Under the pieces are notes generated by a model. It was not told the DNA's origin. It searched no databases and worked only from the letters and a program-made list of their open reading frames with translations. A stretch of DNA of 64,000 nt from Bradyrhizobium sp. CB1717. Lineage in GTDB: Bacteria; Pseudomonadota; Alphaproteobacteria; Rhizobiales; Xanthobacteraceae. Position numbers and translations under genes: made by a program. Below, piece after piece: positions 1 through 64,000 of the stretch. The number at the start of each line of letters is the position of its first letter. The stretch's first letter is position 1. The stretch is from positions 6,231,001 to 6,295,000 of the forward strand of contig NZ_CP121666.1 in the NCBI RefSeq assembly GCF_029714325.1. Reading direction: 5' to 3'.

Positions 1-749
1 ATCGCATCGCTTCCGACGACAGTGATCTGCCGAACCTTAACCGGGTCCAACCAGGAAACATGCACATGGGCGGTCGGGCCGCTCTTGAAGCCCATCTTGG
101 CGTAAACAACATCCTCAACGTTGGGCAGAACGTGCGCGCACCCCCAGGCGCCGATGGTTTGAGGGACCTCTTCCAGCAAGCAGAAGATGATCGAGAGGTC
201 GTGCGGGGCCAAGTCCCAAAGGACATTGGCGTCCTGCCGGTAGAGACCAAGATTCAGGCGCCGCGAATCAATGTAGTAGAGCTCGCCAAGAGAGCCGCTC
301 TGGATCATCTGGCGCATAACGCCGACCGCCGGGTGGTACTCGAACGTGTGCCCGACCATTAGCACACGCTTGCGCTCTTCGGCGATCGCATTCAACTCGC
401 GGCATTGCGCGCTCGTCATGGCCATCGGCTTCTCGACGAGCGCGTGCTTTCCGGCTTGGAGCACCGCCCGCGCCAATTCAAAGTGCGTGTGCACAGGGGT
501 GGCGACAATGACCCCGTCTATAGAAGGATTATTCAGTACCGCGCCGATATCGCGCGAAAAGGCGACAGAAGGATATTGTGAACGGATATACTCCAATCTG
601 TCAGGGCGAGGATCGACGGCCATCACCATCCTTGCGTCGCGTATATCGCAGCCGACACGGATGTGTTTCGAACCCCAGTAACCGCAACCGATGACCGCGA
701 GCGACGGGCCGCGGTTCGCGGTCTGATTTTCCGCGTCCTTATTCGCCAT
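1..749 (-). CDS. Gfo/Idh/MocA-family sugar dehydrogenase, 3' end cut by window edge
   Basis: The reverse strand from the ATG at 749 is open to the window edge, giving 249 residues of an NAD(P)-dependent dehydrogenase of the Gfo/Idh/MocA family. Seen: an N-terminal Rossmann motif AVIGCGYWGSKHIR, the EKPMA motif near residue 118 that carries the conserved lysine, and a following GHTFEYHP segment with the family histidine region. A good ribosome site (AGGAG, 6 nt spacing) precedes the ATG. The best match by eye is to WbpB/WlbA-like enzymes that oxidise UDP-sugars for surface polysaccharide, which suits the export and polymerisation genes downstream; the substrate is inferred only. The C-terminus lies outside the window. 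Confidence 0.9.
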   Translation of the reverse strand, partial: MANKDAENQTANRGPSLAVIGCGYWGSKHIRVGCDIRDARMVMAVDPRPDRLEYIRSQYPSVAFSRDIGAVLNNPSIDGVIVATPVHTHFELARAVLQAGKHALVEKPMAMTSAQCRELNAIAEERKRVLMVGHTFEYHPAVGVMRQMIQSGSLGELYYIDSRRLNLGLYRQDANVLWDLAPHDLSIIFCLLEEVPQTIGAWGCAHVLPNVEDVVYAKMGFKSGPTAHVHVSWLDPVKVRQITVVGSDA

Positions 750-830
750 GTTGGCTCCTGTTTGAAGGCCGTCATCGTGGTTCATTCAAGATAATCAATC
801 CGGCCCGCGGGCTGTCGAAGAACATGGGTG

Positions 831-980
831 ATGATCTACGCTCTTTGGGAGTACTACCAGACCGAGCGCCAGGACAATGATCGGTTGAGGAAGGCGAAAA
901 ACTCCGGCGGACCGGCCAATTGCGCAATTCGCAAGCCCTATACGCGTGTTGATCCGCTCTTCGGTGGTCCGTTCACTTAA
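831..980 (+). CDS. possible small hypothetical protein (49 aa)
   Basis: An ATG frame of 50 codons beginning MIYALWEYYQTERQDNDRLR. No family is recognised. The composition (charged, tyrosine- and asparagine-rich, not the arginine/alanine/proline bias of shadow frames) is compatible with a real small protein, but there is no clear ribosome site and it lies in a degraded stretch. It could equally be a chance frame. Confidence 0.2.
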   Translation: MIYALWEYYQTERQDNDRLRKAKNSGGPANCAIRKPYTRVDPLFGGPFT

Positions 981-1542
981 CTCTCGGTCGCGCTCACCGC
1001 CAGCGTCACATCGCGGCTCCGCTCATTGTATTCCGTCTCCCTCGACGAGAGACCGGCAATCTCCGGAGCTCTGTGCCTCCATTGCGTCAGCTTGAAACGA
1101 GCAGCATTGTGTCCTGATAGCCGCGGGCGAGATGGAACGCTGGGAGCCTCGGTGAGAGGTCGCCCCGCCTGGCTCGTGGAGCCACTTTTATCCCTTCAGC
1201 ATTGGTTGCTCCCAAGCTGATCACAATCCCGCGGACCTGTTGCGATTGCGTGGCCGGCGTCAGCCTCAGTAACTGCTCGGTCAATGCTGCTTCCGGACCT
1301 TTATAGCTACGCCATGGAGCCCTGCATTGATCGGCAAGGTCGTTCGGACGCCTGAGCGCTGATCATTGGTGGAACAGATCGAGACTGCAGCCGAAAAGCT
1401 CCGAACATGGAGGCGGGCTTCTGATCCTCTTCCCTTAGCTGTTTCCTCTGCACCTCGAGCAATTGAAAGGCGCCCCGCACGTTGAGAAGCTCCGCCTGCT
1501 TCAGCCGATCGGTGCAACACTCTAATCATTTAGCAGAGATGG

Positions 1543-1705
1543 ATGCTGTGCCAGTATCTTCCGCCTGCCACCGACATGTCCCTGTTTAGCCAGGCCAAGC
1601 TCAGCGCGATCGCAAGGAGGCTAAATGAAAGGCCTCGAAAGACTTTGCTCTATCAGACCCGAGCTGAGGAGTTCGTAGAATGTGTTACGGCGATCCGTTG
1701 TCATC
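1543..1705 (+). pseudogene. IS30-family transposase, C-terminal remnant
   Basis: The frame from about 1543 reads TDMSLFSQAKLSAIARRLNE followed directly by RPRKTLLYQTRAEEF. This is the characteristic C-terminal end of IS30-family transposases (known family pattern: TDLS..SQAKLN.VARQLNERPRKTL, then TPAE.F). Only the last roughly 50 residues are present; the DDE catalytic part upstream is absent and the frame has no matching start. It is a dead fragment, with no obvious terminal inverted repeats left. Confidence 0.75.
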
Positions 1706-1795
1706 ATCCTGCTTTCAGTCAGAATAACCGACTTGGCGCACGCACCGCTGAAGACAGGGACTGTGACCTACCTACTCTGAGGTACACAGGCGGGA

Positions 1796-1820
1796 GTACC
1801 CGCGCGCATACGCGGGGTAC
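1796..1820. repeat. imperfect GC-rich inverted repeat
   Basis: GTACCCGCG and CGCGGGGTAC can pair around a 6-nt loop with one bulged base. No U-run follows, so it is not a typical rho-independent terminator. It lies about 90 bp downstream of the IS30 remnant and may be part of old mobile DNA. Confidence 0.25.
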
Positions 1821-2078
1821 CCACCAGCATCGCTCATGATTCTTGTTGGAATATTTGGCGCAGTCGTGGGTAGATTGACCGCCATGATCGGAACGTTATG
1901 CTTGGCCTCGCTCTTAAGCCGGAGGCCGTTCGGCTTTCCGGACTGACGCTGGCGCTATTGGCTCATGTCGTCGTCAATTCGAGCGATGAGATTTTAACCG
2001 TGAGCACATACCTGCAACAGCGAGCGGATACCTGCAGGACAGTTTTGCCAAGCCGAAACCAGTCGGCATAGACCTAGG

Positions 2079-3527
2079 ATGTCGGTAAACCAACCAATGT
2101 CAACGAATCTGACGCTCGACCATGCCTCTCAATTGAGGGGCAACATTCTAACTCTAGTACTCCTTGGCATTTCCGCGGCGCTGATCGGTGGCGTGACAGC
2201 ATTTCTCGGCGCGTCTGCCTACGGTCTTCTCTATTGCAGCTTCTTGTTCGCACTGATCATCTTTGCCGACTATCGGAAAGGCGTTTGGCTGCTCGCATTG
2301 CTGTTGCCATTCGCCTCGAGCCAGCTCGTTCCACGAGAACTTTTCGAGATAACCGGATTGAACCCATTCAATATCTTGTTTGGGCTAACACTCTTATCGT
2401 TGTTCGCGGCTTCCGCATTCAGGCGAGAGGGTATTCAATTCGTCAGCTTCCCAACTACATTCTGGATTTATGTGGGCGTCATGACACTTGGCGCCTGCCT
2501 CGGTGTCGGTTCGGTGGAAAGGGCGATCGTACTTCCTAACCTTGAGCCCCTAACAAAAACCGCATATCTGCTGGACTTTGCAAAGTCGATGATAATGCTG
2601 GCCGTGGCGTGGTTGGCGGCGGTTCTTTCCCGAAACGGCAATGGACGCCCCGTAATCTGGGCTCTAGCAGCTGCTTACACTACCTTTTTCGTCGTGATTG
2701 CCAGTTACTTCGTTATCGATGGCATCAGCCTGCAGGGCCTGGCGGCTGGCGACAGAGATTTTCTAAGTTGGATCGGATTACATGCCAATGAAATCGGCCT
2801 GCTGGCCAACATTGGCTTCGCGATCCTCCTCCACGCCGCACTAGCCACCTCTGCGCCCTGGTCGCGTGCAATACTGCTGGCATGCGCCGGCGCTGCCGCA
2901 ATGATGGCTGCGTTGACTTTCTCACGGGCCGCGTTCGTTGGGATTGCCATCATACTGGGCTCCTACATATGGAAACAGCGAAGCATGGGTCAGTTCTTGC
3001 TGGCGCTGTTTGCAATCGTGACGGTTGTATTGCTATTGCCCGACGCGTTCATTGAACGGGCATCGACCGGCCTGGCAACCGGAGACGAACAGGCGATAAC
3101 CGCTGGTCGGCTCGACCTCTGGCTTACATTGATAGGTACTTTTTGGGAGGCACCCATTATTGGTGGAGGCCTCTATTCGACGCTGTGGGCGACCCCGAAC
3201 CTCCGTGGCCTCATGCTTCCGGTCGCTCATCCGCATAATGCCTATCTGGCCGTCGCCCTTGACCTCGGAATAGTGGGTGTTGTGGTTGTGGCGGTTTTCT
3301 TCTGGTCGGTATGGCGGACGTTTCGTCATTTATCCAAGCACCACGTCGATCCGCAATGGCGCGGTGTATTTGAAGGCTGCATGGTTGGCCTGTTGTGTCT
3401 TGCAGCCGACGGATTCACGGATGGTCGATTTACTCCGACTCCCCCGCAGGCGGCCCTATGGCTATGTTACGGTCTCGCCCTCGGTCAGGCCCAATCAATG
3501 GGTTCCATCAAGAGACCGCCGCCATGA
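2079..3527 (+). CDS. O-antigen ligase / Wzy-type polymerase family membrane protein
   Basis: A 482-residue, strongly hydrophobic protein with roughly 10-12 predicted membrane segments and a larger periplasmic loop in the second half. The PHNAYL motif near residue 385 is the typical signature of the Wzy_C/O-antigen ligase family (WaaL, Wzy, ExoQ). It probably joins or polymerises polysaccharide repeat units on the periplasmic face of the inner membrane; ligase and polymerase cannot be separated from sequence alone. The next gene starts inside its stop codon. An in-frame ATG at 2097 is an alternative start; neither has a strong ribosome site. Confidence 0.88.
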   Translation: MSVNQPMSTNLTLDHASQLRGNILTLVLLGISAALIGGVTAFLGASAYGLLYCSFLFALIIFADYRKGVWLLALLLPFASSQLVPRELFEITGLNPFNILFGLTLLSLFAASAFRREGIQFVSFPTTFWIYVGVMTLGACLGVGSVERAIVLPNLEPLTKTAYLLDFAKSMIMLAVAWLAAVLSRNGNGRPVIWALAAAYTTFFVVIASYFVIDGISLQGLAAGDRDFLSWIGLHANEIGLLANIGFAILLHAALATSAPWSRAILLACAGAAAMMAALTFSRAAFVGIAIILGSYIWKQRSMGQFLLALFAIVTVVLLLPDAFIERASTGLATGDEQAITAGRLDLWLTLIGTFWEAPIIGGGLYSTLWATPNLRGLMLPVAHPHNAYLAVALDLGIVGVVVVAVFFWSVWRTFRHLSKHHVDPQWRGVFEGCMVGLLCLAADGFTDGRFTPTPPQAALWLCYGLALGQAQSMGSIKRPPP

Positions 3528-4654
3528 AGGTGTGTTTCGTCGGTTTCGACAACCTTCCGGTCCTTGCCCGCGAATACAACCACCATGGCAATGGCGGGGC
3601 GCAGTTACAACAGACGTTGCTCGCGAAAGCACTCGTTGCTCGTGGATACCAGGTTTCCATGATCGTCTGGGATTACGGTCAGTCAGACGCAGCAGCCTGG
3701 CATGGCGTCACAACCTACAAAGCGTATCGTCCGGATGCAGGTCTTCCGGTACTTCGTTTTGTTTATCCCCGTTTGACCGCAACGTGGGCGGCGTTGATGC
3801 GCGCCGATGCCGACGTTTACTACACGAGTACCGAGGGTGGGCTTGTCGGCTTGGTCGCGATGTTCTGCCGCCGGCATGGACGTGGCTTCATACACCGGTT
3901 AGCACACGACAACGATGCCGATCCTAAACCTAAACGACTGAGCATCCTCCATACGCGAGACAAACAACTGTACAAATATGGATTGAGACAGGCTCATACT
4001 ATCCTTTGCCAGCACGCGGGCCAGCAACGCGCGCTCATGCAAAATTTCGGGGTGACGAGCGTGGTCGCCGACCCGCTGGTGGATTCCCCGGGTCGGCAGC
4101 TGGATCGTGAGAAGCACGACTTGGAAATTCTTTGGGTCAGCAACCTGCTTCCCTTCAAGCGACCCGAACTCGCCATCGAGTTGGCGCGTCACATGCCTTC
4201 CCGGCATATTCACATGGTCGGTGGTCCACAACCGGGCTTTTCAGATCTGTACAGCAAGATCGAGTCTGCCGCGAAGAGACAGCCGAACCTGACGTTTTGC
4301 GGTCGCGTGCCTTATCACGACGTAGGTGACCTCTATGACCGCGCCAAGATCTTCGTCAATACCTCCGACACGGAGGGTTTTCCGAATTCCTTTCTTCAGT
4401 CCTGGAGTCGCGGCGTTCCTGTAATATCTTTTTTTGATCCTGGTGGACTTATCAGTCGCGAAGGCCTGGGCGTCTCGCTCCGGTCCATCGATGAGATGGC
4501 TTGCGCTGCTGAGCACTTGATTGCCGATGAAACAGAATGGCGAAAGGTGTCCGTGCGATGCAGGAACTATATGGACCGGGTGCATGGCGATCACGTGGTG
4601 CTGAAGCCCTACGTCGCAGCCATCGAGGAAGCGGCTCGCCGAAGGAACAAATGA
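3524..4654 (+). CDS. GT4-family glycosyltransferase
   Basis: 376 residues starting MKVCFVGFDNLPVL. I chose the ATG at 3524 because it overlaps the previous stop as ATGA; the frame is open further upstream but that part lies in the preceding gene. The C-terminal half has the group-1 glycosyltransferase pattern: an ILWVSNLLPFKRPEL strand, GRVPYHDVGDLYDRA, then NTSDTEGFPNSFLQSWSRG, a variant of the E-x7-E donor-binding motif. It should be a cytoplasmic, membrane-associated transferase adding a sugar to a lipid-linked repeat unit. Donor and acceptor are unknown. Confidence 0.9.
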   Translation: MKVCFVGFDNLPVLAREYNHHGNGGAQLQQTLLAKALVARGYQVSMIVWDYGQSDAAAWHGVTTYKAYRPDAGLPVLRFVYPRLTATWAALMRADADVYYTSTEGGLVGLVAMFCRRHGRGFIHRLAHDNDADPKPKRLSILHTRDKQLYKYGLRQAHTILCQHAGQQRALMQNFGVTSVVADPLVDSPGRQLDREKHDLEILWVSNLLPFKRPELAIELARHMPSRHIHMVGGPQPGFSDLYSKIESAAKRQPNLTFCGRVPYHDVGDLYDRAKIFVNTSDTEGFPNSFLQSWSRGVPVISFFDPGGLISREGLGVSLRSIDEMACAAEHLIADETEWRKVSVRCRNYMDRVHGDHVVLKPYVAAIEEAARRRNK

Positions 4655-6195
4655 CGCGCGCCGAGCAAACCGCTCCACTTCGCAGGAAGTACGAAAGCCT
4701 CCTGGGGCGGGCCGCATACAGGAGGCGCGCGCGCGGCATGGGATCGGGTATTCGCCGGAAGGCAGGATTTCTCGCGGCTGCAGGGTTGCTCGAATATGCC
4801 ATGCAGTTGGCGGTGCCTGTCATCCTGGTCCGCCACCTGACCAAGCAGGAGTTCGGGGACTACCGCCTGATGTGGCTGCTCGCCCAAGCGGGGTTGATCC
4901 TCTTTCCCCTGTTCCTGCCGCAGTCCCTGTTCTATTTCCTGCCGCGCGCCGCTCCAGGAACCCGCCGAAAGCTCGTGGGCAATACGTTCGCAACTCTCTT
5001 CGCTATTGGGGCGCTCTCGAATCTGTTGCTTTTAGGGCTGATGCCCGTCTTGCCGAGTTCGATTGGAGGCCTCCAGCCTTACTCGCCCCTCGTTCAGATC
5101 TTCGTTGGCATCTGGATATTGGCGTCGATTCTTGATGTCTTGCCGACGGCGGACGGAAAAGCGCAATGGGGGGCCTGCGTAACGATCGGGTTTGCGATAG
5201 TCAGGACAGCGGCATTGGGAGGTGCAGCAGTCGCATCTGGCGATGTCGGATGGATTCTGGTGGTGATGTGCGGCCTGGCCATGCTGAAGGTCGGCCTTGC
5301 CGTGTTCTATGCCCTCTTTGCCGCGCAGGAACGGGGTCTCGGATTCGACGGCCAGTTGGCCCGCGCGCAATTGAAGTACTCGCTGCCCTTTGCGATGGCC
5401 GATGGCTTTTTCGCCTTGCGTGGGCAGGCCAGTCAATGGGTCGTGGCAGCGAACTTTTCGAGCTCGGCCTTTGCACTCATCTCGATTGCATCGACGGCCA
5501 TGCTCCTCGGAACCTTGACCCGCCAGCCTCTAGGTAACGCGCTTCTGCCTAACTTCAGTTCCTTGGTGGGCGACGGCAACGTTGATGGCGCCCGCAAGCT
5601 GGTGTCGAAAGCGTATCTGCTGCTGGCATGCACGCTGCCGCCACTCTTCGGGTTGCTGATCGCGACCGCGGACGACCTTGTGGAACTGATCTATACACGC
5701 GAGTATCTCGGGGCAGCGCCGCTCATGCAGATTTATTCCTTGGGACAGATCGCAACTGTTTTCGGGGCCGGCCAGCTTCTTTGGGCGTTAGGATTGGGCC
5801 GGCAGGCCGCCACGATTAGCGCGATCTCGCTTTTGCTGTCAGTTGCCTTGAGCATCCTTGGTCTCCAGTCGTTCGGCCTCGCCGGTGCGGTTGCAGGAAG
5901 CATCACCGGTCTAGTTCTTTGGGAGTGGTGGGCGTTGATCAAGGTCGCCAAGGCGCTCAGAACCAGTATCGCCAAATTGATACCGATGGATCAGACCTGG
6001 AAAGTCGCCTTCGTGGTTGCCCTCGGTGTACTGGTCGCTCACATCGTCTCCTCCGAGCTAGACGCATCCGTTTTTTTGCGACTCGTGGCGAAGTCTTCGG
6101 CGTTTATGACGACCGTGCTGCTTGGGTTCGTGCTCACGAAGGTCCATCACTCAGTGCTACCTCTCCTTTTCGGCGCGAGCGAAGAGCGCGTTTAG
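4651..6195 (+). CDS. Wzx-type oligosaccharide flippase
   Basis: 514 residues from an ATG overlapping the preceding stop (ATGA). An arginine-rich cytoplasmic N-terminus leads into 12-14 hydrophobic segments, with LVRHLTKQEFGDYRLMW near residue 65, typical of the polysaccharide biosynthesis/MATE-like flippase family (the first-helix pair followed by F/YGxYxL). The likely role is moving the lipid-linked repeat unit from cytoplasm to periplasm. With the two upstream genes it makes a polymerase/ligase-glycosyltransferase-flippase cassette. A start at 4738 (MGSGIRRKAG) is possible but less likely given the coupling. Confidence 0.88.
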   Translation: MTRAEQTAPLRRKYESLLGRAAYRRRARGMGSGIRRKAGFLAAAGLLEYAMQLAVPVILVRHLTKQEFGDYRLMWLLAQAGLILFPLFLPQSLFYFLPRAAPGTRRKLVGNTFATLFAIGALSNLLLLGLMPVLPSSIGGLQPYSPLVQIFVGIWILASILDVLPTADGKAQWGACVTIGFAIVRTAALGGAAVASGDVGWILVVMCGLAMLKVGLAVFYALFAAQERGLGFDGQLARAQLKYSLPFAMADGFFALRGQASQWVVAANFSSSAFALISIASTAMLLGTLTRQPLGNALLPNFSSLVGDGNVDGARKLVSKAYLLLACTLPPLFGLLIATADDLVELIYTREYLGAAPLMQIYSLGQIATVFGAGQLLWALGLGRQAATISAISLLLSVALSILGLQSFGLAGAVAGSITGLVLWEWWALIKVAKALRTSIAKLIPMDQTWKVAFVVALGVLVAHIVSSELDASVFLRLVAKSSAFMTTVLLGFVLTKVHHSVLPLLFGASEERV

Positions 6196-6524
6196 TCCCT
6201 GTGAAATTCATGGGCAGTCGGAGGACTGTATGGAAGAACGACGACTGCGTGCAACAGCCGAACGAGCGATGACGATTCGCACTGGGCCGCGCGGTCAGTT
6301 CATGCCCTGGCAAAGAGTGCCTGGACCGCAAGGTTCATTCGTCGAGCGACCCACTCAATCCTTGTTCCGCATCCGCGGCTTTCAATCGTGGCATTGGGCA
6401 AATGCTTCTCCTTGGGGGTACGACGCATGCACGTTTGCCCCCTCTTCCTCTCAGGTATCGACTACGATACCGTGGATTGCCCAGTATCGCAGGACTCGTG
6501 GTTTAACATGAGGTCAAGACGACG
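6196..6524. other. intergenic region, no gene recognised
   Basis: About 330 bp between the flippase and the methyltransferase. Short frames occur but none has recognisable content or a ribosome site. It probably holds the promoter of the methyltransferase gene; no clear -35/-10 pair could be assigned. Confidence 0.4.
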
Positions 6525-7535
6525 ATGCGCAAGGAGCACATTGTACACCTCTGCTGTCCGTCCTGTCGGTCTGGGCTCAGAATTGTCGACGGCAATTCCG
6601 AGGGTGCGATCACCGAAGGTGCCCTGGAGTGCGAAGGATGCGGTTCCATTTATCCAATCGTCCGTTCGGTTCCGCGCTTCGTACCAGAGGAGAATTACAC
6701 TGCTAGCTTCGGACTTGAATGGACGGAGCATGCACGTACGCAATACGACACGACAAGCGGACGTGCTCTGTCCAAGCAGAGGTTCTTCGAAGAGACGCGC
6801 TGGCCCTACAATCTACAGGGTCAGATTCTGATCGAGCCGGGCAGCGGATCGGGACGGTTCACTGAGATAGCAGCTTCAACCGGAGCGATGCTCCTTTCAC
6901 TCGATATGAGTGTGGCCGTGGATGCAAACTTCGCAACCAACGGCCACAGCGAAAACGTGCTGATCGTCCAGGGCGACATCACGCAGATGCCATTCCCGTA
7001 CGAGTACGCCAACCATCTCTTCTGCTTCGGCGTCCTGCAACATACGCCCGATCCGAGGCAAGCTTTCTTGTCGCTCCCTCGCCATCTGAGACCAGGTGGC
7101 CGTCTCGTCGCGGACGTATATCAGAAGAAATTTACGAACTACGTGCTTGGGACTAAGTACTGGGTAAGGCCGCTGACGCGCAGGATACCGCCAGAGCGGC
7201 TGTACCGGCTCGTGCGTCGCTACGTCGATCTCATGTGGCCCACCGCCCGCGTTGTTCGCACGATCCCGCGCATCGGCCCGACCCTCAATTGGCGGCTACT
7301 CGTCGCGGACTACAGTCGCGAGCTCGGTAAAGAAGGCGCAATCGATGATGCCGTGCTGAAGGATTGGGCATACCTCGACACGTTCGACATGCTGTCACCT
7401 CAGTTCGATCAACCTCAAACACTCGGCGCGGTGCGACGCTGGTGTAAAGAGGCAGGCCTCAACGATGTTGAAGTGGTCGTCGGTTACAATGGCATCGAAA
7501 TTCACGCGACAACCTCCCAGTTAGGACGAAGCTAG
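6525..7535 (+). CDS. class I SAM-dependent methyltransferase with N-terminal zinc-ribbon-like segment
   Basis: 336 residues. The first 60 contain CCPSC and CEGC, a four-cysteine Trm112-like zinc-ribbon, followed by a methyltransferase core: motif I LIEPGSGSGRFTE near residue 107, the acidic motif II region LSLDMS, and a post-motif FGVLQHTPDP plus LRPGGRLVADVY. The Trm112-like N-terminus fused to a Methyltransf_11 core is common among enzymes encoded in polysaccharide loci. The substrate is probably a sugar or glycolipid, by context only. GAGGTC lies 9 nt upstream of the ATG. Confidence 0.85.
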   Translation: MRKEHIVHLCCPSCRSGLRIVDGNSEGAITEGALECEGCGSIYPIVRSVPRFVPEENYTASFGLEWTEHARTQYDTTSGRALSKQRFFEETRWPYNLQGQILIEPGSGSGRFTEIAASTGAMLLSLDMSVAVDANFATNGHSENVLIVQGDITQMPFPYEYANHLFCFGVLQHTPDPRQAFLSLPRHLRPGGRLVADVYQKKFTNYVLGTKYWVRPLTRRIPPERLYRLVRRYVDLMWPTARVVRTIPRIGPTLNWRLLVADYSRELGKEGAIDDAVLKDWAYLDTFDMLSPQFDQPQTLGAVRRWCKEAGLNDVEVVVGYNGIEIHATTSQLGRS

Positions 7536-7718
7536 TATCCAATTGCGCCCACGCGCACACAAATAAACCACGACTGCGCCGAACACCGGCTGGAACGAGG
7601 TGGCGACGAGTATGGGCCATCCATCACCAGTGAACCCCAAGCCGAATGTGAGAAGCGCTTCTCCTCTGATCCTGCAGCAACTAGAGTCTCTTTCGTTTTT
7701 GAACAGCCCGGGGCAAGC

Positions 7719-9569
7719 ATGTGCGGAATTGCCGGTATAGTCGAGGCCGAGAAGCCGGTTGGCTTTCAATTGGTGCAAAGCATGTGCGATGCACTCGCAC
7801 ACCGAGGTCCGGACGACGCTGGCACCTGGCTCAGTCCTGATCGGCGGGTCGGCTTAGGTCATCGGCGCTTAGCCATAATCGATCTCAGTCCTCTCGGGCA
7901 TCAGCCAATGAGCTCGGACGATGGCCAGATAACGATTGTCTTTAATGGTGAGATTTACAATTTTCAGGAAGTTCGAGCCGAACTTCAGGCGCGCGGCAAT
8001 AGCTTTCGCAGCACAAGCGATACCGAGGTCGTGATCGCCGCGTATCGAACGTGGGGCCCCGCGTGTCTCGATCGTTTGGTCGGAATGTTCGCGCTCGCGA
8101 TCTGGGACGGCGCCAAACGACGCCTGTTCGTTACTCGCGATCGGGCCGGCGAAAAGCCTTTATTCTATTTGCACAAGAATGGCCGGTTCGCTTTCGCGTC
8201 CGAACTGAAAGCTATTCTCGTTGATCCGAACATCCCACGGAACATCAATCGCGAGGCGCTCGACGATTACTTGGCGTATGGTTACGTTTCCGGGTCACTT
8301 TGCATCTTCGACGGATTCGCAAAACTACCGCCGGGGCATTGGCTGACTTACGAACCCGATCTGGATCGACTGCGGATCAGCAGATATTGGGACCTACCGA
8401 TACGTGCCACCAACACCGCGCAGAGCGATTTGCAAGAGCTCACGAGCGATCTCGAAGTCCTGCTGACGCAGAGCGTGCGCTGTCAGCTCATCGCTGATGT
8501 GCCGATTGGCATCATGCTGAGCGGTGGTCTTGATTCGAGCCTCGTGGCTGCCGCGGCCGTCAGGAGTTCGGGGCGAGCTGTTCGCACTTTCAACGTCGCC
8601 TTTCCAGGCTATCCGCGCTTCGACGAGTCGCGCCACGCGCGTCGGGTCTCTGATTATCTCGGTTCAAACCATACTGAACTCGTCGCTGAGCCGGGCTCGG
8701 GCGAGCTCCTGCCTTCACTCATCCGTCAATATGACGAGCCTATCGCCGACAACTCGGTGCTTCCCACCTATCTGGTGAGTCGCGCAATTCGAAAGGAATG
8801 CGCTGTCGCCCTGGGAGGCGATGGCGGCGATGAACTCTTCGGTGGCTACATTCATCATCCTTGGCTTCTGAAGATCGCGCAACTACGGAAGTTTGGTCTG
8901 CATCGGCTCGGATTGGAGGCATTCGCCGCAAAATCGATACCGTTGGGAATAGAAGGACGCAACGCGATCATGGGGCTACTCAGCTGCAATGAGCCACAAA
9001 CAGCGCTGACGCGACTACTTGATCCGATTACGAGGTCGCGACTGACCGGCCGGCCGATGTCGGCTACCCCGGAACTTCGCCGCGCTGGATTGGAAACAGT
9101 CTGCGGTGGCATAGATGCGATTTGTGCCGCCGAGTTTCGCAGCTACTTACCAGATGACATTCTCGTCAAAGTCGATCGGGCCAGCATGCTCACATCCCTG
9201 GAGGTGCGCGCGCCGCTCTTGGATCATCGAATCGTCGAGTTTGCTTTTGGGCGATTGCCCGGAAGATTCAAAGTCGAGAACGATCGAAGAAAGATCATTT
9301 TGCGTGCTCTTGCACAGCGCTGGCTACCTCCCGACTTTGATAGTCACCGAAAGCAGGGTTTCTCGATCCCTCTGCATGAATGGTTCCAGGGGCCTTGGAG
9401 GCCGCTCGTGGACGATCTCATCGCGACCGGTTCGCCACTTTTTGAAAAGCGATTTTTGGCGCGCCTCGTGTCAAGACTTCGGTCGACAGAGCGCGGAAGT
9501 CGCCGCTTATTTCAGCTCATGATGATCGAGATGTGGCGCCGCGAGTATCGTGCTTCCGTACCAGGGTGA
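7719..9569 (+). CDS. asnB: asparagine synthase (glutamine-hydrolysing), AsnB family
   Basis: 616 residues, full length for AsnB. It begins MCGIAGI, so Cys2 becomes the N-terminal nucleophile of the glutaminase domain; HRGPDDAG and FNGEIYNF follow. The synthetase domain carries the ATP-pyrophosphatase loop SGGLDSS near residue 268, ALGGDGGDELFGGY near 364 and the C-terminal RKQGFSIPLHEWF motif. It makes asparagine from aspartate, ATP and glutamine, but AsnB-like enzymes inside polysaccharide loci often amidate a sugar carboxylate or are otherwise specialised. The gene stands alone, with 183 bp upstream and 490 bp downstream. Confidence 0.93.
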   Translation: MCGIAGIVEAEKPVGFQLVQSMCDALAHRGPDDAGTWLSPDRRVGLGHRRLAIIDLSPLGHQPMSSDDGQITIVFNGEIYNFQEVRAELQARGNSFRSTSDTEVVIAAYRTWGPACLDRLVGMFALAIWDGAKRRLFVTRDRAGEKPLFYLHKNGRFAFASELKAILVDPNIPRNINREALDDYLAYGYVSGSLCIFDGFAKLPPGHWLTYEPDLDRLRISRYWDLPIRATNTAQSDLQELTSDLEVLLTQSVRCQLIADVPIGIMLSGGLDSSLVAAAAVRSSGRAVRTFNVAFPGYPRFDESRHARRVSDYLGSNHTELVAEPGSGELLPSLIRQYDEPIADNSVLPTYLVSRAIRKECAVALGGDGGDELFGGYIHHPWLLKIAQLRKFGLHRLGLEAFAAKSIPLGIEGRNAIMGLLSCNEPQTALTRLLDPITRSRLTGRPMSATPELRRAGLETVCGGIDAICAAEFRSYLPDDILVKVDRASMLTSLEVRAPLLDHRIVEFAFGRLPGRFKVENDRRKIILRALAQRWLPPDFDSHRKQGFSIPLHEWFQGPWRPLVDDLIATGSPLFEKRFLARLVSRLRSTERGSRRLFQLMMIEMWRREYRASVPG

Positions 9570-10062
9570 AGCGCTCGTCCGCGATGGCCGTACTGTTCTT
9601 CAACGATCGTCATCTGCGCGCCCATAGTCCGCACCGGCTACGAGCAGGAACTCGGCACCTGCCGCCAATAGTAATAGAGCGGCCAATCTGCCCCTTCCAA
9701 CGGCCTGCGATCGCCGTGCCGCCATCGACCGGATCTGCCGGAAGCTTGGCGGAGGCCGGCAAAACGGGCAATAAGTGGGTAACTACGATGGTCGATTGAG
9801 CCGCCACCGCGCGGGATTAGATTCGGGCAGCGATGGAAGCGCCCGTCCCAATGGGTTCGATGGGCATGATAGAGAACCGATCAATCGAACTGAGCGGAAG
9901 AAGGCGCCGAGTGGTTCGGACTCAATGAGAGAACGGAACGTAATTTTGCGGATCGCCTGTCGGGACGGCTACTCGGACCGTTGTTCACGTGCTGCCTTCC
10001 GCGAACAAATTTGAAAGACTTTCACCTCGGTGACCACGTTCATTCGTACAGGGAATGACGCC
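9570..10062. other. intergenic region, no gene recognised
   Basis: Nearly 500 bp with only short frames and no recognisable protein. It separates asnB from the export gene and presumably contains the promoter of the latter. A GTG at 10030 would extend the export gene, but the ATG at 10063 has the better ribosome site. Confidence 0.4.
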
Positions 10063-11445
10063 ATGCCGAACTCCAGACTGCGCAACAGCTTCCTTGTCGA
10101 CGTCCCTGGCAGCGACCTGGGACGTTGCATCAAATGGGCCTTGGTGGCTGTTGGCCTGACAATTTCCGCCACTCAAGCAAAGGCGGAATATCTGGTAAAC
10201 GTCGGAGATGTGCTGGAGGTTGCGGTGGCGGGCGTGCCGGAGCTGCGGCATCGTGCTCCCGTGCAAATGGACGGGAATGTTTCGTTGCCACTGGTCGGAA
10301 CGCTTCCAGTGGCCGGCCTGCCCTTGCCCCAGATCCGAGCCAAAATCGGGGCTGCACTTGCGCGCAAGGTATTTCGACAGAGGACGTCCGATGGACGTGA
10401 GACGGTCGTCGTGATCGACGCAGACGAGGTCACGACGATCATCGCCGAATACAAGCCCATATACGTAAATGGGGATGTATCGAAGCCGGGTGAGTACCCT
10501 TATCGTCCGTCTATCACCGCACGCCAAGCCGTCGCGGTCGCGGGCGGCTACGACATCATGCATATGAGAATGAACAACCCGTATCTTGAGTCAGCAGACC
10601 TGAGAAGCGAGTATGGTTCGCTTTGGACGGAGCTGGCCAAAGAACAAGCGCGTATGTGGCGCATCAAGACCGAACTTGGAGAGGGAGCCCAGATCACTCC
10701 AGGCGCTCTGATGGACGCGCCCTTAGCTCGATCGGCGATTTCGGAGATCGTTAATGCAGAAACGGAGTATCTGAAGACCAAGCAGAGTGATTATCAGCAG
10801 GAAAAGACGTACCTTCAGCGCGGCATTCGACAGGGAGACGACGAGGTCCGCGTGCTGTCAGAGCAGCAGAAGAAGGATGAAGAGGGACTTCAGGGAGATC
10901 TTGAAGAACTGCAGAAGGTGACCGAGCTCTTCGGCAAGGGTTCCTTGATCAGCCCTCGCGTTACGGATGCACGTCGCGCAGTGCTGCTGTCATCAACCCG
11001 GAAGCTGCAAACCTCTGCGCAACTGCTGCAAGTCAAGAAGCAGCAGGACGAGTTCGTCAGGAAGCTGGCAAAGCTAGATGACCAGCGGAGGATCGACCTG
11101 CTCCGCGAGCTGCAAGATACCAGCGTGAAGCTCAATCAAATTCGCGAGAAGCTGCAGAGCGTCGGCGAGAAGCTTCAATACACTGCGATGGTTCGATCAC
11201 AACTCGTGCGAGGCGCCGGAAACCACCCGGAGATTGCCATCGTCCGGAAGGGCGACAAGGGGCCGGAACGGATCATCGCAAGCGAAGATACCGAGCTGCA
11301 ACCGGGTGACGCCGTGGAGGTCAGCCTCCAATACCAGGATGGTCCTGCCGTCCCTCCCCGAAGGGTAGGCAGTTCAGATATTCCATCAGGGACAGGCCGG
11401 ACCGATGCGACCGCAGGCGATTCGGTGCGCGTGGGGCAGAGATGA
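10063..11445 (+). CDS. polysaccharide export protein, ExoF/Wza-like
   Basis: 460 residues from the ATG at 10063, chosen for the AGGGA 8 nt upstream. A hydrophobic segment ending ISATQAKAEY is a Sec signal peptide without a lipobox cysteine. It is followed by YLVNVGDVLEVAVAGVPEL and a GNVSLPLVGTLPVAGLPL stretch (Poly_export domain), then YVNGDVSKPGEYPYRPSITA (SLBB-type). Residues 170-390 are largely helical coiled coil, and a second SLBB-like part ends in DTELQPGDAVEVSLQY. This layout matches ExoF-type periplasmic/outer-membrane exporters that work with a Wzc/ExoP kinase; no such kinase is in the window. Confidence 0.88.
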   Translation: MPNSRLRNSFLVDVPGSDLGRCIKWALVAVGLTISATQAKAEYLVNVGDVLEVAVAGVPELRHRAPVQMDGNVSLPLVGTLPVAGLPLPQIRAKIGAALARKVFRQRTSDGRETVVVIDADEVTTIIAEYKPIYVNGDVSKPGEYPYRPSITARQAVAVAGGYDIMHMRMNNPYLESADLRSEYGSLWTELAKEQARMWRIKTELGEGAQITPGALMDAPLARSAISEIVNAETEYLKTKQSDYQQEKTYLQRGIRQGDDEVRVLSEQQKKDEEGLQGDLEELQKVTELFGKGSLISPRVTDARRAVLLSSTRKLQTSAQLLQVKKQQDEFVRKLAKLDDQRRIDLLRELQDTSVKLNQIREKLQSVGEKLQYTAMVRSQLVRGAGNHPEIAIVRKGDKGPERIIASEDTELQPGDAVEVSLQYQDGPAVPPRRVGSSDIPSGTGRTDATAGDSVRVGQR

Positions 11446-11454
11446 CAAGACGAT

Positions 11455-11772
11455 TGGCGGATCGCCAATCTGCGCTACTTCAATCCGGTTGGCGCGCACG
11501 AAAGGGGGCTCGTCGGAAAACACCCGCCGGGCGTTCCTCTTGGCACGAGCAACGGCAGCAGCGTTCTGGACGTCGTTCGCACATTCGAGTCAGCGAGCGG
11601 GCGTTCAGTCCCCTATGAAATCAGGGAGCGTCGGGCCGGTGACGTCGCCGTCTGCTTTTGCAGACCCGCCCCTTGCGCTCGAGGCATTGGGTTGGAAATC
11701 GACCCGGTCGTTGCAGCAAATGTGTACGGACCATTGGCGTTGGCAGCCGCAAAACCCCGACGGCTACAATGG
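11455..11772 (+). pseudogene. galE: UDP-glucose 4-epimerase (galE), degenerate C-terminal remnant
   Basis: From 11455 the DNA reads WRIANLRYFNPVGAHERGLV, the GalE strand with the RYFNPVGAH signature. About 80 codons expected after it (the NNLMPYI and VRDYIHV region) are missing. It resumes at NGSSVLDVVRTFESASGRSV, shifts frame near 11640, and continues FADPPLALEALGWKSTRSLQ then DHWRWQPQNPDGY, the normal GalE end. No start codon or NAD-binding half is present. So a former galE stood here, next to the export gene, and has been lost by deletion and frameshift. Confidence 0.85.
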
Positions 11773-11995
11773 TAGCGAGCTTCCGAAAGTACAGGAGCGG
11801 TCCGGGCATTTCCGCCGTCACGGCTGAGTGTGTGCCCAGGGGTGTTCCGAACGGGCGCCGAAGGCTCCGACCGAATGAGCGTGTTCGAGCTACGGCGATA
11901 GGCATACCGCTCATCAGAGGTAGCTCGTAATGACCCAAAATCTCCAAGCCGCAGAGCAAGGCTACAGGTAAGATGCTCTCGCGTGGGGATTTCCG

Positions 11996-12211
11996 ATGCC
12001 ACACTATCGTGCATTCGTTCTGGACGCTGACGGCCAATTGGGGGGCGTGGTCAACCTTCACTGCCCAGATGACGCGTCCGCGACCGAGCGGGCTGGGCGG
12101 TTGGCGGACGGCCACGAGGTTCAACTCTGGCGGCTCGTTGCCGAGCTCAAATTTGGCGATCCGCGGCACCGACCCAAGCGGCGCCGCGGCTCCCGCGCAC
12201 CAATGCACTGA
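11996..12211 (+). CDS. small conserved-type rhizobial protein (71 aa)
   Basis: 71 residues beginning MPHYRAFVLDADGQLGG, with HCPDDASATERA and DGHEVQLWR. I recognise the pattern of small proteins abundant in Bradyrhizobium and relatives (MPxYRxYxLDxDGxI, a Cys/Asp-rich turn, then HxVELW), whose function is unknown to me. No membrane segment or signal peptide. A GGGGA sits 7 nt upstream of the ATG. It is probably cytoplasmic and monocistronic. Confidence 0.6.
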   Translation: MPHYRAFVLDADGQLGGVVNLHCPDDASATERAGRLADGHEVQLWRLVAELKFGDPRHRPKRRRGSRAPMH

Positions 12212-12451
12212 GCTCGATTGAGCGTTGCGCGTTTGCCTCGCGGTCAGCTCCGTTGACAATCTGCATACGGTTCAACTGTGAACCCCTCACCGGCTCGCGC
12301 ATCAGCGACGCCCTGCCAACGGTAGACGCCGCTAAAACCGCCTGACCGTGGCCGTGGCTGACGTGCGCGACTCGCCGCGTTTGAGAGAAGGTGCCGATCC
12401 GCCCGGCATGTGGCACGCAAGCTGCCTTCCGCGAGGCCGATGAGCCCCCCG

Positions 12452-12832
12452 TTAAGGACGTTCGCGCGTCAATGGGTCGGGATCTCCGCCAAATTGCGCC
12501 ATCATCCGGTCGGCAGCTGCGCACAACGCGAAGCCGACGCAGGCCGAGAGCGCGTCGACGATAAAATCCCCAAACCTAGCGTGTCGTCCCGGCACCCATA
12601 GTTGCATGATCTCGAGCAGGCCGATCAACGCAACGGCGACCACTGAAGCACTCCAGCGGCGCTGCGGATAGGCAAACCCGAAGACGATCCCGACCAGAAG
12701 GAAGGCGAGCGCGTGATCGGCGTGCTGTCCGAAAACAGGGTGAGGCCGAACGTTCTGAGGTCCGAGCGTTACGAAAGTGACAGCGGCCGCGAGCAGCCAC
12801 GCAACGAACCGAAGAAGAGCGCTAATAATCAC
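12452..12832 (-). CDS. VanZ-like membrane protein
   Basis: 126 residues, four hydrophobic segments. The order of short motifs (FVTLGP, HADHALAFLLVGIVFG, then LLEIMQLWVPGRHARFGDFIVDALSACVG) matches VanZ-like family proteins, where the H...H/AF segment and the E.x.Q.x.PGR...D.x.D.x.N/S motif are conserved. Small VanZ-like proteins commonly occur near exopolysaccharide genes; their biochemical role is not established. It lies on the opposite strand to its neighbours with no operon partner. Confidence 0.75.
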   Translation of the reverse strand: MIISALLRFVAWLLAAAVTFVTLGPQNVRPHPVFGQHADHALAFLLVGIVFGFAYPQRRWSASVVAVALIGLLEIMQLWVPGRHARFGDFIVDALSACVGFALCAAADRMMAQFGGDPDPLTRERP

Positions 12833-13672
12833 CCGAGCGCCTCGATTGGCAGCCCCAGCCGGGGTTTCTGAGACTAGACTTCAAGAACATGCTCCCTCCA
12901 CTCAGCGACAACGGCAACGTCAATAATCGCACCCTTCAGCAAGTATTCTTCGTACGCCGCGCCGAGGCCGCGAACCTTCAACGATCCAGTCGGCGGCAGG
13001 CGCCCGGCTCGAGCCAGATCGACCTGCCAGTTTCCACGCTGAGCTTGCGGGACTGCAGCAGGATGTGTTCGTGCGCAATTGCATCATGTAGCGGCGCTGG
13101 CTTCTGAGCGGTGGGACACTAGGTCGATCGTTACCACCTGCTCCTGACATATGAGTGCAGCATTCCTGATGTGCGTGAACGAAAGGAGAGTACTCCAAAA
13201 GGATCGGACACTGAGCCAAAATCCGGGCCTTCTGCAACGGCTCGGCGATGCGGGCTTGCGCGCTTTGCTCCGGATCGGCACAGGCCGATTAGGTGCGAAA
13301 TATCATTGGACGTTCGACATACAATTTCAAATAGCGGTGGTACAGGCTGATCCGCACAGGGAGTACCCATCCATGGCAGTTGTTAGGCGCTGCTTCTTGG
13401 AAACAATAGCTCTGCTTTCCTCGGGATTGCAATGCAATGGCGGTCCAGGAAGGCGCTACTCGCAGGCGCGGGATTGGACGCCCCAGGCTCGAGCCCGCTG
13501 AGGCCATCGCATGGTTCACGGCGTGGATGATCGGGCTAATCCGTAGCCTAACCCCAAAGTGGTGGGAGGGTCCTCCATGCGAGCTATATGATTCGCATAA
13601 AGATGGAGCGCATAATGAGGCATCTGAAAGCATCTGAAGGATATCAGATCGCCAGGCGACAGGTACTTGCAG
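12833..13672. other. intergenic region of 840 bp, no gene recognised
   Basis: Several short overlapping frames on both strands, all rich in serine and arginine, without recognisable motifs or ribosome sites. It is flanked by regions with clear remnants (galE upstream), so it is probably decayed coding DNA. I could not name any source gene. Confidence 0.4.
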
Positions 13673-15904
13673 ATGGCTCGCACGGTCATGCTCAGCGGCG
13701 AAGTGAAGATCTCCCTCGCGCGGGGTCGATGCGCCCCCCGGTGGATAGCAGCGGTCATGGTCGCTATGACATGGGCGTCGGAAACGGAGGCTTCCCAGGA
13801 TCGGGCACGGCACCTCTCAGACGCGCAACTGGCAACGACTGCCCACAATCTGGATTCTGACGAGTTCAAGAAGTTGCTGCCGAGCCCGGGTGGCGGCGAC
13901 AAATCGATACAGGTTGCACAAGCGACGACTACTAGCGACACAGGGGCCCTGCAGCAGCCCCCTAAACAGCAACGCGACTGGCCAGAGTCCCTCTCATGCG
14001 AACTTGCCCTCGCAAGGCGCGACATCGCGTTGCTGCAACGCCTGGAGCAGGAGCACGATCGGGCCGATTGGCTGGCGCAGGGTCTTGACGCTGCGCGGCG
14101 CGAGATCGAAACCCAAAAGGCGCTAGCGGCGAAGGCCATCGAGGACACTTCCCGACTGAAGGAAGCTTCCCGACTAAATCAAGCGGGCGAGAGTGGCGCG
14201 GCTGAGCTGCAAACATCGCTGCAGCACGAGCGCGAGCGGTCGGCGCGGCTGGAGCAGGATCTGGCAGCCGCGCGGCGCGATGTCGAAACCCAGACTGCGC
14301 TGGCGGCGAAAGCAGGCGAGGAAACGTCCCGGCTGAAGCAGGCGGGCGAAAGCGTTGCCGCGGAGCTGCAGACATCGCTCCAGGAGGAGCGCGAGCGGTC
14401 GGCGCGGCTGGAGCAGGATCTGGCAGCCGCGCGGCACGATGTCGAAACCCAGACTGCGCTGGCGGCGAAAGCAGGCGAGGAAACGTCCCGGCTGAAGCAG
14501 GCGGGCGAAAGCGTTGCCGCGGAGCTGCAGACATCGCTCCAGGAGGAGCGCGAGCGGTCGGCGCGGCTGGAGCAGGATCTGGCAGCCGCGCGGCACGATG
14601 CCGAAACCCAGTCTGCGCTGGCGGCAAGGGCAAACGAGGAACTTTCGCAGCGAAGTCGGGCGGCGGAGGCCAGTGCCTTGAGGCAATCGATGCAGAAAGA
14701 GCGCCCCGGGCCCGACAGCCTTGAGCAAGATCTCTCCCTGACAAGAACCGCTATTTCTGCATACCAGGTACAAACGGCACCGGTGGCGAAAGCCGACGAA
14801 AACGCCTCCCTGCGGAAAGTGGCAGGAGAAAGCAGCGCAGCAGAGTTGCAAAACTCCCTGAAACAGGAGCGGGATCGGATCGGCCAGCTCGAGCAGGCGC
14901 TTGCGGGTGCGCGACGAGACATTGATGCGCAGACGGCGCTGGCGGCAAATGCCAGCGAGGAAGTCGCCAAGCTGACGCAAGCAGCCAAGGCTGGCGCCGC
15001 GGAGCAGAGACGGTCAATGCAGAAGGAGCGCGAGAGAGCCGATGCGCTGGCGGAGGATCTCTCGATCGCCCGCAGCAAGATCTACGCATACGAAGCTCAA
15101 GCGGCCAAAGCCAGCGAGGAAGCGGCACAGCTCAAACAGACGGCAGCGAGCGATACGGCCTCGTTGGAGCAAGCGCAGAAGCGGGAGCGCGAGCGGGCTG
15201 AACAGCTGGCCCGGGACTTTGCGAAAGCAAGCCGCGAGCTCGACGCGCAGACCGAACGGGCGTCCAAGGCGAGCGAGGACGTGGCACGGATCAAGCAGAC
15301 CGGAGAGCGCGAATCGGCCGAGCTGCGGAGCCTGTTGCAGCGTCAGCGCGAGCGCGCCGAGCAATTGGAAAGGGATCTAGCGTTGGCGCGTCGGGATAGC
15401 GGCGCGCTTGCGGCGAAAACTCTCTCCGCTGCGCCTCCGCCGGCTACCACCGGCAAGGCCGCGCGCGAGGAGCCGCCGTCGGCGCCGACCCGGCCAATCC
15501 AAAACCGGCCTACGCAAGATGGACTCGTCCACGACAAGCCCATCCAACAGAAATCGATCGGAGACAGACCAGTCCAAGACAAGGCCATACCGGCGCGCAG
15601 CAAGGGCGATGCTGACGTCCAGCCTAACAACAGCGCGCAGGCGGAGAAATTGGTCGCGCGCGCGAGCGCACTACTTGAACAGGGAGACATCGGCTCGGCG
15701 CGGATCGTACTGGAGCGCGCCGCTGAGATGGGCAGCGCGAAAGCGAGCTTCGCGCTCGCGGAAACCTACGATCCGCTGATCCTGCCGAATTTCGGAACGT
15801 ACGGAACGCAAGGGGATTCCACTAAAGCGCGAGATCTTTATGCGCGAGCCGAAGCCGGGGGCATCAAGGAAGCAAAAGCGCGATACGAAGCGTTGCGCCG
15901 ATAG
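13673..15904 (+). CDS. long coiled-coil protein with C-terminal Sel1-like repeats
   Basis: 743 residues from the ATG at 13673 (a TTG two codons earlier is possible). A basic N-terminus and hydrophobic segment (WIAAVMVAMTWASETEA) suggest export or membrane anchoring. Residues 110-575 are almost pure heptad-type coiled coil rich in Glu, Ala, Arg and Gln, built from units of about 53 residues, three of them nearly identical in DNA. A proline/glutamine linker follows, and the C-terminus (VARASALLEQGDIGSARIVL, then AKARDLYARAEAGGIKEAKA-type helices) resembles the Sel1-like module common in Bradyrhizobium. Function unknown; 42 bp separate it from the TAXI gene, so they may be co-transcribed. Confidence 0.78.
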   Translation: MARTVMLSGEVKISLARGRCAPRWIAAVMVAMTWASETEASQDRARHLSDAQLATTAHNLDSDEFKKLLPSPGGGDKSIQVAQATTTSDTGALQQPPKQQRDWPESLSCELALARRDIALLQRLEQEHDRADWLAQGLDAARREIETQKALAAKAIEDTSRLKEASRLNQAGESGAAELQTSLQHERERSARLEQDLAAARRDVETQTALAAKAGEETSRLKQAGESVAAELQTSLQEERERSARLEQDLAAARHDVETQTALAAKAGEETSRLKQAGESVAAELQTSLQEERERSARLEQDLAAARHDAETQSALAARANEELSQRSRAAEASALRQSMQKERPGPDSLEQDLSLTRTAISAYQVQTAPVAKADENASLRKVAGESSAAELQNSLKQERDRIGQLEQALAGARRDIDAQTALAANASEEVAKLTQAAKAGAAEQRRSMQKERERADALAEDLSIARSKIYAYEAQAAKASEEAAQLKQTAASDTASLEQAQKRERERAEQLARDFAKASRELDAQTERASKASEDVARIKQTGERESAELRSLLQRQRERAEQLERDLALARRDSGALAAKTLSAAPPPATTGKAAREEPPSAPTRPIQNRPTQDGLVHDKPIQQKSIGDRPVQDKAIPARSKGDADVQPNNSAQAEKLVARASALLEQGDIGSARIVLERAAEMGSAKASFALAETYDPLILPNFGTYGTQGDSTKARDLYARAEAGGIKEAKARYEALRR
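14177..14653 (+). repeat. three tandem copies of a 159-bp unit within the coiled-coil gene
   Basis: Copies start at 14177, 14336 and 14495. Copies 2 and 3 are nearly identical over their first ~130 bp, and copy 1 differs at a few positions. Each encodes 53 residues beginning KQAGESVAAELQTSLQEERE. Because 159 is a multiple of three, gain or loss of a unit keeps the frame and only lengthens or shortens the coiled coil. Confidence 0.9.
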
Positions 15905-15946
15905 AAACCCCGAACACGGATGCAGCGTGCGTAAAGGAGTTCGTCG

Positions 15947-16990
15947 ATGGAAGGGTTCATAGAATTCCGCCGGTTGGCCTTGCTTGCGGCGTTCGCATCA
16001 TCGCTCATGGCCGTTCAGCCCTGGGCGGATGCGCGGCCGTTGAATTCGCAGTCCCACAATGCGCGGCCGGTTCGCCCCGCGCCTTCGCAGCCACGACCTG
16101 AAGTGCTCTCCATGAACGCCTGGACTGTTGGACTGGCCGGAGGCCTGCTCGAGGGCGCACCGATACGGCTGGCGGCGGAGATCGCGCGTGTGGTCGACGA
16201 CGGGGATAACCTACACGTTCTGCCGGTCGTCACTCGCGGAGCCACTGAAAACGTTAATTCCCTGCTCTATTTACGCGGCATCGATGCGGCAATCATCAAT
16301 TCCGACGCGCTCGAGGAATACAAGAGCCAGGTGCCGGACATCCAGCGACGAATTGCATATGTCCTGAATCTGTTCCCGTCCGAGCTGCATATCTTCGTTC
16401 GACCGGAGATCCAGAGCTTGAGCGATCTTTCCGGCAAGAAGGTCAACTTCAACACGCAAGGCACCGCTGCGGCCTATTCGGGCCCGCTGATCTTCAGCCG
16501 CCTCAAGCTCGAGGTGGAAAAGACGTTCATCCCGCACCAGATCGCGCTCGAGCAGATGCGCAAGGGCGAGATTGCAGCGGTTGTCTTCATTACATCGAAG
16601 CCGGTGGATGCCTTCGTGCGGGGCCGCTGGGAGCCGGGTTACAAGTTCCTGTCCCTCCCCTATGACGGCAGGTTCGAGGACTACTATCTCCCCGCCTCCC
16701 TCGGCGAAGCCGACTATCCCAATCTGATCAAGCCGGGCGAACGGGTTTCGACGATCGCCGTGCCGACCGCACTGGTCGCCTTCAATTGGCCGATCAAGTC
16801 AAACCGCTCCGAGCGCGTCTCACGTTTCATCGACCACCTGTTCTCCCGGATCGACAGGCTGCAGGCGACCGGCTTCGACCCGAAATGGAAATCCATCAAT
16901 CTTGCTGCAACAGTTCCGGGTCTCACCCGCGTCCCTGCGGCGCAGGCGTGGCTGGATCGTCAGCACCGCGCAACACAAGCATCACAATGA
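15947..16990 (+). CDS. TAXI-family (TRAP-type) solute-binding protein
   Basis: 347 residues with a Sec signal peptide ending near WADA. The body shows the TAXI pattern: TVGLAGGLLEGAPIRLAAEI near residue 60, VVTRGATENVNSLLYLRGID, a DAAIINSDAL strand, LSDLSGKKVNFNTQGTAA near 165, and AVVFITSKPVDAFVRG. Such proteins bind acids or amino acids in the periplasm for TRAP permeases, but no TRAP membrane subunit is encoded here. It begins 42 bp after the coiled-coil gene and its stop overlaps the next start (ATGA), so it may serve a sensing rather than transport role. Confidence 0.8.
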   Translation: MEGFIEFRRLALLAAFASSLMAVQPWADARPLNSQSHNARPVRPAPSQPRPEVLSMNAWTVGLAGGLLEGAPIRLAAEIARVVDDGDNLHVLPVVTRGATENVNSLLYLRGIDAAIINSDALEEYKSQVPDIQRRIAYVLNLFPSELHIFVRPEIQSLSDLSGKKVNFNTQGTAAAYSGPLIFSRLKLEVEKTFIPHQIALEQMRKGEIAAVVFITSKPVDAFVRGRWEPGYKFLSLPYDGRFEDYYLPASLGEADYPNLIKPGERVSTIAVPTALVAFNWPIKSNRSERVSRFIDHLFSRIDRLQATGFDPKWKSINLAATVPGLTRVPAAQAWLDRQHRATQASQ

Positions 16991-17607
16991 ACCGGGCCGC
17001 GACCCTGCTTCTCTTGGCGCTCGCGGCTACAGGCGGCGTAGCGTCGGCGCAGGATTCGATGAAGCAACTGCGCTCCTGCCTTCAGAGGCAACACGCCGAG
17101 CGCCTCGAATGTCTGGACAAACTGACTCGCACCGTGGCGCCTCAGCATCGTCAATCCCCCGAAGACGACTGGGTCGTTAGCCAGACGACCTCGCCGATAG
17201 ACTACTCTCCGATCGCGACTGCCACGACATCCTCACGCAGCGGAGCCGGCGAGTCCGCGATGCAATTGTCGATTCGCTGCCGCAGCGGGCGGACCGAATT
17301 GGTGCTCACGGGACCAGGCATCTCCCGTGGGGGCGGTGACGATGCAATTTTTTACCGCATCAATGATAACCCGGCGATGCAAATCGGGGCGGCCGTCCCG
17401 GCCTTCGGGCCCGGCGTTGCGTTTACGGGGGAAGTTGTTCGCTTGGTGCAGTCGCTTCCAGATAGCGGGGACCTCATTGTCCTGTTCTCGCGACGGGGCG
17501 GCGCTGCCCATGACGGATCGTTCTCCCTCGCTGGGTTGGACGAAGCGCGTGCGAAGATAGCAGCGGCATGCAAATGGCCGCGCGCGCTCGCGACACCGAG
17601 TCATTGA
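16987..17607 (+). CDS. exported protein with VasI-like domain
   Basis: 206 residues starting at the ATG inside the previous stop. The signal peptide is MNRAATLLLLALAATGGVASA. After a cysteine-containing helix (LRSCLQRQHAERLECLDKL) comes WVVSQTTSPIDYSPIAT, a LSIRCRSGRTELVLTGP strand, YRINDNPAMQ and a C-terminal GLDEARAKIAAACKWP. This order matches the VasI/type VI secretion-associated family (WxVSxxxSPxDDS, LxIRCxxxxTELYI, YRIDxxPA, ...AL.PLRxACGW). No type VI genes are nearby, and the family also occurs outside such loci. Exact role unknown. Confidence 0.65.
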   Translation: MNRAATLLLLALAATGGVASAQDSMKQLRSCLQRQHAERLECLDKLTRTVAPQHRQSPEDDWVVSQTTSPIDYSPIATATTSSRSGAGESAMQLSIRCRSGRTELVLTGPGISRGGGDDAIFYRINDNPAMQIGAAVPAFGPGVAFTGEVVRLVQSLPDSGDLIVLFSRRGGAAHDGSFSLAGLDEARAKIAAACKWPRALATPSH

Positions 17608-17643
17608 TGACATGCAAAACGATTTTCTCGATGGAGGCGGATA

Positions 17644-18234
17644 ATGATGACGTTCCAAAATACTGCCAAGGTGTTCGCGATGGCGGCGGTTACAGTTCTG
17701 GCTTCTGCATCGTTTGCGGCCGCGGAGCAAGGCGGAAGATACTGGACGCCGGCAGACGGGCAACAAGTCCAGCATAGGGCGCACGCGAGACAACACGTGG
17801 CGAAGCCGGCAAAGCGAAAGCAGGACGCGTTCGCCCATATGAAGAATTCGGCGGCGCCGAAGGAAAGAGAGCATCATTTGATCCTGCAGGTAAATACCAA
17901 TGACGCCCCGGCGATGAATCTCGCGCTCAACAACGCGATGAACGTGGCGCAATACTACAAGGACGCCGGCGAGAAGGTGAAGATCGAGGTCGTCACATTT
18001 GGGCCCGGGCTACACATGCTGCGTGACGACACTTCGCCGGTAAGAGCGCGCATCGAGGAAATGGCCCTGAGCACGCCTGAGATTTCGTTCAAGGCCTGCG
18101 GCAACACCCAGGAGAAAATGAAGAAGGCCGAGAACAAGGACATACCGATTGTGCGTCAGGCGGAGATCGTGAAATCGGGCGTCGTGCGCGTGATGGAATT
18201 GCAGGAGATGGGTTGGACCTACGTCAAGCCGTGA
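17644..18234 (+). CDS. periplasmic DsrE-family protein
   Basis: 196 residues with a signal peptide (VFAMAAVTVLASASFAAAEQ), a basic linker, then a DsrE/DsrF-like fold: HHLILQVNTNDAPAMNLALN, KVKIEVVTFGPGLHMLRDD, a helix, and ISFKACGNTQEKMKK with a single cysteine at the usual DsrE position, ending VVRVMELQEMGWTYVKP. DsrE-like proteins of this type handle or bind sulfur species, but the exported single-domain form is poorly characterised. GGAGG lies 8-9 nt upstream of the double ATG; 36 bp separate it from the VasI-like gene, so co-transcription is likely. Confidence 0.8.
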   Translation: MMTFQNTAKVFAMAAVTVLASASFAAAEQGGRYWTPADGQQVQHRAHARQHVAKPAKRKQDAFAHMKNSAAPKEREHHLILQVNTNDAPAMNLALNNAMNVAQYYKDAGEKVKIEVVTFGPGLHMLRDDTSPVRARIEEMALSTPEISFKACGNTQEKMKKAENKDIPIVRQAEIVKSGVVRVMELQEMGWTYVKP

Positions 18235-18334
18235 CAAGTAGCGGCAGTGACGTTGGCCGCCATCGCGGCGTCTGAGAACATTTCATCTGAAATTCGCGGG
18301 GGCGAGCATTGTCTCATTCGCTGCTGAGAAAGCC

Positions 18335-18562
18335 ATGCCGGAATCAGCCTGCACCAATCTCGGGTTTCCCCCGGGCTCACGCGTTCAGGTCAAACCTGAA
18401 GCTGGTGCTCGCTTGGCTGGAAAAACCGGACGCGTCATTGGCGGCGGATTTTATCCGAGAAGCCTCCGTCTGGTTCTGGACGGATCGAAGGTTCCGATCA
18501 CTCTGCACGTAAACTATGTGGCGACGATCGACGACGACATCGACCGGGTGAAATCGGATTGA
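18335..18562 (+). CDS. hypothetical 75-residue protein
   Basis: Begins MPESACTNLGFPPGSRVQVK and continues ARLAGKTGRVIGGGFYPRSL, then VLDGSKVPITLHVNYVATI. The glycine-rich LAGKTGRVIG turn between two strands resembles a KOW-like small beta-barrel and the whole reads like a conserved rhizobial hypothetical protein. No signal peptide. Function not known. The AAG-rich leader gives only a weak ribosome site. Confidence 0.55.
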   Translation: MPESACTNLGFPPGSRVQVKPEAGARLAGKTGRVIGGGFYPRSLRLVLDGSKVPITLHVNYVATIDDDIDRVKSD

Positions 18563-18624
18563 AGGATGGGGCGCGGTCGGAACGCAATCGACTCCCGTTC
18601 CGGGAGCGTTCCAATTCGCTGCCG

Positions 18625-19071
18625 TCAAGTAGGTCGCGACGCCGCAGGCTGGCCGGGCATCAGTGACTTGAGCTTGCTGGCGGTACGGATGACAAGGCCT
18701 AGCGGAGTCCGCCGGCAGAAGGCGACCTTCTTCACGCGATCTACGACGTGCCACTTGGCATGCGCACCGGTGCGGAACAAGATCACGTCTCCGGCGCCAT
18801 AACGCGTCGGCGCTGCACCATCGACCTCGAGCATGATTGATCCTTCGAGGATCACGACGGTCTCGTCGAAATGGTAATGCCAGTTGAACTTGCCTTCGGT
18901 GCAGGACCAAATCATCGTCCACCAAGTCTTGAACGCGCTCTTCGACAGAAGGTGCGAACGAGCTTCCGGGCGACCTTCAATGATCCACGACGGCTCGATG
19001 GGTGACGGCGTGAGTTCAAACGTCTCGCAATATGCCGCTTCAACAAGTCCGCGCATCTGCATCACTCGCAT
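18625..19071 (-). CDS. cupin-domain protein (DUF861/EutQ-like)
   Basis: 148 residues from the ATG at 19071. The frame extends to an ATG at 19170, but the added residues look unlike a protein start and the DNA just upstream of 19071 is AT-rich like a leader. The core is a small beta-barrel: PSWIIEGRPEARSHLLSKS, WTMIWSCTEGKFNWHYHFDE (cupin motif 1 with H-x-H), TVVILEGSIMLEVDG, YGAGDVILFRTGAHAKWHV (motif 2). This is the Cupin_3-type architecture, often a metal-binding isomerase or a sensor. It is monocistronic and points away from the DsrE gene. Substrate unknown. Confidence 0.72.
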   Translation of the reverse strand: MRVMQMRGLVEAAYCETFELTPSPIEPSWIIEGRPEARSHLLSKSAFKTWWTMIWSCTEGKFNWHYHFDETVVILEGSIMLEVDGAAPTRYGAGDVILFRTGAHAKWHVVDRVKKVAFCRRTPLGLVIRTASKLKSLMPGQPAASRPT

Positions 19072-19347
19072 TGTTTGATGTATATTTGGCTCCTTCTCAA
19101 CATATTCAGGCCTCAATTGAAGCCCGTGAAGATGTCGCCTTGTCGCACTCCCCGCTTCGTCGCGCACCATTACGGGGTACCTCGGCCCGGTAGGTTCGCG
19201 GACGGTGTTTTGCGCTGCTTCTGAGCGATCGACAGCTCCGCAACTTTCCCGAGTAGTGCTGGCAAACTGCGTGCTTCAACACCGCGCAGCGCGCGCTTCC
19301 ACCGCTATCTCAAAATGGGGCTTGCCGGCTGATATGCTGCCCTCTTT

Positions 19348-20397
19348 TTACGGCAGATTGTCGCGCAGAAAAATGTCGATGCGGATGCGCTCCTGGTCCG
19401 GGCTGATGGGTTCGCCCGAGCAATGCGCGAGCAGGACGCGCGCCGCGGAGCGCGCTTCGTGGCCGGGATCCTGATTGATGATCGCATCGAGCGTGCCGCG
19501 GACCAGGAAGCGCCGCGTGTGCTGGGTCAGTTCATGGGTGATCCAGACCACCGCGCGGGCGCGGCCCGAGGCCTCGAGCGCATCGGCGATGCCGCGGTTC
19601 CCGGCCCCGCAGCAATAGATGCCGCGGAGATCGGCATGGCGCGCGACCAGCGCGGCCGTGAGCTTCCGCGTCCGGTCACTGTCGTCGCGGCCCTCGAGGA
19701 CCGGAAGCGCGCGCAGGTTCGGATACTCGCTGGAGAGGATCTGATGGAAGCCGAATTGTCGCTCGGTGTGGTCGCGCAGCGACAACGATCCCGCGATCAC
19801 GGCAACCGTCCCCTCGCCGCCGGCGAGGAAACGTCCCATCAGCGTTGCCGCGGTCCGGCCCGCGGCCGGATTGTCAATTCCGACGTAATGGAGACGGCGC
19901 GCGCTCGGTGCATCCGACACAAGCGTCACGACGGCGACCCCGCGCGAAGCGAGTTCGTCGATCGCGGCGCGCACCCGGGGATGGTCGAGCGCGATGACAG
20001 CCACGCCCTGATAGGCCGGCGACAGAGTCTCCAGCGCGCCGGCGAGCACGTCCGGATCGAACACGTCGACATGGAGAATATCAATGAAGCCGCGCTGGCC
20101 GGCGAGCCACTCCGCGGTGCGCTGGACCTGCTCGGTCAGATTGGTCATGAAGCTGTTGCTGCCGGTCGGCAGCACGAAGGCGAAGCGGAAACTCTGCCCG
20201 CGCGCGAGCCGCGCCGCCGCGACGTCGGCGCGATAGCCGAGTTTCGCCACTGCAGCCTCGACTCGCGCGACCGTCTTGGCGCGCACGCCCTCGCGCCGAT
20301 TGACGACGCGGTCGACGGTGGCGAGCGAAACACCGGCCGCGCGCGCGACATCCTCGAGCGTGGCGCGAACGAGCGGCTGGGCCGCGCCGGCTGTCAT
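19348..20397 (-). CDS. LacI-family transcriptional regulator
   Basis: 349 residues from the ATG at 20397, which overlaps the stop of the ThuA-like gene (ATGA). The N-terminus has the LacI helix-turn-helix and hinge (TLEDVARAAGVSLATVDRVV, then RVEAAVAKLGYRAD). The rest is a periplasmic-binding-protein-like effector domain (FAFVLPTGSNSF, GVAVIALDHPRVRAAID, IYCCGAGNRGIADAL). It is the last gene of the sugar operon and is the obvious candidate regulator of it, sensing the imported sugar or a derivative. The VDRVVN hinge group is typical for rhizobial sugar-operon repressors. Confidence 0.9.
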   Translation of the reverse strand: MTAGAAQPLVRATLEDVARAAGVSLATVDRVVNRREGVRAKTVARVEAAVAKLGYRADVAAARLARGQSFRFAFVLPTGSNSFMTNLTEQVQRTAEWLAGQRGFIDILHVDVFDPDVLAGALETLSPAYQGVAVIALDHPRVRAAIDELASRGVAVVTLVSDAPSARRLHYVGIDNPAAGRTAATLMGRFLAGGEGTVAVIAGSLSLRDHTERQFGFHQILSSEYPNLRALPVLEGRDDSDRTRKLTAALVARHADLRGIYCCGAGNRGIADALEASGRARAVVWITHELTQHTRRFLVRGTLDAIINQDPGHEARSAARVLLAHCSGEPISPDQERIRIDIFLRDNLP

Positions 20398-21038
20398 TCG
20401 CGCGCCGCCCACAGCATGCCGCGGGTCATCAGCGTCCGGATCTCGGGCACGTCGAGCTCGTAGGCCCGGTGGCCGAGCGAGGAGTAGAACACCCTGCCGG
20501 CGCCGTAGCGCTTCTTCCACACCACGGGCATCACCACGCCCTCAATCCAGGGCGCGTGTTCTCCGGTGAAGGTCGTCGTCGCCAACACCTCGTTGGCGGG
20601 GTCGACATGCATGTAATACTGCTCGGAACGATGCTCGAAACTCTTGAGACCCTTCATGATGGGGTCTTCCGGCTTCGTCAAGTCGACCTTGTAATCGATG
20701 ATGTTACCGGGATGGGCAACCCACTGCCCGCCGCACAGGAACTGGTAGTCGACCGAATCGCGGAATGCATCGCACATCCCGCCATGATGGCCGGCGAGTC
20801 CGACCCCGCTGCGCACCGCCGCGCAGAGATTGAGCGCCTCCGCCTTCTCGATCTTCGACATGGTGTAGATCGGGATGATCAGCGACAGATCGTGGATCGC
20901 GGGATCGGCGAACGCCGCCGTCGTGGTCTCGATCCGCACCTCGAAGCCCTCGGCCTTCAACCAGCCGCGGATCATCGACGCGCAGAGATCGGGATCGTGC
21001 CCCGGCCAGCCGCCCCAAACAATCATTGCCTTGCGCAT
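20394..21038 (-). CDS. ThuA-like protein
   Basis: 214 residues from the ATG at 21038. It reads MRKAMIVWGGWPGHDPDLCA, IPIYTMSKIEKAEALNLCAA, SGVGLAGHHGGMCDAFRD, and a C-terminal GAGRVFYSSLGHRAYELDVP, the ThuA pattern (class I glutamine amidotransferase-like fold; HGG and the GRVFYxSLGH signature). ThuA acts with ThuB in 3-keto-disaccharide metabolism in Sinorhizobium, and ThuA-like proteins generally accompany Gfo/Idh/MocA dehydrogenases. Here the dehydrogenase gene lies immediately upstream, 10 bp away, supporting the same pairing. Confidence 0.85.
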   Translation of the reverse strand: MRKAMIVWGGWPGHDPDLCASMIRGWLKAEGFEVRIETTTAAFADPAIHDLSLIIPIYTMSKIEKAEALNLCAAVRSGVGLAGHHGGMCDAFRDSVDYQFLCGGQWVAHPGNIIDYKVDLTKPEDPIMKGLKSFEHRSEQYYMHVDPANEVLATTTFTGEHAPWIEGVVMPVVWKKRYGAGRVFYSSLGHRAYELDVPEIRTLMTRGMLWAARE

Positions 21039-21048
21039 GTCTCTGTCC

Positions 21049-22146
21049 TCAGTCGATCTGTCCGGTTTCGCGTCCGGCCGGCAGCATCGCCGGCCGCTCG
21101 ACGCGGCTCTCAATCTTGACCCGCCGCCCTTCGTCGGCGGAGGTCTGGAACGCCTCCATCACCTCCAGCACATGGAAGGCAAGCGCGCCGCTGGCGCGAT
21201 GCGGCCGGTTGCCCAGGATCGCGGAGGCCATGTCGGCGACGCCGATGGAACGGAACTCGCCCTCGACGTGACCGTGCGTGAGCGGCACCGTCTCCCACTC
21301 GCCACCGGTTCTGGCCAGTTGCACCTCGCCCCCGAAGCGGTTCGGGTCCGGCACCAGCATGGTGCCCTTGTCGCCCCAGATCTCGATCGGGGCATGGCGG
21401 TGCTTGGGCACGTCAAAACTCATTCCGATTGAGACAACCGCGCCGCTTTCGAATTCGAGCATGCCTGCGACATGCGTTGAAACCTCAACCGGGATCAGCG
21501 TGCCGTTCATCGGCTGGCTGGTGACCAGGCGCTCGGTTTTCGGACGCGCCGTCGAGCCCATTACGCTCGCAACCGGGCCGAGCAGTTGCACGAGATCGGT
21601 GATGTAATAGGGACCCATGTCGAGCATCGGCCCACCGCCGCGAAGATAGTAGAAACCCGGCGCCGGATGCCAGCGTTCATGGCCGGGACAGCCGAAGAAG
21701 GCGCTGCCCGCCACGGGCGTACCGATCGCGCCGTCGTCGATCAGTTTGCGCGCGGTCTGGTGTCCGCCGCCAAGGAACGTATCGGGCGCGCAGCCGACGC
21801 GGAGGTTCTTCTGCGCGGCAAGGTCCATCACCTTGCGCGCTTCCGTGGCGTTGATGCCGAGCGGCTTCTCGGAATGGACGTGCTTGCCGGCGCTCAGCAC
21901 CGCAAGGCTGACGTCGGTGTGGGCCAGCGGCACCGTGAGGTTGACGACGATCTCGACGTCGTCACGTCTCAGCAATTGATCGACCCGCATCGCCGGCAGC
22001 CCGAAGGCCGCACCCTGGCGCTCCGCGGCATCGCTGCGCATGTCGGCGAGCGCCTTGATCTCGAGGACGGGGAAGCGCTGGGCCGCCTTCAGATAGGCGG
22101 TACTGATGTTGCCGCAGCCGACGATTCCGATGCCTATCTTTCTCAT
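21049..22146 (-). CDS. Gfo/Idh/MocA-family dehydrogenase (ThuB-like position)
   Basis: 365 residues, full length. Rossmann motif IGIGIVGCGNISTAYLKAAQ at the N-terminus, the SEKPLGINATEA motif near residue 94 with the conserved lysine, and the substrate domain with DMGPYYITDLVQLLGPVAS. GGAGA lies 6 nt before the ATG. It probably oxidises the sugar (or a 3-position) imported by the adjacent ABC transporter. The gene order binding protein-permease-permease-dehydrogenase-ThuA recalls the thu operon of Sinorhizobium, but the substrate cannot be read from sequence. Confidence 0.9.
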   Translation of the reverse strand: MRKIGIGIVGCGNISTAYLKAAQRFPVLEIKALADMRSDAAERQGAAFGLPAMRVDQLLRRDDVEIVVNLTVPLAHTDVSLAVLSAGKHVHSEKPLGINATEARKVMDLAAQKNLRVGCAPDTFLGGGHQTARKLIDDGAIGTPVAGSAFFGCPGHERWHPAPGFYYLRGGGPMLDMGPYYITDLVQLLGPVASVMGSTARPKTERLVTSQPMNGTLIPVEVSTHVAGMLEFESGAVVSIGMSFDVPKHRHAPIEIWGDKGTMLVPDPNRFGGEVQLARTGGEWETVPLTHGHVEGEFRSIGVADMASAILGNRPHRASGALAFHVLEVMEAFQTSADEGRRVKIESRVERPAMLPAGRETGQID

Positions 22147-22168
22147 TATGTTCTCCGTGAGATGCCGT

Positions 22169-23017
22169 TCAGCCCTTGACCGCGCCCGCGGTCAGGCCGG
22201 CGACGATGTGCTTCTGCGCCAGAAGGAAGAGAATGACCGTCGGCAGGATGGTCAGCGTGATGAAGGCGAGGATCAGGTGCCACTCGGAGGAATACTCGCC
22301 CTGATAGACCATGATGCCGAGCGGCCAGGGATACAGCGCATCGGTGTTCAGCATCACCAGCGGCAACAGATAGGCGTTCCAGCTGTTGACGAAGGTGATC
22401 GTGCCGACGGTCGCCAGGATCGGCCTCGACAAAGGCAATGTCACGTAGCGGAAGAATTTGATGTAGCTGCAGCCGTCGACCAGCGCGGCCTCCAGCAGCT
22501 CGTAAGGGATATCCTTGAAGAAGCGCCGCAGCAGCAGCACGCTCATGGCGAGGCTGAAGGCAACCTGCGGCAGCGCAACGCCGAAATAAGTATCGAGCAG
22601 ACCGAGATCGCGCACCTTGATGAAGAGCGGCAGCACCGCGGTTGCGGCGGGAAACAGCAGGCCGAGCGTCAAATAACTCAGCAGCATCGAGCTGCCGTAG
22701 AACCTGACATGGGCGAAGGCGAACGCCGCCATCGAGGCCACGATCAGGGTCAATGTGACCGCGAGCGCCGAGATAATCAGCGAATTGCGCAACAGCTGCC
22801 AGTAGCGCGCGGAGAACAGGATGTCCGCATAGTTCTGCCATTCCCAGTGCTGCGGCAGGCCGAACGGATTGACGCGCAGTTCGCCGAGCGATTTGAACCC
22901 GCCGAGCACGGTCGCGAGCAGCGGCACCAGCACGAACACGGCGATGGCGGCAAGGAACAGCGCCCTGGACAATGCCGCGGGATCGAACGCCGCACGGGTG
23001 GTGCCGGTCCTACTCAT
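22169..23017 (-). CDS. ABC sugar permease, MalG/CUT1 type
   Basis: 282 residues from an ATG at 23017 that overlaps the previous gene by 8 nt. Six membrane segments; the conserved cytoplasmic EAA loop reads YELLEAALVDGCSYIKFFRY, followed by LPLSRPILATVGTITFVNSWN, and the C-terminus QKHIVAGLTAGAVKG is typical of MalG-type subunits. It forms a heterodimer with the preceding permease to translocate a carbohydrate. No ATPase gene follows in this operon. Confidence 0.9.
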   Translation of the reverse strand: MSRTGTTRAAFDPAALSRALFLAAIAVFVLVPLLATVLGGFKSLGELRVNPFGLPQHWEWQNYADILFSARYWQLLRNSLIISALAVTLTLIVASMAAFAFAHVRFYGSSMLLSYLTLGLLFPAATAVLPLFIKVRDLGLLDTYFGVALPQVAFSLAMSVLLLRRFFKDIPYELLEAALVDGCSYIKFFRYVTLPLSRPILATVGTITFVNSWNAYLLPLVMLNTDALYPWPLGIMVYQGEYSSEWHLILAFITLTILPTVILFLLAQKHIVAGLTAGAVKG

Positions 23018-23951
23018 CGCGCATGAACCATCGCTTGTAGGTGAAGGCAAAGGTCACGCAGATCGCGAACAGAATGACGCCTATCGCGCTGCCATAGCCG
23101 ACCCGCATCCGGGAGATGCCGTTGTTGTAGAGGAAGCTCACCATCGTGTTGGAGGAATCCGCCGGCCCCCCGCGCGTCAGCGGCATGACGAGATCGAACA
23201 GCTGCAGCGAGCCGATGATGGCGAAGAACACGGAGAGCCGGATGGTCGGATAGAGCAAAGGAATGACGACGTGGCGCAGGGTCTGCGTCCGCGTCGCGCC
23301 GTCGATGCGCGCGGCCTCGACTAGGCTCTTGTCGAGGCCCTGAAGCGCAGCGATGAACAGCATCATGTGGAAGCCAAAATATTTCCAGACGATCACGATC
23401 AGCACCGCCAGCATCGCGGTGTCGGTCGAGGCGAGCAAATGGGGCGGCTCGGCGCCGAAAGTGCGCCAGATCGAGGCGACGAGGCCGTAATCGCCATCAT
23501 AGACGAAGCTGAAGATTAGCCCGGTCGCGATCTCGGCCAGGATATAGGGCATGAAGAACAGCATGCGCAGCGCCACCGCGCCACGAAAGCGTTCCGCGAG
23601 CATCAAGGCGAGAGCGAGCGCAAGGGGCAGCTGGATCGCAAGCGAGACTGCGATGATCAGGCCGTTATTGCGCAAGGCGAGCCAGAAGGCGCGCGTTTCC
23701 AGCACGAAACGGTAATTGTCGAGGCCAATCCAGTTGGTCGGCCTGCCGAACCCGTTCCAGTTGAAGGCCGAGTACCACGCGGCTTCGCCGATCGGCAGCA
23801 CCACGAACAGCGTGAACAACAGCAGTGCCGGCGGCAAGAACAGGATCAGGACCGTGAAGCGGCCGTCCCAGCGGGGGCCGCGGACCGCGATCGGTGAGAA
23901 CGATGCCTCCGCAACGCCGATCGCCGGCGAGCTCGCGATCCGCCGGGCCAC
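23010..23951 (-). CDS. ABC sugar permease, MalF/CUT1 type
   Basis: 313 residues from a GTG at 23951, two nucleotides after the stop of the binding-protein gene; the frame is open far upstream but that part overlaps the binding protein. Six membrane segments after a short N-terminal tail. The EAA loop reads DKSLVEAARIDGATRTQTLR with HVVIPLLYPT following. It is the MalF-like partner of the next permease. Tight spacing makes one transcript from 25213 to 19348 very likely. Confidence 0.88.
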   Translation of the reverse strand: MARRIASSPAIGVAEASFSPIAVRGPRWDGRFTVLILFLPPALLLFTLFVVLPIGEAAWYSAFNWNGFGRPTNWIGLDNYRFVLETRAFWLALRNNGLIIAVSLAIQLPLALALALMLAERFRGAVALRMLFFMPYILAEIATGLIFSFVYDGDYGLVASIWRTFGAEPPHLLASTDTAMLAVLIVIVWKYFGFHMMLFIAALQGLDKSLVEAARIDGATRTQTLRHVVIPLLYPTIRLSVFFAIIGSLQLFDLVMPLTRGGPADSSNTMVSFLYNNGISRMRVGYGSAIGVILFAICVTFAFTYKRWFMRDE

Positions 23952-23953
23952 CC

Positions 23954-25213
23954 TCAATTGCCCTGCTTCCAGGCCGCCTCGATCGCCTTCGCAGCATCCT
24001 GCGGGCTCATGCTGCCGCCGGCGATCTCGGCAGTGACGTCGTTGACGACGCGGCCGACCGAGGGGCCAAGGCTCTGGTCGTAGAAGTTCTGGTGATAGTT
24101 CGATTTCGCGAGATTGGCCGCGATCAGCTTCATGAAGGAGTTGTTGAGACCGGCATCCGCGCCCTGCACCACCGGAATGATGAAGTTGCCCGCGGCCAGC
24201 CGCGTCTGCACGTCTTTGGAGACGAAGTACTTCAGGAAGTCGACCGCCTCCTTCGGCGAGCCCTTCGTGATCAGCCAGCCGGTGATGCCGCCAAGCGTAT
24301 CCGTCGGCGCGCCCTTGCCGCCTGATACGACCGGGAAATCGAACCAGCAGATCTTGTCCTCGGAAAGGCCCGTCTTGTCGGCCGCGAGCGCGCGCTGCAG
24401 ATGATAGACGGTGCTGATGGCGAGCGTCATCGCCGCCTTGCCGTCGCCGAAATAGCCGACCGCCTGCGGATTCTTGAAACCGAGGAAGCCGTTCTGGAAC
24501 GGCTGGAGATCGACGAGCTGCTTGAACAGCTCGCCGGATTTCTGGAAGGTCTCGCCGGCGAAGCCGCCATTCTCGCCGCGCAGCGCCGCGTCGAACGCCG
24601 GCTTGCCGCCGATGCGCACCGCAAGATGCGTCCAGTAGAAATGCAGCGGCCATTTGTCGGCGCCGCCGACCACGATCGGCGTCACGCCGGCGGCCTTGAG
24701 TGTCTTCACAGCCGTGAGCAGATCATCCCAGCTCTTGATAGCGCCGGGATCGACCTTCGCTTTCGCCATCAGCTCCTTGTTGCAGAGGAAACCGACCTGC
24801 GACAGCGCGGTCGGCAGACCGTAGACGCGACCGCTGCTGGTGAAGGCGGCGAGCGCGGCCGGCGTGAGGCTGTCGCTGTAACCCTTGACCTGATCGGTGA
24901 TGTCGTCGAGGACGCCGGCTTCGATCTGCGTCTTCAACACACCGCCGGCCCAGCTGTAGATGATGTTCGGCCGATCCTTGGATTGCAGGATGGTCGGCAG
25001 CTTGGCCTTGTAGGCCTCGTTCTCGAGGAACTGCATCTCGACCTTGACGCCCGAATGCGACGCCTCGTAGCTGCGCGCGACCTCCTCCCAGATCTTCACC
25101 TGGGCCGGATTGGCCTCGATGTGGAGCCATTTCACGGTTGTGTCGGCTGCGGCCAGATTGGCCCCAAGCAGGCATGCGGCAGCGGCGAGTCCCAGCTTCC
25201 CGAGCAGCCTCAT
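23954..25213 (-). CDS. ABC sugar-binding protein (extracellular family 1)
   Basis: 419 residues. I take the ATG at 25213 because GGGAGG lies 6 nt upstream; a GTG directly before it is in frame. Sec signal peptide LGLAAAACLLGANLAAADTT, then VKWLHIEANPAQVKIWEEVA and VEMQFLENEAYKAKLPTILQ, typical of family-1 sugar-binding proteins; GYFGDGKAAMTLA and LITKGSPKEAVDFLKYF appear later in the expected order. First gene of the operon with two permeases, dehydrogenase, ThuA-like protein and LacI regulator. The sugar is unknown. Confidence 0.92.
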   Translation of the reverse strand: MRLLGKLGLAAAACLLGANLAAADTTVKWLHIEANPAQVKIWEEVARSYEASHSGVKVEMQFLENEAYKAKLPTILQSKDRPNIIYSWAGGVLKTQIEAGVLDDITDQVKGYSDSLTPAALAAFTSSGRVYGLPTALSQVGFLCNKELMAKAKVDPGAIKSWDDLLTAVKTLKAAGVTPIVVGGADKWPLHFYWTHLAVRIGGKPAFDAALRGENGGFAGETFQKSGELFKQLVDLQPFQNGFLGFKNPQAVGYFGDGKAAMTLAISTVYHLQRALAADKTGLSEDKICWFDFPVVSGGKGAPTDTLGGITGWLITKGSPKEAVDFLKYFVSKDVQTRLAAGNFIIPVVQGADAGLNNSFMKLIAANLAKSNYHQNFYDQSLGPSVGRVVNDVTAEIAGGSMSPQDAAKAIEAAWKQGN

Positions 25214-25380
25214 CACATTCCTCCCAAGAGGTTCTTCTATTCTTTGGCTGCAATCCTGCCTTCAAATTTTGAGGTACGCAACTAAAATTCTGATCTATGA
25301 ACCTCACGACGGAAATGACTAAGGTTTGCGAGGGAAACGCGCGGCGCTTCGCACCGCCGCAAGCAAGTCGAGAGGTGTCC
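25214..25380. promoter_or_regulatory. divergent promoter region between sugar operon and SDR gene
   Basis: 167 bp between two divergent starts. Near the middle, 25262-25272 is a perfect 5-1-5 palindrome (TCAAA T TTTGA) in an AT-rich patch, a candidate operator. LacI-family sites usually carry a central CG, which is absent here, so assignment to the operon's LacI protein is tentative. Confidence 0.4.
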
Positions 25381-26139
25381 ATGGCCGCCATTTATTCTGA
25401 CCTCGCCGGCAAGGTCGTTCTCGTCACCGGCGGCGCATCGGGAATTGGCGCTGCGATCGTGCGGCGGTTCGCGCAGCAGAACAGCAAAGTCGTGTTTTTC
25501 GACATCAAGGCCGACGAAGGCTTTCGCCTTGCACGCGAATTGTCCGATCAAGGCCTCGATTCACATTTCCAGCACGTCGACCTCACCGATATCGCTGCGC
25601 TACGCGCCGGCGTCGTAGAAGCGCGCAACGCGCACGGCGCGATCAACATCCTCATCAACAATGCCGCGCATGACGAACGCCACAAGACCGAGGAGATGAC
25701 GCCGGAGTTTTGGGACGACCGCATCGCGGTGAACCTGAAGCACCAGTTCTTTGCCGCGCAGGCCGTGTTGCCGGACATGAAGGCAGCGAATGCCGGCGCG
25801 ATCATCAATTTCGGTTCGGTGTCGTGGATCGCCGGACAAGGCGGCATGGCCGCCTACACCGCCAGCAAATCGGGCGTGATCGGTCTCACGCGCTCTCTGG
25901 CGCGCGACTACGGCCCGTTCAATATCCGCGTGAATGCGATAGCACCGGGGTGGATCATGACCGAACGCCAGCTCGAGAAATGGATGACGCCACAGGGCGA
26001 GGTCGAACTGATGCAGCGGCAATGCCTGAAGCGCAGGCTCGTCCCCGACGAGGTCGCGAAATTCACCCTGTTCCTCGCCTCCGACGAAGCCTCCGCCTGC
26101 ACCGCTCAACACTACGTCGTCGATGGCGGCTGGGTGTGA
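25381..26139 (+). CDS. short-chain dehydrogenase/reductase
   Basis: 252 residues from the ATG at 25381 (GAGAGG 7 nt upstream; the open frame begins earlier at 25297 but lacks a site). Classical SDR motifs: KVVLVTGGASGIGAA near residue 12, INILINNAAHD (NNAA variant of NNAG), the catalytic S-Y-K with GSVSWIAGQGGMAAYTASKS, and NAIAPGWIMTERQ. Ends with the usual TAQHYVVDGGWV tail, indicating a complete protein. It is divergent from the sugar operon and may oxidise or reduce a sugar-derived intermediate, an inference from position. Confidence 0.92.
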   Translation: MAAIYSDLAGKVVLVTGGASGIGAAIVRRFAQQNSKVVFFDIKADEGFRLARELSDQGLDSHFQHVDLTDIAALRAGVVEARNAHGAINILINNAAHDERHKTEEMTPEFWDDRIAVNLKHQFFAAQAVLPDMKAANAGAIINFGSVSWIAGQGGMAAYTASKSGVIGLTRSLARDYGPFNIRVNAIAPGWIMTERQLEKWMTPQGEVELMQRQCLKRRLVPDEVAKFTLFLASDEASACTAQHYVVDGGWV

Positions 26140-26404
26140 CATGCTTGAGGCTGGTCGCAGCACCCGGACGCGAACTGGGAGCCGCGGATCCATCCCGCTG
26201 CATTGATCTTCGCCTGCTGCACCGCGAAACCATCTGCGCCGCAACATTCAAAAATGAGACTGCTCGTCAAGCCGGACGAGGCATCCACGCGTGCACCGCA
26301 TTCGACTTCGGCTAGCTTCCCCATAAAGTCGCGGGCCCATCGAGAGCCACGGGCGTCACGCCAGTTCGGCGCGGCAACAAATCGACGACACAGGGAGGAG
26401 CACA
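26140..26404. promoter_or_regulatory. leader/promoter region of the large plus-strand catabolic cluster
   Basis: 265 bp without a gene between the SDR gene and the Liv-type binding protein. It should contain the promoter for the cluster starting at 26405. I could not assign -35/-10 boxes or an AraC-type operator with confidence. The strong site GGGAGGAG lies just before the next start. Confidence 0.4.
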
Positions 26405-27655
26405 ATGTCGAAATGCAGTATCGGACTGCTCGCGCTGAGCAGCCTGTTTCTTTCAGGCGCAGCGATCGCCCAGGAAAAGATCAAGGTGGGCGTGACCGCG
26501 ACCCTCGAAGGCACCTACACGGTGCTCGGCGAGGACGGCATGCGCGGCCACCAGACGGCGCTTAATGTCCTTGGCAAGAAGATCGGTGACAAGGAGCTCG
26601 AATTCATCGTCGCCTCGACCGACGCGACGCCGGACTCCGCGGTGCGTGCAGTCCGCAAGCTGATCGAGCAGGACAAGGTGCAGATCCTGCTGTCGCCGCT
26701 CTCCGGCGACGAGGGCATCGCGGTGAAGAACTTCGCGAAGACCCACCCCGAGCTGACCTTCATCAACGCGGCATCCGGCGCGCAGGAAACCACCTATGTC
26801 GACCCTGCCCCGAACTTCTTCCGCTACAACATGGACGGCGCGCAGTGGCAGGTGGGCCTCGGCAAATACGCCTATGACGAGAAGAAGTATCGCAAGATCG
26901 CGACCGTCGGCGAGGACTATTCCTTCATCTACACCCAGGTGTTCGGGCTGGTGCTCGAGTTCTGCGGCGCCGGCGGACAGGTCACCAACAGGCAATGGGT
27001 GCCGCTCGGCACCAAGGACTTCGCCTCGGTCATCGCCGCCCTGCCCGACGACGTCGATGCCATCTATCTCGGACTTGGCGGCGCTGATGCCGTCAACTTC
27101 CTCAACCAGTATCAGCAGGCCGGCGGCAAGGCGCATCTGATGGGCGGTTCCATCATGATCGACCAGACCATCCTGTCGTCGAAGGGGAACGCGAAGAACG
27201 CCCTGATCGGCACCATCGCGGCGAGCGGCCAGGCCGACACCTGGGAGGACCCGGGCTGGCAAAAGTTCGTGAAGGCCTATCAGGACGCCTTCCCGCCCAA
27301 CAAGCGCTTCCCGAGCCCCTCGCTCCTGGCCACCAACTACTATGACTCGACCATGGCCCTGATCCTCGCGCTGCGTCAGGTCAACGGCGATCTCTCCAAC
27401 AACCAGGGGAAATTCAGAGAAGCGTTGGCCAAGATCGAGCTCGACGCGCCCAACGGCAAGATCAAGCTCGACTCCAATCGCCAGGCGATCGGCACCAATT
27501 TCGTCACCGAGGTCGTCGATGACGGCAAGGGCGCGCTGTTCAGCAAGGTGGTGAAGGTGATCCCGAATGTGAACCAGACGCTCGGCTATGATCCGGCGGT
27601 GTTCTCGAAGATCGGACTGCCGAGCCGCACCGTGCCGGAATGTAAGAAGTACTGA
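26405..27655 (+). CDS. Liv-type ABC substrate-binding protein
   Basis: 416 residues, Sec signal peptide ending SGAAIAQE, then IKVGVTATLEGTYTVLGEDG, the type 1 periplasmic-binding fold of LivJ-like proteins. IATVGEDYSFIYTQVFGLVL and DAIYLGLGGADAVNFLNQYQ are the usual second-domain strands. Family members bind amino acids, urea or aromatic acids, so substrate cannot be inferred from fold. It is the first gene of the plus-strand cluster and is separated from its permease genes by an AraC-type regulator. Ribosome site GGGAGGAG 4 nt upstream. Confidence 0.9.
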   Translation: MSKCSIGLLALSSLFLSGAAIAQEKIKVGVTATLEGTYTVLGEDGMRGHQTALNVLGKKIGDKELEFIVASTDATPDSAVRAVRKLIEQDKVQILLSPLSGDEGIAVKNFAKTHPELTFINAASGAQETTYVDPAPNFFRYNMDGAQWQVGLGKYAYDEKKYRKIATVGEDYSFIYTQVFGLVLEFCGAGGQVTNRQWVPLGTKDFASVIAALPDDVDAIYLGLGGADAVNFLNQYQQAGGKAHLMGGSIMIDQTILSSKGNAKNALIGTIAASGQADTWEDPGWQKFVKAYQDAFPPNKRFPSPSLLATNYYDSTMALILALRQVNGDLSNNQGKFREALAKIELDAPNGKIKLDSNRQAIGTNFVTEVVDDGKGALFSKVVKVIPNVNQTLGYDPAVFSKIGLPSRTVPECKKY

Positions 27656-27777
27656 CGCATCACATCGGCAGGACGCAACCGGGGAGCGACTCGCTGACGC
27701 GGTCGCTCACCGCTCTTGCAATCTCGGCGCCTTTGTTGAACGCTGGCTGAAAAGAAGAACATTCGGGAGGGGAAGGC

Positions 27778-28605
27778 ATGAGCCGTGCGCTCGCCGTCTT
27801 CCACGGCCGCTTCGGCCGGGCGACGGTTTATCAATTGAACCGCCCTTTCAATATCCACGCCCATCGCGAAGGTCATCTGATCTTCCATGTCGGCGGCGTG
27901 CCGGCATGCATCGATGTCTCCGACGGACACTATGATCTCACCGAGTCCTCCGTCGTCGCCGTCAATCCTTGGGAGCCGCACAACTTCCTGCCGACCGACC
28001 TCGATGGCGGCGCCATCTTCTTCGTGCTCTACGTCAATGCCGAATGGTTTGCGCCCGACGCTTCGGGCACCGACCGGCTGCGGTTCGGCCGCACCCAGTT
28101 CAGGCGCACGCCTGCACTCGACAAGCACATCAGGCGGACCGCCGCGCTCGTGTGCGGCGCACCATCCCTCTCCAGCCTCGATTCCGAGCTGAGGCGGTTG
28201 ATCGACATCTGCTACGACGAAAGCTGGCAGCAGGCCGAGATCGCGCGCGATCCACGAGCAAACGGCGCCGTCACCGATTTTCGCGTGCGCAAATGTATCA
28301 AGATGATGACCGAAAGCCCCGGCGCCGAGATCGAGCTCGACACCATTGCGCGCGAATCCGGCCTGTCGCGGCCGCACTTCTACCGGCTGTTCCGCGTTCA
28401 GACCGGCGTCACGCCGAACCTCTATCTCAACACGTTGATCATGGAACAGGCGCTCGAAGCACTGGTGGCCAGCGAGACGCCGATCGCCGACATCGGCTTC
28501 GATCTCGGTTTCTCTTCGCAGAGCGGTTTCACCCGCTTCTTCGCCGCCAATGTGGGGATGGCTCCGACCGATTATCGCCGCGCAGCCAAGGTTTTGCGCG
28601 CCTGA
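27778..28605 (+). CDS. AraC-family transcriptional regulator
   Basis: 275 residues with a cupin-like N-terminal sensing domain (FNIHAHREGHLIFHVGG, VAVNPWEPHNF) and a C-terminal AraC double helix-turn-helix: IELDTIARESGLSRPHFYRL then IADIGFDLGFSSQSGFTRFF. GGGAGGGG precedes the ATG. It sits between the binding protein and the permease genes and is the likely activator of this cluster in response to its substrate; the ligand is unknown. Confidence 0.9.
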   Translation: MSRALAVFHGRFGRATVYQLNRPFNIHAHREGHLIFHVGGVPACIDVSDGHYDLTESSVVAVNPWEPHNFLPTDLDGGAIFFVLYVNAEWFAPDASGTDRLRFGRTQFRRTPALDKHIRRTAALVCGAPSLSSLDSELRRLIDICYDESWQQAEIARDPRANGAVTDFRVRKCIKMMTESPGAEIELDTIARESGLSRPHFYRLFRVQTGVTPNLYLNTLIMEQALEALVASETPIADIGFDLGFSSQSGFTRFFAANVGMAPTDYRRAAKVLRA

Positions 28606-28797
28606 CCGCTGCACGAAAAGATACTCACGATCAAACGTCGCCCTCCCCGCCCGGCTAGGATGCGGGGCAACGCGATCCCGAGATGATCGCGACCGACGGG
28701 AGCGCACGTCCATGGCAAGGCCTGCAGCCGCTGCAAGGCTGTTCGACCTGCATTCGATGAACGATCGCCGCGTCGCCCGGATAAACGGACGGCGCAC

Positions 28798-29808
28798 ATG
28801 AGCCGTTTCATCGAACGCCATCCCGCCTGGGCGCTGACCACGATCATTGCCATTGCCGTCTTACTCTGGCTGATCTTCTCGGTCTGGCCCCCGGGTCTCG
28901 AAGAGGCGATCGGCCGCAAACGCGTCTTCCTCAATGCCGTCTTCAACGGCATCACGCTCGGGGGCCTCTACTTTCTCGTCGCCAGTGGCTTCACGCTGAT
29001 CTTCGGCCTGATGCGCAACGTCAATCTCGCCCATGGCTCGCTCTATCTGTTCGGCGGGTATGTCGGCTACGCCATCAGCACATCGACCGGCTCCTGGATC
29101 CTCAGCTTCATCATCGCCTTCATCCTGACGGCCCTGGTCGGCGTGCTGCTCCAGGTGATCGTGTTCCGGCGCATGGAGGGCCAGGACCTCAGGCAGACCA
29201 TGGTGACGATCGGACTGTCGATCGTGTTTGCCGATCTGATGCTCTGGGCCTGCGGCGGCGATTTCTACCAGATCCAGACCCCGAGCTGGTTGATTGGGCC
29301 CGTGGACCTGCCGCTGATCACGGCGGTGAAGTCCTCGGGCGAGCCGGTCTATCTCAGATATCCGATGGTCCGGCTCGTGATCTTCGCCGCTTCCGTGATC
29401 ATCGGCGTCGCGATGTGGCTCGCGCTCAACCGTACCCGGATCGGCATGATCATTCGCGCCGGCGTCGATGATCGCGACATCCTTGCCGCAACCGGCGTGC
29501 GCATCCAGCTCGTCTTCGTGCTGGTGTTCGCGTTCGGCGCCGGGCTTGCCGGCATCGCCGGCGTGGTCGGCGGTACCTTCCAGTCCTTGTCGCCGGGCGA
29601 GGACATCCGCTTCCTGCTTGCTTCGCTGGTGGTCGTGATCGTCGGCGGCATGGGCTCGATCCCCGGTGCGGCGCTCGGCGCGCTGATCATCGGCCTCGCC
29701 GAGCAGCTCGGCTCGGTCTACATCCCGACCTACGCCATCGTCGTGACCTTCCTGATCATGGTGCTGGTGCTGGCGATCCGGCCGCAAGGCCTGTTGGCGA
29801 GGCGCTGA
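28798..29808 (+). CDS. Liv-type ABC permease, LivH-like
   Basis: 336 residues with 8-9 hydrophobic segments. The region VFLNAVFNGITLGGLYFLVA and LIFGLMRNVNLAHGSLYLFG is the LivH signature (FGhhxhhNhAHGxhhhhGAY). C-terminal GGMGSIPGAALGALIIGLAE is also typical. An extra N-terminal membrane segment (residues 10-32) precedes the conserved core. It forms the translocation pathway with the following LivM-like subunit, one nucleotide downstream. Confidence 0.92.
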   Translation: MSRFIERHPAWALTTIIAIAVLLWLIFSVWPPGLEEAIGRKRVFLNAVFNGITLGGLYFLVASGFTLIFGLMRNVNLAHGSLYLFGGYVGYAISTSTGSWILSFIIAFILTALVGVLLQVIVFRRMEGQDLRQTMVTIGLSIVFADLMLWACGGDFYQIQTPSWLIGPVDLPLITAVKSSGEPVYLRYPMVRLVIFAASVIIGVAMWLALNRTRIGMIIRAGVDDRDILAATGVRIQLVFVLVFAFGAGLAGIAGVVGGTFQSLSPGEDIRFLLASLVVVIVGGMGSIPGAALGALIIGLAEQLGSVYIPTYAIVVTFLIMVLVLAIRPQGLLARR

Positions 29809-29809
29809 G

Positions 29810-30889
29810 ATGTCGCTCGCTCACGATGCCCGCGTCCCCGTTCGTCCCGCCCTGGCGCAGCAGGGCGCGCGGACATGGCCGGAGATCAACAATCCCGCCG
29901 CCTGGGTCGTCGCGGCCATCCTTCTGATCATGCCGCTGATCGCCAACGGCTTCTTTCTGATCGAGATCTTCGCGACCACGCTGATCCTCGGCATCATTGC
30001 GCTGAGCCTGATGTTCCTCGCGGGCTATGGCGGCATGGTCAGCCTGATGCAGCTCACTATCGCGGGCTTCTCGGCTTACATGGTCGCCGTGTTCGGCGTC
30101 AGCGGCAACGCCAATATCAGTCTCGGCTGGCCGTGGTGGCTCGCCGTCCCGATGGCGCTGGCGCTGGCGACCGCCTTCGGCACGCTCGGCGGCGCGCTCG
30201 CGGTGCGCACCGAAGGCATCTACACCATCATGATCACACTCGCGATTGGAGCTGCCTTCTACTATTTCACCAATCAGAACTGGGCGATCTTCAACGGCCA
30301 TACCGGCATCAACACCGTGGCGACGCCTCACTTCTGGGGCGTGAACTGGCGCGCGGACATACCGTTCTACTATGTCGTCCTCGCGGTCGCCGCGCTCTGC
30401 TATTTCGCGGTCGAATATATCTCGCGCGCCCCCTTCGGCCTCGCGCTTCAGGGCGTGCGCGACAATCCGCGGCGCATGGCGGCGCTGGGCTTCAACGTCA
30501 ACGCCCATCGGATCGCCGCCTACGCTTTCGCCTCCTTCGTGGCCGCGCTCGCCGGCGTCCTCCAGGTCTGGAACTACCGCCAGATCTCGCCGGGCTCGGT
30601 GAGCGTCGGCGCCTGCATCGACGTGCTGATCATCGCCGTGGTCGGTGGCATCACCCGCCCGATCGGCCCGTTCATCGGCGCGCTGATCTTCGTGCTGCTG
30701 CGCACCTTCGCGCTCGACTTCCTGGTCAGGCTCGGGCTCGACGGCAACCGCTTCCGCCTGCTGATCGGGCTCGGCTTCCTCGCCATCGTGTTCTGGTCCT
30801 CGGACGGCGTCATCGGCCTGTGGCAGCGCTGGCGCCAGAGTCAACGCCACGACGCCCGTCGCTCCGGCGGAGGGCACCGCCATGGATAG
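29810..30889 (+). CDS. Liv-type ABC permease, LivM-like
   Basis: 359 residues. A basic N-terminal tail of about 30 residues, then 9-10 hydrophobic segments. GYGGMVSLMQLTIAGFSAYM is the LivM signature (GxGGxxSLGhxxFxGhGAY) and RMAALGFNVNAHRIAAYAFA is the cytoplasmic coupling region. It overlaps the ATPase gene that follows by 8 nt. Its partner is the LivH-like protein immediately upstream. Confidence 0.92.
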   Translation: MSLAHDARVPVRPALAQQGARTWPEINNPAAWVVAAILLIMPLIANGFFLIEIFATTLILGIIALSLMFLAGYGGMVSLMQLTIAGFSAYMVAVFGVSGNANISLGWPWWLAVPMALALATAFGTLGGALAVRTEGIYTIMITLAIGAAFYYFTNQNWAIFNGHTGINTVATPHFWGVNWRADIPFYYVVLAVAALCYFAVEYISRAPFGLALQGVRDNPRRMAALGFNVNAHRIAAYAFASFVAALAGVLQVWNYRQISPGSVSVGACIDVLIIAVVGGITRPIGPFIGALIFVLLRTFALDFLVRLGLDGNRFRLLIGLGFLAIVFWSSDGVIGLWQRWRQSQRHDARRSGGGHRHG

Positions 30890-31664
30890 CGTCGCTCACC
30901 GTCTTTCAGCCGTCGGCGCCGGTGCCGCTCTGGAGCTGCGCGGGGTAACGCGGCTGTTCGGCGCGCTCGCCGCGCTGACCGACGTCACCATCACAGTGCG
31001 TCCGGGCGAACGGCGCGCCGTGCTCGGCTCCAACGGCGCCGGCAAGACCACGCTGTTCAACTGCATCACCGGCGACTTCCCCCCCTCCTCCGGCACCATC
31101 CGCTTCTTCGGCGAGGACGTCACCCACTTCCCGCCCTATGAACGCATCCGCCGCGGGCTGCGTCGGACCTATCAGATCTCGGCGCTGTTCCCCGGCCTCA
31201 CCGTGCAGGACAACGTCTATCTCGCCTGTCGCGGCGTCTCGCGCGGACGTTTCTCGTTCCTGCGCCCAGGGCAGAACGACGCCCTGATGCATGCAGCGGA
31301 CAATCTGGTCCAGGCCGTGCATCTGTCCGCCGTGAAGGACCAGCACGTCGCCGAGCTCGCGCACGGCCAGCAGCGCCAGCTCGAGATCGCACTCGCGCTG
31401 GCCGGCGCCCCGCGCTTCGTCCTGTTCGATGAGCCGGCCGCGGGCCTGTCGCCGACCGAACGGGCCGAGCTGATCGAGATCCTGACCTCCCTGCCCGCGC
31501 ATATCGGTTACATCATCATCGAGCACGACATGGACGTGGCGCTGCGCGTCGTCGAGAGCGTCACGATGATGCACAACGGGCGCGTCTTCAAGGAGGGCCT
31601 GCCGCAGGAGATCCAGTCCGATCCCGAGGTGCAGGAGCTCTATCTCGGAGGCGGCCATGAATGA
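30882..31664 (+). CDS. Liv-type ABC ATPase, LivG-like
   Basis: 260 residues, standard LivG length. Walker [16 protein letters not shown]-loop region [16 protein letters not shown], a divergent signature [15 protein letters not shown] in place of LSGGQ, Walker [14 protein letters not shown] and the switch histidine in IIIEHDMDV. The signature variant LAHGQQ is common in LivG proteins. Overlaps the fused ATPase gene by 8 nt (ATG inside its last codons). Confidence 0.93.
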
Positions 31665-33867
31665 GGCCCGCCGCTCTTCCCCTGCGCTCGAGGTCCGCGG
31701 CCTCGACGTCTACTACGGTCACTCCCACGCGCTGCAAGGCGTCGATCTCACGCTGGACAGCGGCGTATTCTCCGTCGTCGGCCGCAACGGCATGGGCAAG
31801 ACCACCCTGTGCAAGGCGATCATGGGGCTCGTTGGCGTGAGCGGCGGATCGATCCGCGTGCGCGGCGAGGATGTCACGCGGCGGCCGTCGGCCCAGATCG
31901 CCCGGCTCGGCGTCGGCTATGTGCCGCAAGGTCGCCGTCTCTGGCGCTCGCTCAGCGTCGACGAGCATCTGCAGCTTGCCGGCGGCATGCGGCAAGGGGC
32001 CTGGACCGTCGAGCGCATCTACGACACCTTCCCGCGCCTCGCCGAACGCAAGGGCCACGGCGGCGGCCAGCTCTCCGGCGGCGAGCAGCAGATGCTGGCG
32101 ATCTCGCGCGCGCTGCTCACCAATCCGCATCTCTTGATCATGGACGAGCCGACCGAAGGCCTCGCGCCCGTCATCGTCGCGCAGGTCGAGGAGATGCTGC
32201 TGCGGCTCGGCGAGGACGGCGACATGTCCGTGCTCGTGATCGAGCAGAACATCGGCGTTGCCACCGCGATCTCGCGCAATGTCGCGATCATGGTCAACGG
32301 CCGCGTCAACCGCATCATCGACTCCGGCCGCCTCGCCGCGGACCGCGAGCTGCAGCAGCGCCTGCTCGGCGTCGGGCTTCACGCCGAGCTCGAGCCCGAT
32401 AGCGACATCTCCGAGGCCGCCAGCGGCGCGAAGCCAGCGCCGGCGGCGCGCCCGGGCGGACCGATCCGCATCTACGTTTCCAACCCGACGCTCCCGACGC
32501 GATGGTCGCAGCCGGTGCCGATCGCCCGCATCGAGGCGGCGGCCCGCACGGTCTCGACGCACGTCGCGCGGCTGGAGGAGACGACGCGGCGCAGGCGCGA
32601 GCCGGTGGCGGCGCAGACCGCCGGCCCGCCCATCGTCCTGGTCGTCGGCACGCTCGATACCAAGGGAACCGAGTTGCGCTTCATCCGCGACATCATTGCA
32701 GGAACCGGTCTCCGCACCCGGCTGGTCGACGTCTCGACAAGCGGCAAGCATTCGAGCTGCGATGTCTCCGCGCAGGAGATCGCGCTGAACCACGGCCGCG
32801 GCGGTGCGGCCGTGTTCGGCCCCGATCGCGGCGCTGCCGTGACCGCGATGGCCGATGCGTTCGCCAATTGGCTGGGGCGCCAGGGCAATGTTGCCGGCGT
32901 GATCTCGGCCGGCGGCTCGGGCGCGGCGTCGCTGGTTGCGCCGGGCATGCGCACCCTTCCCGTCGGCGTGCCCAAGTTGATCATCTCCTCCGTCGCCTCG
33001 GGCGATGTCGGGCCCTATGTCGGCCCCGCCGACATCACGATGATGTACTCGGTCACGGACGTGCAGGGGCTGAACTCGATCTCGCGCGCGGTGCTGGCTA
33101 ACGGCGCCAACGCGCTCGCCGGAATGGCCAAGGCGCGCCTTGATCCGCATGCCGCGGCGGCGCGCGAGGCCGGCGGCCTGCCCTCGGTCGGCATCACCAT
33201 GTTCGGCGTCACCACGCCTGCCGTGCAGAAGATCGCGGCCGAGTTGCACGACGATTTCGAATGCCTGGTCTTTCACGCCACCGGCGTCGGTGGCCGTTCC
33301 ATGGAAAAGCTCGTGGAGTCCGGCCAGCTCGCCGGCGTCATCGACCTCACCACGACCGAAATCTGCGACCTGCTCATGGGCGGCGTGTTTCCGGCGACCG
33401 AGGATCGTTTTGGCGCGATCATCCGCAGACGGCTGCCCTATGTCGGCTCGGTCGGTGCGCTCGACATGGTCAATTTCGGCGCGCCCGACACCATCCCCGA
33501 GCGCTATCGCGGCCGCAAGTTCCACGTCCACAATCCGCAGGTCACCCTGATGCGGACGACGACTGAGGAGAACGAGCGCATGGGCCGCTGGATCGCCGAT
33601 CGGCTCAACCAGATGGATGGCCCTGTGCGCTTCTTCCTGCCCGAGGGCGGCGTCTCCGCGCTCGATGCGCGAGGCCAGCCGTTCTGGGACCCGGACGCCG
33701 ATGCCGCGCTGTTCCGCGCGCTGGAGCGCAATGTCCGGCAGACCAGCAACCGCCAGCTCATTCGCACGCCCAAGAACATCAACGATCCCGACTTCGCCGC
33801 CGCCATCGTCAGCGCGTTCCGAACCCTGTTCGGCCGCACCGGCGCGCGGCGGAGACTAGCGAGGTGA
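31657..33867 (+). CDS. fusion of LivF-like ABC ATPase with UPF0261 (Tm-1-like ATP-binding) domain
   Basis: 736 residues. Residues 1-245 are a complete LivF-type ATPase: Walker [10 protein letters not shown] (42-50), signature LSGGEQQML (139-147), Walker B LLIMDEP (159-165), switch region [10 protein letters not shown] variable Ala/Pro/Arg-rich linker (245-322) leads into a complete UPF0261 domain (about 325-736): [77 protein letters not shown]. No frameshift or internal start suggests two proteins. UPF0261 is the N-terminal domain of tomato Tm-1 and its homologues; its bacterial function is unknown to me. The TIM-barrel partner of Tm-1 is encoded 3 bp downstream. Confidence 0.9.
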
Positions 33868-33870
33868 CCG

Positions 33871-34704
33871 ATGGCCAGGTTTGAACGCGCAGCCCTCCTG
33901 AAGAAGTTCCGCGACATGGCAAGGCGCGGCGAGCCGATCGTCGGCGGCGGCGCCGGCACCGGCCTGTCGGCCAAATGCGAGGAGGCCGGCGGCGTCGATC
34001 TCATCGTCATCTACAATTCCGGGCGCTATCGCATGGCCGGCCGCGGCTCGCTCGCGGGCCTGATGGCCTATGGCGATGCCAACGCCATCGTGCTCGAAAT
34101 GGCCAGTGAAGTGCTCCCGGTGGTCGGCCAGACCCCGGTGCTCGCGGGCGTCAACGGCACCGACCCGTTCCGCGACATGGACGTCTTTCTCGACCAGCTG
34201 AAGGCCCTTGGTTTCGCCGGCGTCCAGAACTTTCCGACGGTCGGTCTGATCGACGGCACTTTCCGCGCCAATCTCGAGGAGACCGGCATGTCCTATGCGC
34301 TCGAGATCGACATGATCGCGAAGGCGCACGACAAGGACATGCTGACCACACCCTACGTGTTCAGCGAGAAGGAAGCCGCGGCGATGGCGATCGCCGGCGC
34401 TGACATCATCGTCTGCCACATGGGCCTGACGACCGGTGGCACGATCGGTGCGCAGACCGCACTCAAGCTGAAGGACTGCCCCTCGCGGATCGACACCTGG
34501 GCCACAGCTGCGCTCAGCGTCAATCCGGACATCCTGGTGCTAGCCCATGGCGGCCCGATTGCCGATCCCGCCGACGCCGATTTCATCATGAAGAATACCC
34601 GTCACTGCCACGGCTTCTACGGCGCGTCCTCGATGGAGCGGCTGCCGGTCGAGCGGGCTCTCACGGAGCAGGTACGTCAATTCAAGGCGATCGGCGCGCG
34701 GTAA
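33871..34704 (+). CDS. TIM-barrel protein, phosphoenolpyruvate-hydrolase-like (Tm-1 C-terminal type)
   Basis: 277 residues from an ATG three nucleotides after the previous stop. Sequence elements [76 protein letters not shown] and [16 protein letters not shown] are those of the pfam09370 'PEP hydrolase-like' TIM-barrel family. In plants and fungi this domain is fused C-terminal to a UPF0261 domain (Tm-1-like proteins); here the two are separate adjacent genes. Enzymatic activity in bacteria is not established; PEP mutase/hydrolase-type chemistry is suggested by family name only. Confidence 0.88.
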
Positions 34705-34730
34705 CGCCGGAAGGTTCGAAGGAGGGAAAC

Positions 34731-37628
34731 ATGTCAGGGATGCTGGTCGGTGAATTGATCCTCTGGCTGATCGTCGCGATCATCGTGATCGTGGTTGGCG
34801 TCTATATCGTGAACTGGCTTTACCATCGCTCCTCCAAGGAGACGTCGTTCGTCAGGACCGGTTTCCTTGGCGAACGCGTGGTGATCAATGGCGGCGCCTT
34901 CGTGCTGCCGTTCATCCACGACTACACGCCGGTCAACATGAATGTTTTGCCGATGGGCATCGTGCGCTCGAGGCAGGACGCCGTGATCACCCGCGACCGC
35001 ATGCGGGTCGACATAGAGGCCGACTTCTATGTCCGGGTGCAGCCCACCCGCGAGGCCGTCTCGATCGCCGCAGCCACACTCGGCCGCCGCACCCTGGAGC
35101 CGGAGCAGTTGCACGCCCTCCTCGCCGGCAAGTTCATCTCGGCGATCCGTTCGGTCGCCTCCGAAATGACCATGGAGGAGATGCACGAGCGTCGCGGCGA
35201 CTATGTCGCGCGTGTCAAGACCAATGCGGCCGAGGCGCTCGCGCAGAACGGCCTCGAGCTGGAATCGGTCGCGATCACCGATCTCGACCAGACCGACCTC
35301 GAATTCTTCAACCCCTCGAACCGGTTCGACGCCGAAGGCCTGACGCGCCTGATGGAGGACATCGAGGCGAAGCGGAAGCTGCGCAACGACATCGAGCAGG
35401 ACTCGATGATCAAGATCCGCTCCCGCAACCTGGAGGCCGAACGGCAGGCGCTCGAAATCGAGCGCGAAAGCGAGACCGCGCGCCTGGAGCAGGAACGCGA
35501 CATCGAGATGCGCCGCGCACTTCAGCGCACGGAAGTGGCCCGCGAGCGCGCGCTGCGCGAGACCGAGGCCGAACAGGCGCAGATTTCCGCCCGCGAGGCC
35601 ATCGAGCGCGCCCGCATCGCCAACGATCAGGCGATCGCGGAAGCCCGCATCGCCTCGGAGCGCGAGACCCGCCAGAAGGAGATCGAGCGGACCCGCACCA
35701 TCGAGGAGAAGGAGCTGCTGGCGCGCGAGGAGATCGAGAAGACAAGGATCGCCAACCAGCGTTCGATCGACACGACCCGCATCGCCTCCGAGCGCGAGGT
35801 GCGCCAACGCGAGATCGAGCGGATGCGGACGGTCGAGGAAGCCGAGATCGCCGCCCGCGAAGCCATCGAGAAGGCCCGCATCCAGCAGGATCGCGCCGTC
35901 ACCGATGCCCGTATCGCCAATGAAGAAGAGACCCGCCGCCGCGAGATCGAACGCACCCGCGCCGTGGACGAGGCCGAGATCGCCGCGCGCGAGGCCACCG
36001 AGAAGGCCCGCATCGCCCAGACGCTGATTGTCAATGTCGAGCGCATCTCCTCGGACGAGCGCACCCGCGCGCTGGAGATCCAGCAGGTGCGCACCATCCA
36101 GGAGGCTGAGATCGAGGCGCAGCGCGCGGTCGAGGCCGCCCGCATCGCCCGCGAGCGGACGCTGGCCGCAGACCGCATCGCGGCCGAGCAGAACACCCGG
36201 CAGCTGGAGATCGAGCGCAACCAGACGCTCGACGTCGCCGGCATCTCGGCCCGCGAAGCAACGGAAGCCAGCCGGATCGCCCAGGAGGAGCGCGTGCGCT
36301 CGCTGGAGATCGCCCGCAACCGCGCGGTCGAGGAAGCCGACATCGCCTCGCGCGAGGCGATCGAAGCGGCCCGCATCGCCCAGGAGAAGGCGGTCGCGGC
36401 CGAGCGCATTCAGGCCGAACGCGACACCCGTTCGCTCGAGATCGAGCGGACCGGCATCCTGGAGGCGGCCGAGCTGAAGCGGCGCGACGCCATCGAGCGC
36501 CAGCGTATCACGGTCGATCTCGCCCTCGAGGCCGAGCGCATCAACTCCTCCAAAAAGCGCGAGGTGCTCAATATCGAGCAGAAGAAGGCCGTCGAGATCG
36601 CAGACGAAGACCGCGTCATCGCCCTCTCCACCAAACGCTCCGAACGGATCGATGCCGACCGCCAGGTCAAGCAGGCCGAGATCGTCGCGCGCAAGGAGGT
36701 CGAGACCACCGACGTCACGCGTGAGCAGGCGCTCGAGGCCGCCCGTATCGAGCGGCGGCGTGCGATCGAGCAGCTCGAGGTCGCTCGCGTCCAGTCACTC
36801 CAGGAGGCGGAAATCGCAGCGCGCGAAGAAGTCGAGCGCGCCCGCATCGCTTCGGATCGCGGCCTCGACGAAGCGCGTGTCGGCCGAGAACGCGAGCTGC
36901 GCAAGCTCGAGGTCAATCGCGAGAAGGACGTCGAGACGGTGCTGATGGAGAAGGCGATCGCCATCCATCAGAAGTCGCTGGAAGAGTCGGCAGCCCGCGC
37001 CGCCGCCGAGGAGGCACGGATGCATGCGACCGAGGCGGCCGAGCGTGTCGTCACCGCACGCGAGAGCGAGATCGCAAAGCGCCGCAAGACCGTCGAGGTC
37101 CTGTTGGCCGAGAAACAGGCCGAGGAGACCCGGATCGCGGCCGAGGCCGAGCGCGTGCGCGCCGCGGTCGAGGCAGAAGCTCAGCGGATGCTCAACGAGG
37201 CCGAGAACGTGCTGACGGATCAGGCCCGCTACTCGCTGTTCCGCCGCAAGCTGCTCGACCGCATCGAGGGCATCGTGCGCGAGAGCGTCAAGCCGATGGA
37301 GAAGATCGAGGGCATCCGCATCCTCCAGGTCGACGGCCTCAACGGCAACGGACACGGCGGCGGCAATGGCGGTCGCAGCGCCACCGACGAGGTGATCGAT
37401 TCTGCCCTGCGCTATCGCGTCCAGGCGCCCCTGATCGACTCCATCCTGTCAGACATCGGCGTCGAAGGCGGCAGCCTCGCGAAAATGCCGGGTTTGATCC
37501 GCGAGGCCCGCGATATGCAGGGCATCAAAGATTCCGCGCGCAAGAGCGGCGGCGACAAGCCCGCCGCCCCGCCCCCTGCCGAAGGCGGCGAGCCGCCGGC
37601 CGAGCGCGGTCCGCGGAAGAAGAGCTGA
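34731..37628 (+). CDS. giant flotillin-like SPFH protein with extended coiled-coil repeats
   Basis: 965 residues, against 450-550 for usual bacterial flotillins. One membrane segment (residues 8-30) is followed by the SPFH/band-7 domain (about 35-200; RTGFLGERVVINGGAFVLPF, AITDLDQTDLEFFN). Residues 205-830 are nearly uninterrupted charged helix, including a set of 44-residue repeats (285-738). A flotillin-type C-terminus (LFRRKLLDRIEGIVRESVKP) and a Gly/Pro-rich tail end it. Flotillins scaffold membrane microdomains and bind membrane enzymes; this one lies between transport and oxidation genes of the same cluster, which suggests it organises them. RBS GGAGG. Confidence 0.88.
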   Translation: MSGMLVGELILWLIVAIIVIVVGVYIVNWLYHRSSKETSFVRTGFLGERVVINGGAFVLPFIHDYTPVNMNVLPMGIVRSRQDAVITRDRMRVDIEADFYVRVQPTREAVSIAAATLGRRTLEPEQLHALLAGKFISAIRSVASEMTMEEMHERRGDYVARVKTNAAEALAQNGLELESVAITDLDQTDLEFFNPSNRFDAEGLTRLMEDIEAKRKLRNDIEQDSMIKIRSRNLEAERQALEIERESETARLEQERDIEMRRALQRTEVARERALRETEAEQAQISAREAIERARIANDQAIAEARIASERETRQKEIERTRTIEEKELLAREEIEKTRIANQRSIDTTRIASEREVRQREIERMRTVEEAEIAAREAIEKARIQQDRAVTDARIANEEETRRREIERTRAVDEAEIAAREATEKARIAQTLIVNVERISSDERTRALEIQQVRTIQEAEIEAQRAVEAARIARERTLAADRIAAEQNTRQLEIERNQTLDVAGISAREATEASRIAQEERVRSLEIARNRAVEEADIASREAIEAARIAQEKAVAAERIQAERDTRSLEIERTGILEAAELKRRDAIERQRITVDLALEAERINSSKKREVLNIEQKKAVEIADEDRVIALSTKRSERIDADRQVKQAEIVARKEVETTDVTREQALEAARIERRRAIEQLEVARVQSLQEAEIAAREEVERARIASDRGLDEARVGRERELRKLEVNREKDVETVLMEKAIAIHQKSLEESAARAAAEEARMHATEAAERVVTARESEIAKRRKTVEVLLAEKQAEETRIAAEAERVRAAVEAEAQRMLNEAENVLTDQARYSLFRRKLLDRIEGIVRESVKPMEKIEGIRILQVDGLNGNGHGGGNGGRSATDEVIDSALRYRVQAPLIDSILSDIGVEGGSLAKMPGLIREARDMQGIKDSARKSGGDKPAAPPPAEGGEPPAERGPRKKS
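35583..36944 (+). repeat. 44-residue (4 x 11) coiled-coil repeats in the flotillin gene
   Basis: Units begin with an I-A-A-R-E-A-I-E-K-A-R-I type segment at residues 285, 329, 373, 417, 461 and 505, exactly 44 apart. The next unit is at 538, 33 residues on, then 582, and later 651 and 695. Both 44 and 33 are multiples of 11, so this is a hendecad (right-handed) coiled coil in which one 11-residue step was lost. DNA copies are clearly diverged, so the array is old. Confidence 0.85.
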
Positions 37629-37638
37629 GGTCTAAATC

Positions 37639-38076
37639 ATGGCCCGCGTCTACGTCTCCACCGTCGTCAATGCCCGCAACGATCGCGTCTGGGCGCGGGT
37701 GCGCGATTTCAATGGCCTGCCGAACTGGCACCCGGCCATCGCCGAGAGCCGGATCGAGGGAGGCGAGCCCTCCGACAAGATCGGATGTGTGCGCGACTTT
37801 CGCCTGCGTAACGGCGACCGCATCCGCGAGAAGCTGCTCGGGCTCTCCGACTACGACATGTTCTGCACCTACTCGATCCTGGAATCGCCGATGGGCGTCG
37901 AGAACTACGTCGCGACCCTGCGGCTCACGCCCGTCACCGACGGCGACCAGACCTTCATGGAATGGACCGCCGAATTCGACTGCGCGCCGGAACGCGAGAC
38001 TGAGCTCGTGAGCAATATCGGCGGCGGCGTGTTCCAGGGCGGCTTCGACGCGCTGAAGCGCGTGTTTGGAGGCTAG
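37639..38076 (+). CDS. SRPBCC (START-like) family protein 1
   Basis: 145 residues with the MxaD/polyketide-cyclase-like pattern: VYVSTVVNARNDRVWARVRD, FNGLPNWHPAIAESRIEGG, GCVRDFRLRNGDRIREKLLG, YVATLRLTPVTDG and a C-terminal helix GGVFQGGFDALKRVFGG. The fold is a hydrophobic-pocket helix-grip domain that binds lipids or small aromatic ligands. A close paralogue follows after 2 nt. In carbon monoxide dehydrogenase loci an SRPBCC protein (CoxG) helps anchor the enzyme to the membrane; these are not obvious CoxG orthologues but occupy a similar setting. Confidence 0.82.
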   Translation: MARVYVSTVVNARNDRVWARVRDFNGLPNWHPAIAESRIEGGEPSDKIGCVRDFRLRNGDRIREKLLGLSDYDMFCTYSILESPMGVENYVATLRLTPVTDGDQTFMEWTAEFDCAPERETELVSNIGGGVFQGGFDALKRVFGG

Positions 38077-38078
38077 CC

Positions 38079-38522
38079 GTGCCGCATATCGTCAAAAGCA
38101 CGATCCTGGACGCGCCGACCGACGCGGCCTGGTCGGTGCTGCGCGATTTCAACGGGCATGATCGCTGGCATCCGGCGGTTGCGACCTCCTCGATCGAGCG
38201 CGCGCAATCCGCCGACAAGATCGGTTGCGTCAGGCGGTTCAAGCTCAAGGACGGCTCCGAGCTGCGCGAGCAATTGCTGGCCCTGTCCGACCTCGAACAA
38301 AGCTTCAGCTATTGCCTGCTCGATACGCCGATCCCGATGTTCAACTACGTCGCCCATGTCCGCCTGCTGCCCGTGACCGACGGCGACCGTACCTTCTGGC
38401 ACTGGGAGTCGCGGTTCACGACGAGGCCAGAAGAGAGCGACCGTATCACCCACATGGTGGCGGAAGACATTTATCAGGCCGGGTTCGATGCGATACGCCG
38501 GCATCTGAAGGAGGCCGCATAA
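38079..38522 (+). CDS. SRPBCC (START-like) family protein 2
   Basis: 147 residues, alignable end to end with the preceding protein (DAAWSVLRDFNGHDRWHPAV, KIGCVRRFKLKDGSELREQL, YVAHVRLLPVTDGDRTFWHW) so the two arose by tandem duplication, now strongly diverged. It starts with GTG at 38079, two nucleotides after the previous stop. Same likely fold and ligand-binding role. It is followed by the FAD subunit of the molybdenum hydroxylase 2 bp on, so all are co-translated. Confidence 0.82.
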   Translation: MPHIVKSTILDAPTDAAWSVLRDFNGHDRWHPAVATSSIERAQSADKIGCVRRFKLKDGSELREQLLALSDLEQSFSYCLLDTPIPMFNYVAHVRLLPVTDGDRTFWHWESRFTTRPEESDRITHMVAEDIYQAGFDAIRRHLKEAA

Positions 38523-38524
38523 TC

Positions 38525-39343
38525 ATGGCCGTGACGGTAAAGACTTTTGCAAATGCAAGCGAGGCAGCCGGAGCGCTGTCCTCGGATCGCAGCGCGCGCT
38601 ATCTCGGCGGCGGCACGCTGGTGATGCGCGCGCTGAACGAGGGCGATGTTACCATCTCGACCGTCGTTCGCGCCCACGACCAGGCGTTGACCCGGATCGA
38701 CGCATCCGGTCCGCGCGTGACGCTCGGGGCCGGCGTCACCTTTGCGCGCGTTCTCGCCGAACGTGACCTCGCCTTCTTGCATGCCCCTGCCCGCTCGATC
38801 GGGGGCCCCGCCGTGCGCAATATGGGGACCATCGGCGGCAACCTGTTTGCGCCGAGCCCGTATGGCGATTTTACCGTGGCGTTGCTGGCGCTCGATGCCA
38901 CCATCGCCGTCGCGGGTGGATTCGGCGCGCGCGACATCCCGATCGAAGAGTTTTTGCAGGCACGCGAACGGCGGGCCGGGACATTGGTGCTGTCGGTGTC
39001 CTGCACCCGGCCGGCGAGCACCGAGGCGTTCCGCTACCGCAAGATCGCACGCATCAAGCCGAAGGGCGGCTCGGTCATCACGCTTGCCGCGCATCTGCCC
39101 ATCAGCGGGGGCCGGATTGCGGGTGCGCGCATCGCACTGGGTTCGATGGCGCCGACGCAAATCCGCGCCCGCGCCGCGGAGCGCGCACTCGAGGGCCGTT
39201 CCCTCGATGCCGCAACGATCGCGGCTGCCGCATCCGCGGCGACCGAGGGAACATCGCCATCGGACAACGCACTCGGCAGCGCCTGGTATCGCCGCGAGAT
39301 CGTCGGCGTGCATCTGCGGCGCCTGCTGTCGGGACAGGAATAG
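38525..39343 (+). CDS. molybdenum hydroxylase FAD-binding (medium) subunit, CoxM type
   Basis: 272 residues from the ATG at 38525. FAD motifs: ARYLGGGTLVMRALNEG (the GGGT form of AGGHSL/GGGTSL) near residue 28, and VRNMGTIGGNLFAPSPYGDF, the TIGGN loop, near 98. C-terminal CO-dehydrogenase flavoprotein domain follows (FRYRKIARIKPKGGSVITLA, and a helical tail). It passes electrons from the iron-sulfur subunit to an external acceptor. Order FAD subunit, 2Fe-2S subunit, large subunit is the CoxMSL order. Part of a single translationally packed run. Confidence 0.9.
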   Translation: MAVTVKTFANASEAAGALSSDRSARYLGGGTLVMRALNEGDVTISTVVRAHDQALTRIDASGPRVTLGAGVTFARVLAERDLAFLHAPARSIGGPAVRNMGTIGGNLFAPSPYGDFTVALLALDATIAVAGGFGARDIPIEEFLQARERRAGTLVLSVSCTRPASTEAFRYRKIARIKPKGGSVITLAAHLPISGGRIAGARIALGSMAPTQIRARAAERALEGRSLDAATIAAAASAATEGTSPSDNALGSAWYRREIVGVHLRRLLSGQE

Positions 39344-39349
39344 ACCGCC

Positions 39350-39826
39350 ATGTCGAAGATCCCCCTGCAATTTCGTCACAATGGCCGCGACGTCGCGATC
39401 TTCGTCGACGGCGGCACCAACCTGCTGGTGGCACTGCGCGAACTGATCGGCGACATGACCCCGAAATTCGGCTGCGGCCAGGGCGGCTGCGGCACCTGCA
39501 GCGTGCTGATCGACGGCGAGCTGCACCTGTCCTGCCTGACACTGGCCGAAACGGTCGCGGGCCGCTCGGTCGAGACGCTCGACGGCATGAAGCAGGGCCC
39601 GAACCTGCATCCGCTGCAGCGCGCCTTTGCCGACCATTTCGCCGCCCAGTGCGGCTATTGCACGCCGGGCATGCTGATGGCCGCCAAGGCGCTGCTCGAC
39701 CGCAACCCCTCACCGAGCCGCGACGAAGTCGTCGAGGCCATCTCCGGCAACATCTGCCGCTGCACCGGCTACGAGCCGATCATCAATGCCATCCTCGCCG
39801 CCGCCGGCGGCCGGGTCAGCGCGTAA
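39350..39826 (+). CDS. molybdenum hydroxylase 2Fe-2S (small) subunit, CoxS type
   Basis: 158 residues with both cluster-binding sets: FGCGQGGCGTCSVLIDG (plant ferredoxin-type [2Fe-2S]) and CGYCTPGMLMAAKALLDRNP with GNICRCTGY (the second, helical cluster). Length and spacing are normal for xanthine-dehydrogenase-family small subunits. It carries electrons from the molybdopterin site to FAD. Starts 6 nt after the FAD subunit gene. Confidence 0.95.
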   Translation: MSKIPLQFRHNGRDVAIFVDGGTNLLVALRELIGDMTPKFGCGQGGCGTCSVLIDGELHLSCLTLAETVAGRSVETLDGMKQGPNLHPLQRAFADHFAAQCGYCTPGMLMAAKALLDRNPSPSRDEVVEAISGNICRCTGYEPIINAILAAAGGRVSA

Positions 39827-39838
39827 GGGAACGCGACC

Positions 39839-41431
39839 ATGCTGGAACTACGCAAGGACATCTTCGCCGACGAGCGCGACGATAATCTGAAGGAGATCGG
39901 CAAGGGCACCCAGCGCCAGGACATGCTCGGCCATGTCACAGGCACATCCAGCTATTTCAACGACCATAAGCTTCAGGGCATGCTGCATCTGAAAGTCGTG
40001 CGCTCGACGCAGGCGCATGCAAGGCTCCGCCGCATCGACACCGCGGAGGCGGAGCGCTCGGCCGGCGTCCGCCGCATCATCCGCGGCGCCGACGTGCCGC
40101 GCAACCTCAACACGCTGCTCAGCCTCATCAACTTCGGCAAGGACGACGAGCCCTCGCTGGCAGTCGACAAGGTGCGTTACAAGGGCGAGCCGATCGTCGC
40201 AGTCGTCGCCGACAGCGAGCGCGAGGCCTTCGAGGCGATCGCAAAGGTGCGGATCGACTACGAGCCGCTGCCGACCGTGTTCGACGTCGAGGACGCGCTG
40301 AAGCCCGGCGCGCCCGTGGTGAACGAGACCTATCCGAAGAACACATTCACCTATCACGACGTCTACGATCACCAGCGCCTGCGCTTCGGCGACGCCGATG
40401 CGGCACTTGCAACCGCCGACCACGTGCTCGAGCAGCGCTACCAGATGTCGCCGATCGAGCACGCGCCGACCGAGACAAACGGGGCGATCGCAGCTCCCGA
40501 CACCAACGGCCGCTACGTCGTCTACACCTCGACCCAGGCCTTGTTCTTCTCGGTCGACACCTGCGCCAAGATCCTGGACGTGGCCTCCAACACCTTCCAC
40601 TTCATCGGAGGAACCGTCGGCGGCGGGTTCGGCGGCAAGGTGGACACTCTGACCGAGCCGCTCGCGATCCTCGGCGCAATGCTGACCGGGCGGCCCGTGC
40701 GCTACGTGTTCGGGCGCGAGGAGGAGATGCAGTATGGCCCGCCGCGTGGCGCCGAGCGCATCTACATCAAGGATGGCGTGATGCGCGACGGCCGCATCGT
40801 CGCGCGCAAGATCCGTGCCTATTTCGACAGCGGCGCCTATACGCGGCTGTCCAGCTACGCCGCGGTGAAATGCGCCGCACATCTGCCGGGCCCCTACACC
40901 ATCCCGAACGTCTATGGCGACGTCTATTGCGTCTTCACCAACCGGACGCCTGCCACCGCCATGCGAGGCTTCGGCGTCACCGCGATGGATTTTGCCATCG
41001 AGTGCCAGATGGACAAGCTGGCCAACCTCGTCGGCATGGACCCGATGGAGTTCCGCATCCTCAACGCCTATCGCGATGGCGACATGAAGGCGCACCGGCG
41101 CGAGGCCAAGAACACCGCGCTGATCGAGTGCGTGCAGGTTGCGGCCGAAAAAGCCAAATGGCCGATCCGCGAGGAGTTCAAGCGCGCCTCCTCGCGCAAG
41201 GATGGGGGCGGCAGCCGCGCCGTGATCCCGCCGACGCCGACGGTGTCGCGCAGCCGGCCGGCCGCGCCAGCGCAGCAGCGCACCAGCTATGACCGGCTTC
41301 CGCCCACTGTCACCCGCGAACCGCCGCGCGAGCCGCCACCGCCCGCACCGCCGCCCCCCTCGCCGCGGCCAGCGGCGCCCTCGCATGGCGCGACCCGTTT
41401 CTCCTCTGTCTTCGGCACCAGGAGGCGCTAG
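39839..41431 (+). CDS. molybdenum hydroxylase large subunit, N-terminal part (split gene)
   Basis: 530 residues. Residues 15-455 correspond to the N-terminal half of a xanthine-dehydrogenase-family large subunit: GKGTQRQDMLGHVTGTSSYF, the GGTVGGGFGGK molybdopterin motif (258-267) and NRTPATAMRGFG (368-379). From about 460 the protein switches to a proline/arginine-rich tail (TVTREPPREPPPPAP region) and stops at TAG 41429-41431. The remaining half, including the catalytic glutamate, is the next gene in the same frame, separated only by this stop codon. The two chains probably associate into one active subunit. Confidence 0.9.
   Translation: MLELRKDIFADERDDNLKEIGKGTQRQDMLGHVTGTSSYFNDHKLQGMLHLKVVRSTQAHARLRRIDTAEAERSAGVRRIIRGADVPRNLNTLLSLINFGKDDEPSLAVDKVRYKGEPIVAVVADSEREAFEAIAKVRIDYEPLPTVFDVEDALKPGAPVVNETYPKNTFTYHDVYDHQRLRFGDADAALATADHVLEQRYQMSPIEHAPTETNGAIAAPDTNGRYVVYTSTQALFFSVDTCAKILDVASNTFHFIGGTVGGGFGGKVDTLTEPLAILGAMLTGRPVRYVFGREEEMQYGPPRGAERIYIKDGVMRDGRIVARKIRAYFDSGAYTRLSSYAAVKCAAHLPGPYTIPNVYGDVYCVFTNRTPATAMRGFGVTAMDFAIECQMDKLANLVGMDPMEFRILNAYRDGDMKAHRREAKNTALIECVQVAAEKAKWPIREEFKRASSRKDGGGSRAVIPPTPTVSRSRPAAPAQQRTSYDRLPPTVTREPPREPPPPAPPPPSPRPAAPSHGATRFSSVFGTRRR
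41420..41425 (+). promoter_or_regulatory. strong Shine-Dalgarno inside the end of the large-subunit N-half gene
   Basis: AGGAGG lies exactly 6 nt before the ATG at 41432 and encodes the final TRRR residues before the TAG. It supports independent initiation of the second half rather than a sequencing error or recent nonsense mutation. Confidence 0.75.
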
Positions 41432-42454
41432 ATGACCAGGCATCGCGGACGCGGCATGGCGTCGATCAACTATCCCATCGGCATGAATCTCGGCGGCGAT
41501 CCGAGCCAGGCGCTGGTGCATTCCAACCCGAGCGGCAAGTTCACCGTGGCGCTGTCGTCGATCGACTTGGGACAGGGCATGAAATCGGTGACGCGGCAGA
41601 TCTGCGCGGAGACACTGGGCGTACCAGTCGCGGACGTCTATGTCGACACGGCGGACTCCGACACCGGTCCGCACTGCATGGGCTCGTTCGCCTCGCGCGG
41701 CACTCACCGCGTCGGCAACGCCGTGATGGCCGCCGCCCACGAGGCGCGCGGCGTGATGATGGAGGCGGCGGCCGAGGAGCTCGAGGTCAACGCCGCCGAT
41801 CTCGAAACCGACGGCCGGGGCAGCATCCATGTCAAGGGCGCGCCGCACCGTTCGATCTCGACCAAGGACGTCGCGATCGCGGCGCAATTCAAGCAGGGCA
41901 AGACCATCTCCGGCCGCGGCATTTTCCTCGTGCCGCTCTCCGACGTCGATCCGGAGACTGGCGAGATGTCGCCGGCGACCTGCTATGCCCATGCCTGTCT
42001 CGTCGCCGAGGTCGAGGTCGACGACGAGACCGGCGAGGTTGCGATGGTCCGGATGGACTCCGCCTATGAGCTCGGCCGCGCGCTCAATCCGCGCCTGGTC
42101 GAGCAGCAGCTCGTCGGCGGTGCCTGGATGGGCGTCAGCCACGCACTCTACGAGACGCCCGAGCCTTATTACCCGGACCCGGCTCACGGTCCCCGCGACT
42201 TCGTCGAATATCTGATGCCCGGTCCCGGCGACATCTGTCCGCACGATATCGCCGTGCTGGAACGGCCTGCCCCTGACGGTCCGTTCGGCGCCAAGGGCCC
42301 CGGCGAGATGTGCGCCAATCCCGTGCTGCCCGCCGTTGCCAACGCGATCTTCAATGCCGTCGGCGTGCGCATCGACGATCTCCCCATCACGCCGGAAAAG
42401 GTGCTGCGGGCAATCAAGAGCCAGGGCGGTGCACGGCCGCAGGCGCGGCGCTGA
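41432..42454 (+). CDS. molybdenum hydroxylase large subunit, C-terminal part (split gene)
   Basis: 340 residues starting at the ATG directly after the previous stop. It has RGRGMASINYPIGMNLGGDP, IDLGQGMKSVTRQICAETLG (the GQG molybdopterin motif), SFASRGTHRVGNAVMAAAHE, and GAKGPGEMCANPVLPAVANA with the catalytic glutamate at about residue 292, corresponding to the GxGE base of xanthine dehydrogenase. These are exactly the elements missing from the preceding protein. The C-terminal end is complete (ITPEKVLRAIKSQ). Substrate unknown. Confidence 0.9.
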   Translation: MTRHRGRGMASINYPIGMNLGGDPSQALVHSNPSGKFTVALSSIDLGQGMKSVTRQICAETLGVPVADVYVDTADSDTGPHCMGSFASRGTHRVGNAVMAAAHEARGVMMEAAAEELEVNAADLETDGRGSIHVKGAPHRSISTKDVAIAAQFKQGKTISGRGIFLVPLSDVDPETGEMSPATCYAHACLVAEVEVDDETGEVAMVRMDSAYELGRALNPRLVEQQLVGGAWMGVSHALYETPEPYYPDPAHGPRDFVEYLMPGPGDICPHDIAVLERPAPDGPFGAKGPGEMCANPVLPAVANAIFNAVGVRIDDLPITPEKVLRAIKSQGGARPQARR

Positions 42455-42464
42455 GGGAAACGCC

Positions 42465-43346
42465 GTGGCCGTTCGCAGCAACATCGTCGGCATCGACAGC
42501 CCGGAAGCGCTGGAGAAGGCGCTTCGAGCTGCCTACTACCTCGCCGACGAGGGCCTTGCGACTGCCGCCTATCTGGGGCTCGCACTCGGTAAGCCGCTGT
42601 TGCTCGAGGGCGCACCCGGCGTCGGCAAGACGGAAGCCGCAAAGGCCATTGCCGCCGTGCTCGGCCGCCGTCTCATCCGCCTGCAATGCTACGAGGGCAT
42701 CGACTCCTCCGCTGCGCTCTATGAATGGAACTATCCGCGCCAGATGCTCGCGATCCGGCAGGCCGGCGACGACAGCATCGACATCTACGGTGAAACCTTC
42801 CTGATCGAGCGGCCGATGTTGGCCGCCCTTCGCGCGCCTGATTCAACCGTGCTGCTGATCGACGAAATCGACCGGGCCGACCAGGAGTTCGAGGCATTTC
42901 TGCTCGAATTCCTCTCCGATTTCCAGATATCCATCCCCGAGCGCGGCACGGTCCGCGCGGCCGAACGTCCCGTGGTGGTGCTGACCTCGAACCGGACGCG
43001 CGATCTGCACGAAGCCTTGCGCCGCCGCTGCGTTTATCACTGGATCGACTATCCCACCGCCGAGCGGGAGGCGCGGATCATCATGATGCGCGCGTCCAGC
43101 GTCGCCGAAGCCACGGCCCGCGCCGTCGTCGCGGCCGTCGAGAGGTTGCGGCGCGAACCGCTGAGCAAGGCGCCTGGCATCGCCGAGGCCGTCGACTGGG
43201 CGGAGGCGGCGACGCTGCTCAACAAGGGCGGCGCGCGCTGGCCCGACGCCTTCAAGCGCTCGATCGGCGTGGCGCTGAAGGACGAGGAGGACCTGCACTT
43301 CATCGCCCCCCGGCTCGATGCCATGCTCGCGGAGGCGACCGCATGA
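42465..43346 (+). CDS. MoxR-type AAA+ ATPase, CoxD-like
   Basis: 293 residues from a GTG at 42465, chosen because GAGGGA precedes it and the previous stop is 10 nt upstream. Walker A GAPGVGKT (49-56), Walker B VLLIDEID (129-136), sensor-1 region VVVLTSNRTRDLHEALRRRC. MoxR ATPases of the CoxD group remodel molybdenum hydroxylases and help insert or mature the cofactor site, working with a VWA protein; the VWA gene follows with an ATGA overlap. This supports an enzyme that needs active-site maturation. Confidence 0.92.
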   Translation: MAVRSNIVGIDSPEALEKALRAAYYLADEGLATAAYLGLALGKPLLLEGAPGVGKTEAAKAIAAVLGRRLIRLQCYEGIDSSAALYEWNYPRQMLAIRQAGDDSIDIYGETFLIERPMLAALRAPDSTVLLIDEIDRADQEFEAFLLEFLSDFQISIPERGTVRAAERPVVVLTSNRTRDLHEALRRRCVYHWIDYPTAEREARIIMMRASSVAEATARAVVAAVERLRREPLSKAPGIAEAVDWAEAATLLNKGGARWPDAFKRSIGVALKDEEDLHFIAPRLDAMLAEATA

Positions 43347-44464
43347 GCACCGAGCTGCTACTGCCGCACGCTGCCCGCATCTTCATTTCCTTCGTTGCGC
43401 TACTGCGCGTCAACGGTTTCGCCGTTGCACCGGAGCAGACCACCGCCTTTCTCGCCGCGATCGCGTTGCTCGGCCCGCGTGACCTCGACGACATCAGGCA
43501 ATCTGCGCTCGCCACCCTCGCCCCGCCGCCCGAGCGCCGCACCACCTTCGACCGGCTGTTCGACCTGCATTTCCGCGGCAGCGAGGCCATCGAGCACGCC
43601 GGCGACGGCGAGGACGACGAGACCGTTCGTCTCCAGGAGGAAGGCCGCGGCGACGAGGAGCCCTTGCACTCCGATGAGACCAATGAATCGGGCCTGACGG
43701 CGACGCGCGCCGAGGCACTGGTCGAGCGTCGCTTCGGCCAGCTCTCCACGACCGATGCGCTCCGCCGTCTGGCGCGCGAGGCCCCGCGGCGCCTGCCACG
43801 GCGGCGCGGGCACCGCCGTATGCGCGCACGCCGCGGCCCCTTCGCCGATCTCCGCCGCACCTTGCGCGACAGCGTCCGCAGCGACGGCGAGATCCTGCGG
43901 GTCGGCCACATGAAGCGGCGCCAGCGCCCGCGCAAGATGCTGATGCTGATCGACGTCTCAGGTTCGATGAAGAGCCGGACCGAGGAGAACATGAAGCTTG
44001 CCCATGCGCTGGTGCACGCCGCGCCCAATGTCGAGGTCTTCACCTTCGGCACACGGCTGACCCGTGTCACCCGCGCGCTGCGGCTGAAGCGGCGCGAGCA
44101 GGCACTGAGCGCGGCCGCACATCTCGTGAGCGACTGGGACGGCGGCACCCGCATCGGCGACGCGCTGCAAGCCTTCCTCGCGGTGCCGCGGTTCGGCGGC
44201 TATGCCCGCGGCGCCGCCGTGGTCATCGTGTCGGATGGGCTCGAGCGCGGCGAGCCCGACGCGCTTCGCGATGCCGTTGCGAAATTGTCGCGGCGGGCCT
44301 GGCGCCTGAGCTGGCTGACGCCGCTCGCAACAGGACCGGGCTTCCGCCCGCAGACCGCGGCGCTCGTCGCGATTGAACGCTCCGTCGACGATCTCGTGGA
44401 CGGCGGATCGAGTGCCTCGATCGTCGCCCATGTACTGGCGCTGGGACGAAGGAGAGCTGCGTGA
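43343..44464 (+). CDS. VWA-domain protein, CoxE-like
   Basis: 373 residues, ATG overlapping the MoxR stop. An N-terminal helical region (FVALLRVNGFAVAPEQTTAF, RDLDDIRQSALATL) is typical for CoxE; a strongly charged middle (EGRGDEEPLHSDETNESG, then an Arg-rich stretch 148-165) leads to a von Willebrand A domain with MIDAS DVSGS (204-208) and a threonine/aspartate further on (DGGTRIGDAL, VSDGLERGEPDAL). Known partners of MoxR/CoxD in activating molybdenum hydroxylases. The next gene starts with GTG overlapping its stop. Confidence 0.92.
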   Translation: MSTELLLPHAARIFISFVALLRVNGFAVAPEQTTAFLAAIALLGPRDLDDIRQSALATLAPPPERRTTFDRLFDLHFRGSEAIEHAGDGEDDETVRLQEEGRGDEEPLHSDETNESGLTATRAEALVERRFGQLSTTDALRRLAREAPRRLPRRRGHRRMRARRGPFADLRRTLRDSVRSDGEILRVGHMKRRQRPRKMLMLIDVSGSMKSRTEENMKLAHALVHAAPNVEVFTFGTRLTRVTRALRLKRREQALSAAAHLVSDWDGGTRIGDALQAFLAVPRFGGYARGAAVVIVSDGLERGEPDALRDAVAKLSRRAWRLSWLTPLATGPGFRPQTAALVAIERSVDDLVDGGSSASIVAHVLALGRRRAA

Positions 44465-45345
44465 ACGGTATTGTCGACGGCCATCATCACATCTGGCGGC
44501 AGGCCGACCTGCCCTGGCTGACCGGCCCCATGCAGCCCCGCATCTTCGGACCGTACGAGCCGATCCGGCGCGATTATCCGATCGAGGAATATCTCGCCGA
44601 TCTCAGGGGCGCCGGCGTCACCCGCTCCGTCTATGTGCAGACCAATTGGGCGCCCGAGCACTTCGAGGAGGAAGCTGCCTGGGTCCAGCGCACAGCCGAC
44701 GAGCACGGCTGGCCGCATGCCATCGTCGCCTACGCCAATTTCGCGGCCGACGACGTGCGCCCGCAGCTCGATCGCCTCAAAGGCTATCCGCTGCTCCGCG
44801 GGGTGCGCATGCAACTGCACTGGCACGAGAACCCGCTGTACCGCTTCGCCGCTCGTTCGGATCTCTGCGCCGAGCCCGTGATCCGTCGCAACGTCGCGCG
44901 TCTGGCCGATTACGGCTGGAGCTTCGACCTCCAGGTCTTCACACCGCAGATGCCCGATGCCGCGCTGCTGGCGGAGTCCTGCCCCAAGGTGACGTTCATC
45001 CTCCAGCATGCCGGCATGCTGGAAGACCTCTCGCCGGCGGGCCGAGCGGCCTGGCGTGCGGGCATAGCCCGCCTCGCGACCTGCCCGAACGTGGTCTCAA
45101 AACTGTCCGGGCTGGGCACCTTCATCCATCGCAATGACCCCGCGCATATCGCGGCTGTGCTTACGGACACCGTCGCGATTTTCGGTGCCGAGCGTTGCCT
45201 GTTCGGCTCGAATTTTCCGATCGAGAAATTGTGGACCAGCTATCCCGAGCTCGTCAGTACCTTTCGCGCAGCTGCCGCCCCGTTCAGTGCGGAGCAGCAG
45301 GACGCGATCTTCAGGGCGACGGCGACGCGCGTCTATCGGCTTTGA
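44461..45345 (+). CDS. amidohydrolase family protein (2-pyrone/fuconolactone hydrolase type)
   Basis: 294 residues from GTG 44461 (GTGA overlap). N-terminal VDGHHHIWRQADLPWL holds the paired histidines of the amidohydrolase_2 family, RGVRMQLHWHENPLY follows, LQHAGML and GSNFPIEKLW come near the end in the expected order. Members hydrolyse lactones (2-pyrone-4,6-dicarboxylate, L-fuconolactone) or decarboxylate aromatic acids. Placed after oxidation genes and before two other lactonase-type genes, hydrolysis of a ring-opened or lactone intermediate is likely, but the substrate is not identified. Confidence 0.85.
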   Translation: MNGIVDGHHHIWRQADLPWLTGPMQPRIFGPYEPIRRDYPIEEYLADLRGAGVTRSVYVQTNWAPEHFEEEAAWVQRTADEHGWPHAIVAYANFAADDVRPQLDRLKGYPLLRGVRMQLHWHENPLYRFAARSDLCAEPVIRRNVARLADYGWSFDLQVFTPQMPDAALLAESCPKVTFILQHAGMLEDLSPAGRAAWRAGIARLATCPNVVSKLSGLGTFIHRNDPAHIAAVLTDTVAIFGAERCLFGSNFPIEKLWTSYPELVSTFRAAAAPFSAEQQDAIFRATATRVYRL

Positions 45346-45375
45346 CAGACAAGAAACGAGACAGGAGGGCAACGT

Positions 45376-46224
45376 ATGGCGCTGGAGATCAAGATCCTGG
45401 ACTATGGCGATATCGAGTTGGAATCGAGCTTCCTGGTGCTCGGCCGCGACTGCGGCCGCACCCGCCGCGTCCTCACCCTCGGCTTCCTGATCCTCGGCGG
45501 CCCCTATCCGGTCGTGGTCGACACCGGCTACCGCTCCAACCAGATCATGGAGACGCTGGGCATGCGAGGGCTGCAGTACCATGAGCACATGATCGAGAAC
45601 CAGCTCGCGCGTCACGGCGTGCGCATGGGCGACGTGCGCTTCGTCTGCCACACCCATCTGCACATCGACCATGCCGGCAAGGACGACCTGTTCCCGATGA
45701 ACACGACCGTCGTCGTCAACCGCAAGGAGCTCGAATACTCCGTCTCCGGCCTGATGCATCCGCAATATCCGGCGCCCGACATCAAGCACCTGATCGACCG
45801 CCTGCACACCAAGAGCGCGCTTCGCTTCCTCGACCTCGAAATCACCGGCCCGATCGAGCTGATGCCTGGCGTCTATTGCGATGCCGCCAACGCCCACACC
45901 GAGGGATCGATGAACATCATCGTCCACACCGCCGACGGCATCGCGACCATCTGCGGCGACGTCATCTACGACTTCAATGACCAGATCGTCACGCCCTTCC
46001 ACGAGATCCACGATTGGGAGCCGCGCACCACCGGCAACCACGGCACCAGCAAACGTGCAGAGAAGGCGGCGATCAAGAAGCTGCTGAGCAGTTCGCGCTA
46101 CCTGCTTCCCGTGCATGACCGTCCGGCCAAGATCGAAGGCGGCAATGTCGTCGGTCGCCTGCACGACCAGGTCCCCGGACCGGTCGTGCAGTCCCTGCCC
46201 CAGCGGAACTGGTTTCCGGCTTGA
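45376..46224 (+). CDS. metallo-beta-lactamase fold hydrolase, N-acyl homoserine lactonase family
   Basis: 282 residues. The zinc motif is HTHLHIDHAGKDD (HxHxDH, near residue 94), with YCDAANAHTEGSMNIIVHTA giving the third-histidine region, CGDVIYDF the bridging aspartate and a late histidine in LLPVHDRPA. The overall length and the N-terminal GGPYPVVVDTGYRSNQ match AHL-lactonase-like proteins. In this catabolic context a lactone ring other than quorum signals is at least as likely. AGGAGGG lies upstream of the ATG. Confidence 0.88.
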   Translation: MALEIKILDYGDIELESSFLVLGRDCGRTRRVLTLGFLILGGPYPVVVDTGYRSNQIMETLGMRGLQYHEHMIENQLARHGVRMGDVRFVCHTHLHIDHAGKDDLFPMNTTVVVNRKELEYSVSGLMHPQYPAPDIKHLIDRLHTKSALRFLDLEITGPIELMPGVYCDAANAHTEGSMNIIVHTADGIATICGDVIYDFNDQIVTPFHEIHDWEPRTTGNHGTSKRAEKAAIKKLLSSSRYLLPVHDRPAKIEGGNVVGRLHDQVPGPVVQSLPQRNWFPA

Positions 46225-46243
46225 TGTTGTCGAGGATCGACCG

Positions 46244-47818
46244 ATGACGCACGTCACTCTGCGAAGCGAGTTCGAGAACCTGATCGATCCCTATGCGCCG
46301 GTCGCGCAGATCGGCACCGGTTTCGACTTCACGGAAGGGCCGATCTGGCATCCGGTCGATCATTACCTGCTGTTCTCGGACATGCCCGGCGACGTGCGCC
46401 GACGCTGGGATGCGCGGCGCGGCGTCGTCGAGGTCAAGCGCCCGTCGAACAAATGCAACGGCATGACCTATGACGCCGAGCTCAACCTGATCGTCTGCGA
46501 GCACGCGACCTCATCGCTCGTCCGCGAGCGTCCGGACGGACGGCGCGAGGTGCTCGCCTCGCATTTTAGCGGCCAGGAGCTCAACAGCCCGAACGATGTC
46601 TGCGTGCACTCATCGGGTGCGATCTATTTCTCGGACCCATGGTATGGACGGATGCCGGTCTATGGCGTCGAGCGGCCGCGCCAGCTCGGCTTTCAGGGCG
46701 TCTATCGCGTCATGCCCGGCGGCGAGCCGAAGCTCGTGGTCGAGCGAAACCTGTTCGACCAGCCGAACGGTCTGTGCTTCTCGCCCGACGAAAAGCTGCT
46801 CTATGTCAACGACACCGTGCAGGCGCTGATCCGCGTTTTCGATGTCAATGCCGACGGCACGCTCTCGAACGCGCGCGTGTTTGCGAGCGGCATCAGGTCC
46901 GAGCTCGAGTCCGGCCTGCCCGACGGCATGAAATGCGATCAGCACGGCAATGTCTGGGTCACCGCGCCCGGCGGCGTCTGGGTCTATTCGCCGCGCGGCG
47001 AGCTGCTCGGCAAGGTCCGCGTGCCGGAGCTGGTCGCCAACCTCGCCTGGGGCGGTCCGGATTTCCGCACGCTCTATCTCACCTCGACCCATTCGGTGTA
47101 CGCAATTCAGACCAAGGTCGGTCCGCGTCACGAGCCCTATATGAGCGGCCGACGCGCCGGCGGCGGCGCAGACCCGAGCTCGTCACCGGCCTCGCCTGTT
47201 CTCACCGAGGGCGAGATGCAGCTCGATCCGCAGCGCTGCGCCATGATCATCCAGGATCTCCAGAACGACGTCATCATGGACGGCGGCGCCTTCGCCGAGT
47301 CGGGTGCGCCGGGTCATGCAAAGCAACAGCATGTCGTCGAGAATGTCCGGCGGCTGGCGGATGTCGCGCGCGCGCGGGGCGTCGCCATCATCCATGTCTG
47401 GTTCGTCGTCGAACCGGGCGCACCCGGCGTTACACTCAACGCCCCTTTGTTCGAAGGCCTCGTCGACAGCAAGGCGATGGTACGCGGAAGCTGGGGCGCA
47501 GCGCCCGTTTCCGGCCTGGAGCCGCGGCCCGGCGATTTCGTCGTCGAGAAGATGCGGATGAGTGCCTGGGAAGGCACGCGGCTGGAGACGATCCTGAAAG
47601 CCACCGGCCGCGACATGATCATCAATACCGGCGCCTGGACCAACATGTCGGTCGAGCACACGGCGCGGACCGGTGCCGACAAGGGCTATTTCATGATCGT
47701 GCCCGAGGACTGCTGCTCGACCATGAATGCCGACTGGCACAACGCCTCGATCAATTTTGCCATGCAGAACGTCGCGGTCGTGACCAGGGCCGATACCGTG
47801 ATCAGAGCGCTGGGATGA
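46244..47818 (+). CDS. fusion of SMP-30/gluconolactonase and isochorismatase-like domains
   Basis: 524 residues from the ATG at 46244. Residues 1-300 form a six-bladed SMP-30/gluconolaconase propeller (FDFTEGPIWHPVDHYLLFSD with the metal-binding Glu31; QELNSPNDVCVH; LFDQPNGLCFSPDEKLLYVN; SGLPDGMKCDQHGNVWVT). A Gly/Ser/Pro linker (304-322) joins an isochorismatase-like cysteine hydrolase (325-524): IIQDLQND with Asp338, EKMRMSAW with Lys436, and TGAWTNMSVEHTA where family members have cysteine but this protein has Ser469. The domains would hydrolyse a lactone and an amide or vinyl ether, if active. The serine makes the second activity doubtful or altered. Confidence 0.88.
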   Translation: MTHVTLRSEFENLIDPYAPVAQIGTGFDFTEGPIWHPVDHYLLFSDMPGDVRRRWDARRGVVEVKRPSNKCNGMTYDAELNLIVCEHATSSLVRERPDGRREVLASHFSGQELNSPNDVCVHSSGAIYFSDPWYGRMPVYGVERPRQLGFQGVYRVMPGGEPKLVVERNLFDQPNGLCFSPDEKLLYVNDTVQALIRVFDVNADGTLSNARVFASGIRSELESGLPDGMKCDQHGNVWVTAPGGVWVYSPRGELLGKVRVPELVANLAWGGPDFRTLYLTSTHSVYAIQTKVGPRHEPYMSGRRAGGGADPSSSPASPVLTEGEMQLDPQRCAMIIQDLQNDVIMDGGAFAESGAPGHAKQQHVVENVRRLADVARARGVAIIHVWFVVEPGAPGVTLNAPLFEGLVDSKAMVRGSWGAAPVSGLEPRPGDFVVEKMRMSAWEGTRLETILKATGRDMIINTGAWTNMSVEHTARTGADKGYFMIVPEDCCSTMNADWHNASINFAMQNVAVVTRADTVIRALG

Positions 47819-47821
47819 GCC

Positions 47822-48448
47822 GTGGCAAAGCTCCTGCATCTGTCCTGCTCGCCCCGCGCCGAGTCCGAGTCGAATGCCGGCGCACGCGTCTTTCTTGACG
47901 GCTTCCGCCTGGCCCGGCCGGATTGGGACGTCGATATCGTGGACATCTGGCGTGAGCGGATGCCGGAGTTCGCGGGCCCTATCGTCGATGCCAAATATGC
48001 ACGCATGAAGGCTGAGGCCTTCACCGATGCGCAACGCGACAGCTTTGCCGAGGCCGAGCGCATGGCGCTGCGCTTTTCGCTCGCCGATCGGGTGCTGATC
48101 TCGACCCCGATGTGGAACTTCGGCATCCCCTACAAGCTCAAGCAGTGGTTCGACGTCATCGTCCAGCCTGGGCTCACCTTCCGGTTCGATCCGGCGCAGG
48201 GGTATCTCCCGCTGCTGAAGGATCGACCGACGCTGGTGATCATCGCCAGCGGCAGCGACTTCGCCACCGGCATGAACCGCGGCCGCATCGACATGGCAAC
48301 GCCATACCTGCGGGAGATCCTGCGCTTCATCGGAATCGGCGATGTCCGTTTCGTGCTGATCGGTCCAACCACAGGACCGCAGCAGCCGATCGATTCTGCC
48401 CGTGAAAGGGCCTATCAGCGCCTTGCTGCAATGGCCCCGACCTTCTAG
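47822..48448 (+). CDS. FMN-dependent NADH-azoreductase / quinone reductase family
   Basis: 208 residues, GTG start three nucleotides after the previous stop. KLLHLSCSPRAESESNAGAR is the flavodoxin-like FMN phosphate loop, STPMWNFGIPYKLKQWFDVI is the AzoR motif near residue 98, and ASGSDFATGMNRGRIDM follows. Such enzymes reduce quinones or azo/nitro groups by two electrons at the expense of NAD(P)H and may keep quinone products of the pathway reduced. Last gene of the plus-strand cluster; 23 bp separate it from the convergent livF-like gene. Confidence 0.9.
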   Translation: MAKLLHLSCSPRAESESNAGARVFLDGFRLARPDWDVDIVDIWRERMPEFAGPIVDAKYARMKAEAFTDAQRDSFAEAERMALRFSLADRVLISTPMWNFGIPYKLKQWFDVIVQPGLTFRFDPAQGYLPLLKDRPTLVIIASGSDFATGMNRGRIDMATPYLREILRFIGIGDVRFVLIGPTTGPQQPIDSARERAYQRLAAMAPTF

Positions 48449-48471
48449 GCACTTCGGCGCCTCAGGAGCAA

Positions 48472-49209
48472 TTACGTGGCGCCACCAAGATAGAGCCGCT
48501 TGACGATATCGTTGCCTCTCAATTCGTCGACCGAAGCGGCCGCCACGACGATTTCACCATGTACAATGATATAGCCGCGGCTCGCGATCCGGATCGCCTG
48601 ATTGAAGTTCTGCTCCGCCATCAGCACCGTCAGACCGAGGTTCTGATTGAGCTCGCCGATCTTGGTGATGGTCTGCGATACCAGTAGCGGCGAGAGACCC
48701 ACCGAAGGTTCGTCGACCAGCAACAAGCGTGGTGACGACATCAGGGCGCGCCCGATCGCCAGCATCTGCTGTTGTCCGCCCGACATCGTGCCCGCGAGTT
48801 GCGCCTGCCGCTCCTTGAGGACGGGAAATGCTTCAAAAGCGATCGCAAGATTACGGTCGATACTGCGCCTGGCTGCCTTGCGGAACGCGCCGAGCATCAG
48901 GTTCTCGAGCACGGTCAGCCGGGGAAACAAACGACGCCCCTCCGGAACCATCGCTACGCCGAGCTCGACAATGTCTTCGGTCGAAAGACGGGACAGATCG
49001 TGCGCCGCTCCATCGATTGTAAGCGATATGGCGCCACGTTGCGGCCTCACCAGGCCTGCGATGCACTTCATCAGCGTGCTCTTGCCGTTGCCGTTGGTGC
49101 CGAGCAAGGCAACGGTTTCGCCGGCCTCGACACGGAGCGAAACGCCGCGCAACGCCTTCACGGCGCCGTAACCTGCATCAAGATCATTGATGGCAAGGCT
49201 AAGTGCCAA
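48472..49209 (-). CDS. Liv-type ABC ATPase, LivF-like
   Basis: 245 residues. I start it at a TTG (49209): GGAGG lies 6 nt upstream and the frame then reads straight into INDLDAGYGAVKALRGVSLR; the open frame extends further but has no site. It overlaps the LivG-like gene by 11 nt. Walker A LGTNGNGKSTLMKC, signature MSGGQQQMLAIGRAL, Walker B LLLVDEPSVGLSP, and VLMAEQNFNQA as the switch. Last gene of the minus-strand importer operon. Confidence 0.9.
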   Translation of the reverse strand: MALSLAINDLDAGYGAVKALRGVSLRVEAGETVALLGTNGNGKSTLMKCIAGLVRPQRGAISLTIDGAAHDLSRLSTEDIVELGVAMVPEGRRLFPRLTVLENLMLGAFRKAARRSIDRNLAIAFEAFPVLKERQAQLAGTMSGGQQQMLAIGRALMSSPRLLLVDEPSVGLSPLLVSQTITKIGELNQNLGLTVLMAEQNFNQAIRIASRGYIIVHGEIVVAAASVDELRGNDIVKRLYLGGAT

Positions 49210-49939
49210 GGTAAGCCTCCTGCACGCGCTGGTCGGCCATGACTTCGGATGGCGAGCCGATCGCAATGATTCGGCCGGCGTCAAGACACATGACGCGTTC
49301 GGAGAAGCGCATCACGGCCTGCATGATATGCTCGATCATGATGATGGTGATGTCCCGGCTTGCAAGGCTGAGCAGCAGATCAAGCACTTCGTCGACTTCC
49401 GAGCTAGAAAGGCCCGCCATGGCCTCGTCCGAAATCAGGAGCTTCGGATGCGTCGCCATTGCGCGTGCGAGTTCCATCTTGCGCAATTCCACCTGACTAA
49501 GCTGCGTGGCCGAGACGTTGGCCTTCTGGCCGAGGCCCATTTGATCGAGGATCGACATCATGCTGTCTCGCCGCTGCGCCGCCGAGACGTGCTCGTGCGC
49601 AGCAAAATCGAGCGCGACCATGAGATTCTCGGCGACCGTCATGCTCCTGAACGGTCGCGGGATCTGGAAGCTGCGAGCGATGCCACGGCGCGTGCGCACG
49701 TGCGGCTGCAGCAGTGCGATGTCCTCGTCACGAAACAGGACCGTGCCGGGTTCGGTACGAAACGCGCCGGAAATGCAGTTGATCAGCGTGGTCTTGCCCG
49801 AGCCGTTCGGACCGATCAGGCCGAACCGCTCGCCGGACCGAATGTCGACGCTGACCTCGTGGAGCGCCGTGAATCCGCCGAAACGCTTGGTAAGCGACGA
49901 AATCCGCAGCAGGGGCGACTGGGTGCCGGAGAGCGTCAT
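49199..49939 (-). CDS. Liv-type ABC ATPase, LivG-like
   Basis: 246 residues. Walker A IGPNGSGKTTLINC, SFQIPRPFRSMTVAENLMV as Q-loop region, LSQVELRKMELARAMA in place of a canonical LSGGQ (LSxVExRKhE, common in LivG), Walker B KLLISDEAMAGLSS with the Pro of DEP replaced by Ala, and IIMIEHIMQ as switch histidine. The ATG lies inside the stop region of the LivM-like gene (4-nt overlap). It energises the second importer with the LivF-like ATPase. Confidence 0.92.
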   Translation of the reverse strand: MTLSGTQSPLLRISSLTKRFGGFTALHEVSVDIRSGERFGLIGPNGSGKTTLINCISGAFRTEPGTVLFRDEDIALLQPHVRTRRGIARSFQIPRPFRSMTVAENLMVALDFAAHEHVSAAQRRDSMMSILDQMGLGQKANVSATQLSQVELRKMELARAMATHPKLLISDEAMAGLSSSEVDEVLDLLLSLASRDITIIMIEHIMQAVMRFSERVMCLDAGRIIAIGSPSEVMADQRVQEAYLGT

Positions 49940-50895
49940 ACCTCACCCTCCTTGCGGTCGCCGCGCAGCTTGCGGATCAGGCCGATGATACCCTCCGGGG
50001 CGCCCACGACAAACAGCACCAGCATCAAACCCAGCACCAGCACGTTGACTTCCGAGGAGATCGTTACCGTCAGCAATTGCTGCGTCGTGCCGAGCAGGAT
50101 CGCCCCGATGATCGGCCCGGACCAATGCGCGGTTCCGCCGATCAGAGACATCGCGAGTGTCGTTACGGAGTAGTTGAGATTGAACGCCGACGCAGGGTCG
50201 GCATATTGCAAGTACATCGCCGCCGGCGCGCCGACGGCACACATCAGCGCTCCTGAGATCACACAGGCGAGTAGCTTCAATCGCAAGGTCGGCACGCCCG
50301 TGCATTCAGCCGCAAGTTCGTCGTCCCTCAGCGCCTGCAGGCCGCGGCCGATCCAAGAGTTCTGGATGTAGCGCGAGATCGCAACCGCCAGCACCACGAG
50401 GAGGGCCTGAACGAAGAACAGCATCTGCACATAGTTGTCGAATGGCGCCGTCACCGCCGGCCGTTGGATCTGGATGCCCGCAGCTCCACCGACGTATCGC
50501 CAGTTCGTTATTGTCGTCTCGATGATGATCGTCAGCGCAATCGTCGCGATCGAGAAAAAGATGCCTTGCATGCGAAGCGTCAAGAGACCGAGCGCAAAAC
50601 CCATGAGCGCACCGATCGCGGCGCCAGCCAGGATCTGCAGGGGAAGCGGCGCGCCAAAGGCCTTGACCAGGAAAACCGCGGCATAGACGCCAACGCCGAA
50701 GAACGCGCTGGTGCCGAAATTGACATATCCCGCATAACCGCCAAGGATGCTCCATGCCACGGCAAGCGCGATGAACTGCAGGATGACGTAGCCGGCGAAG
50801 AACGGATACTGGTTGCCGACGACCTGTGTCATCACAAAGACGGCGACGAGAAAGACGGTCGCCCCGGTCCAGAAAGCAATGCTGTTGCGTGTCAT
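49936..50895 (-). CDS. Liv-type ABC permease, LivM-like
   Basis: 319 residues from the ATG at 50895, overlapping the LivH stop; the upstream open frame is a shadow of LivH. Eight or nine hydrophobic segments, LivM signature GGYAGYVNFGTSAFFGVGVY near residue 53, cytoplasmic RDDELAAECTGVPTLRLKLL and IGGTAHWSGPIIGAILLGTT near the end. Translocation subunit paired with the LivH-like protein. Ends with an Arg/Lys-rich tail. Confidence 0.92.
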   Translation of the reverse strand: MTRNSIAFWTGATVFLVAVFVMTQVVGNQYPFFAGYVILQFIALAVAWSILGGYAGYVNFGTSAFFGVGVYAAVFLVKAFGAPLPLQILAGAAIGALMGFALGLLTLRMQGIFFSIATIALTIIIETTITNWRYVGGAAGIQIQRPAVTAPFDNYVQMLFFVQALLVVLAVAISRYIQNSWIGRGLQALRDDELAAECTGVPTLRLKLLACVISGALMCAVGAPAAMYLQYADPASAFNLNYSVTTLAMSLIGGTAHWSGPIIGAILLGTTQQLLTVTISSEVNVLVLGLMLVLFVVGAPEGIIGLIRKLRGDRKEGEV

Positions 50896-51773
50896 GATCG
50901 CCTGCCAAACAGGCCCTGCGGCCGTACGGCGAGAACGCCGAGCAACATCGCAAAGGAAATCGCCGGCGCCCAAGAGGCGCCGAACATGGTGAGCACAATC
51001 GTCTCGGCGACACCGAGAATGATGGCGGCGACGAGCGTGCCGCCCATGCTGCCGAGCCCCGCCATCACAACGACACAGAATGTGCGCCCGATATAGGCAC
51101 GGTCGAGCGTCGGGTCGACAGGGGCGACGATGATGAGAAGGGCGCCGGCGATCCCGAGCACAGCGGTGGCGATGCCGAATGCCCACTGCTTGATCCTGAT
51201 CGGGTTGGCGCCCATCAACCGTAACGCCTCCTGGTCCTGCGCGACCGCGCGAATGGCGCGTCCCATGAAGGTCCGCGACAAATGCAGCGTGAGCAGGACG
51301 GTCAATGCGGTTGCGACGGCAAAGGCGACCAGGAGCCGGTACGGAATGCGGATATCACCGAGCCGCCAGGCCCTGCCGACATAATCGGCGGTGACGGAGC
51401 GTTGATCGACACCGAATTGCAGGATGATCAACACTTCAATGATGAAGGCGACGCCGAAGAAGAAGGCGATGCCGCGCACGGCGGCGTCGCTGCCTCGCTT
51501 CTCGAACGTTTCATAATACAAGCGATAGGCCAAGAGCCCGAGCAGAAAGAATACCGGCGTGATCAGGAGCCCTGCGACCAGGGGATCAACGGCGTAATGC
51601 TCGTTAAGGAAATACACCGCGTACGACGCCAGAACCAGAAACGCCGGATGCGCCACATGGGGAACGTCGAGCAGGCCAAACGACACGGACAATCCGAGGC
51701 TGACCGCGCCGTAAAAGCAGCCGAGCAGCACCCCGATCACCACCGCATCGAGCAGGAGATCAAATGAAAACAA
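50892..51773 (-). CDS. Liv-type ABC permease, LivH-like
   Basis: 293 residues. LivH features: VVIGVLLGCFYGAVSLGLSV, SFGLLDVPHVAHPAFLVLAS (the NhAHG-type segment, here PHVAHPAF), RAVAQDQEALRLMGANPIRI as the cytoplasmic loop, and GLGSMGGTLVAAIILGVAET. Normal length. Preceded by 99 bp without a gene and then the binding-protein gene, same strand, so still one likely operon. Confidence 0.92.
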   Translation of the reverse strand: MFSFDLLLDAVVIGVLLGCFYGAVSLGLSVSFGLLDVPHVAHPAFLVLASYAVYFLNEHYAVDPLVAGLLITPVFFLLGLLAYRLYYETFEKRGSDAAVRGIAFFFGVAFIIEVLIILQFGVDQRSVTADYVGRAWRLGDIRIPYRLLVAFAVATALTVLLTLHLSRTFMGRAIRAVAQDQEALRLMGANPIRIKQWAFGIATAVLGIAGALLIIVAPVDPTLDRAYIGRTFCVVVMAGLGSMGGTLVAAIILGVAETIVLTMFGASWAPAISFAMLLGVLAVRPQGLFGRRS

Positions 51774-51872
51774 TTGAGGTCCCCCTTGATCCGCCTTGGC
51801 CCGCTTGCCCGATCAACTCGTGCCGGGGTATCCGATCCCCGCCCGGGACGATCTTTCCCTCGCCGCCTCGGC

Positions 51873-53156
51873 TTATTTCCGCGCGGCCTCAAACGGAGCG
51901 ATCAACTCGCCGGATTTCAGGTTCTCCGGGAACAGGATCACCTGCTTGCCCGAGCTACGGAACTGCTCCATGTTCTTGTCAACGACGCCGCGGAACTGGG
52001 CCTGCAGCACCGCGGTTTCCTTGCGTTCGCCATCAGGCGAAAACGCGATCGGACCGACGATGGTCTTGTGCGTGTTTTCGCGCAGATATTTTGCAAGTGC
52101 CTTCTGCTCCAGCGATCCCACCGCGTTGATGGCCTGCGCGATGAGCTGGCCGCTGGCGTAGCCGAACGGCGCCAGATAATAGCCGAGCGGATCGATCTTG
52201 GCTTCGACGGCGCGTTTCGTGTACTTGTCGAAGAACTCCTTGGTCCCCTCGAAATACATGCTCTTTTCGGGCAGCCATGTGTTGTAGTTGACGACGCCGT
52301 TGAGCAGTGAGCCCATATTCTCCATCACGGCGCCGAACTGCAGGCCGACCATGCCGCCGCCGAAAACCTTGACGTTGTCGCCGATCCCAATCTCGTTCAC
52401 GGCACGCAGAATGCCCGCCGAGTCCGGCGGATAAGACGCGATATAGACGATGTCGGGCTTGGCCGCCTTGAGCGCGCGGATGATGCTGGAGAACTCCACC
52501 GTGTTCGGCGGATAGGCCTGGTCGAATACCATCGGCAGGTTGCGCTTCGCTGCGACTTCACGCGCGGTCTTCGCCAGATTCTGCGCGAATTCCTGGTCGG
52601 CGGCCAGCAACGCCATGGATTTGCCGCCGGCCCTCTGACCGATATCGAGGAACGAGGTCGCCCAGCTGTCAGCCGGTCCCCACGGCGCATTGTTGAACCA
52701 CATGTCATGGCCGACTTTGCTGTTGACCTGGAAGGAGAAGTTACCCATCAGCAGAAGCCCACGCTGCTTGACCATCGGCATGATCGGCGCCGTCGGCACG
52801 GTCGCATAGGGCGCGAACAGGAGGTCGACCTTGTCGACATCGATCAGCTTCGAATAGATCGCCGGCGTCTCCGACGCGCTCGATTTGTCGTCGTAGACGA
52901 CGAGTTCGATCTTGCGGCCTCCGAGCAGCCCGCCCTTGGCATTGACGTCGTCGCGCCAGATCTCGATGCCGAGCAGCGAGGCCTTGCCGCCGCCTGCGAG
53001 ACCGCCGGTTTGCGGCATGCTCATGCCGATCCTGATCGGCGTCTGCTGCGCCCGCACCAACTTGGCGCCGAGCGGCGTGGCGGCAAGCGCCGCGCCGGCG
53101 GTCGCCAGCAGGCGGCGGCGGGAAATCGATCCTGGCTTGGAGACCTTCTTCGACAT
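51873..53156 (-). CDS. Liv-type ABC substrate-binding protein with Tat-type signal
   Basis: 427 residues. The N-terminus ISRRRLLATAGAALAATPLG has a twin-arginine motif and a hydrophobic stretch ending GAKLVRAQ, so export by the Tat pathway is likely. The body is LivJ-like (IRIGMSMPQTGGLAGGGKAS, KIELVVYDDKSSASETPAIY, IVYIASYPPDSAGILRAVNE). Family members with this N-terminus bind aromatic or amide compounds. It lies between the molybdenum hydroxylase genes and the permeases, 68 bp after the large subunit, consistent with dedicated uptake of that enzyme's substrate. Confidence 0.9.
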   Translation of the reverse strand: MSKKVSKPGSISRRRLLATAGAALAATPLGAKLVRAQQTPIRIGMSMPQTGGLAGGGKASLLGIEIWRDDVNAKGGLLGGRKIELVVYDDKSSASETPAIYSKLIDVDKVDLLFAPYATVPTAPIMPMVKQRGLLLMGNFSFQVNSKVGHDMWFNNAPWGPADSWATSFLDIGQRAGGKSMALLAADQEFAQNLAKTAREVAAKRNLPMVFDQAYPPNTVEFSSIIRALKAAKPDIVYIASYPPDSAGILRAVNEIGIGDNVKVFGGGMVGLQFGAVMENMGSLLNGVVNYNTWLPEKSMYFEGTKEFFDKYTKRAVEAKIDPLGYYLAPFGYASGQLIAQAINAVGSLEQKALAKYLRENTHKTIVGPIAFSPDGERKETAVLQAQFRGVVDKNMEQFRSSGKQVILFPENLKSGELIAPFEAARK

Positions 53157-53224
53157 TGGCAGTTCTCTCCCCTGGGTCGTTGTTGCTTGGTGTAATTGTA
53201 CTGGTGTTGTGGCGGCGTCCCTCG

Positions 53225-55618
53225 TCAGATCCGTCCCAAGGCCGTCAGGATGACCTGCGGTGTCAGGGGAATCTCGGTGATTATTGTTCCGAACGGCTTG
53301 AGCGCATCATTGACCGCGTTGGCCACTGCCGCCGCCGCGCCTGCCGTACCGGCCTCGCCCGCGCCCTTGGCGCCTAGCTCGGACTCGCGCGTCGGCGAGA
53401 CAACGTGGCCCACGTCGATGTCAGGCATTTCGCCGGACATCGGCACCAGGTAATCGGCCAGGTTGGCATTGGTCAGCTGTCCCCGGTCGTCATAGACGCA
53501 CTTTTCAAACAGCGCCGCACCAAGCCCCTGCACCACCCCACCCCTGATCTGCTCATCGACCAGCTGCGGATTGATGAGGGTGCCGCAATCCTCGACCACC
53601 CAGTGCTTGAGCAACCTGACGAAGCCGGTGTCGGTATCGACTTCGACCCAGGCGGCTTGAACGCCATTTGTGAACGCGAAAGGATAGTCACGGGGCACAT
53701 AGTGTCTTGTCGCCATCAGTTCGGGCTGGATGCCCGGCGGCAGGGTGTCGGGGCGGAAATAGACGATGCGCGCGAGCTCATCGAGTTCGATGCGCCGCGC
53801 ACCGTCGCTGACATTGACCACGGCATTGTCGATGATATCGAGTTCGGCCGGCGTCGATTGCAGAATGACGGCGGCCACATCGAGGATATTCTTGCGCAGG
53901 ATCTTCGCCGCCTGCAACGCCGCCTCGCCGCCAATGCCGGCGCCGCGCGAAGCCCAGGTGCCGCCGCCGTACGGCGTCATGTCGGTATCACCGAGGATGA
54001 CGCGGACGCGATCCATGGAAACGCCGAGGACGCTGCCCACGATCTGCGCCGTGAGTGACTGCGAGCCCTGCCCTTGCTCGGTGATGCTGGTCTGGCAGAT
54101 CACCGAACCTTGCGCATCCAGCCGCACCACCACGCCATCCTGCGACGAAATCCTGGCCCCTCCGACGCCATAGAACGCGGCGCTGGGATTGGTGACTTCG
54201 ATAAAGCTCGCGATGCCGATGCCGCGATGAATGCCCTGCTTTCGTAAGGCCGCTTGCTCGGCGCGCAGCGCCTCATAATTCATCATCTCGACGATCTTCG
54301 CCAGCGACGCATGATGCGACAACTGCTCGAACCGCAGCCCCGACGGCGAGGCACAGGGATAGGCGTCGTCGGCAATGAGATTGCGGCGGCGGATTTCCAC
54401 CGGATCCATACCGATCTTCATGGCCGCGAGATCGACCAGTCCCTCAGTCACCGAACAGGCGATGGGATGGCCGACTGCGCGGTACTGGCACATCACGTTC
54501 TTGTTCTGAAATACCACCCGCGCCCGTGCGCGATAGTTCTTGGTGGTGTAGGCGCCGCCGACGAGGTTGACGACCTGGTTGGCCTCGATCGCGCTGGTGC
54601 GCGGGTACATCGAATAAGGCCCGATGCCGGTCAGATCGTCGATCTCGAACGCCGTGATGGCGCCATCGCGCTTGACACCGATCTTTCCCTTGCAGCGATG
54701 GTCGCGGGCGTGAATGTCGGTATTGAAACTCTCGACGCGGTCGGCGACGAATTTTATCGGCCGACGCAGCAGCTTGGCCAGCGCGTATGTCGCCATCTCG
54801 TCGGCGTAGATGTGCACCTTGATGCCAAACGAGCCGCCGACGTCCTTGCAGACGACGCGGACCTGCGTCTCTCGCAGACCCAAATGCAGTGCCGCGATGT
54901 TCTGCACCATATGCGGGGCCTGCGTGCCCTGATAGATCGTGAGCCGCGCTTCCGCGGCATCCCAGTCGGCAACGACCGAACGCGGCTCCAGCGTCACGCC
55001 GGTGTGGCGGCCGAAGATGAATTCGGCCTCGACCACTTCATCGGAACCGGCGAAGGCTTGATCCACCGCGCCTGCGTCGAGGATGCGTTCGAACGCCAGA
55101 TTGTCGCCAAGCGAGGCGTGAATGACCGGTGTCGCCGGATCGAGCGCCGTGCGCATGTCGGTGACGGCTTCGAGTTCCCTATACTCGACCGCAACATGCT
55201 CCACGGCATCTTCGGCCGCCGCCCGGCTCGTCGCCACGATGGCGGCCAGCGCCTCGCCTTGCCAGCAGGCCCTGTCGACCGCGATCGCCGATTGTGGCGC
55301 GGATTTGAGGCCCTTGAGATGGGAGAGCACGCCGATCCACGGCGTGATGACGTCCGCAAGCTCTTTGCCCGTGACGACAGCGATCACGCCCGGCATCCGC
55401 CTTGCTGCGGCGGCGTCGATGCTTACGATCTCCGCATGCGCATGCGACGAGCGCAAGAACACGACATGCGCCATTCGCGGCAGCTCCATGTCGCTGACAT
55501 AGCTGCCGCGCCCCTGCAGCAGCCGCTCGAGATTCGGCCGGGGCACCGTCTTGCCGATATAGGAGTTCGGCCGGTCCAGGACCGACAGCCGCTGGGGATT
55601 GCTGCGGATCGAGCTCAT
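53225..55618 (-). CDS. molybdenum hydroxylase large subunit, xanthine dehydrogenase family (unsplit)
   Basis: 797 residues from the ATG at 55618 inside the stop of the 2Fe-2S gene. Complete large subunit: IGKTVPRPNLERLLQGRGSY at the N-terminus (CoxL-like), VGGSFGIKVHIYADEMATYA, the active-site loop MCQYRAVGHPIACSVTEG, EQGQGSQSLTAQIVGSVLGV, and GAKGAGEAGTAGAAAAVANA with the catalytic glutamate near residue 755. The active-site loop lacks the Cys of form I CO dehydrogenase (AYRCSFR), so CO oxidation is unlikely. It hydroxylates an unidentified, probably heterocyclic, substrate. Confidence 0.93.
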   Translation of the reverse strand: MSSIRSNPQRLSVLDRPNSYIGKTVPRPNLERLLQGRGSYVSDMELPRMAHVVFLRSSHAHAEIVSIDAAAARRMPGVIAVVTGKELADVITPWIGVLSHLKGLKSAPQSAIAVDRACWQGEALAAIVATSRAAAEDAVEHVAVEYRELEAVTDMRTALDPATPVIHASLGDNLAFERILDAGAVDQAFAGSDEVVEAEFIFGRHTGVTLEPRSVVADWDAAEARLTIYQGTQAPHMVQNIAALHLGLRETQVRVVCKDVGGSFGIKVHIYADEMATYALAKLLRRPIKFVADRVESFNTDIHARDHRCKGKIGVKRDGAITAFEIDDLTGIGPYSMYPRTSAIEANQVVNLVGGAYTTKNYRARARVVFQNKNVMCQYRAVGHPIACSVTEGLVDLAAMKIGMDPVEIRRRNLIADDAYPCASPSGLRFEQLSHHASLAKIVEMMNYEALRAEQAALRKQGIHRGIGIASFIEVTNPSAAFYGVGGARISSQDGVVVRLDAQGSVICQTSITEQGQGSQSLTAQIVGSVLGVSMDRVRVILGDTDMTPYGGGTWASRGAGIGGEAALQAAKILRKNILDVAAVILQSTPAELDIIDNAVVNVSDGARRIELDELARIVYFRPDTLPPGIQPELMATRHYVPRDYPFAFTNGVQAAWVEVDTDTGFVRLLKHWVVEDCGTLINPQLVDEQIRGGVVQGLGAALFEKCVYDDRGQLTNANLADYLVPMSGEMPDIDVGHVVSPTRESELGAKGAGEAGTAGAAAAVANAVNDALKPFGTIITEIPLTPQVILTALGRI

Positions 55619-56100
55619 GCCTTCGGCTCCATCCGCGCCCGTGCGGTCGTCTCGATCGCGTCGATGATGGCGTGATAACCGGTGCAACGGCAGTAATTGC
55701 CCGAGAGATGCTCGCGGATCTCCTCTCGCGCAGGCGTTCGGTTCTCACGCAACAGATCCTGCGCCGCCATCAGCATGCCCGGCGTGCAGAAGCCGCATTG
55801 CAGCGCATTGCGGTCGCGAAACGCCGCCTGCAGGTCGGCGATCTCGCCGGAGTCGGACAGGCCCTCGATCGTCTCGACCACGGCGCCATTCGCCTGCACC
55901 GCCAGCATCAGGCAGGAGCGCACGATCTCGCCGCCGACGCGCACCGTGCAAGCTCCGCATACACCATGCTCACATCCGAGATGCGTGCCCGTCAGTTTCA
56001 GATGTTCGCGCAGGAAATCCGCAAGATTGAGCCGCGGCAAGACATGCGCCTCCGCGTGTTCGCCGTTGACCGTGACTGAGATTGCCACTGGAGCCGTCAC
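55615..56100 (-). CDS. molybdenum hydroxylase 2Fe-2S (small) subunit
   Basis: 161 residues from the GTG at 56100, which overlaps the FAD-subunit stop (GTGA) with GGAGG 6 nt upstream. Cysteine sets GCEHGVCGACTVRVGG and CGFCTPGMLMAAQDLLREN plus GNYCRCTGY bind the two [2Fe-2S] clusters. Normal length. Gene order here is FAD, 2Fe-2S, large subunit on the minus strand. Confidence 0.94.
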   Translation of the reverse strand: MTAPVAISVTVNGEHAEAHVLPRLNLADFLREHLKLTGTHLGCEHGVCGACTVRVGGEIVRSCLMLAVQANGAVVETIEGLSDSGEIADLQAAFRDRNALQCGFCTPGMLMAAQDLLRENRTPAREEIREHLSGNYCRCTGYHAIIDAIETTARARMEPKA

Positions 56101-56978
56101 GCACGTCCTCCGATGTTGAGATCGGGACGTTTCAGAAGCGAAGCGACGCAGCACGCCAGCAACACTCTTGCGAGATGCCGGCGCATTGCCGGCGTCGCCT
56201 GCTGATCCTCATGCGGATCAAGCTCACGTGAAAGGGCGTCGGAGGTCTCGGCGAGCAGTGTGGGCGTGACCGTAGCGCCAGCCAGTTTGCCGGCAGCCTT
56301 CGCCAGGACGGGCTTGTCGCCGACGGCGAAATAGCCGAGCCGGAGGTCGGCGATCCGATCGCCCTGCAGCACTGCCTGTGCCGCAAGGCCGACGATCGCA
56401 TAGTCGCCGTGCCGCCGCGCAAACTCCTGGAAGAAATGCGCCGAGCCGGTACGGGCGACTGGCAGTTCGATGGCGACCAGCAGATCCTGCGGTGCGAGCT
56501 GCGTCTCGTAAATACCGGTGAAAAAATCCGCTGCAGCAATCCGCCGCTCGCCGCCGGGGCCGTGCACGACGATCGTCGCACCCAGCGCCAGCATGCAGGC
56601 GGGCAGTTCGGATGCCGGGTCGGCCTGCGCGAGGCTACCGCCGATGGTACCCCGGTTGCGAATGGCGGGGTGCGCTACATGCGCCGCTGCCGCCCCGAGC
56701 AGCGGCGCACATTTCACAATGTCGGATGATTTCAGGAGGTCGGCATGCCGGGTCAGCGCGCCGATGACGAGCGTATCACCCTTGACCGCGATCCCGCGTA
56801 ATTCGGCGAGATCGCCGATATCGACGATCACTTCCGGCGCAACCAGCCGTAGATTCATCGCGGGGATCAGGCTTTGCCCGCCCGAAAGCACCCTCGCTTT
56901 CTCTCCGTGCACGGCAAGCAGCTCCAGCGCATTGGCAACGCTGGTCGCGCGTGCATAGGCGAAAGCCGCGGCTTTCAT
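56097..56978 (-). CDS. molybdenum hydroxylase FAD-binding (medium) subunit
   Basis: 293 residues starting MKAAAFAYARATSVANALEL. FAD motifs ARVLSGGQSLIPAMNLRLVA near residue 32 and IRNRGTIGGSLAQADPASEL near 108. The C-terminal domain with RRHGDYAIVGLAAQAVLQ is complete. First gene of an eight-gene minus-strand operon running to 48472, tightly spaced throughout. Transcription starts from the 174-bp region shared with the divergent LLM oxidoreductase gene. Confidence 0.92.
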   Translation of the reverse strand: MKAAAFAYARATSVANALELLAVHGEKARVLSGGQSLIPAMNLRLVAPEVIVDIGDLAELRGIAVKGDTLVIGALTRHADLLKSSDIVKCAPLLGAAAAHVAHPAIRNRGTIGGSLAQADPASELPACMLALGATIVVHGPGGERRIAAADFFTGIYETQLAPQDLLVAIELPVARTGSAHFFQEFARRHGDYAIVGLAAQAVLQGDRIADLRLGYFAVGDKPVLAKAAGKLAGATVTPTLLAETSDALSRELDPHEDQQATPAMRRHLARVLLACCVASLLKRPDLNIGGRA

Positions 56979-57152
56979 TCAGGCAAGCCCCTCCCCGGAA
57001 CTGCTTTTCTGCTTTTGAGGGGATTAGAGGGTGGGACAATTCGAAGGTCAAGCGACTAGATTTCGCAGTCTTTTCGACTTTCGGACTTGCCTTGATCGGC
57101 CGGCCGACGCACGCTCCCGCCAACAAAAACAGCTCGGGGAGGCACAGCAATC
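56979..57152. promoter_or_regulatory. divergent promoter region of the second catabolic module
   Basis: 174 bp between the FAD subunit gene (minus) and the LLM gene (plus). It must hold promoters for both. A GGGGAGG ribosome site precedes the LLM start. No convincing palindrome or -35/-10 pair was found by eye. Confidence 0.5.
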
Positions 57153-58259
57153 ATGAAGCTTGGGTTCTTCACGATGCCGATCCATCCCCTGGACAAGGAT
57201 TGGCGGCAATCCCTGAAGGAGGATCGGGAAGCCTTCCTGCTGGCGGACGAGCTCGGATTTTCGGAGGCCTATGTCGGCGAGCACGTCACCGACCGCGCCG
57301 AAAACATCACGTCCTGCGTCGCTTTCATCGCCTGGCTTGCCGCCGCCACCAAGCAGATCAAGCTCGGCACCGGCACGGTCAACATGCCGAACAGCCATCC
57401 GGCTGCAATTGCCGCCTCCATCGCAATGCTCGACCACATGCTCGACGGCCGGCTGATCTTCGGCATCAGCCCGGGCGGCCTGCTGTCGGACGCCGAGCTG
57501 TTTGGCAATCTCGAGGCCGATCGCAATGCGATGTTCCTGGAGGCGATCAACCAGGTGCTGGCAATCTGGGAGGGCAAGCCGCCCTATAATCTCGCAGGCC
57601 AATACTGGAACATCTCGATCGAAAAGACCCTGATTGAGGACATCGGTCAGGGCTTTATCGCAAAGCCGCTGCAGCGTCCGCATCCGCCGATCGTGGTCAC
57701 GGCCGTCGCGCCCTTCTCCAAGGGCGTTACCGAGGCGGCCGCACGCGGCTGGGAACCGATTTCCGCCAACTTCCTGATGCCGGCGTGGGTTAAGAGCCAC
57801 TGGCCGAAATATGTCGAGGGCTGCGACCGCGCCCGCCGTCCGGCGGATCCCGCCAACTGGCGCGTGGCCAAGAGCGTATTCGTTGCCAAGGATGCCGCTA
57901 CCGCCAAGGCCTACGCAACCGACCCTAACGGACCTTACGTCTACTACTATCGCTCGCTCTTCACCAAGCTGAAGCGGAGTGGCCGCATCGAGCTGTTCAA
58001 GACCCGGCGCGACCAGCCCGACGATGAGGTGACGCTGGAGTCGATCTGCGAAAAGCTCATCATCTACGGCACACCGGATAGCGTTGCCGACCAGTTGCTG
58101 GCTTTCCAGGAAGAAGTCGGCGTCTTCGGCACGCTCCTCTACGCCGGCAAGGACTGGCGCGACCGCGAGGCCGGCCGTCGCTCTATGATCCTGATGGCCG
58201 AGCAAGTCATGCCACGCGTCAACGCCGCCTCTGCCCGAAGCCGCGACGCCGCAGGTTGA
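57153..58259 (+). CDS. LLM-class flavin-dependent monooxygenase
   Basis: 368 residues. Luciferase-like pattern: MKLGFFTMPIHPLDKDWRQS, EAYVGEHVTDRAENITSCVA (the W/YxxEHH-type position), LGTGTVNMPNSHPAAIAASI, GRLIFGISPGGLLSDAELFG, then the C-terminal GTPDSVADQLLAFQEEVG. These FMNH2-dependent enzymes insert oxygen into C-N, C-S or ketone bonds and need a flavin reductase, not encoded next to it. Divergent from a molybdenum hydroxylase, it probably acts on the hydroxylated ring. Followed by the deacetylase-like gene in the same transcript. Confidence 0.9.
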   Translation: MKLGFFTMPIHPLDKDWRQSLKEDREAFLLADELGFSEAYVGEHVTDRAENITSCVAFIAWLAAATKQIKLGTGTVNMPNSHPAAIAASIAMLDHMLDGRLIFGISPGGLLSDAELFGNLEADRNAMFLEAINQVLAIWEGKPPYNLAGQYWNISIEKTLIEDIGQGFIAKPLQRPHPPIVVTAVAPFSKGVTEAAARGWEPISANFLMPAWVKSHWPKYVEGCDRARRPADPANWRVAKSVFVAKDAATAKAYATDPNGPYVYYYRSLFTKLKRSGRIELFKTRRDQPDDEVTLESICEKLIIYGTPDSVADQLLAFQEEVGVFGTLLYAGKDWRDREAGRRSMILMAEQVMPRVNAASARSRDAAG

Positions 58260-58264
58260 GCGCA

Positions 58265-59140
58265 ATGGTTCTCTCCGATCGCATCCCCTATCTGGCGCAG
58301 GTCGACCGCCCGAAGCTCGAGCTGCCCGGCGGCAAGAGGCTTGCCGTCTGGGTCATCCTCAATGTCGAGGAATGGCGGATCGAGAACGCCATGCCTCGTA
58401 CCGTGCTATCGCCGCCGATGGGACAGCCGCTATTGCCGGACGTGCCGAACTGGTCGTGGCATGAATACGGGATGCGCGCGGGTTTCTGGCGCCAGTTCAA
58501 GGCTCTCACCGAGCGCAACATCCCGGTAACGCTCGCCATCAACGGCAATGTCTGCAACTCCTATCCCCGCGTCGCCTCGGCCGCGCTGGAAGCCGGATTC
58601 GAGTTCATGGGCCACGGTTTCCTGCAGGGGCCGATGCACAAGCTCGACAACCAGACCGACGCGATCGAGCGTGCGGTCGACACCATCGCCAAGTTCACCG
58701 GCAAGCCACCGCGCTCATGGGAGAGCCCTGGCCTCACTGAAACCGAGGCAACGCTCGATCTGCTCCGCCTCAACGGCATCGAATATGTCGCGGACTGGGT
58801 GATCGACGACTTGCCGCAGGATATCGCCACGCCCCACGGCACCATCACCACCATCCCCTACTCGGTGGAGACCAACGACATTGTCATCCATGCGCTGCAG
58901 CATTTGCCGTCCGAGCAGTTTTTGAAGCGCTGCACCGACCAGTTCGACCGCCTTTATCTCGAAGGCGCCGATAATGCGCGGGTCATGGCGATCTCGATCC
59001 ATCCTTACATCACCGGCGTGCCGCACCGGATCAAATATCTGGAGGCGCTGCTCGATCATGTCATCTGCCATGAGGGCGTCGCCCTGATGACCGCAAGCGA
59101 AATCGGCGACTGGTATCGCGCCGAGACGGCGGGGAAATAG
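58265..59140 (+). CDS. polysaccharide deacetylase-fold hydrolase, PuuE/allantoinase-like
   Basis: 291 residues from the ATG at 58265 (a TTG at 58256 would overlap the previous stop and is an alternative). RLAVWVILNVEEWRIENAMP and WSWHEYGMRAGFWRQFKALT are the features that set PuuE-type allantoinases apart from sugar deacetylases; GFEFMGHGFLQGPMHKLDNQ carries the H-x-F/H-type segment and ISIHPYITGVPHRI the C-terminal histidine. No signal peptide, so it works in the cytoplasm. It probably opens a cyclic amide or ureide formed by the neighbouring oxidases. Confidence 0.85.
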   Translation: MVLSDRIPYLAQVDRPKLELPGGKRLAVWVILNVEEWRIENAMPRTVLSPPMGQPLLPDVPNWSWHEYGMRAGFWRQFKALTERNIPVTLAINGNVCNSYPRVASAALEAGFEFMGHGFLQGPMHKLDNQTDAIERAVDTIAKFTGKPPRSWESPGLTETEATLDLLRLNGIEYVADWVIDDLPQDIATPHGTITTIPYSVETNDIVIHALQHLPSEQFLKRCTDQFDRLYLEGADNARVMAISIHPYITGVPHRIKYLEALLDHVICHEGVALMTASEIGDWYRAETAGK

Positions 59141-59275
59141 CACGTATCTATTTGCTATCGACGGGATGCGTTCGCTCTGCTGATCGACGAGCCGGGTCTG
59201 CGCGACGAGCCCAATCGATGCTGGTTGTCGTTTTCCTCTCTCCATCGTTGGAGGACGGTGCTCGCTCCGATCGGG

Positions 59276-60037
59276 TCAGCGGATTTCATTCACATAGCGA
59301 TGGCGCGCGGTAGTCGCGCGATGCTCGCTGAGAAGCGCCAATGCGCCGGTCTGATCGTAGGCCTCTTCGTGAATGACGAGGACGGCGCTTGGCGATCGCA
59401 AGCCGAGCAGGCGCCGGTCTTTTGCGTCCGCGAGCTCTGCCGACAATTTTTCGCGAACTGCGGCAACGCGGATGCCGTAGACGTCGAGCAGATGAAGGTA
59501 GAGAAGCGCCGGCACGCGTGCCGGTTCGCGCGGAAAATCGGGCACGCGACGCGCGAGCAGCTTGATCTGCGAATGCATCACCGGCACGCTACCGACTCTG
59601 CGGATGCGATCGAGGCACAGCAGCGGCTCACCCGCCGGCTCCGAAAAGAGCGTAGCTTCCTCGGCGCCTGCCGGCCGTATTGTCATGGACAAGACCTCAG
59701 GGACGGAGCGCTGCAGGCCGCCATCCTCGCCGTGCAAGCGGAAGTACTGAAAGAAGAAGCGCAGGCTATGCTGCGGAGCACGGCCGGTGACGACAGTTCC
59801 GGTCTTGCGACGGCGCACCAGCATGCCGTCGGCCGTCAGATCCGCCAGCGCCCGGCGAATGGTGCCAACCGCAACACCATACCGTGTTGCAAGCGCAACC
59901 TCGCCGGGGAGCACCGTACCCGGAGCCAGCTCTCCAACCAGGATCGCCTCGGCGATCTGACGCTTGACGTGCTCGTACAGGGGAACCGGCAGGCTCGACG
60001 AGCCCGTCACCGCCGCTTTTGCCTGTTTACCGGTCAC
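59276..60037 (-). CDS. GntR-family regulator, HutC/UTRA type
   Basis: 253 residues from the GTG at 60037 (GAGG 5-6 nt before it); the frame extends to a TTG at 60118 but that would reach into the divergent gene's start. N-terminal winged helix: LYEHVKRQIAEAILVGELAP, LPGEVALATRYGVAVGTIRR, DLTADGMLVRRRKTGTVV. The C-terminal half is a UTRA ligand domain (EPLLCLDRIRRVGSVPVMH, LLDVYGIRVAAVREKLSAEL). Divergent from the M20 hydrolase and Dpp-type importer, it most likely represses them until its ligand is present. Confidence 0.9.
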   Translation of the reverse strand: MTGKQAKAAVTGSSSLPVPLYEHVKRQIAEAILVGELAPGTVLPGEVALATRYGVAVGTIRRALADLTADGMLVRRRKTGTVVTGRAPQHSLRFFFQYFRLHGEDGGLQRSVPEVLSMTIRPAGAEEATLFSEPAGEPLLCLDRIRRVGSVPVMHSQIKLLARRVPDFPREPARVPALLYLHLLDVYGIRVAAVREKLSAELADAKDRRLLGLRSPSAVLVIHEEAYDQTGALALLSEHRATTARHRYVNEIR

Positions 60038-60090
60038 GTCTGCCTCATTCTTTGGAATTGACAGCAATCGGTTCTCATCGTGTATTTCTT

Positions 60091-60104
60091 TATAGAATAT
60101 AGAA
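60091..60104. promoter_or_regulatory. candidate GntR operator (TATAGAA direct repeat)
   Basis: Two consecutive TATAGAA heptamers stand in an AT-rich island between the divergent GntR and M20 genes; TTCT-TTAT-AGAA just overlapping them is also a small inverted repeat. The patch lies 15-28 nt before the M20 start and could equally be a -10 box. Confidence 0.4.
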
Positions 60105-60118
60105 ATGAGCCGCCGCAA

Positions 60119-61429
60119 ATGGTTTCTCCGCCCATCCGTCCAGGGCAGTCCGGGCTAAGCCTGGGATTCGCCGAGATCGAACGTGCCGCCGAAAGCGCGG
60201 TCGACGATCTTGCGCGGATGGTCGCGGTCGACACGACCTTCCCGCCCGGTGCGGGCTACCAGGCCTTTGCCGGATTGATGGAGAGCTTCGTCGCGCCGCT
60301 TGGCCTCGAGTGCCGGCGCATCGATGTGCCTGAGCATCTGTGGCGTGTCCATGGCGGCCCGGCGCAAGGCGCGCGCACCAATCTCATCGCACGCCGCCGC
60401 TCCGGCAGACCGGTGCTGGGCTTGTATTTTCATGTCGATACCGTGCCGGCTGCGCCGGGCTGGGCCACCGATCCGCTGCACTTGACGCGCGAAGGCGACC
60501 GTCTGATCGGCATCGGTTCAGCCGACATGAAAGGTACGATTGCGGCCGTGCTGCTGGCGCTGCGCGCCGCCGACCGAACCGGCCTGCCGCTCGGCTATGA
60601 TCCGATGCTGCTGTTCTGCACCGACGAGGAAGGCGGGCTCTATCCCGGTGTCCGCTATCTCGCGGACCAGGGTTTGCTCGAGGGGCACATCCTCAACTTC
60701 AACGGCGCGGCGGCGCCTCGCATCTGGGCCGGCTGTTTCGGGCTCTTCACGCTTCTGGTGAAAGTCCATGGCCGGACGGTTCATGCGAGCGAAGCGGCAA
60801 ATGCCGGAAGCGGCGCCAACGCCATCGAGGCCGCGCTGCCGATCCTCAATGCGCTCGCCGCCTTGAAGCCTGACATCGCACAGCGCATGTCCGCCCTGCC
60901 CGCTCCGCCCGGCGCGACGCGCCCGCTTGCCGCACAGCTCGACATATCCGCCGCGCATGGCGGCCAGTGCGGTGGCCAGATTCCCTCGCGGTTCGAGATC
61001 CTGATCTGCCGCCGTTACGCGCCGGAGGAGGACTTCCTCGCCGCGCGTCGCGAGATCGAGGATGCGATCCGCAAGGCCGCGCCGCTGGCCGAGATCGAGA
61101 TCGTCCTCACCGGTCACCTGATGCCGACGTCGGATCCGACCGGCCCGCACTGGCCGCGTTGGCAGGACGCGCTGTCGGCCGGCTTCGGCTACGCACCCGA
61201 CGAATTCGCCAAATGGGGCGCGACGAGCTGTTCCGATTTCGGCTGGGTGCAGGCGACCGGCATGCAGGAGATCCTTCTGACGGGCCTTGGTCGGCCGGAC
61301 AGCCGCATTCACGCGCCCGGCGAATTCACCACGCTCCCCGACATCGTCGCGCTCGCGAAGTCGGTCCTGGCGTACCTCTCCGCCGAGTTCCGTCCCGATC
61401 TTTCGCCCGAAGCAATCGCCATTCGCTAA
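60119..61429 (+). CDS. M20-family metallohydrolase (ArgE/DapE type)
   Basis: 436 residues from the ATG at 60119 (the frame is open from a GTG at 60080). The motifs are VLGLYFHVDTVPAAPGWATD (first metal ligands), GSADMKGTIAAVLLALRAAD with the bridging Asp, and LLFCTDEEGGLYPGV with the catalytic Glu-Glu. A late PDSRIHAPGEF supplies the last ligand histidine. Family members remove acyl groups from amino acids or cleave carbamoyl or peptide bonds. Followed 18 bp on by a Dpp-type importer, so it probably processes the imported peptide-like or N-acyl compound. Confidence 0.9.
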   Translation: MVSPPIRPGQSGLSLGFAEIERAAESAVDDLARMVAVDTTFPPGAGYQAFAGLMESFVAPLGLECRRIDVPEHLWRVHGGPAQGARTNLIARRRSGRPVLGLYFHVDTVPAAPGWATDPLHLTREGDRLIGIGSADMKGTIAAVLLALRAADRTGLPLGYDPMLLFCTDEEGGLYPGVRYLADQGLLEGHILNFNGAAAPRIWAGCFGLFTLLVKVHGRTVHASEAANAGSGANAIEAALPILNALAALKPDIAQRMSALPAPPGATRPLAAQLDISAAHGGQCGGQIPSRFEILICRRYAPEEDFLAARREIEDAIRKAAPLAEIEIVLTGHLMPTSDPTGPHWPRWQDALSAGFGYAPDEFAKWGATSCSDFGWVQATGMQEILLTGLGRPDSRIHAPGEFTTLPDIVALAKSVLAYLSAEFRPDLSPEAIAIR

Positions 61430-61447
61430 CTCGAGGAGCCTACTGCC

Positions 61448-62995
61448 ATGCTGTCCGTCACCCGCCGCCTGTTTCTCGCCGGCACGGCCATCAGCCTCGT
61501 CACTCTCCCCAAGATCGCCATCGCCGATACGCCCAAGCGCGGCGGCGTGCTGCGGATGTCGCTCGACCAGGCCGCGTCGGTGATCCATCCGATGCTGGCG
61601 CGGGTCAATCCGGAATATCTCGTCACCGAATTGCTTTACTCCAACCTGACCCGGCTGAAGCCGGACATGACCGTCGAGCCGGACCTAGCGATCTCCTGGG
61701 AGCCGAACGAGACGCGTACGGAGTGGACCTTCAAGCTGCGCCCGGGCGTGACCTTCCATGACGGCTCACCGCTGACATCGGAGGATGTCATCGCCAGTAT
61801 CAACGCCATTCTCGATCCGAAGACCGCCTCGCCCGGCCGCACCAATGTCGGCCCGATCAAGGAGGTCGCGGCGATCGATCCCTTGACCGTCAAGTTCACG
61901 CTATCAGGCGCCTACGCCGACCTGCCGGTAGCCCTGACCTATCTCAACGCGCGGATCGTTCCGGCGAAGGTCATCGCCTCCGATCTCGCCAGCCTTTCTA
62001 CGACGGCGAACGGCACCGGACCGTTCAAGCTGGTGTCCTACGAGCCCGATCGAAAGATCGTGGTCGAACGCAACGCCGCCTATTACGACCCGACACGGCC
62101 TTACCTCGACCGTGTGGAATTGCTCATCTATCCGGACCGGACCGCCGAAGCGTCGGCGATGATCTCCGGCGAGATCGACCTGCTGCTGACGACGACGCCC
62201 GGCGAATACGAGCGGCTCGTGAAGGCGAGCGGCGTCAAGGCGCTGCGCACGCCATCCGGCCAATTCCTCAACATCAACCTCGGATGCGATCAGAAGCCCT
62301 TCAACGACGTCAGGGTGCGCCAGGCGCTCGCACTCGCGGTCGACCGCGAGGCGACCGTCGGCTTCGTCGCCGGCGGCTACGGAACGCCGGGCAACGACAC
62401 GCCGCTGAACTCCGCTTATCACTTCTACAAGAACATCCCGACCAAGAAGCCCGACGTCGCCAAGGCGAAGCAGCTCCTGGCCGAGGCCGGCTATCCCAGC
62501 GGCATCGACCTCACGCTGATCGCGTCCGACAGGCCCGCGACCCGCACCCAGCTCGGCGTCGCGGTTCGCGAGATGGCGGCCGCCGCCGGCTTCCGGATCA
62601 ACGTGCAGACGATGCCGCATGCGACCTATCTCGACCAGGTCTGGAAGAAGGGCAATTTCTACGTCGGCTTCTACAACATGCAGCCGACGGCCGACGCGAT
62701 CTTCAACCTGCTCTACACGTCCAATGCGACCTGGAACGAAACCCGCTGGAACAACAGCGCGTTCGATGCCGTCATCAATGCGGCCCGCGTCGAGACCGAC
62801 GAGGCAAAGCGCAGTGCGCTCTATGCAAAGGCGCAGGAGATGATGAACGCGGAGGTCCCCACCGTGATCTCGGCGTTCTTCGACCTTCTTGCCGCACAGC
62901 GGTCCTATGTCGAGGGCTACACGCTGCATCCGCGCGGTTCGGTGTTCCGCCTCGATCTGGTTTCGCTCGGCGCCGGCGCGCCGAAGCGCGGCTGA
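61448..62995 (+). CDS. peptide/nickel-type ABC substrate-binding protein (family 5)
   Basis: 515 residues with signal peptide TRRLFLAGTAISLVTLPKIAIA (an RR pair, Tat possible). SBP_bac_5 pattern: PKRGGVLRMSLDQ, DLAISWEPNETRTEWTFKLR, PGVTFHDGSPLTSEDVIASI, and VRQALALAVDREATVGFV. Complete length. Family members bind peptides, glycosides or opines. GAGGAG lies upstream of the ATG. First transporter gene behind the M20 hydrolase. Confidence 0.93.
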   Translation: MLSVTRRLFLAGTAISLVTLPKIAIADTPKRGGVLRMSLDQAASVIHPMLARVNPEYLVTELLYSNLTRLKPDMTVEPDLAISWEPNETRTEWTFKLRPGVTFHDGSPLTSEDVIASINAILDPKTASPGRTNVGPIKEVAAIDPLTVKFTLSGAYADLPVALTYLNARIVPAKVIASDLASLSTTANGTGPFKLVSYEPDRKIVVERNAAYYDPTRPYLDRVELLIYPDRTAEASAMISGEIDLLLTTTPGEYERLVKASGVKALRTPSGQFLNINLGCDQKPFNDVRVRQALALAVDREATVGFVAGGYGTPGNDTPLNSAYHFYKNIPTKKPDVAKAKQLLAEAGYPSGIDLTLIASDRPATRTQLGVAVREMAAAAGFRINVQTMPHATYLDQVWKKGNFYVGFYNMQPTADAIFNLLYTSNATWNETRWNNSAFDAVINAARVETDEAKRSALYAKAQEMMNAEVPTVISAFFDLLAAQRSYVEGYTLHPRGSVFRLDLVSLGAGAPKRG

Positions 62996-63008
62996 CGCGG
63001 AGACATCG

Positions 63009-63956
63009 GTGTCGCTCGCCTGGTTCGCACGCCGTCTGCTGCTGATGGTCTACACCGTCATCGTGGTCTCGATGCTGGTGTTCGCCATCACACAGATCCT
63101 GCCGGCCGACGCGGCCCAGTCACTGCTCGGCGAGAATGCGACGCCGGAAATGCTGGCTGCGCTCAGGGCGAAGCTTGGGCTCGGCGCCCCGGCCTTGCAG
63201 CAATATCTGCACTGGGCCGGCCGCGTCTTCACCGGCGATTTCGGCATCTCGATGCGGACCAGCCAGCCCGTCGGCCCGGAGATGCTGAGCGCGCTGTCGC
63301 GTTCGCTGCTGCTCGCGGCCTCGTCCATCCTCGTCACGCTGGTCGTCGCCGTACCGCTCGGTGTGGTGGCGGCGCTGCGACAAGGCCGGCTCGCCGATAC
63401 CGGCGTCAGCCTGATCGCGTATCTCGGTGTATCGTTGCCCGAATTCGTCACCGCAACACTGCTTGCGCTCCTGCTGGCCGACACGTTGCATTGGCTGCCG
63501 GCGACGGGCTACGTCTCGCCGCTGGAACATTTCGGCGACGGCATCTCTCATTTGGCGCTGCCGGTGCTGACGATCTCGGTGATCCTCATCGCGCACGTGA
63601 TGCGCATGATGCGCTCCGAGACGCTGGACGTGCTGAAATCGGACTATATCCGCGCAGCGCGCTTGAAGGGGTTGCCGGAACGCACCGTGCTGTTCCGTCA
63701 CGCGCTGCGCAACGCGCTGTTGCCGGTTGTGACGATCATCGCGCTCGATGTCGGCTACCTGCTCGGCGGCATCATCGTGATCGAGGAGATCTTCGCCATT
63801 CCCGGCATTGGGCGGGCCTTGATGGTCGCCATCGCCGCGCGCGACCTGCCGTCGATCCAGGCGGGCGCGTTGATCATGGCGGCGACCTACGCCGTCACCA
63901 ACACGCTTGCCGACATGGCCTATGCCGTTCTCGACCCGCGGATCCGCTATGATTGA
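63009..63956 (+). CDS. peptide-type ABC permease, DppB-like
   Basis: 315 residues from a GTG at 63009 (GGAG 8 nt upstream; 13 nt after the previous stop). Six membrane segments with the DppB layout: RRLLLMVYTVIVVSMLVFAI, LGLGAPALQQYLHWAGRVFT, DFGISMRTSQPV, cytoplasmic loop SDYIRAARLKGLPERTVLFR and GGIIVIEEIFAIPGIGRALM. Overlaps the next permease start by 8 nt. Confidence 0.92.
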   Translation: MSLAWFARRLLLMVYTVIVVSMLVFAITQILPADAAQSLLGENATPEMLAALRAKLGLGAPALQQYLHWAGRVFTGDFGISMRTSQPVGPEMLSALSRSLLLAASSILVTLVVAVPLGVVAALRQGRLADTGVSLIAYLGVSLPEFVTATLLALLLADTLHWLPATGYVSPLEHFGDGISHLALPVLTISVILIAHVMRMMRSETLDVLKSDYIRAARLKGLPERTVLFRHALRNALLPVVTIIALDVGYLLGGIIVIEEIFAIPGIGRALMVAIAARDLPSIQAGALIMAATYAVTNTLADMAYAVLDPRIRYD

Positions 63957-64000
63957 GCTGTTCGTCCGCCTGATCCGCAGACCGCAGGGGCTCGTCGGCG
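63949..64000 (+). CDS. peptide-type ABC permease, DppC-like, start only
   Basis: Only 17 residues (MIELFVRLIRRPQGLVG) are inside the window. An ATG overlapping the DppB stop and a start of the FxRLxRRPxGLxG type are typical for DppC-like subunits. The rest continues beyond the right edge. Confidence 0.75.
   Translation, partial: MIELFVRLIRRPQGLVG

Follow-up and report, generated by a model that had tools for sequence, protein, structure and literature searches.

Two described molybdenum enzymes come close to the hydroxylase of the gene cluster analysed here. Aerobic CO dehydrogenase has an active-site loop of the AYRCSFR type; nicotinate dehydrogenase takes nicotinate as substrate and holds a labile selenium at its molybdenum, and its structure 3hrd stems from an organism which we take to be Eubacterium barkeri. 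Proteins of the UPF0261 and PF09370 families are widespread and best known through Tm-1 of tomato virus resistance, a virus inhibitor that is nearer to the UPF0261 domain of the cluster than is the protein Saro_1862. The latter is probably the aromatic kinase MarK, a single-component kinase which, according to PMC13101465, begins acetovanillone catabolism in the organism of Saro_1862. In a literature search that lay outside the reach of most subscription journals, one acetovanillone-binding structure was the only hint of a bacterial role of UPF0261 or PF09370 proteins, and no description of the cluster was found among the papers listed.

Here, we analysed this cluster in a window of 64,000 nucleotides from Bradyrhizobium sp. 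CB1717 (contig NZ_CP121666.1). We tentatively propose that it encodes a catabolic module at the inner membrane, scaffolded by a flotillin, in which hydroxylated (hetero)aromatic compounds of one class, presumably of plant type, are captured, activated and oxidised.

Results and discussion

An ORF check of the window yielded 20 plus-strand genes across 26405-48448, all of them open frames and in the order given by the original prediction, which had assigned 18 genes to this range; this number is right from 28798 onward. The near-continuous packing that it had described also held up, as the 18 genes are spaced by -8 to +30 bases with provisional starts for CoxM and MoxR (CoxM begins with the ATG at 38525, MoxR probably with the GTG at 42465). 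Ahead of them lie the genes of a solute-binding protein and an AraC regulator, which are followed by gaps of 122 and 192 bases, respectively. Pfam and NCBIfam confirmed the families of the cluster proteins:

26405-27655, +, periplasmic solute-binding protein of a LIV-type ABC importer, 416 aa (PF13458, E 9.9e-49; best PDB match 4zpj, E 4.9e-33)
27778-28605, +, AraC-family regulator, 275 aa (PF12833, E 1.1e-21)
28798-29808, +, LivH-type permease (PF02653, E 7e-34)
29810-30889, +, LivM-type permease (PF02653, E 8.6e-34)
30882-31664, +, LivG-type ATPase (PF00005, E 2.7e-29; PF12399)
31657-33867, +, LivF-type ATPase fused to a UPF0261 (Tm-1 N-terminal-type) domain, 736 aa
33871-34704, +, TIM-barrel protein, the other half of plant Tm-1 (PF09370, E 9.2e-131)
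34731-37628, +, long flotillin, 965 aa, with SPFH domain, hendecad coil of ~600 residues and flotillin C-terminal domain (PF01145, PF15975)
37639-38076, +, SRPBCC protein 1 (PF10604, E 2.1e-29)
38079-38522, +, SRPBCC protein 2 (PF10604, E 1e-16)
38525-39343, +, FAD subunit (CoxM type) of the molybdenum hydroxylase (PF00941, PF03450)
39350-39826, +, 2x[2Fe-2S] subunit (CoxS type) (PF01799, PF00111)
39839-41431, +, split molybdopterin subunit, first half (NdhL type) (PF01315, PF02738; 3hrd_A, E 5.1e-59)
41432-42454, +, split molybdopterin subunit, second half (NdhM type), with the catalytic Glu (PF20256; 3hrd_B, E 2.5e-45)
42465-43346, +, MoxR-type AAA+ ATPase, CoxD-like maturation (PF07728; probable GTG start)
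43343-44464, +, VWA protein CoxE (PF05762, E 1.7e-47)
44461-45345, +, amidohydrolase-2 family hydrolase, lactonase-like (PF04909; fuconolactonase model 107 bits, cutoff 400)
45376-46224, +, metallo-beta-lactamase-fold hydrolase, lactonase-like (PF00753)
46244-47818, +, SMP-30/gluconolactonase and isochorismatase-family domain (Cys replaced by Ser) in one 524-aa protein (PF08450, PF00857)
47822-48448, +, flavodoxin-fold quinone/azoreductase-type protein (PF02525, E 5.6e-40)

No tRNA or Rfam element was found within the window. A second importer and an ordinary molybdenum hydroxylase adjoin the cluster at 48472-56978; a link between the two was set aside, since they adjoin in 1 of 22 loci only.

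A core composed of importer, LivF-UPF0261, TIM-barrel protein, flotillin and SRPBCC pair occurs without the hydroxylase in 11 of the 20 loci fetched at class level. These core-only loci carry different hydrolases and an SRPBCC-dehydrogenase fusion, in which SRPBCC protein 2 is joined to a zinc-type dehydrogenase (recognised by script in 9 of 10 loci and from the ORF in the tenth), and which links the SRPBCC proteins to a redox step. The flotillin and Tm-1-type genes are thus not bound to this hydroxylase, with which the original prediction had combined them; that the core also serves other enzymes is newly recognised here.

Within the core, the LivF-UPF0261 fusion is present in 111 of 113 loci. 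Its UPF0261 domain matches Tm-1 and Saro_1862 (PDB 9mpy, acetovanillone bound), the latter with 32-33% identity and a loose superposition (rmsd 6.5). The partner gene with the PF09370 domain lies within ~6 kb of the UPF0261 fold in the loci read, and the model of its protein matches 2p10 (66% identity), followed by the PEP mutase/isocitrate lyase superfamily. The flotillin combines an SPFH/Band_7 domain (PF01145, E 9.5e-16), a coil and the flotillin C-terminal domain (PF15975, E 5.4e-39), and reaches 20.9 bits with the NCBIfam FloT model, the cutoff of which is 700. Its coil exceeds that of the same genome's ordinary flotillin by ~410 residues, shows a 44-residue period and may fold back instead of being extended. 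If extended at ~0.15 nm per residue, the additional ~410 residues would raise a cage such as the human one, of 22 nm, to a height near 80 nm. Coil length is the same in 93 of 101 hydroxylase-type loci, with seven distinct lengths among the rest, and core-only loci show three distinct lengths. It varies in 11-residue steps, a rule based on few independent changes and on loci without L138 (excluded for a weak anchor), and the lengths of the two types differ by 3 modulo 11.

We infer substrate class, phosphorylation, cage, tether partner and electron route of the proposed module. The LIV-type importer would take the compound in, and the UPF0261 domain on its ATPase would bind it on entry and might phosphorylate it with ATP, a step for which the PF09370 protein would be the obligate partner. 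The long-walled flotillin would surround importer and enzymes as a membrane-attached cage or patch, and the two SRPBCC proteins would carry substrate or quinone for the oxidoreductase. The split molybdenum hydroxylase, matured by MoxR and CoxE, would oxidise the ring, with electrons leaving via the Fe-S and FAD subunits, and lactonase-type hydrolases would open the product. In the first molybdopterin half, a proline-rich linker and a C-terminal peptide would tether the hydroxylase to a partner in the module.

This molybdopterin subunit is encoded by two genes with one fixed split point after the MoCoBD_1 domain, separate in 106 of 106 loci. The split CoxL, the LivF-UPF0261 fusion and the long flotillin, all contained in the original prediction, are lineage-wide traits and no assembly errors. 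At the end of the first half, a variable proline-rich linker (59-128 residues in the 12 loci shown) is followed by a conserved C-terminal peptide, usually RFSSVFGTRRR and kept in all 106 loci. Since conserved terminal peptides are a common sort of AAA+ recognition signal, linker and peptide could instead be a signal for cofactor maturation by MoxR and CoxE, with the flotillin organising the transporter only. MoxR and CoxE accompany the hydroxylase; neither was detected in any of the 11 core-only loci, where the flotillin is present and the split CoxL absent. However, long coil and peptide are both found in the hydroxylase type, and this would be expected just as much of a tether to the coil. 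The peptide may serve maturation and not scaffolding, but as a whole we consider this explanation somewhat unlikely.

The motifs of the XDH family are in place, G[AG]KG[PI]GE with the catalytic Glu in 110 of 110 and GGGFGGK in 107 of 107 sequences. The CO-type reading of CoxL had to be given up and CO dehydrogenase identity was rejected, as the AYRCSFR-type loop is absent in 107 of 107 sequences, which have MRGFG in its place. Both halves find their best match in nicotinate dehydrogenase (3hrd), with an equal split point: residues 18-440 of the first align to NdhL 6-416 of 425, and residues 3-331 of the second to NdhM 2-328 of 330. Judged by its sequence, the enzyme is a split hydroxylase of the nicotinate dehydrogenase type. 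This match favours a catabolism of N-heterocycles, in which the hydroxylase would oxygenate an N-heteroaromatic, the hydrolases would open the ring, and flotillin and Tm-1 halves would be accessory; so do the importer and ordinary hydroxylase at 48472-56978, albeit in that single locus. For the second half, however, 4-hydroxybenzoyl-CoA reductase follows nearly equal (153.5 versus 158.6 bits), the core serves non-molybdenum enzymes in other loci, and the isochorismatase domain lacks the Cys of an amidase. An N-heterocycle pathway of the nicotinate type therefore appears unlikely to us.

This domain forms a single frame with SMP-30 in 102 of 103 loci. Where RutB-type cysteine amidases have their catalytic Cys, it has Ser in 103 of 103; in the alignment this residue corresponds to Cys in RutB 8bkd and to Ser in 8bll. 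It is therefore doubtful that the isochorismatase domain hydrolyses amides, and so is the amide route of the ring opening via lactone or amide that had been predicted. The metallo-beta-lactamase-fold hydrolase carries HLHIDH in 103 of 103 loci; its gene was not detected in G454, nor that of the amidohydrolase-2 in G263 and G157. The quinone/azoreductase gene, not detected in G174, G263, G157, G051 and G220 with downstream DNA included, is a lineage-specific addition. The pathway is incomplete, as neither a CoA ligase nor a decarboxylase nor a ring-cleaving dioxygenase turned up in the cluster. With their lactonase-like folds, the amidohydrolase-2, the metallo-beta-lactamase-fold protein (HxHxDH) and SMP-30 would also suit an aldehyde or sugar-acid route, in which the molybdenum enzyme turns an aldehyde or lactol into a lactone that the hydrolases open; glyceraldehyde dehydrogenase beta is the top NCBIfam model of the FAD subunit (120.7 bits, cutoff 350). 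Yet the NCBIfam matches of hydroxylase subunits and hydrolases all lie far under their cutoffs and neither molybdopterin half matches an aldehyde enzyme best, which makes such a route rather improbable.

Among same-family loci, 30 of 59 matched places were fetched, and 26 of these 30 show the cluster in the same order; three are cut by contig ends, and some are without single hydrolase genes. Outside the family, five genomes, most of them covered in part, also have it in this order. Gene order is consistent in 31 of 31 hydroxylase-type loci (window included) and, in a search of named genomes from which 80 of 472 loci were kept, all Bradyrhizobium, in 79 of 80, the exception (L149) beginning within the cluster. 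The order is held in other genera and families at ~55-80% protein identity with different flanks, and no flanking gene of the window is found again in more than 3 of 22 loci. Five Bradyrhizobium genomes lack the TIM-barrel gene, and each of the five is also without the four other parts tested. The cluster is one conserved, co-inherited unit, so the genome comparison contradicts the outcome named in advance as refuting a single cluster, namely genes rarely adjacent and not co-inherited. The homologue search says little on distant fusions, as the best 120 of 6281 matches were all near relatives, and the tree for the order of assembly was rooted by midpoint only, with 12 of 64 loci cut or partial and all retained. 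Separate functional units held together by slow rearrangement in close relatives, as the predominance of one genus and the upstream gaps of the solute-binding protein and AraC genes might suggest, are largely refuted and very improbable: the genes overlap, and differing flanks and absence as a block rule out slow rearrangement alone as cause of the conservation.

A bolder form of the flotillin-scaffolded module, which we regard as improbable, would make the tall flotillin cage, its height set by 11-residue units, a membrane-attached catabolic compartment lacking a classical shell: the importer would open into the cage, the UPF0261 domain would trap the aromatic by phosphorylation, the hydroxylase would be loaded via its C-terminal peptide, and the core would be a reusable chassis for lineage-specific oxidative enzymes. 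No encapsulin or microcompartment shell family was found among the Pfam matches of the 20 cluster proteins.

The cluster would offer UPF0261 and PF09370 proteins a concrete setting in the uptake and oxidation of aromatics. It is a native case of a flotillin genetically locked to an importer and swappable catabolic enzymes, which makes the question of scaffolding by bacterial flotillins directly testable, and the quantised coil and terminal peptide provide handles for structural work and mutagenesis.

Comparison with known systems

NdhLMFS (3hrd) shares with the cluster enzyme the equal split point and separate FAD and 2x[2Fe-2S] subunits, but the aligned chain of NdhL ends without the linker and C-terminal peptide, and the cluster enzyme has flotillin, Tm-1 halves and SRPBCC proteins as neighbours. 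Common to aerobic CO dehydrogenase (CoxMSLDEG) are the families of M, S and L and the neighbouring MoxR and CoxE; in contrast, L is split and without the CO dehydrogenase loop. The SRPBCC proteins both match PF10604, with no CoxG model listed for either at E <= 0.001, and may have a role like that of CoxG. The LivF-fused domain has the UPF0261 fold in common with Saro_1862, in which acetovanillone is bound, whereas tomato Tm-1 joins UPF0261 to the TIM barrel and the cluster joins it to an importer ATPase. Flotillin and stomatin cage structures have been solved, a stomatin cage enclosing a urea transporter (PMC11260169 and PMC12407830), and SPFH domain, coil and flotillin C-terminal domain recur in the cluster flotillin. 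While the wall helices of SPFH proteins comprise 44-189 residues in the survey in PMC11260169, the coil encoded in the cluster surpasses that of the ordinary flotillin in its genome by some 410 residues.

Results and discussion

The source genome is a single contig of 9.23 Mb, in which the window occupies 6231001-6295000. The genes originally noted are all present; the set at 26405-48448 counts 20, the 18 from 28798 on being packed at spacings of -8 to +30 bases (families assigned with Pfam and NCBIfam).

26405-48448, plus strand: the cluster
39839-41431 and 41432-42454, plus strand: first and second CoxL half
44461-45345, plus strand: amidohydrolase-2
45376-46224, plus strand: metallo-beta-lactamase-fold hydrolase (MBL)
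46244-47818, plus strand: SMP-30 and isochorismatase domains in one protein
48472-56978, minus strand: second LIV-type importer and a molybdenum hydroxylase of the ordinary unsplit kind, both pointing towards the cluster (families read by eye, except those backed by tblastn)
57153-62995: LLM-type flavin monooxygenase, polysaccharide-deacetylase/PuuE-like protein, M20-type peptidase and oligopeptide-binding protein (families by eye)

The importer and hydroxylase at 48472-56978 adjoin the cluster in one of 22 loci (genome G248).

The expected co-occurrence across genomes was confirmed. The TIM-barrel gene had a match in 43 of 296 genomes of the family; 30 of 59 matched places were examined, and 26 carry the cluster with its split hydroxylase (those without it: G165, G079, G100, G073). 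Among these 26 loci, G143, G064 and G265 are cut by contig ends, amidohydrolase-2 was not detected in G263 and G157, and the flavodoxin gene was not detected in G174, G263, G157, G051 and G220. Gene order is the same in all 31 scored hydroxylase-type loci (26 from the family, the window and four from the class) and in 79 of 80 Bradyrhizobium loci (80 relatives kept of 472, all with Bradyrhizobium titles). In the class sample, with matches in 41 of 385 genomes, the 20 places examined comprise four of hydroxylase type, 11 with the core and flotillin without split CoxL, and five with UPF0261 and TIM-barrel genes without flotillin. Matches occurred in 27 of 398 genomes of the phylum sample, and the stretches examined there added one hydroxylase-type genome (G977), which, like the four class-level loci, was mostly read only up to the hydrolase genes; the MBL gene was not detectable in G454. 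As controls, nine genes flanking the cluster exceeded 60% identity in at most three of 22 loci (upstream) or one of 22 (downstream), and the TIM-barrel gene was present in 22 of 27 same-genus genomes. The other five also lack the second CoxL half and the LivF-UPF0261 fusion (both E <= 1e-60), the MBL protein (E <= 1e-30) and the long flotillin, one having an ordinary flotillin in a 583-aa frame.

The core-only loci (11) have the second SRPBCC gene fused to a zinc-type dehydrogenase. The script scored this fusion in nine of ten testable cases; it scored G423 as separate because the best match there fell on the first SRPBCC gene, yet the ORF of G423 spans both parts. The G567 locus runs off its contig. 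An alpha/beta hydrolase and an amidohydrolase-1 protein follow downstream in 10 of 11 loci each (query locus included), and an FAA-hydrolase protein in seven. In a midpoint-rooted tree of UPF0261 and TIM-barrel proteins from 64 loci, a branch supported at 100/99 sets apart the 32 hydroxylase-type loci. They sit among flotillin-bearing loci, as do G100 and G715, which have no flotillin. Thus, importer, Tm-1 halves (UPF0261 and PF09370), flotillin and SRPBCC pair form a core that is combined with different oxidative enzymes depending on the lineage, and the Rosetta-type fusion suggests that SRPBCC is tied to a redox step.

The Tm-1 halves have other settings. At L178:1392-3149, beside core-only loci, a PF09370 barrel is joined to an AAA lid and a Fis-type HTH as part of a regulator. 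A second pair in the source genome (L174, G000:C1:7783000-7802999; 37-38% identical) adjoins a FAD_binding_2 protein and another LIV-type importer. In L190, where flotillin is absent, the pair has a DJ-1/PfpI protein, a xylose-isomerase-like barrel and ABC genes of sugar type as neighbours.

Residues 190-790 of the cluster flotillin repeat with a period of 44 residues, equivalent to four hendecads; offset 44 gives a mean BLOSUM62 of 1.22, and there are more peaks at other multiples of 11. The anchor-to-anchor distance across the coil is 562 residues in the window; it takes seven values in 101 hydroxylase-type loci (463, 518, 540, 562, 595, 727, 738) and three in 11 core-only loci (152, 174, 306), all differing within each group by multiples of 11. 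The source genome also encodes an ordinary flotillin (G000:C1:5136661-5138220), which has no such 44-residue repeats and whose anchors lie 410 residues closer together, as in the shortest core-only form. If extended, the wall of the cluster flotillin would be about 60 nm longer, by arithmetic rather than measurement. In L138 (Bradyrhizobium viridifuturi), SMP-30 and isochorismatase lie in separate frames and the flotillin anchor score is weak, which may reflect decay or assembly error.

The predicted split of CoxL is real, since a stop codon lies 0-12 bases ahead of the second half's ATG in 106 of 106 loci. Beyond its conserved domain, the first half continues into a barely conserved linker of 59-128 residues with 13-31% proline (12 loci) and ends in R-F-S-[ST]-[VI], two to four residues and RRR. 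This tail is exactly TRFSSVFGTRRR in 86 of 106 first halves, the most divergent being RFSSVFTRRR and RFSSISGLRRR. A six-frame search of 3.58 Mb of locus sequence, in which overlapping stretches count repeatedly, gave 110 occurrences, all at first-half-type ends, and the motif was not found in the last 45 residues of any other cluster protein. Judged by sequence, tail and linker fit the pattern of a flexibly tethered docking or recognition peptide.

Ring opening through a lactone or amide had been proposed. MBL retains HxHxDH (103/103). The isochorismatase domain has Ser for the catalytic Cys (103/103; the column aligns with Cys in RutB 8bkd and Ser in the 8bll sequence). Amide cleavage by this domain is therefore doubtful; it may instead act on a vinyl ether or have no catalytic role.

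We suggest that the LIV system imports a substrate which the UPF0261 domain fused to the importer's ATPase would bind and perhaps phosphorylate. The split hydroxylase would oxidise it, SRPBCC proteins may, like CoxG (PMC13240472), carry substrate or quinone, lactonase-type hydrolases would open the product, and flotillin would hold all components together. What the analysis shows is the anatomy and conservation of the cluster, while substrate class, phosphorylation, cage, electron route and tether partner are what we infer here. The cluster is a real, conserved catabolic module that combines known families in a new way; no description of it was found in the literature searched. It offers strong comparative anatomy and direct tests of its reading.

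Among known systems, SPFH cages can surround membrane proteins, a urea transporter among them (PMC12407830), and the human flotillin complex forms a right-handed helical barrel with a height of 22 nm, SPFH wall helices having 44 to 189 residues (PMC11260169). The hydroxylase retains the catalytic Glu motif (110/110) and GGGFGGK (107/107). None of 107 sequences has the active-site loop of CO dehydrogenase. Among solved structures, both CoxL halves match 3hrd best (first half 203.5 bits, next 166.1; second half 158.6, next 4-hydroxybenzoyl-CoA reductase at 153.5), and in this nicotinate dehydrogenase the molybdopterin subunit is divided at the same point.
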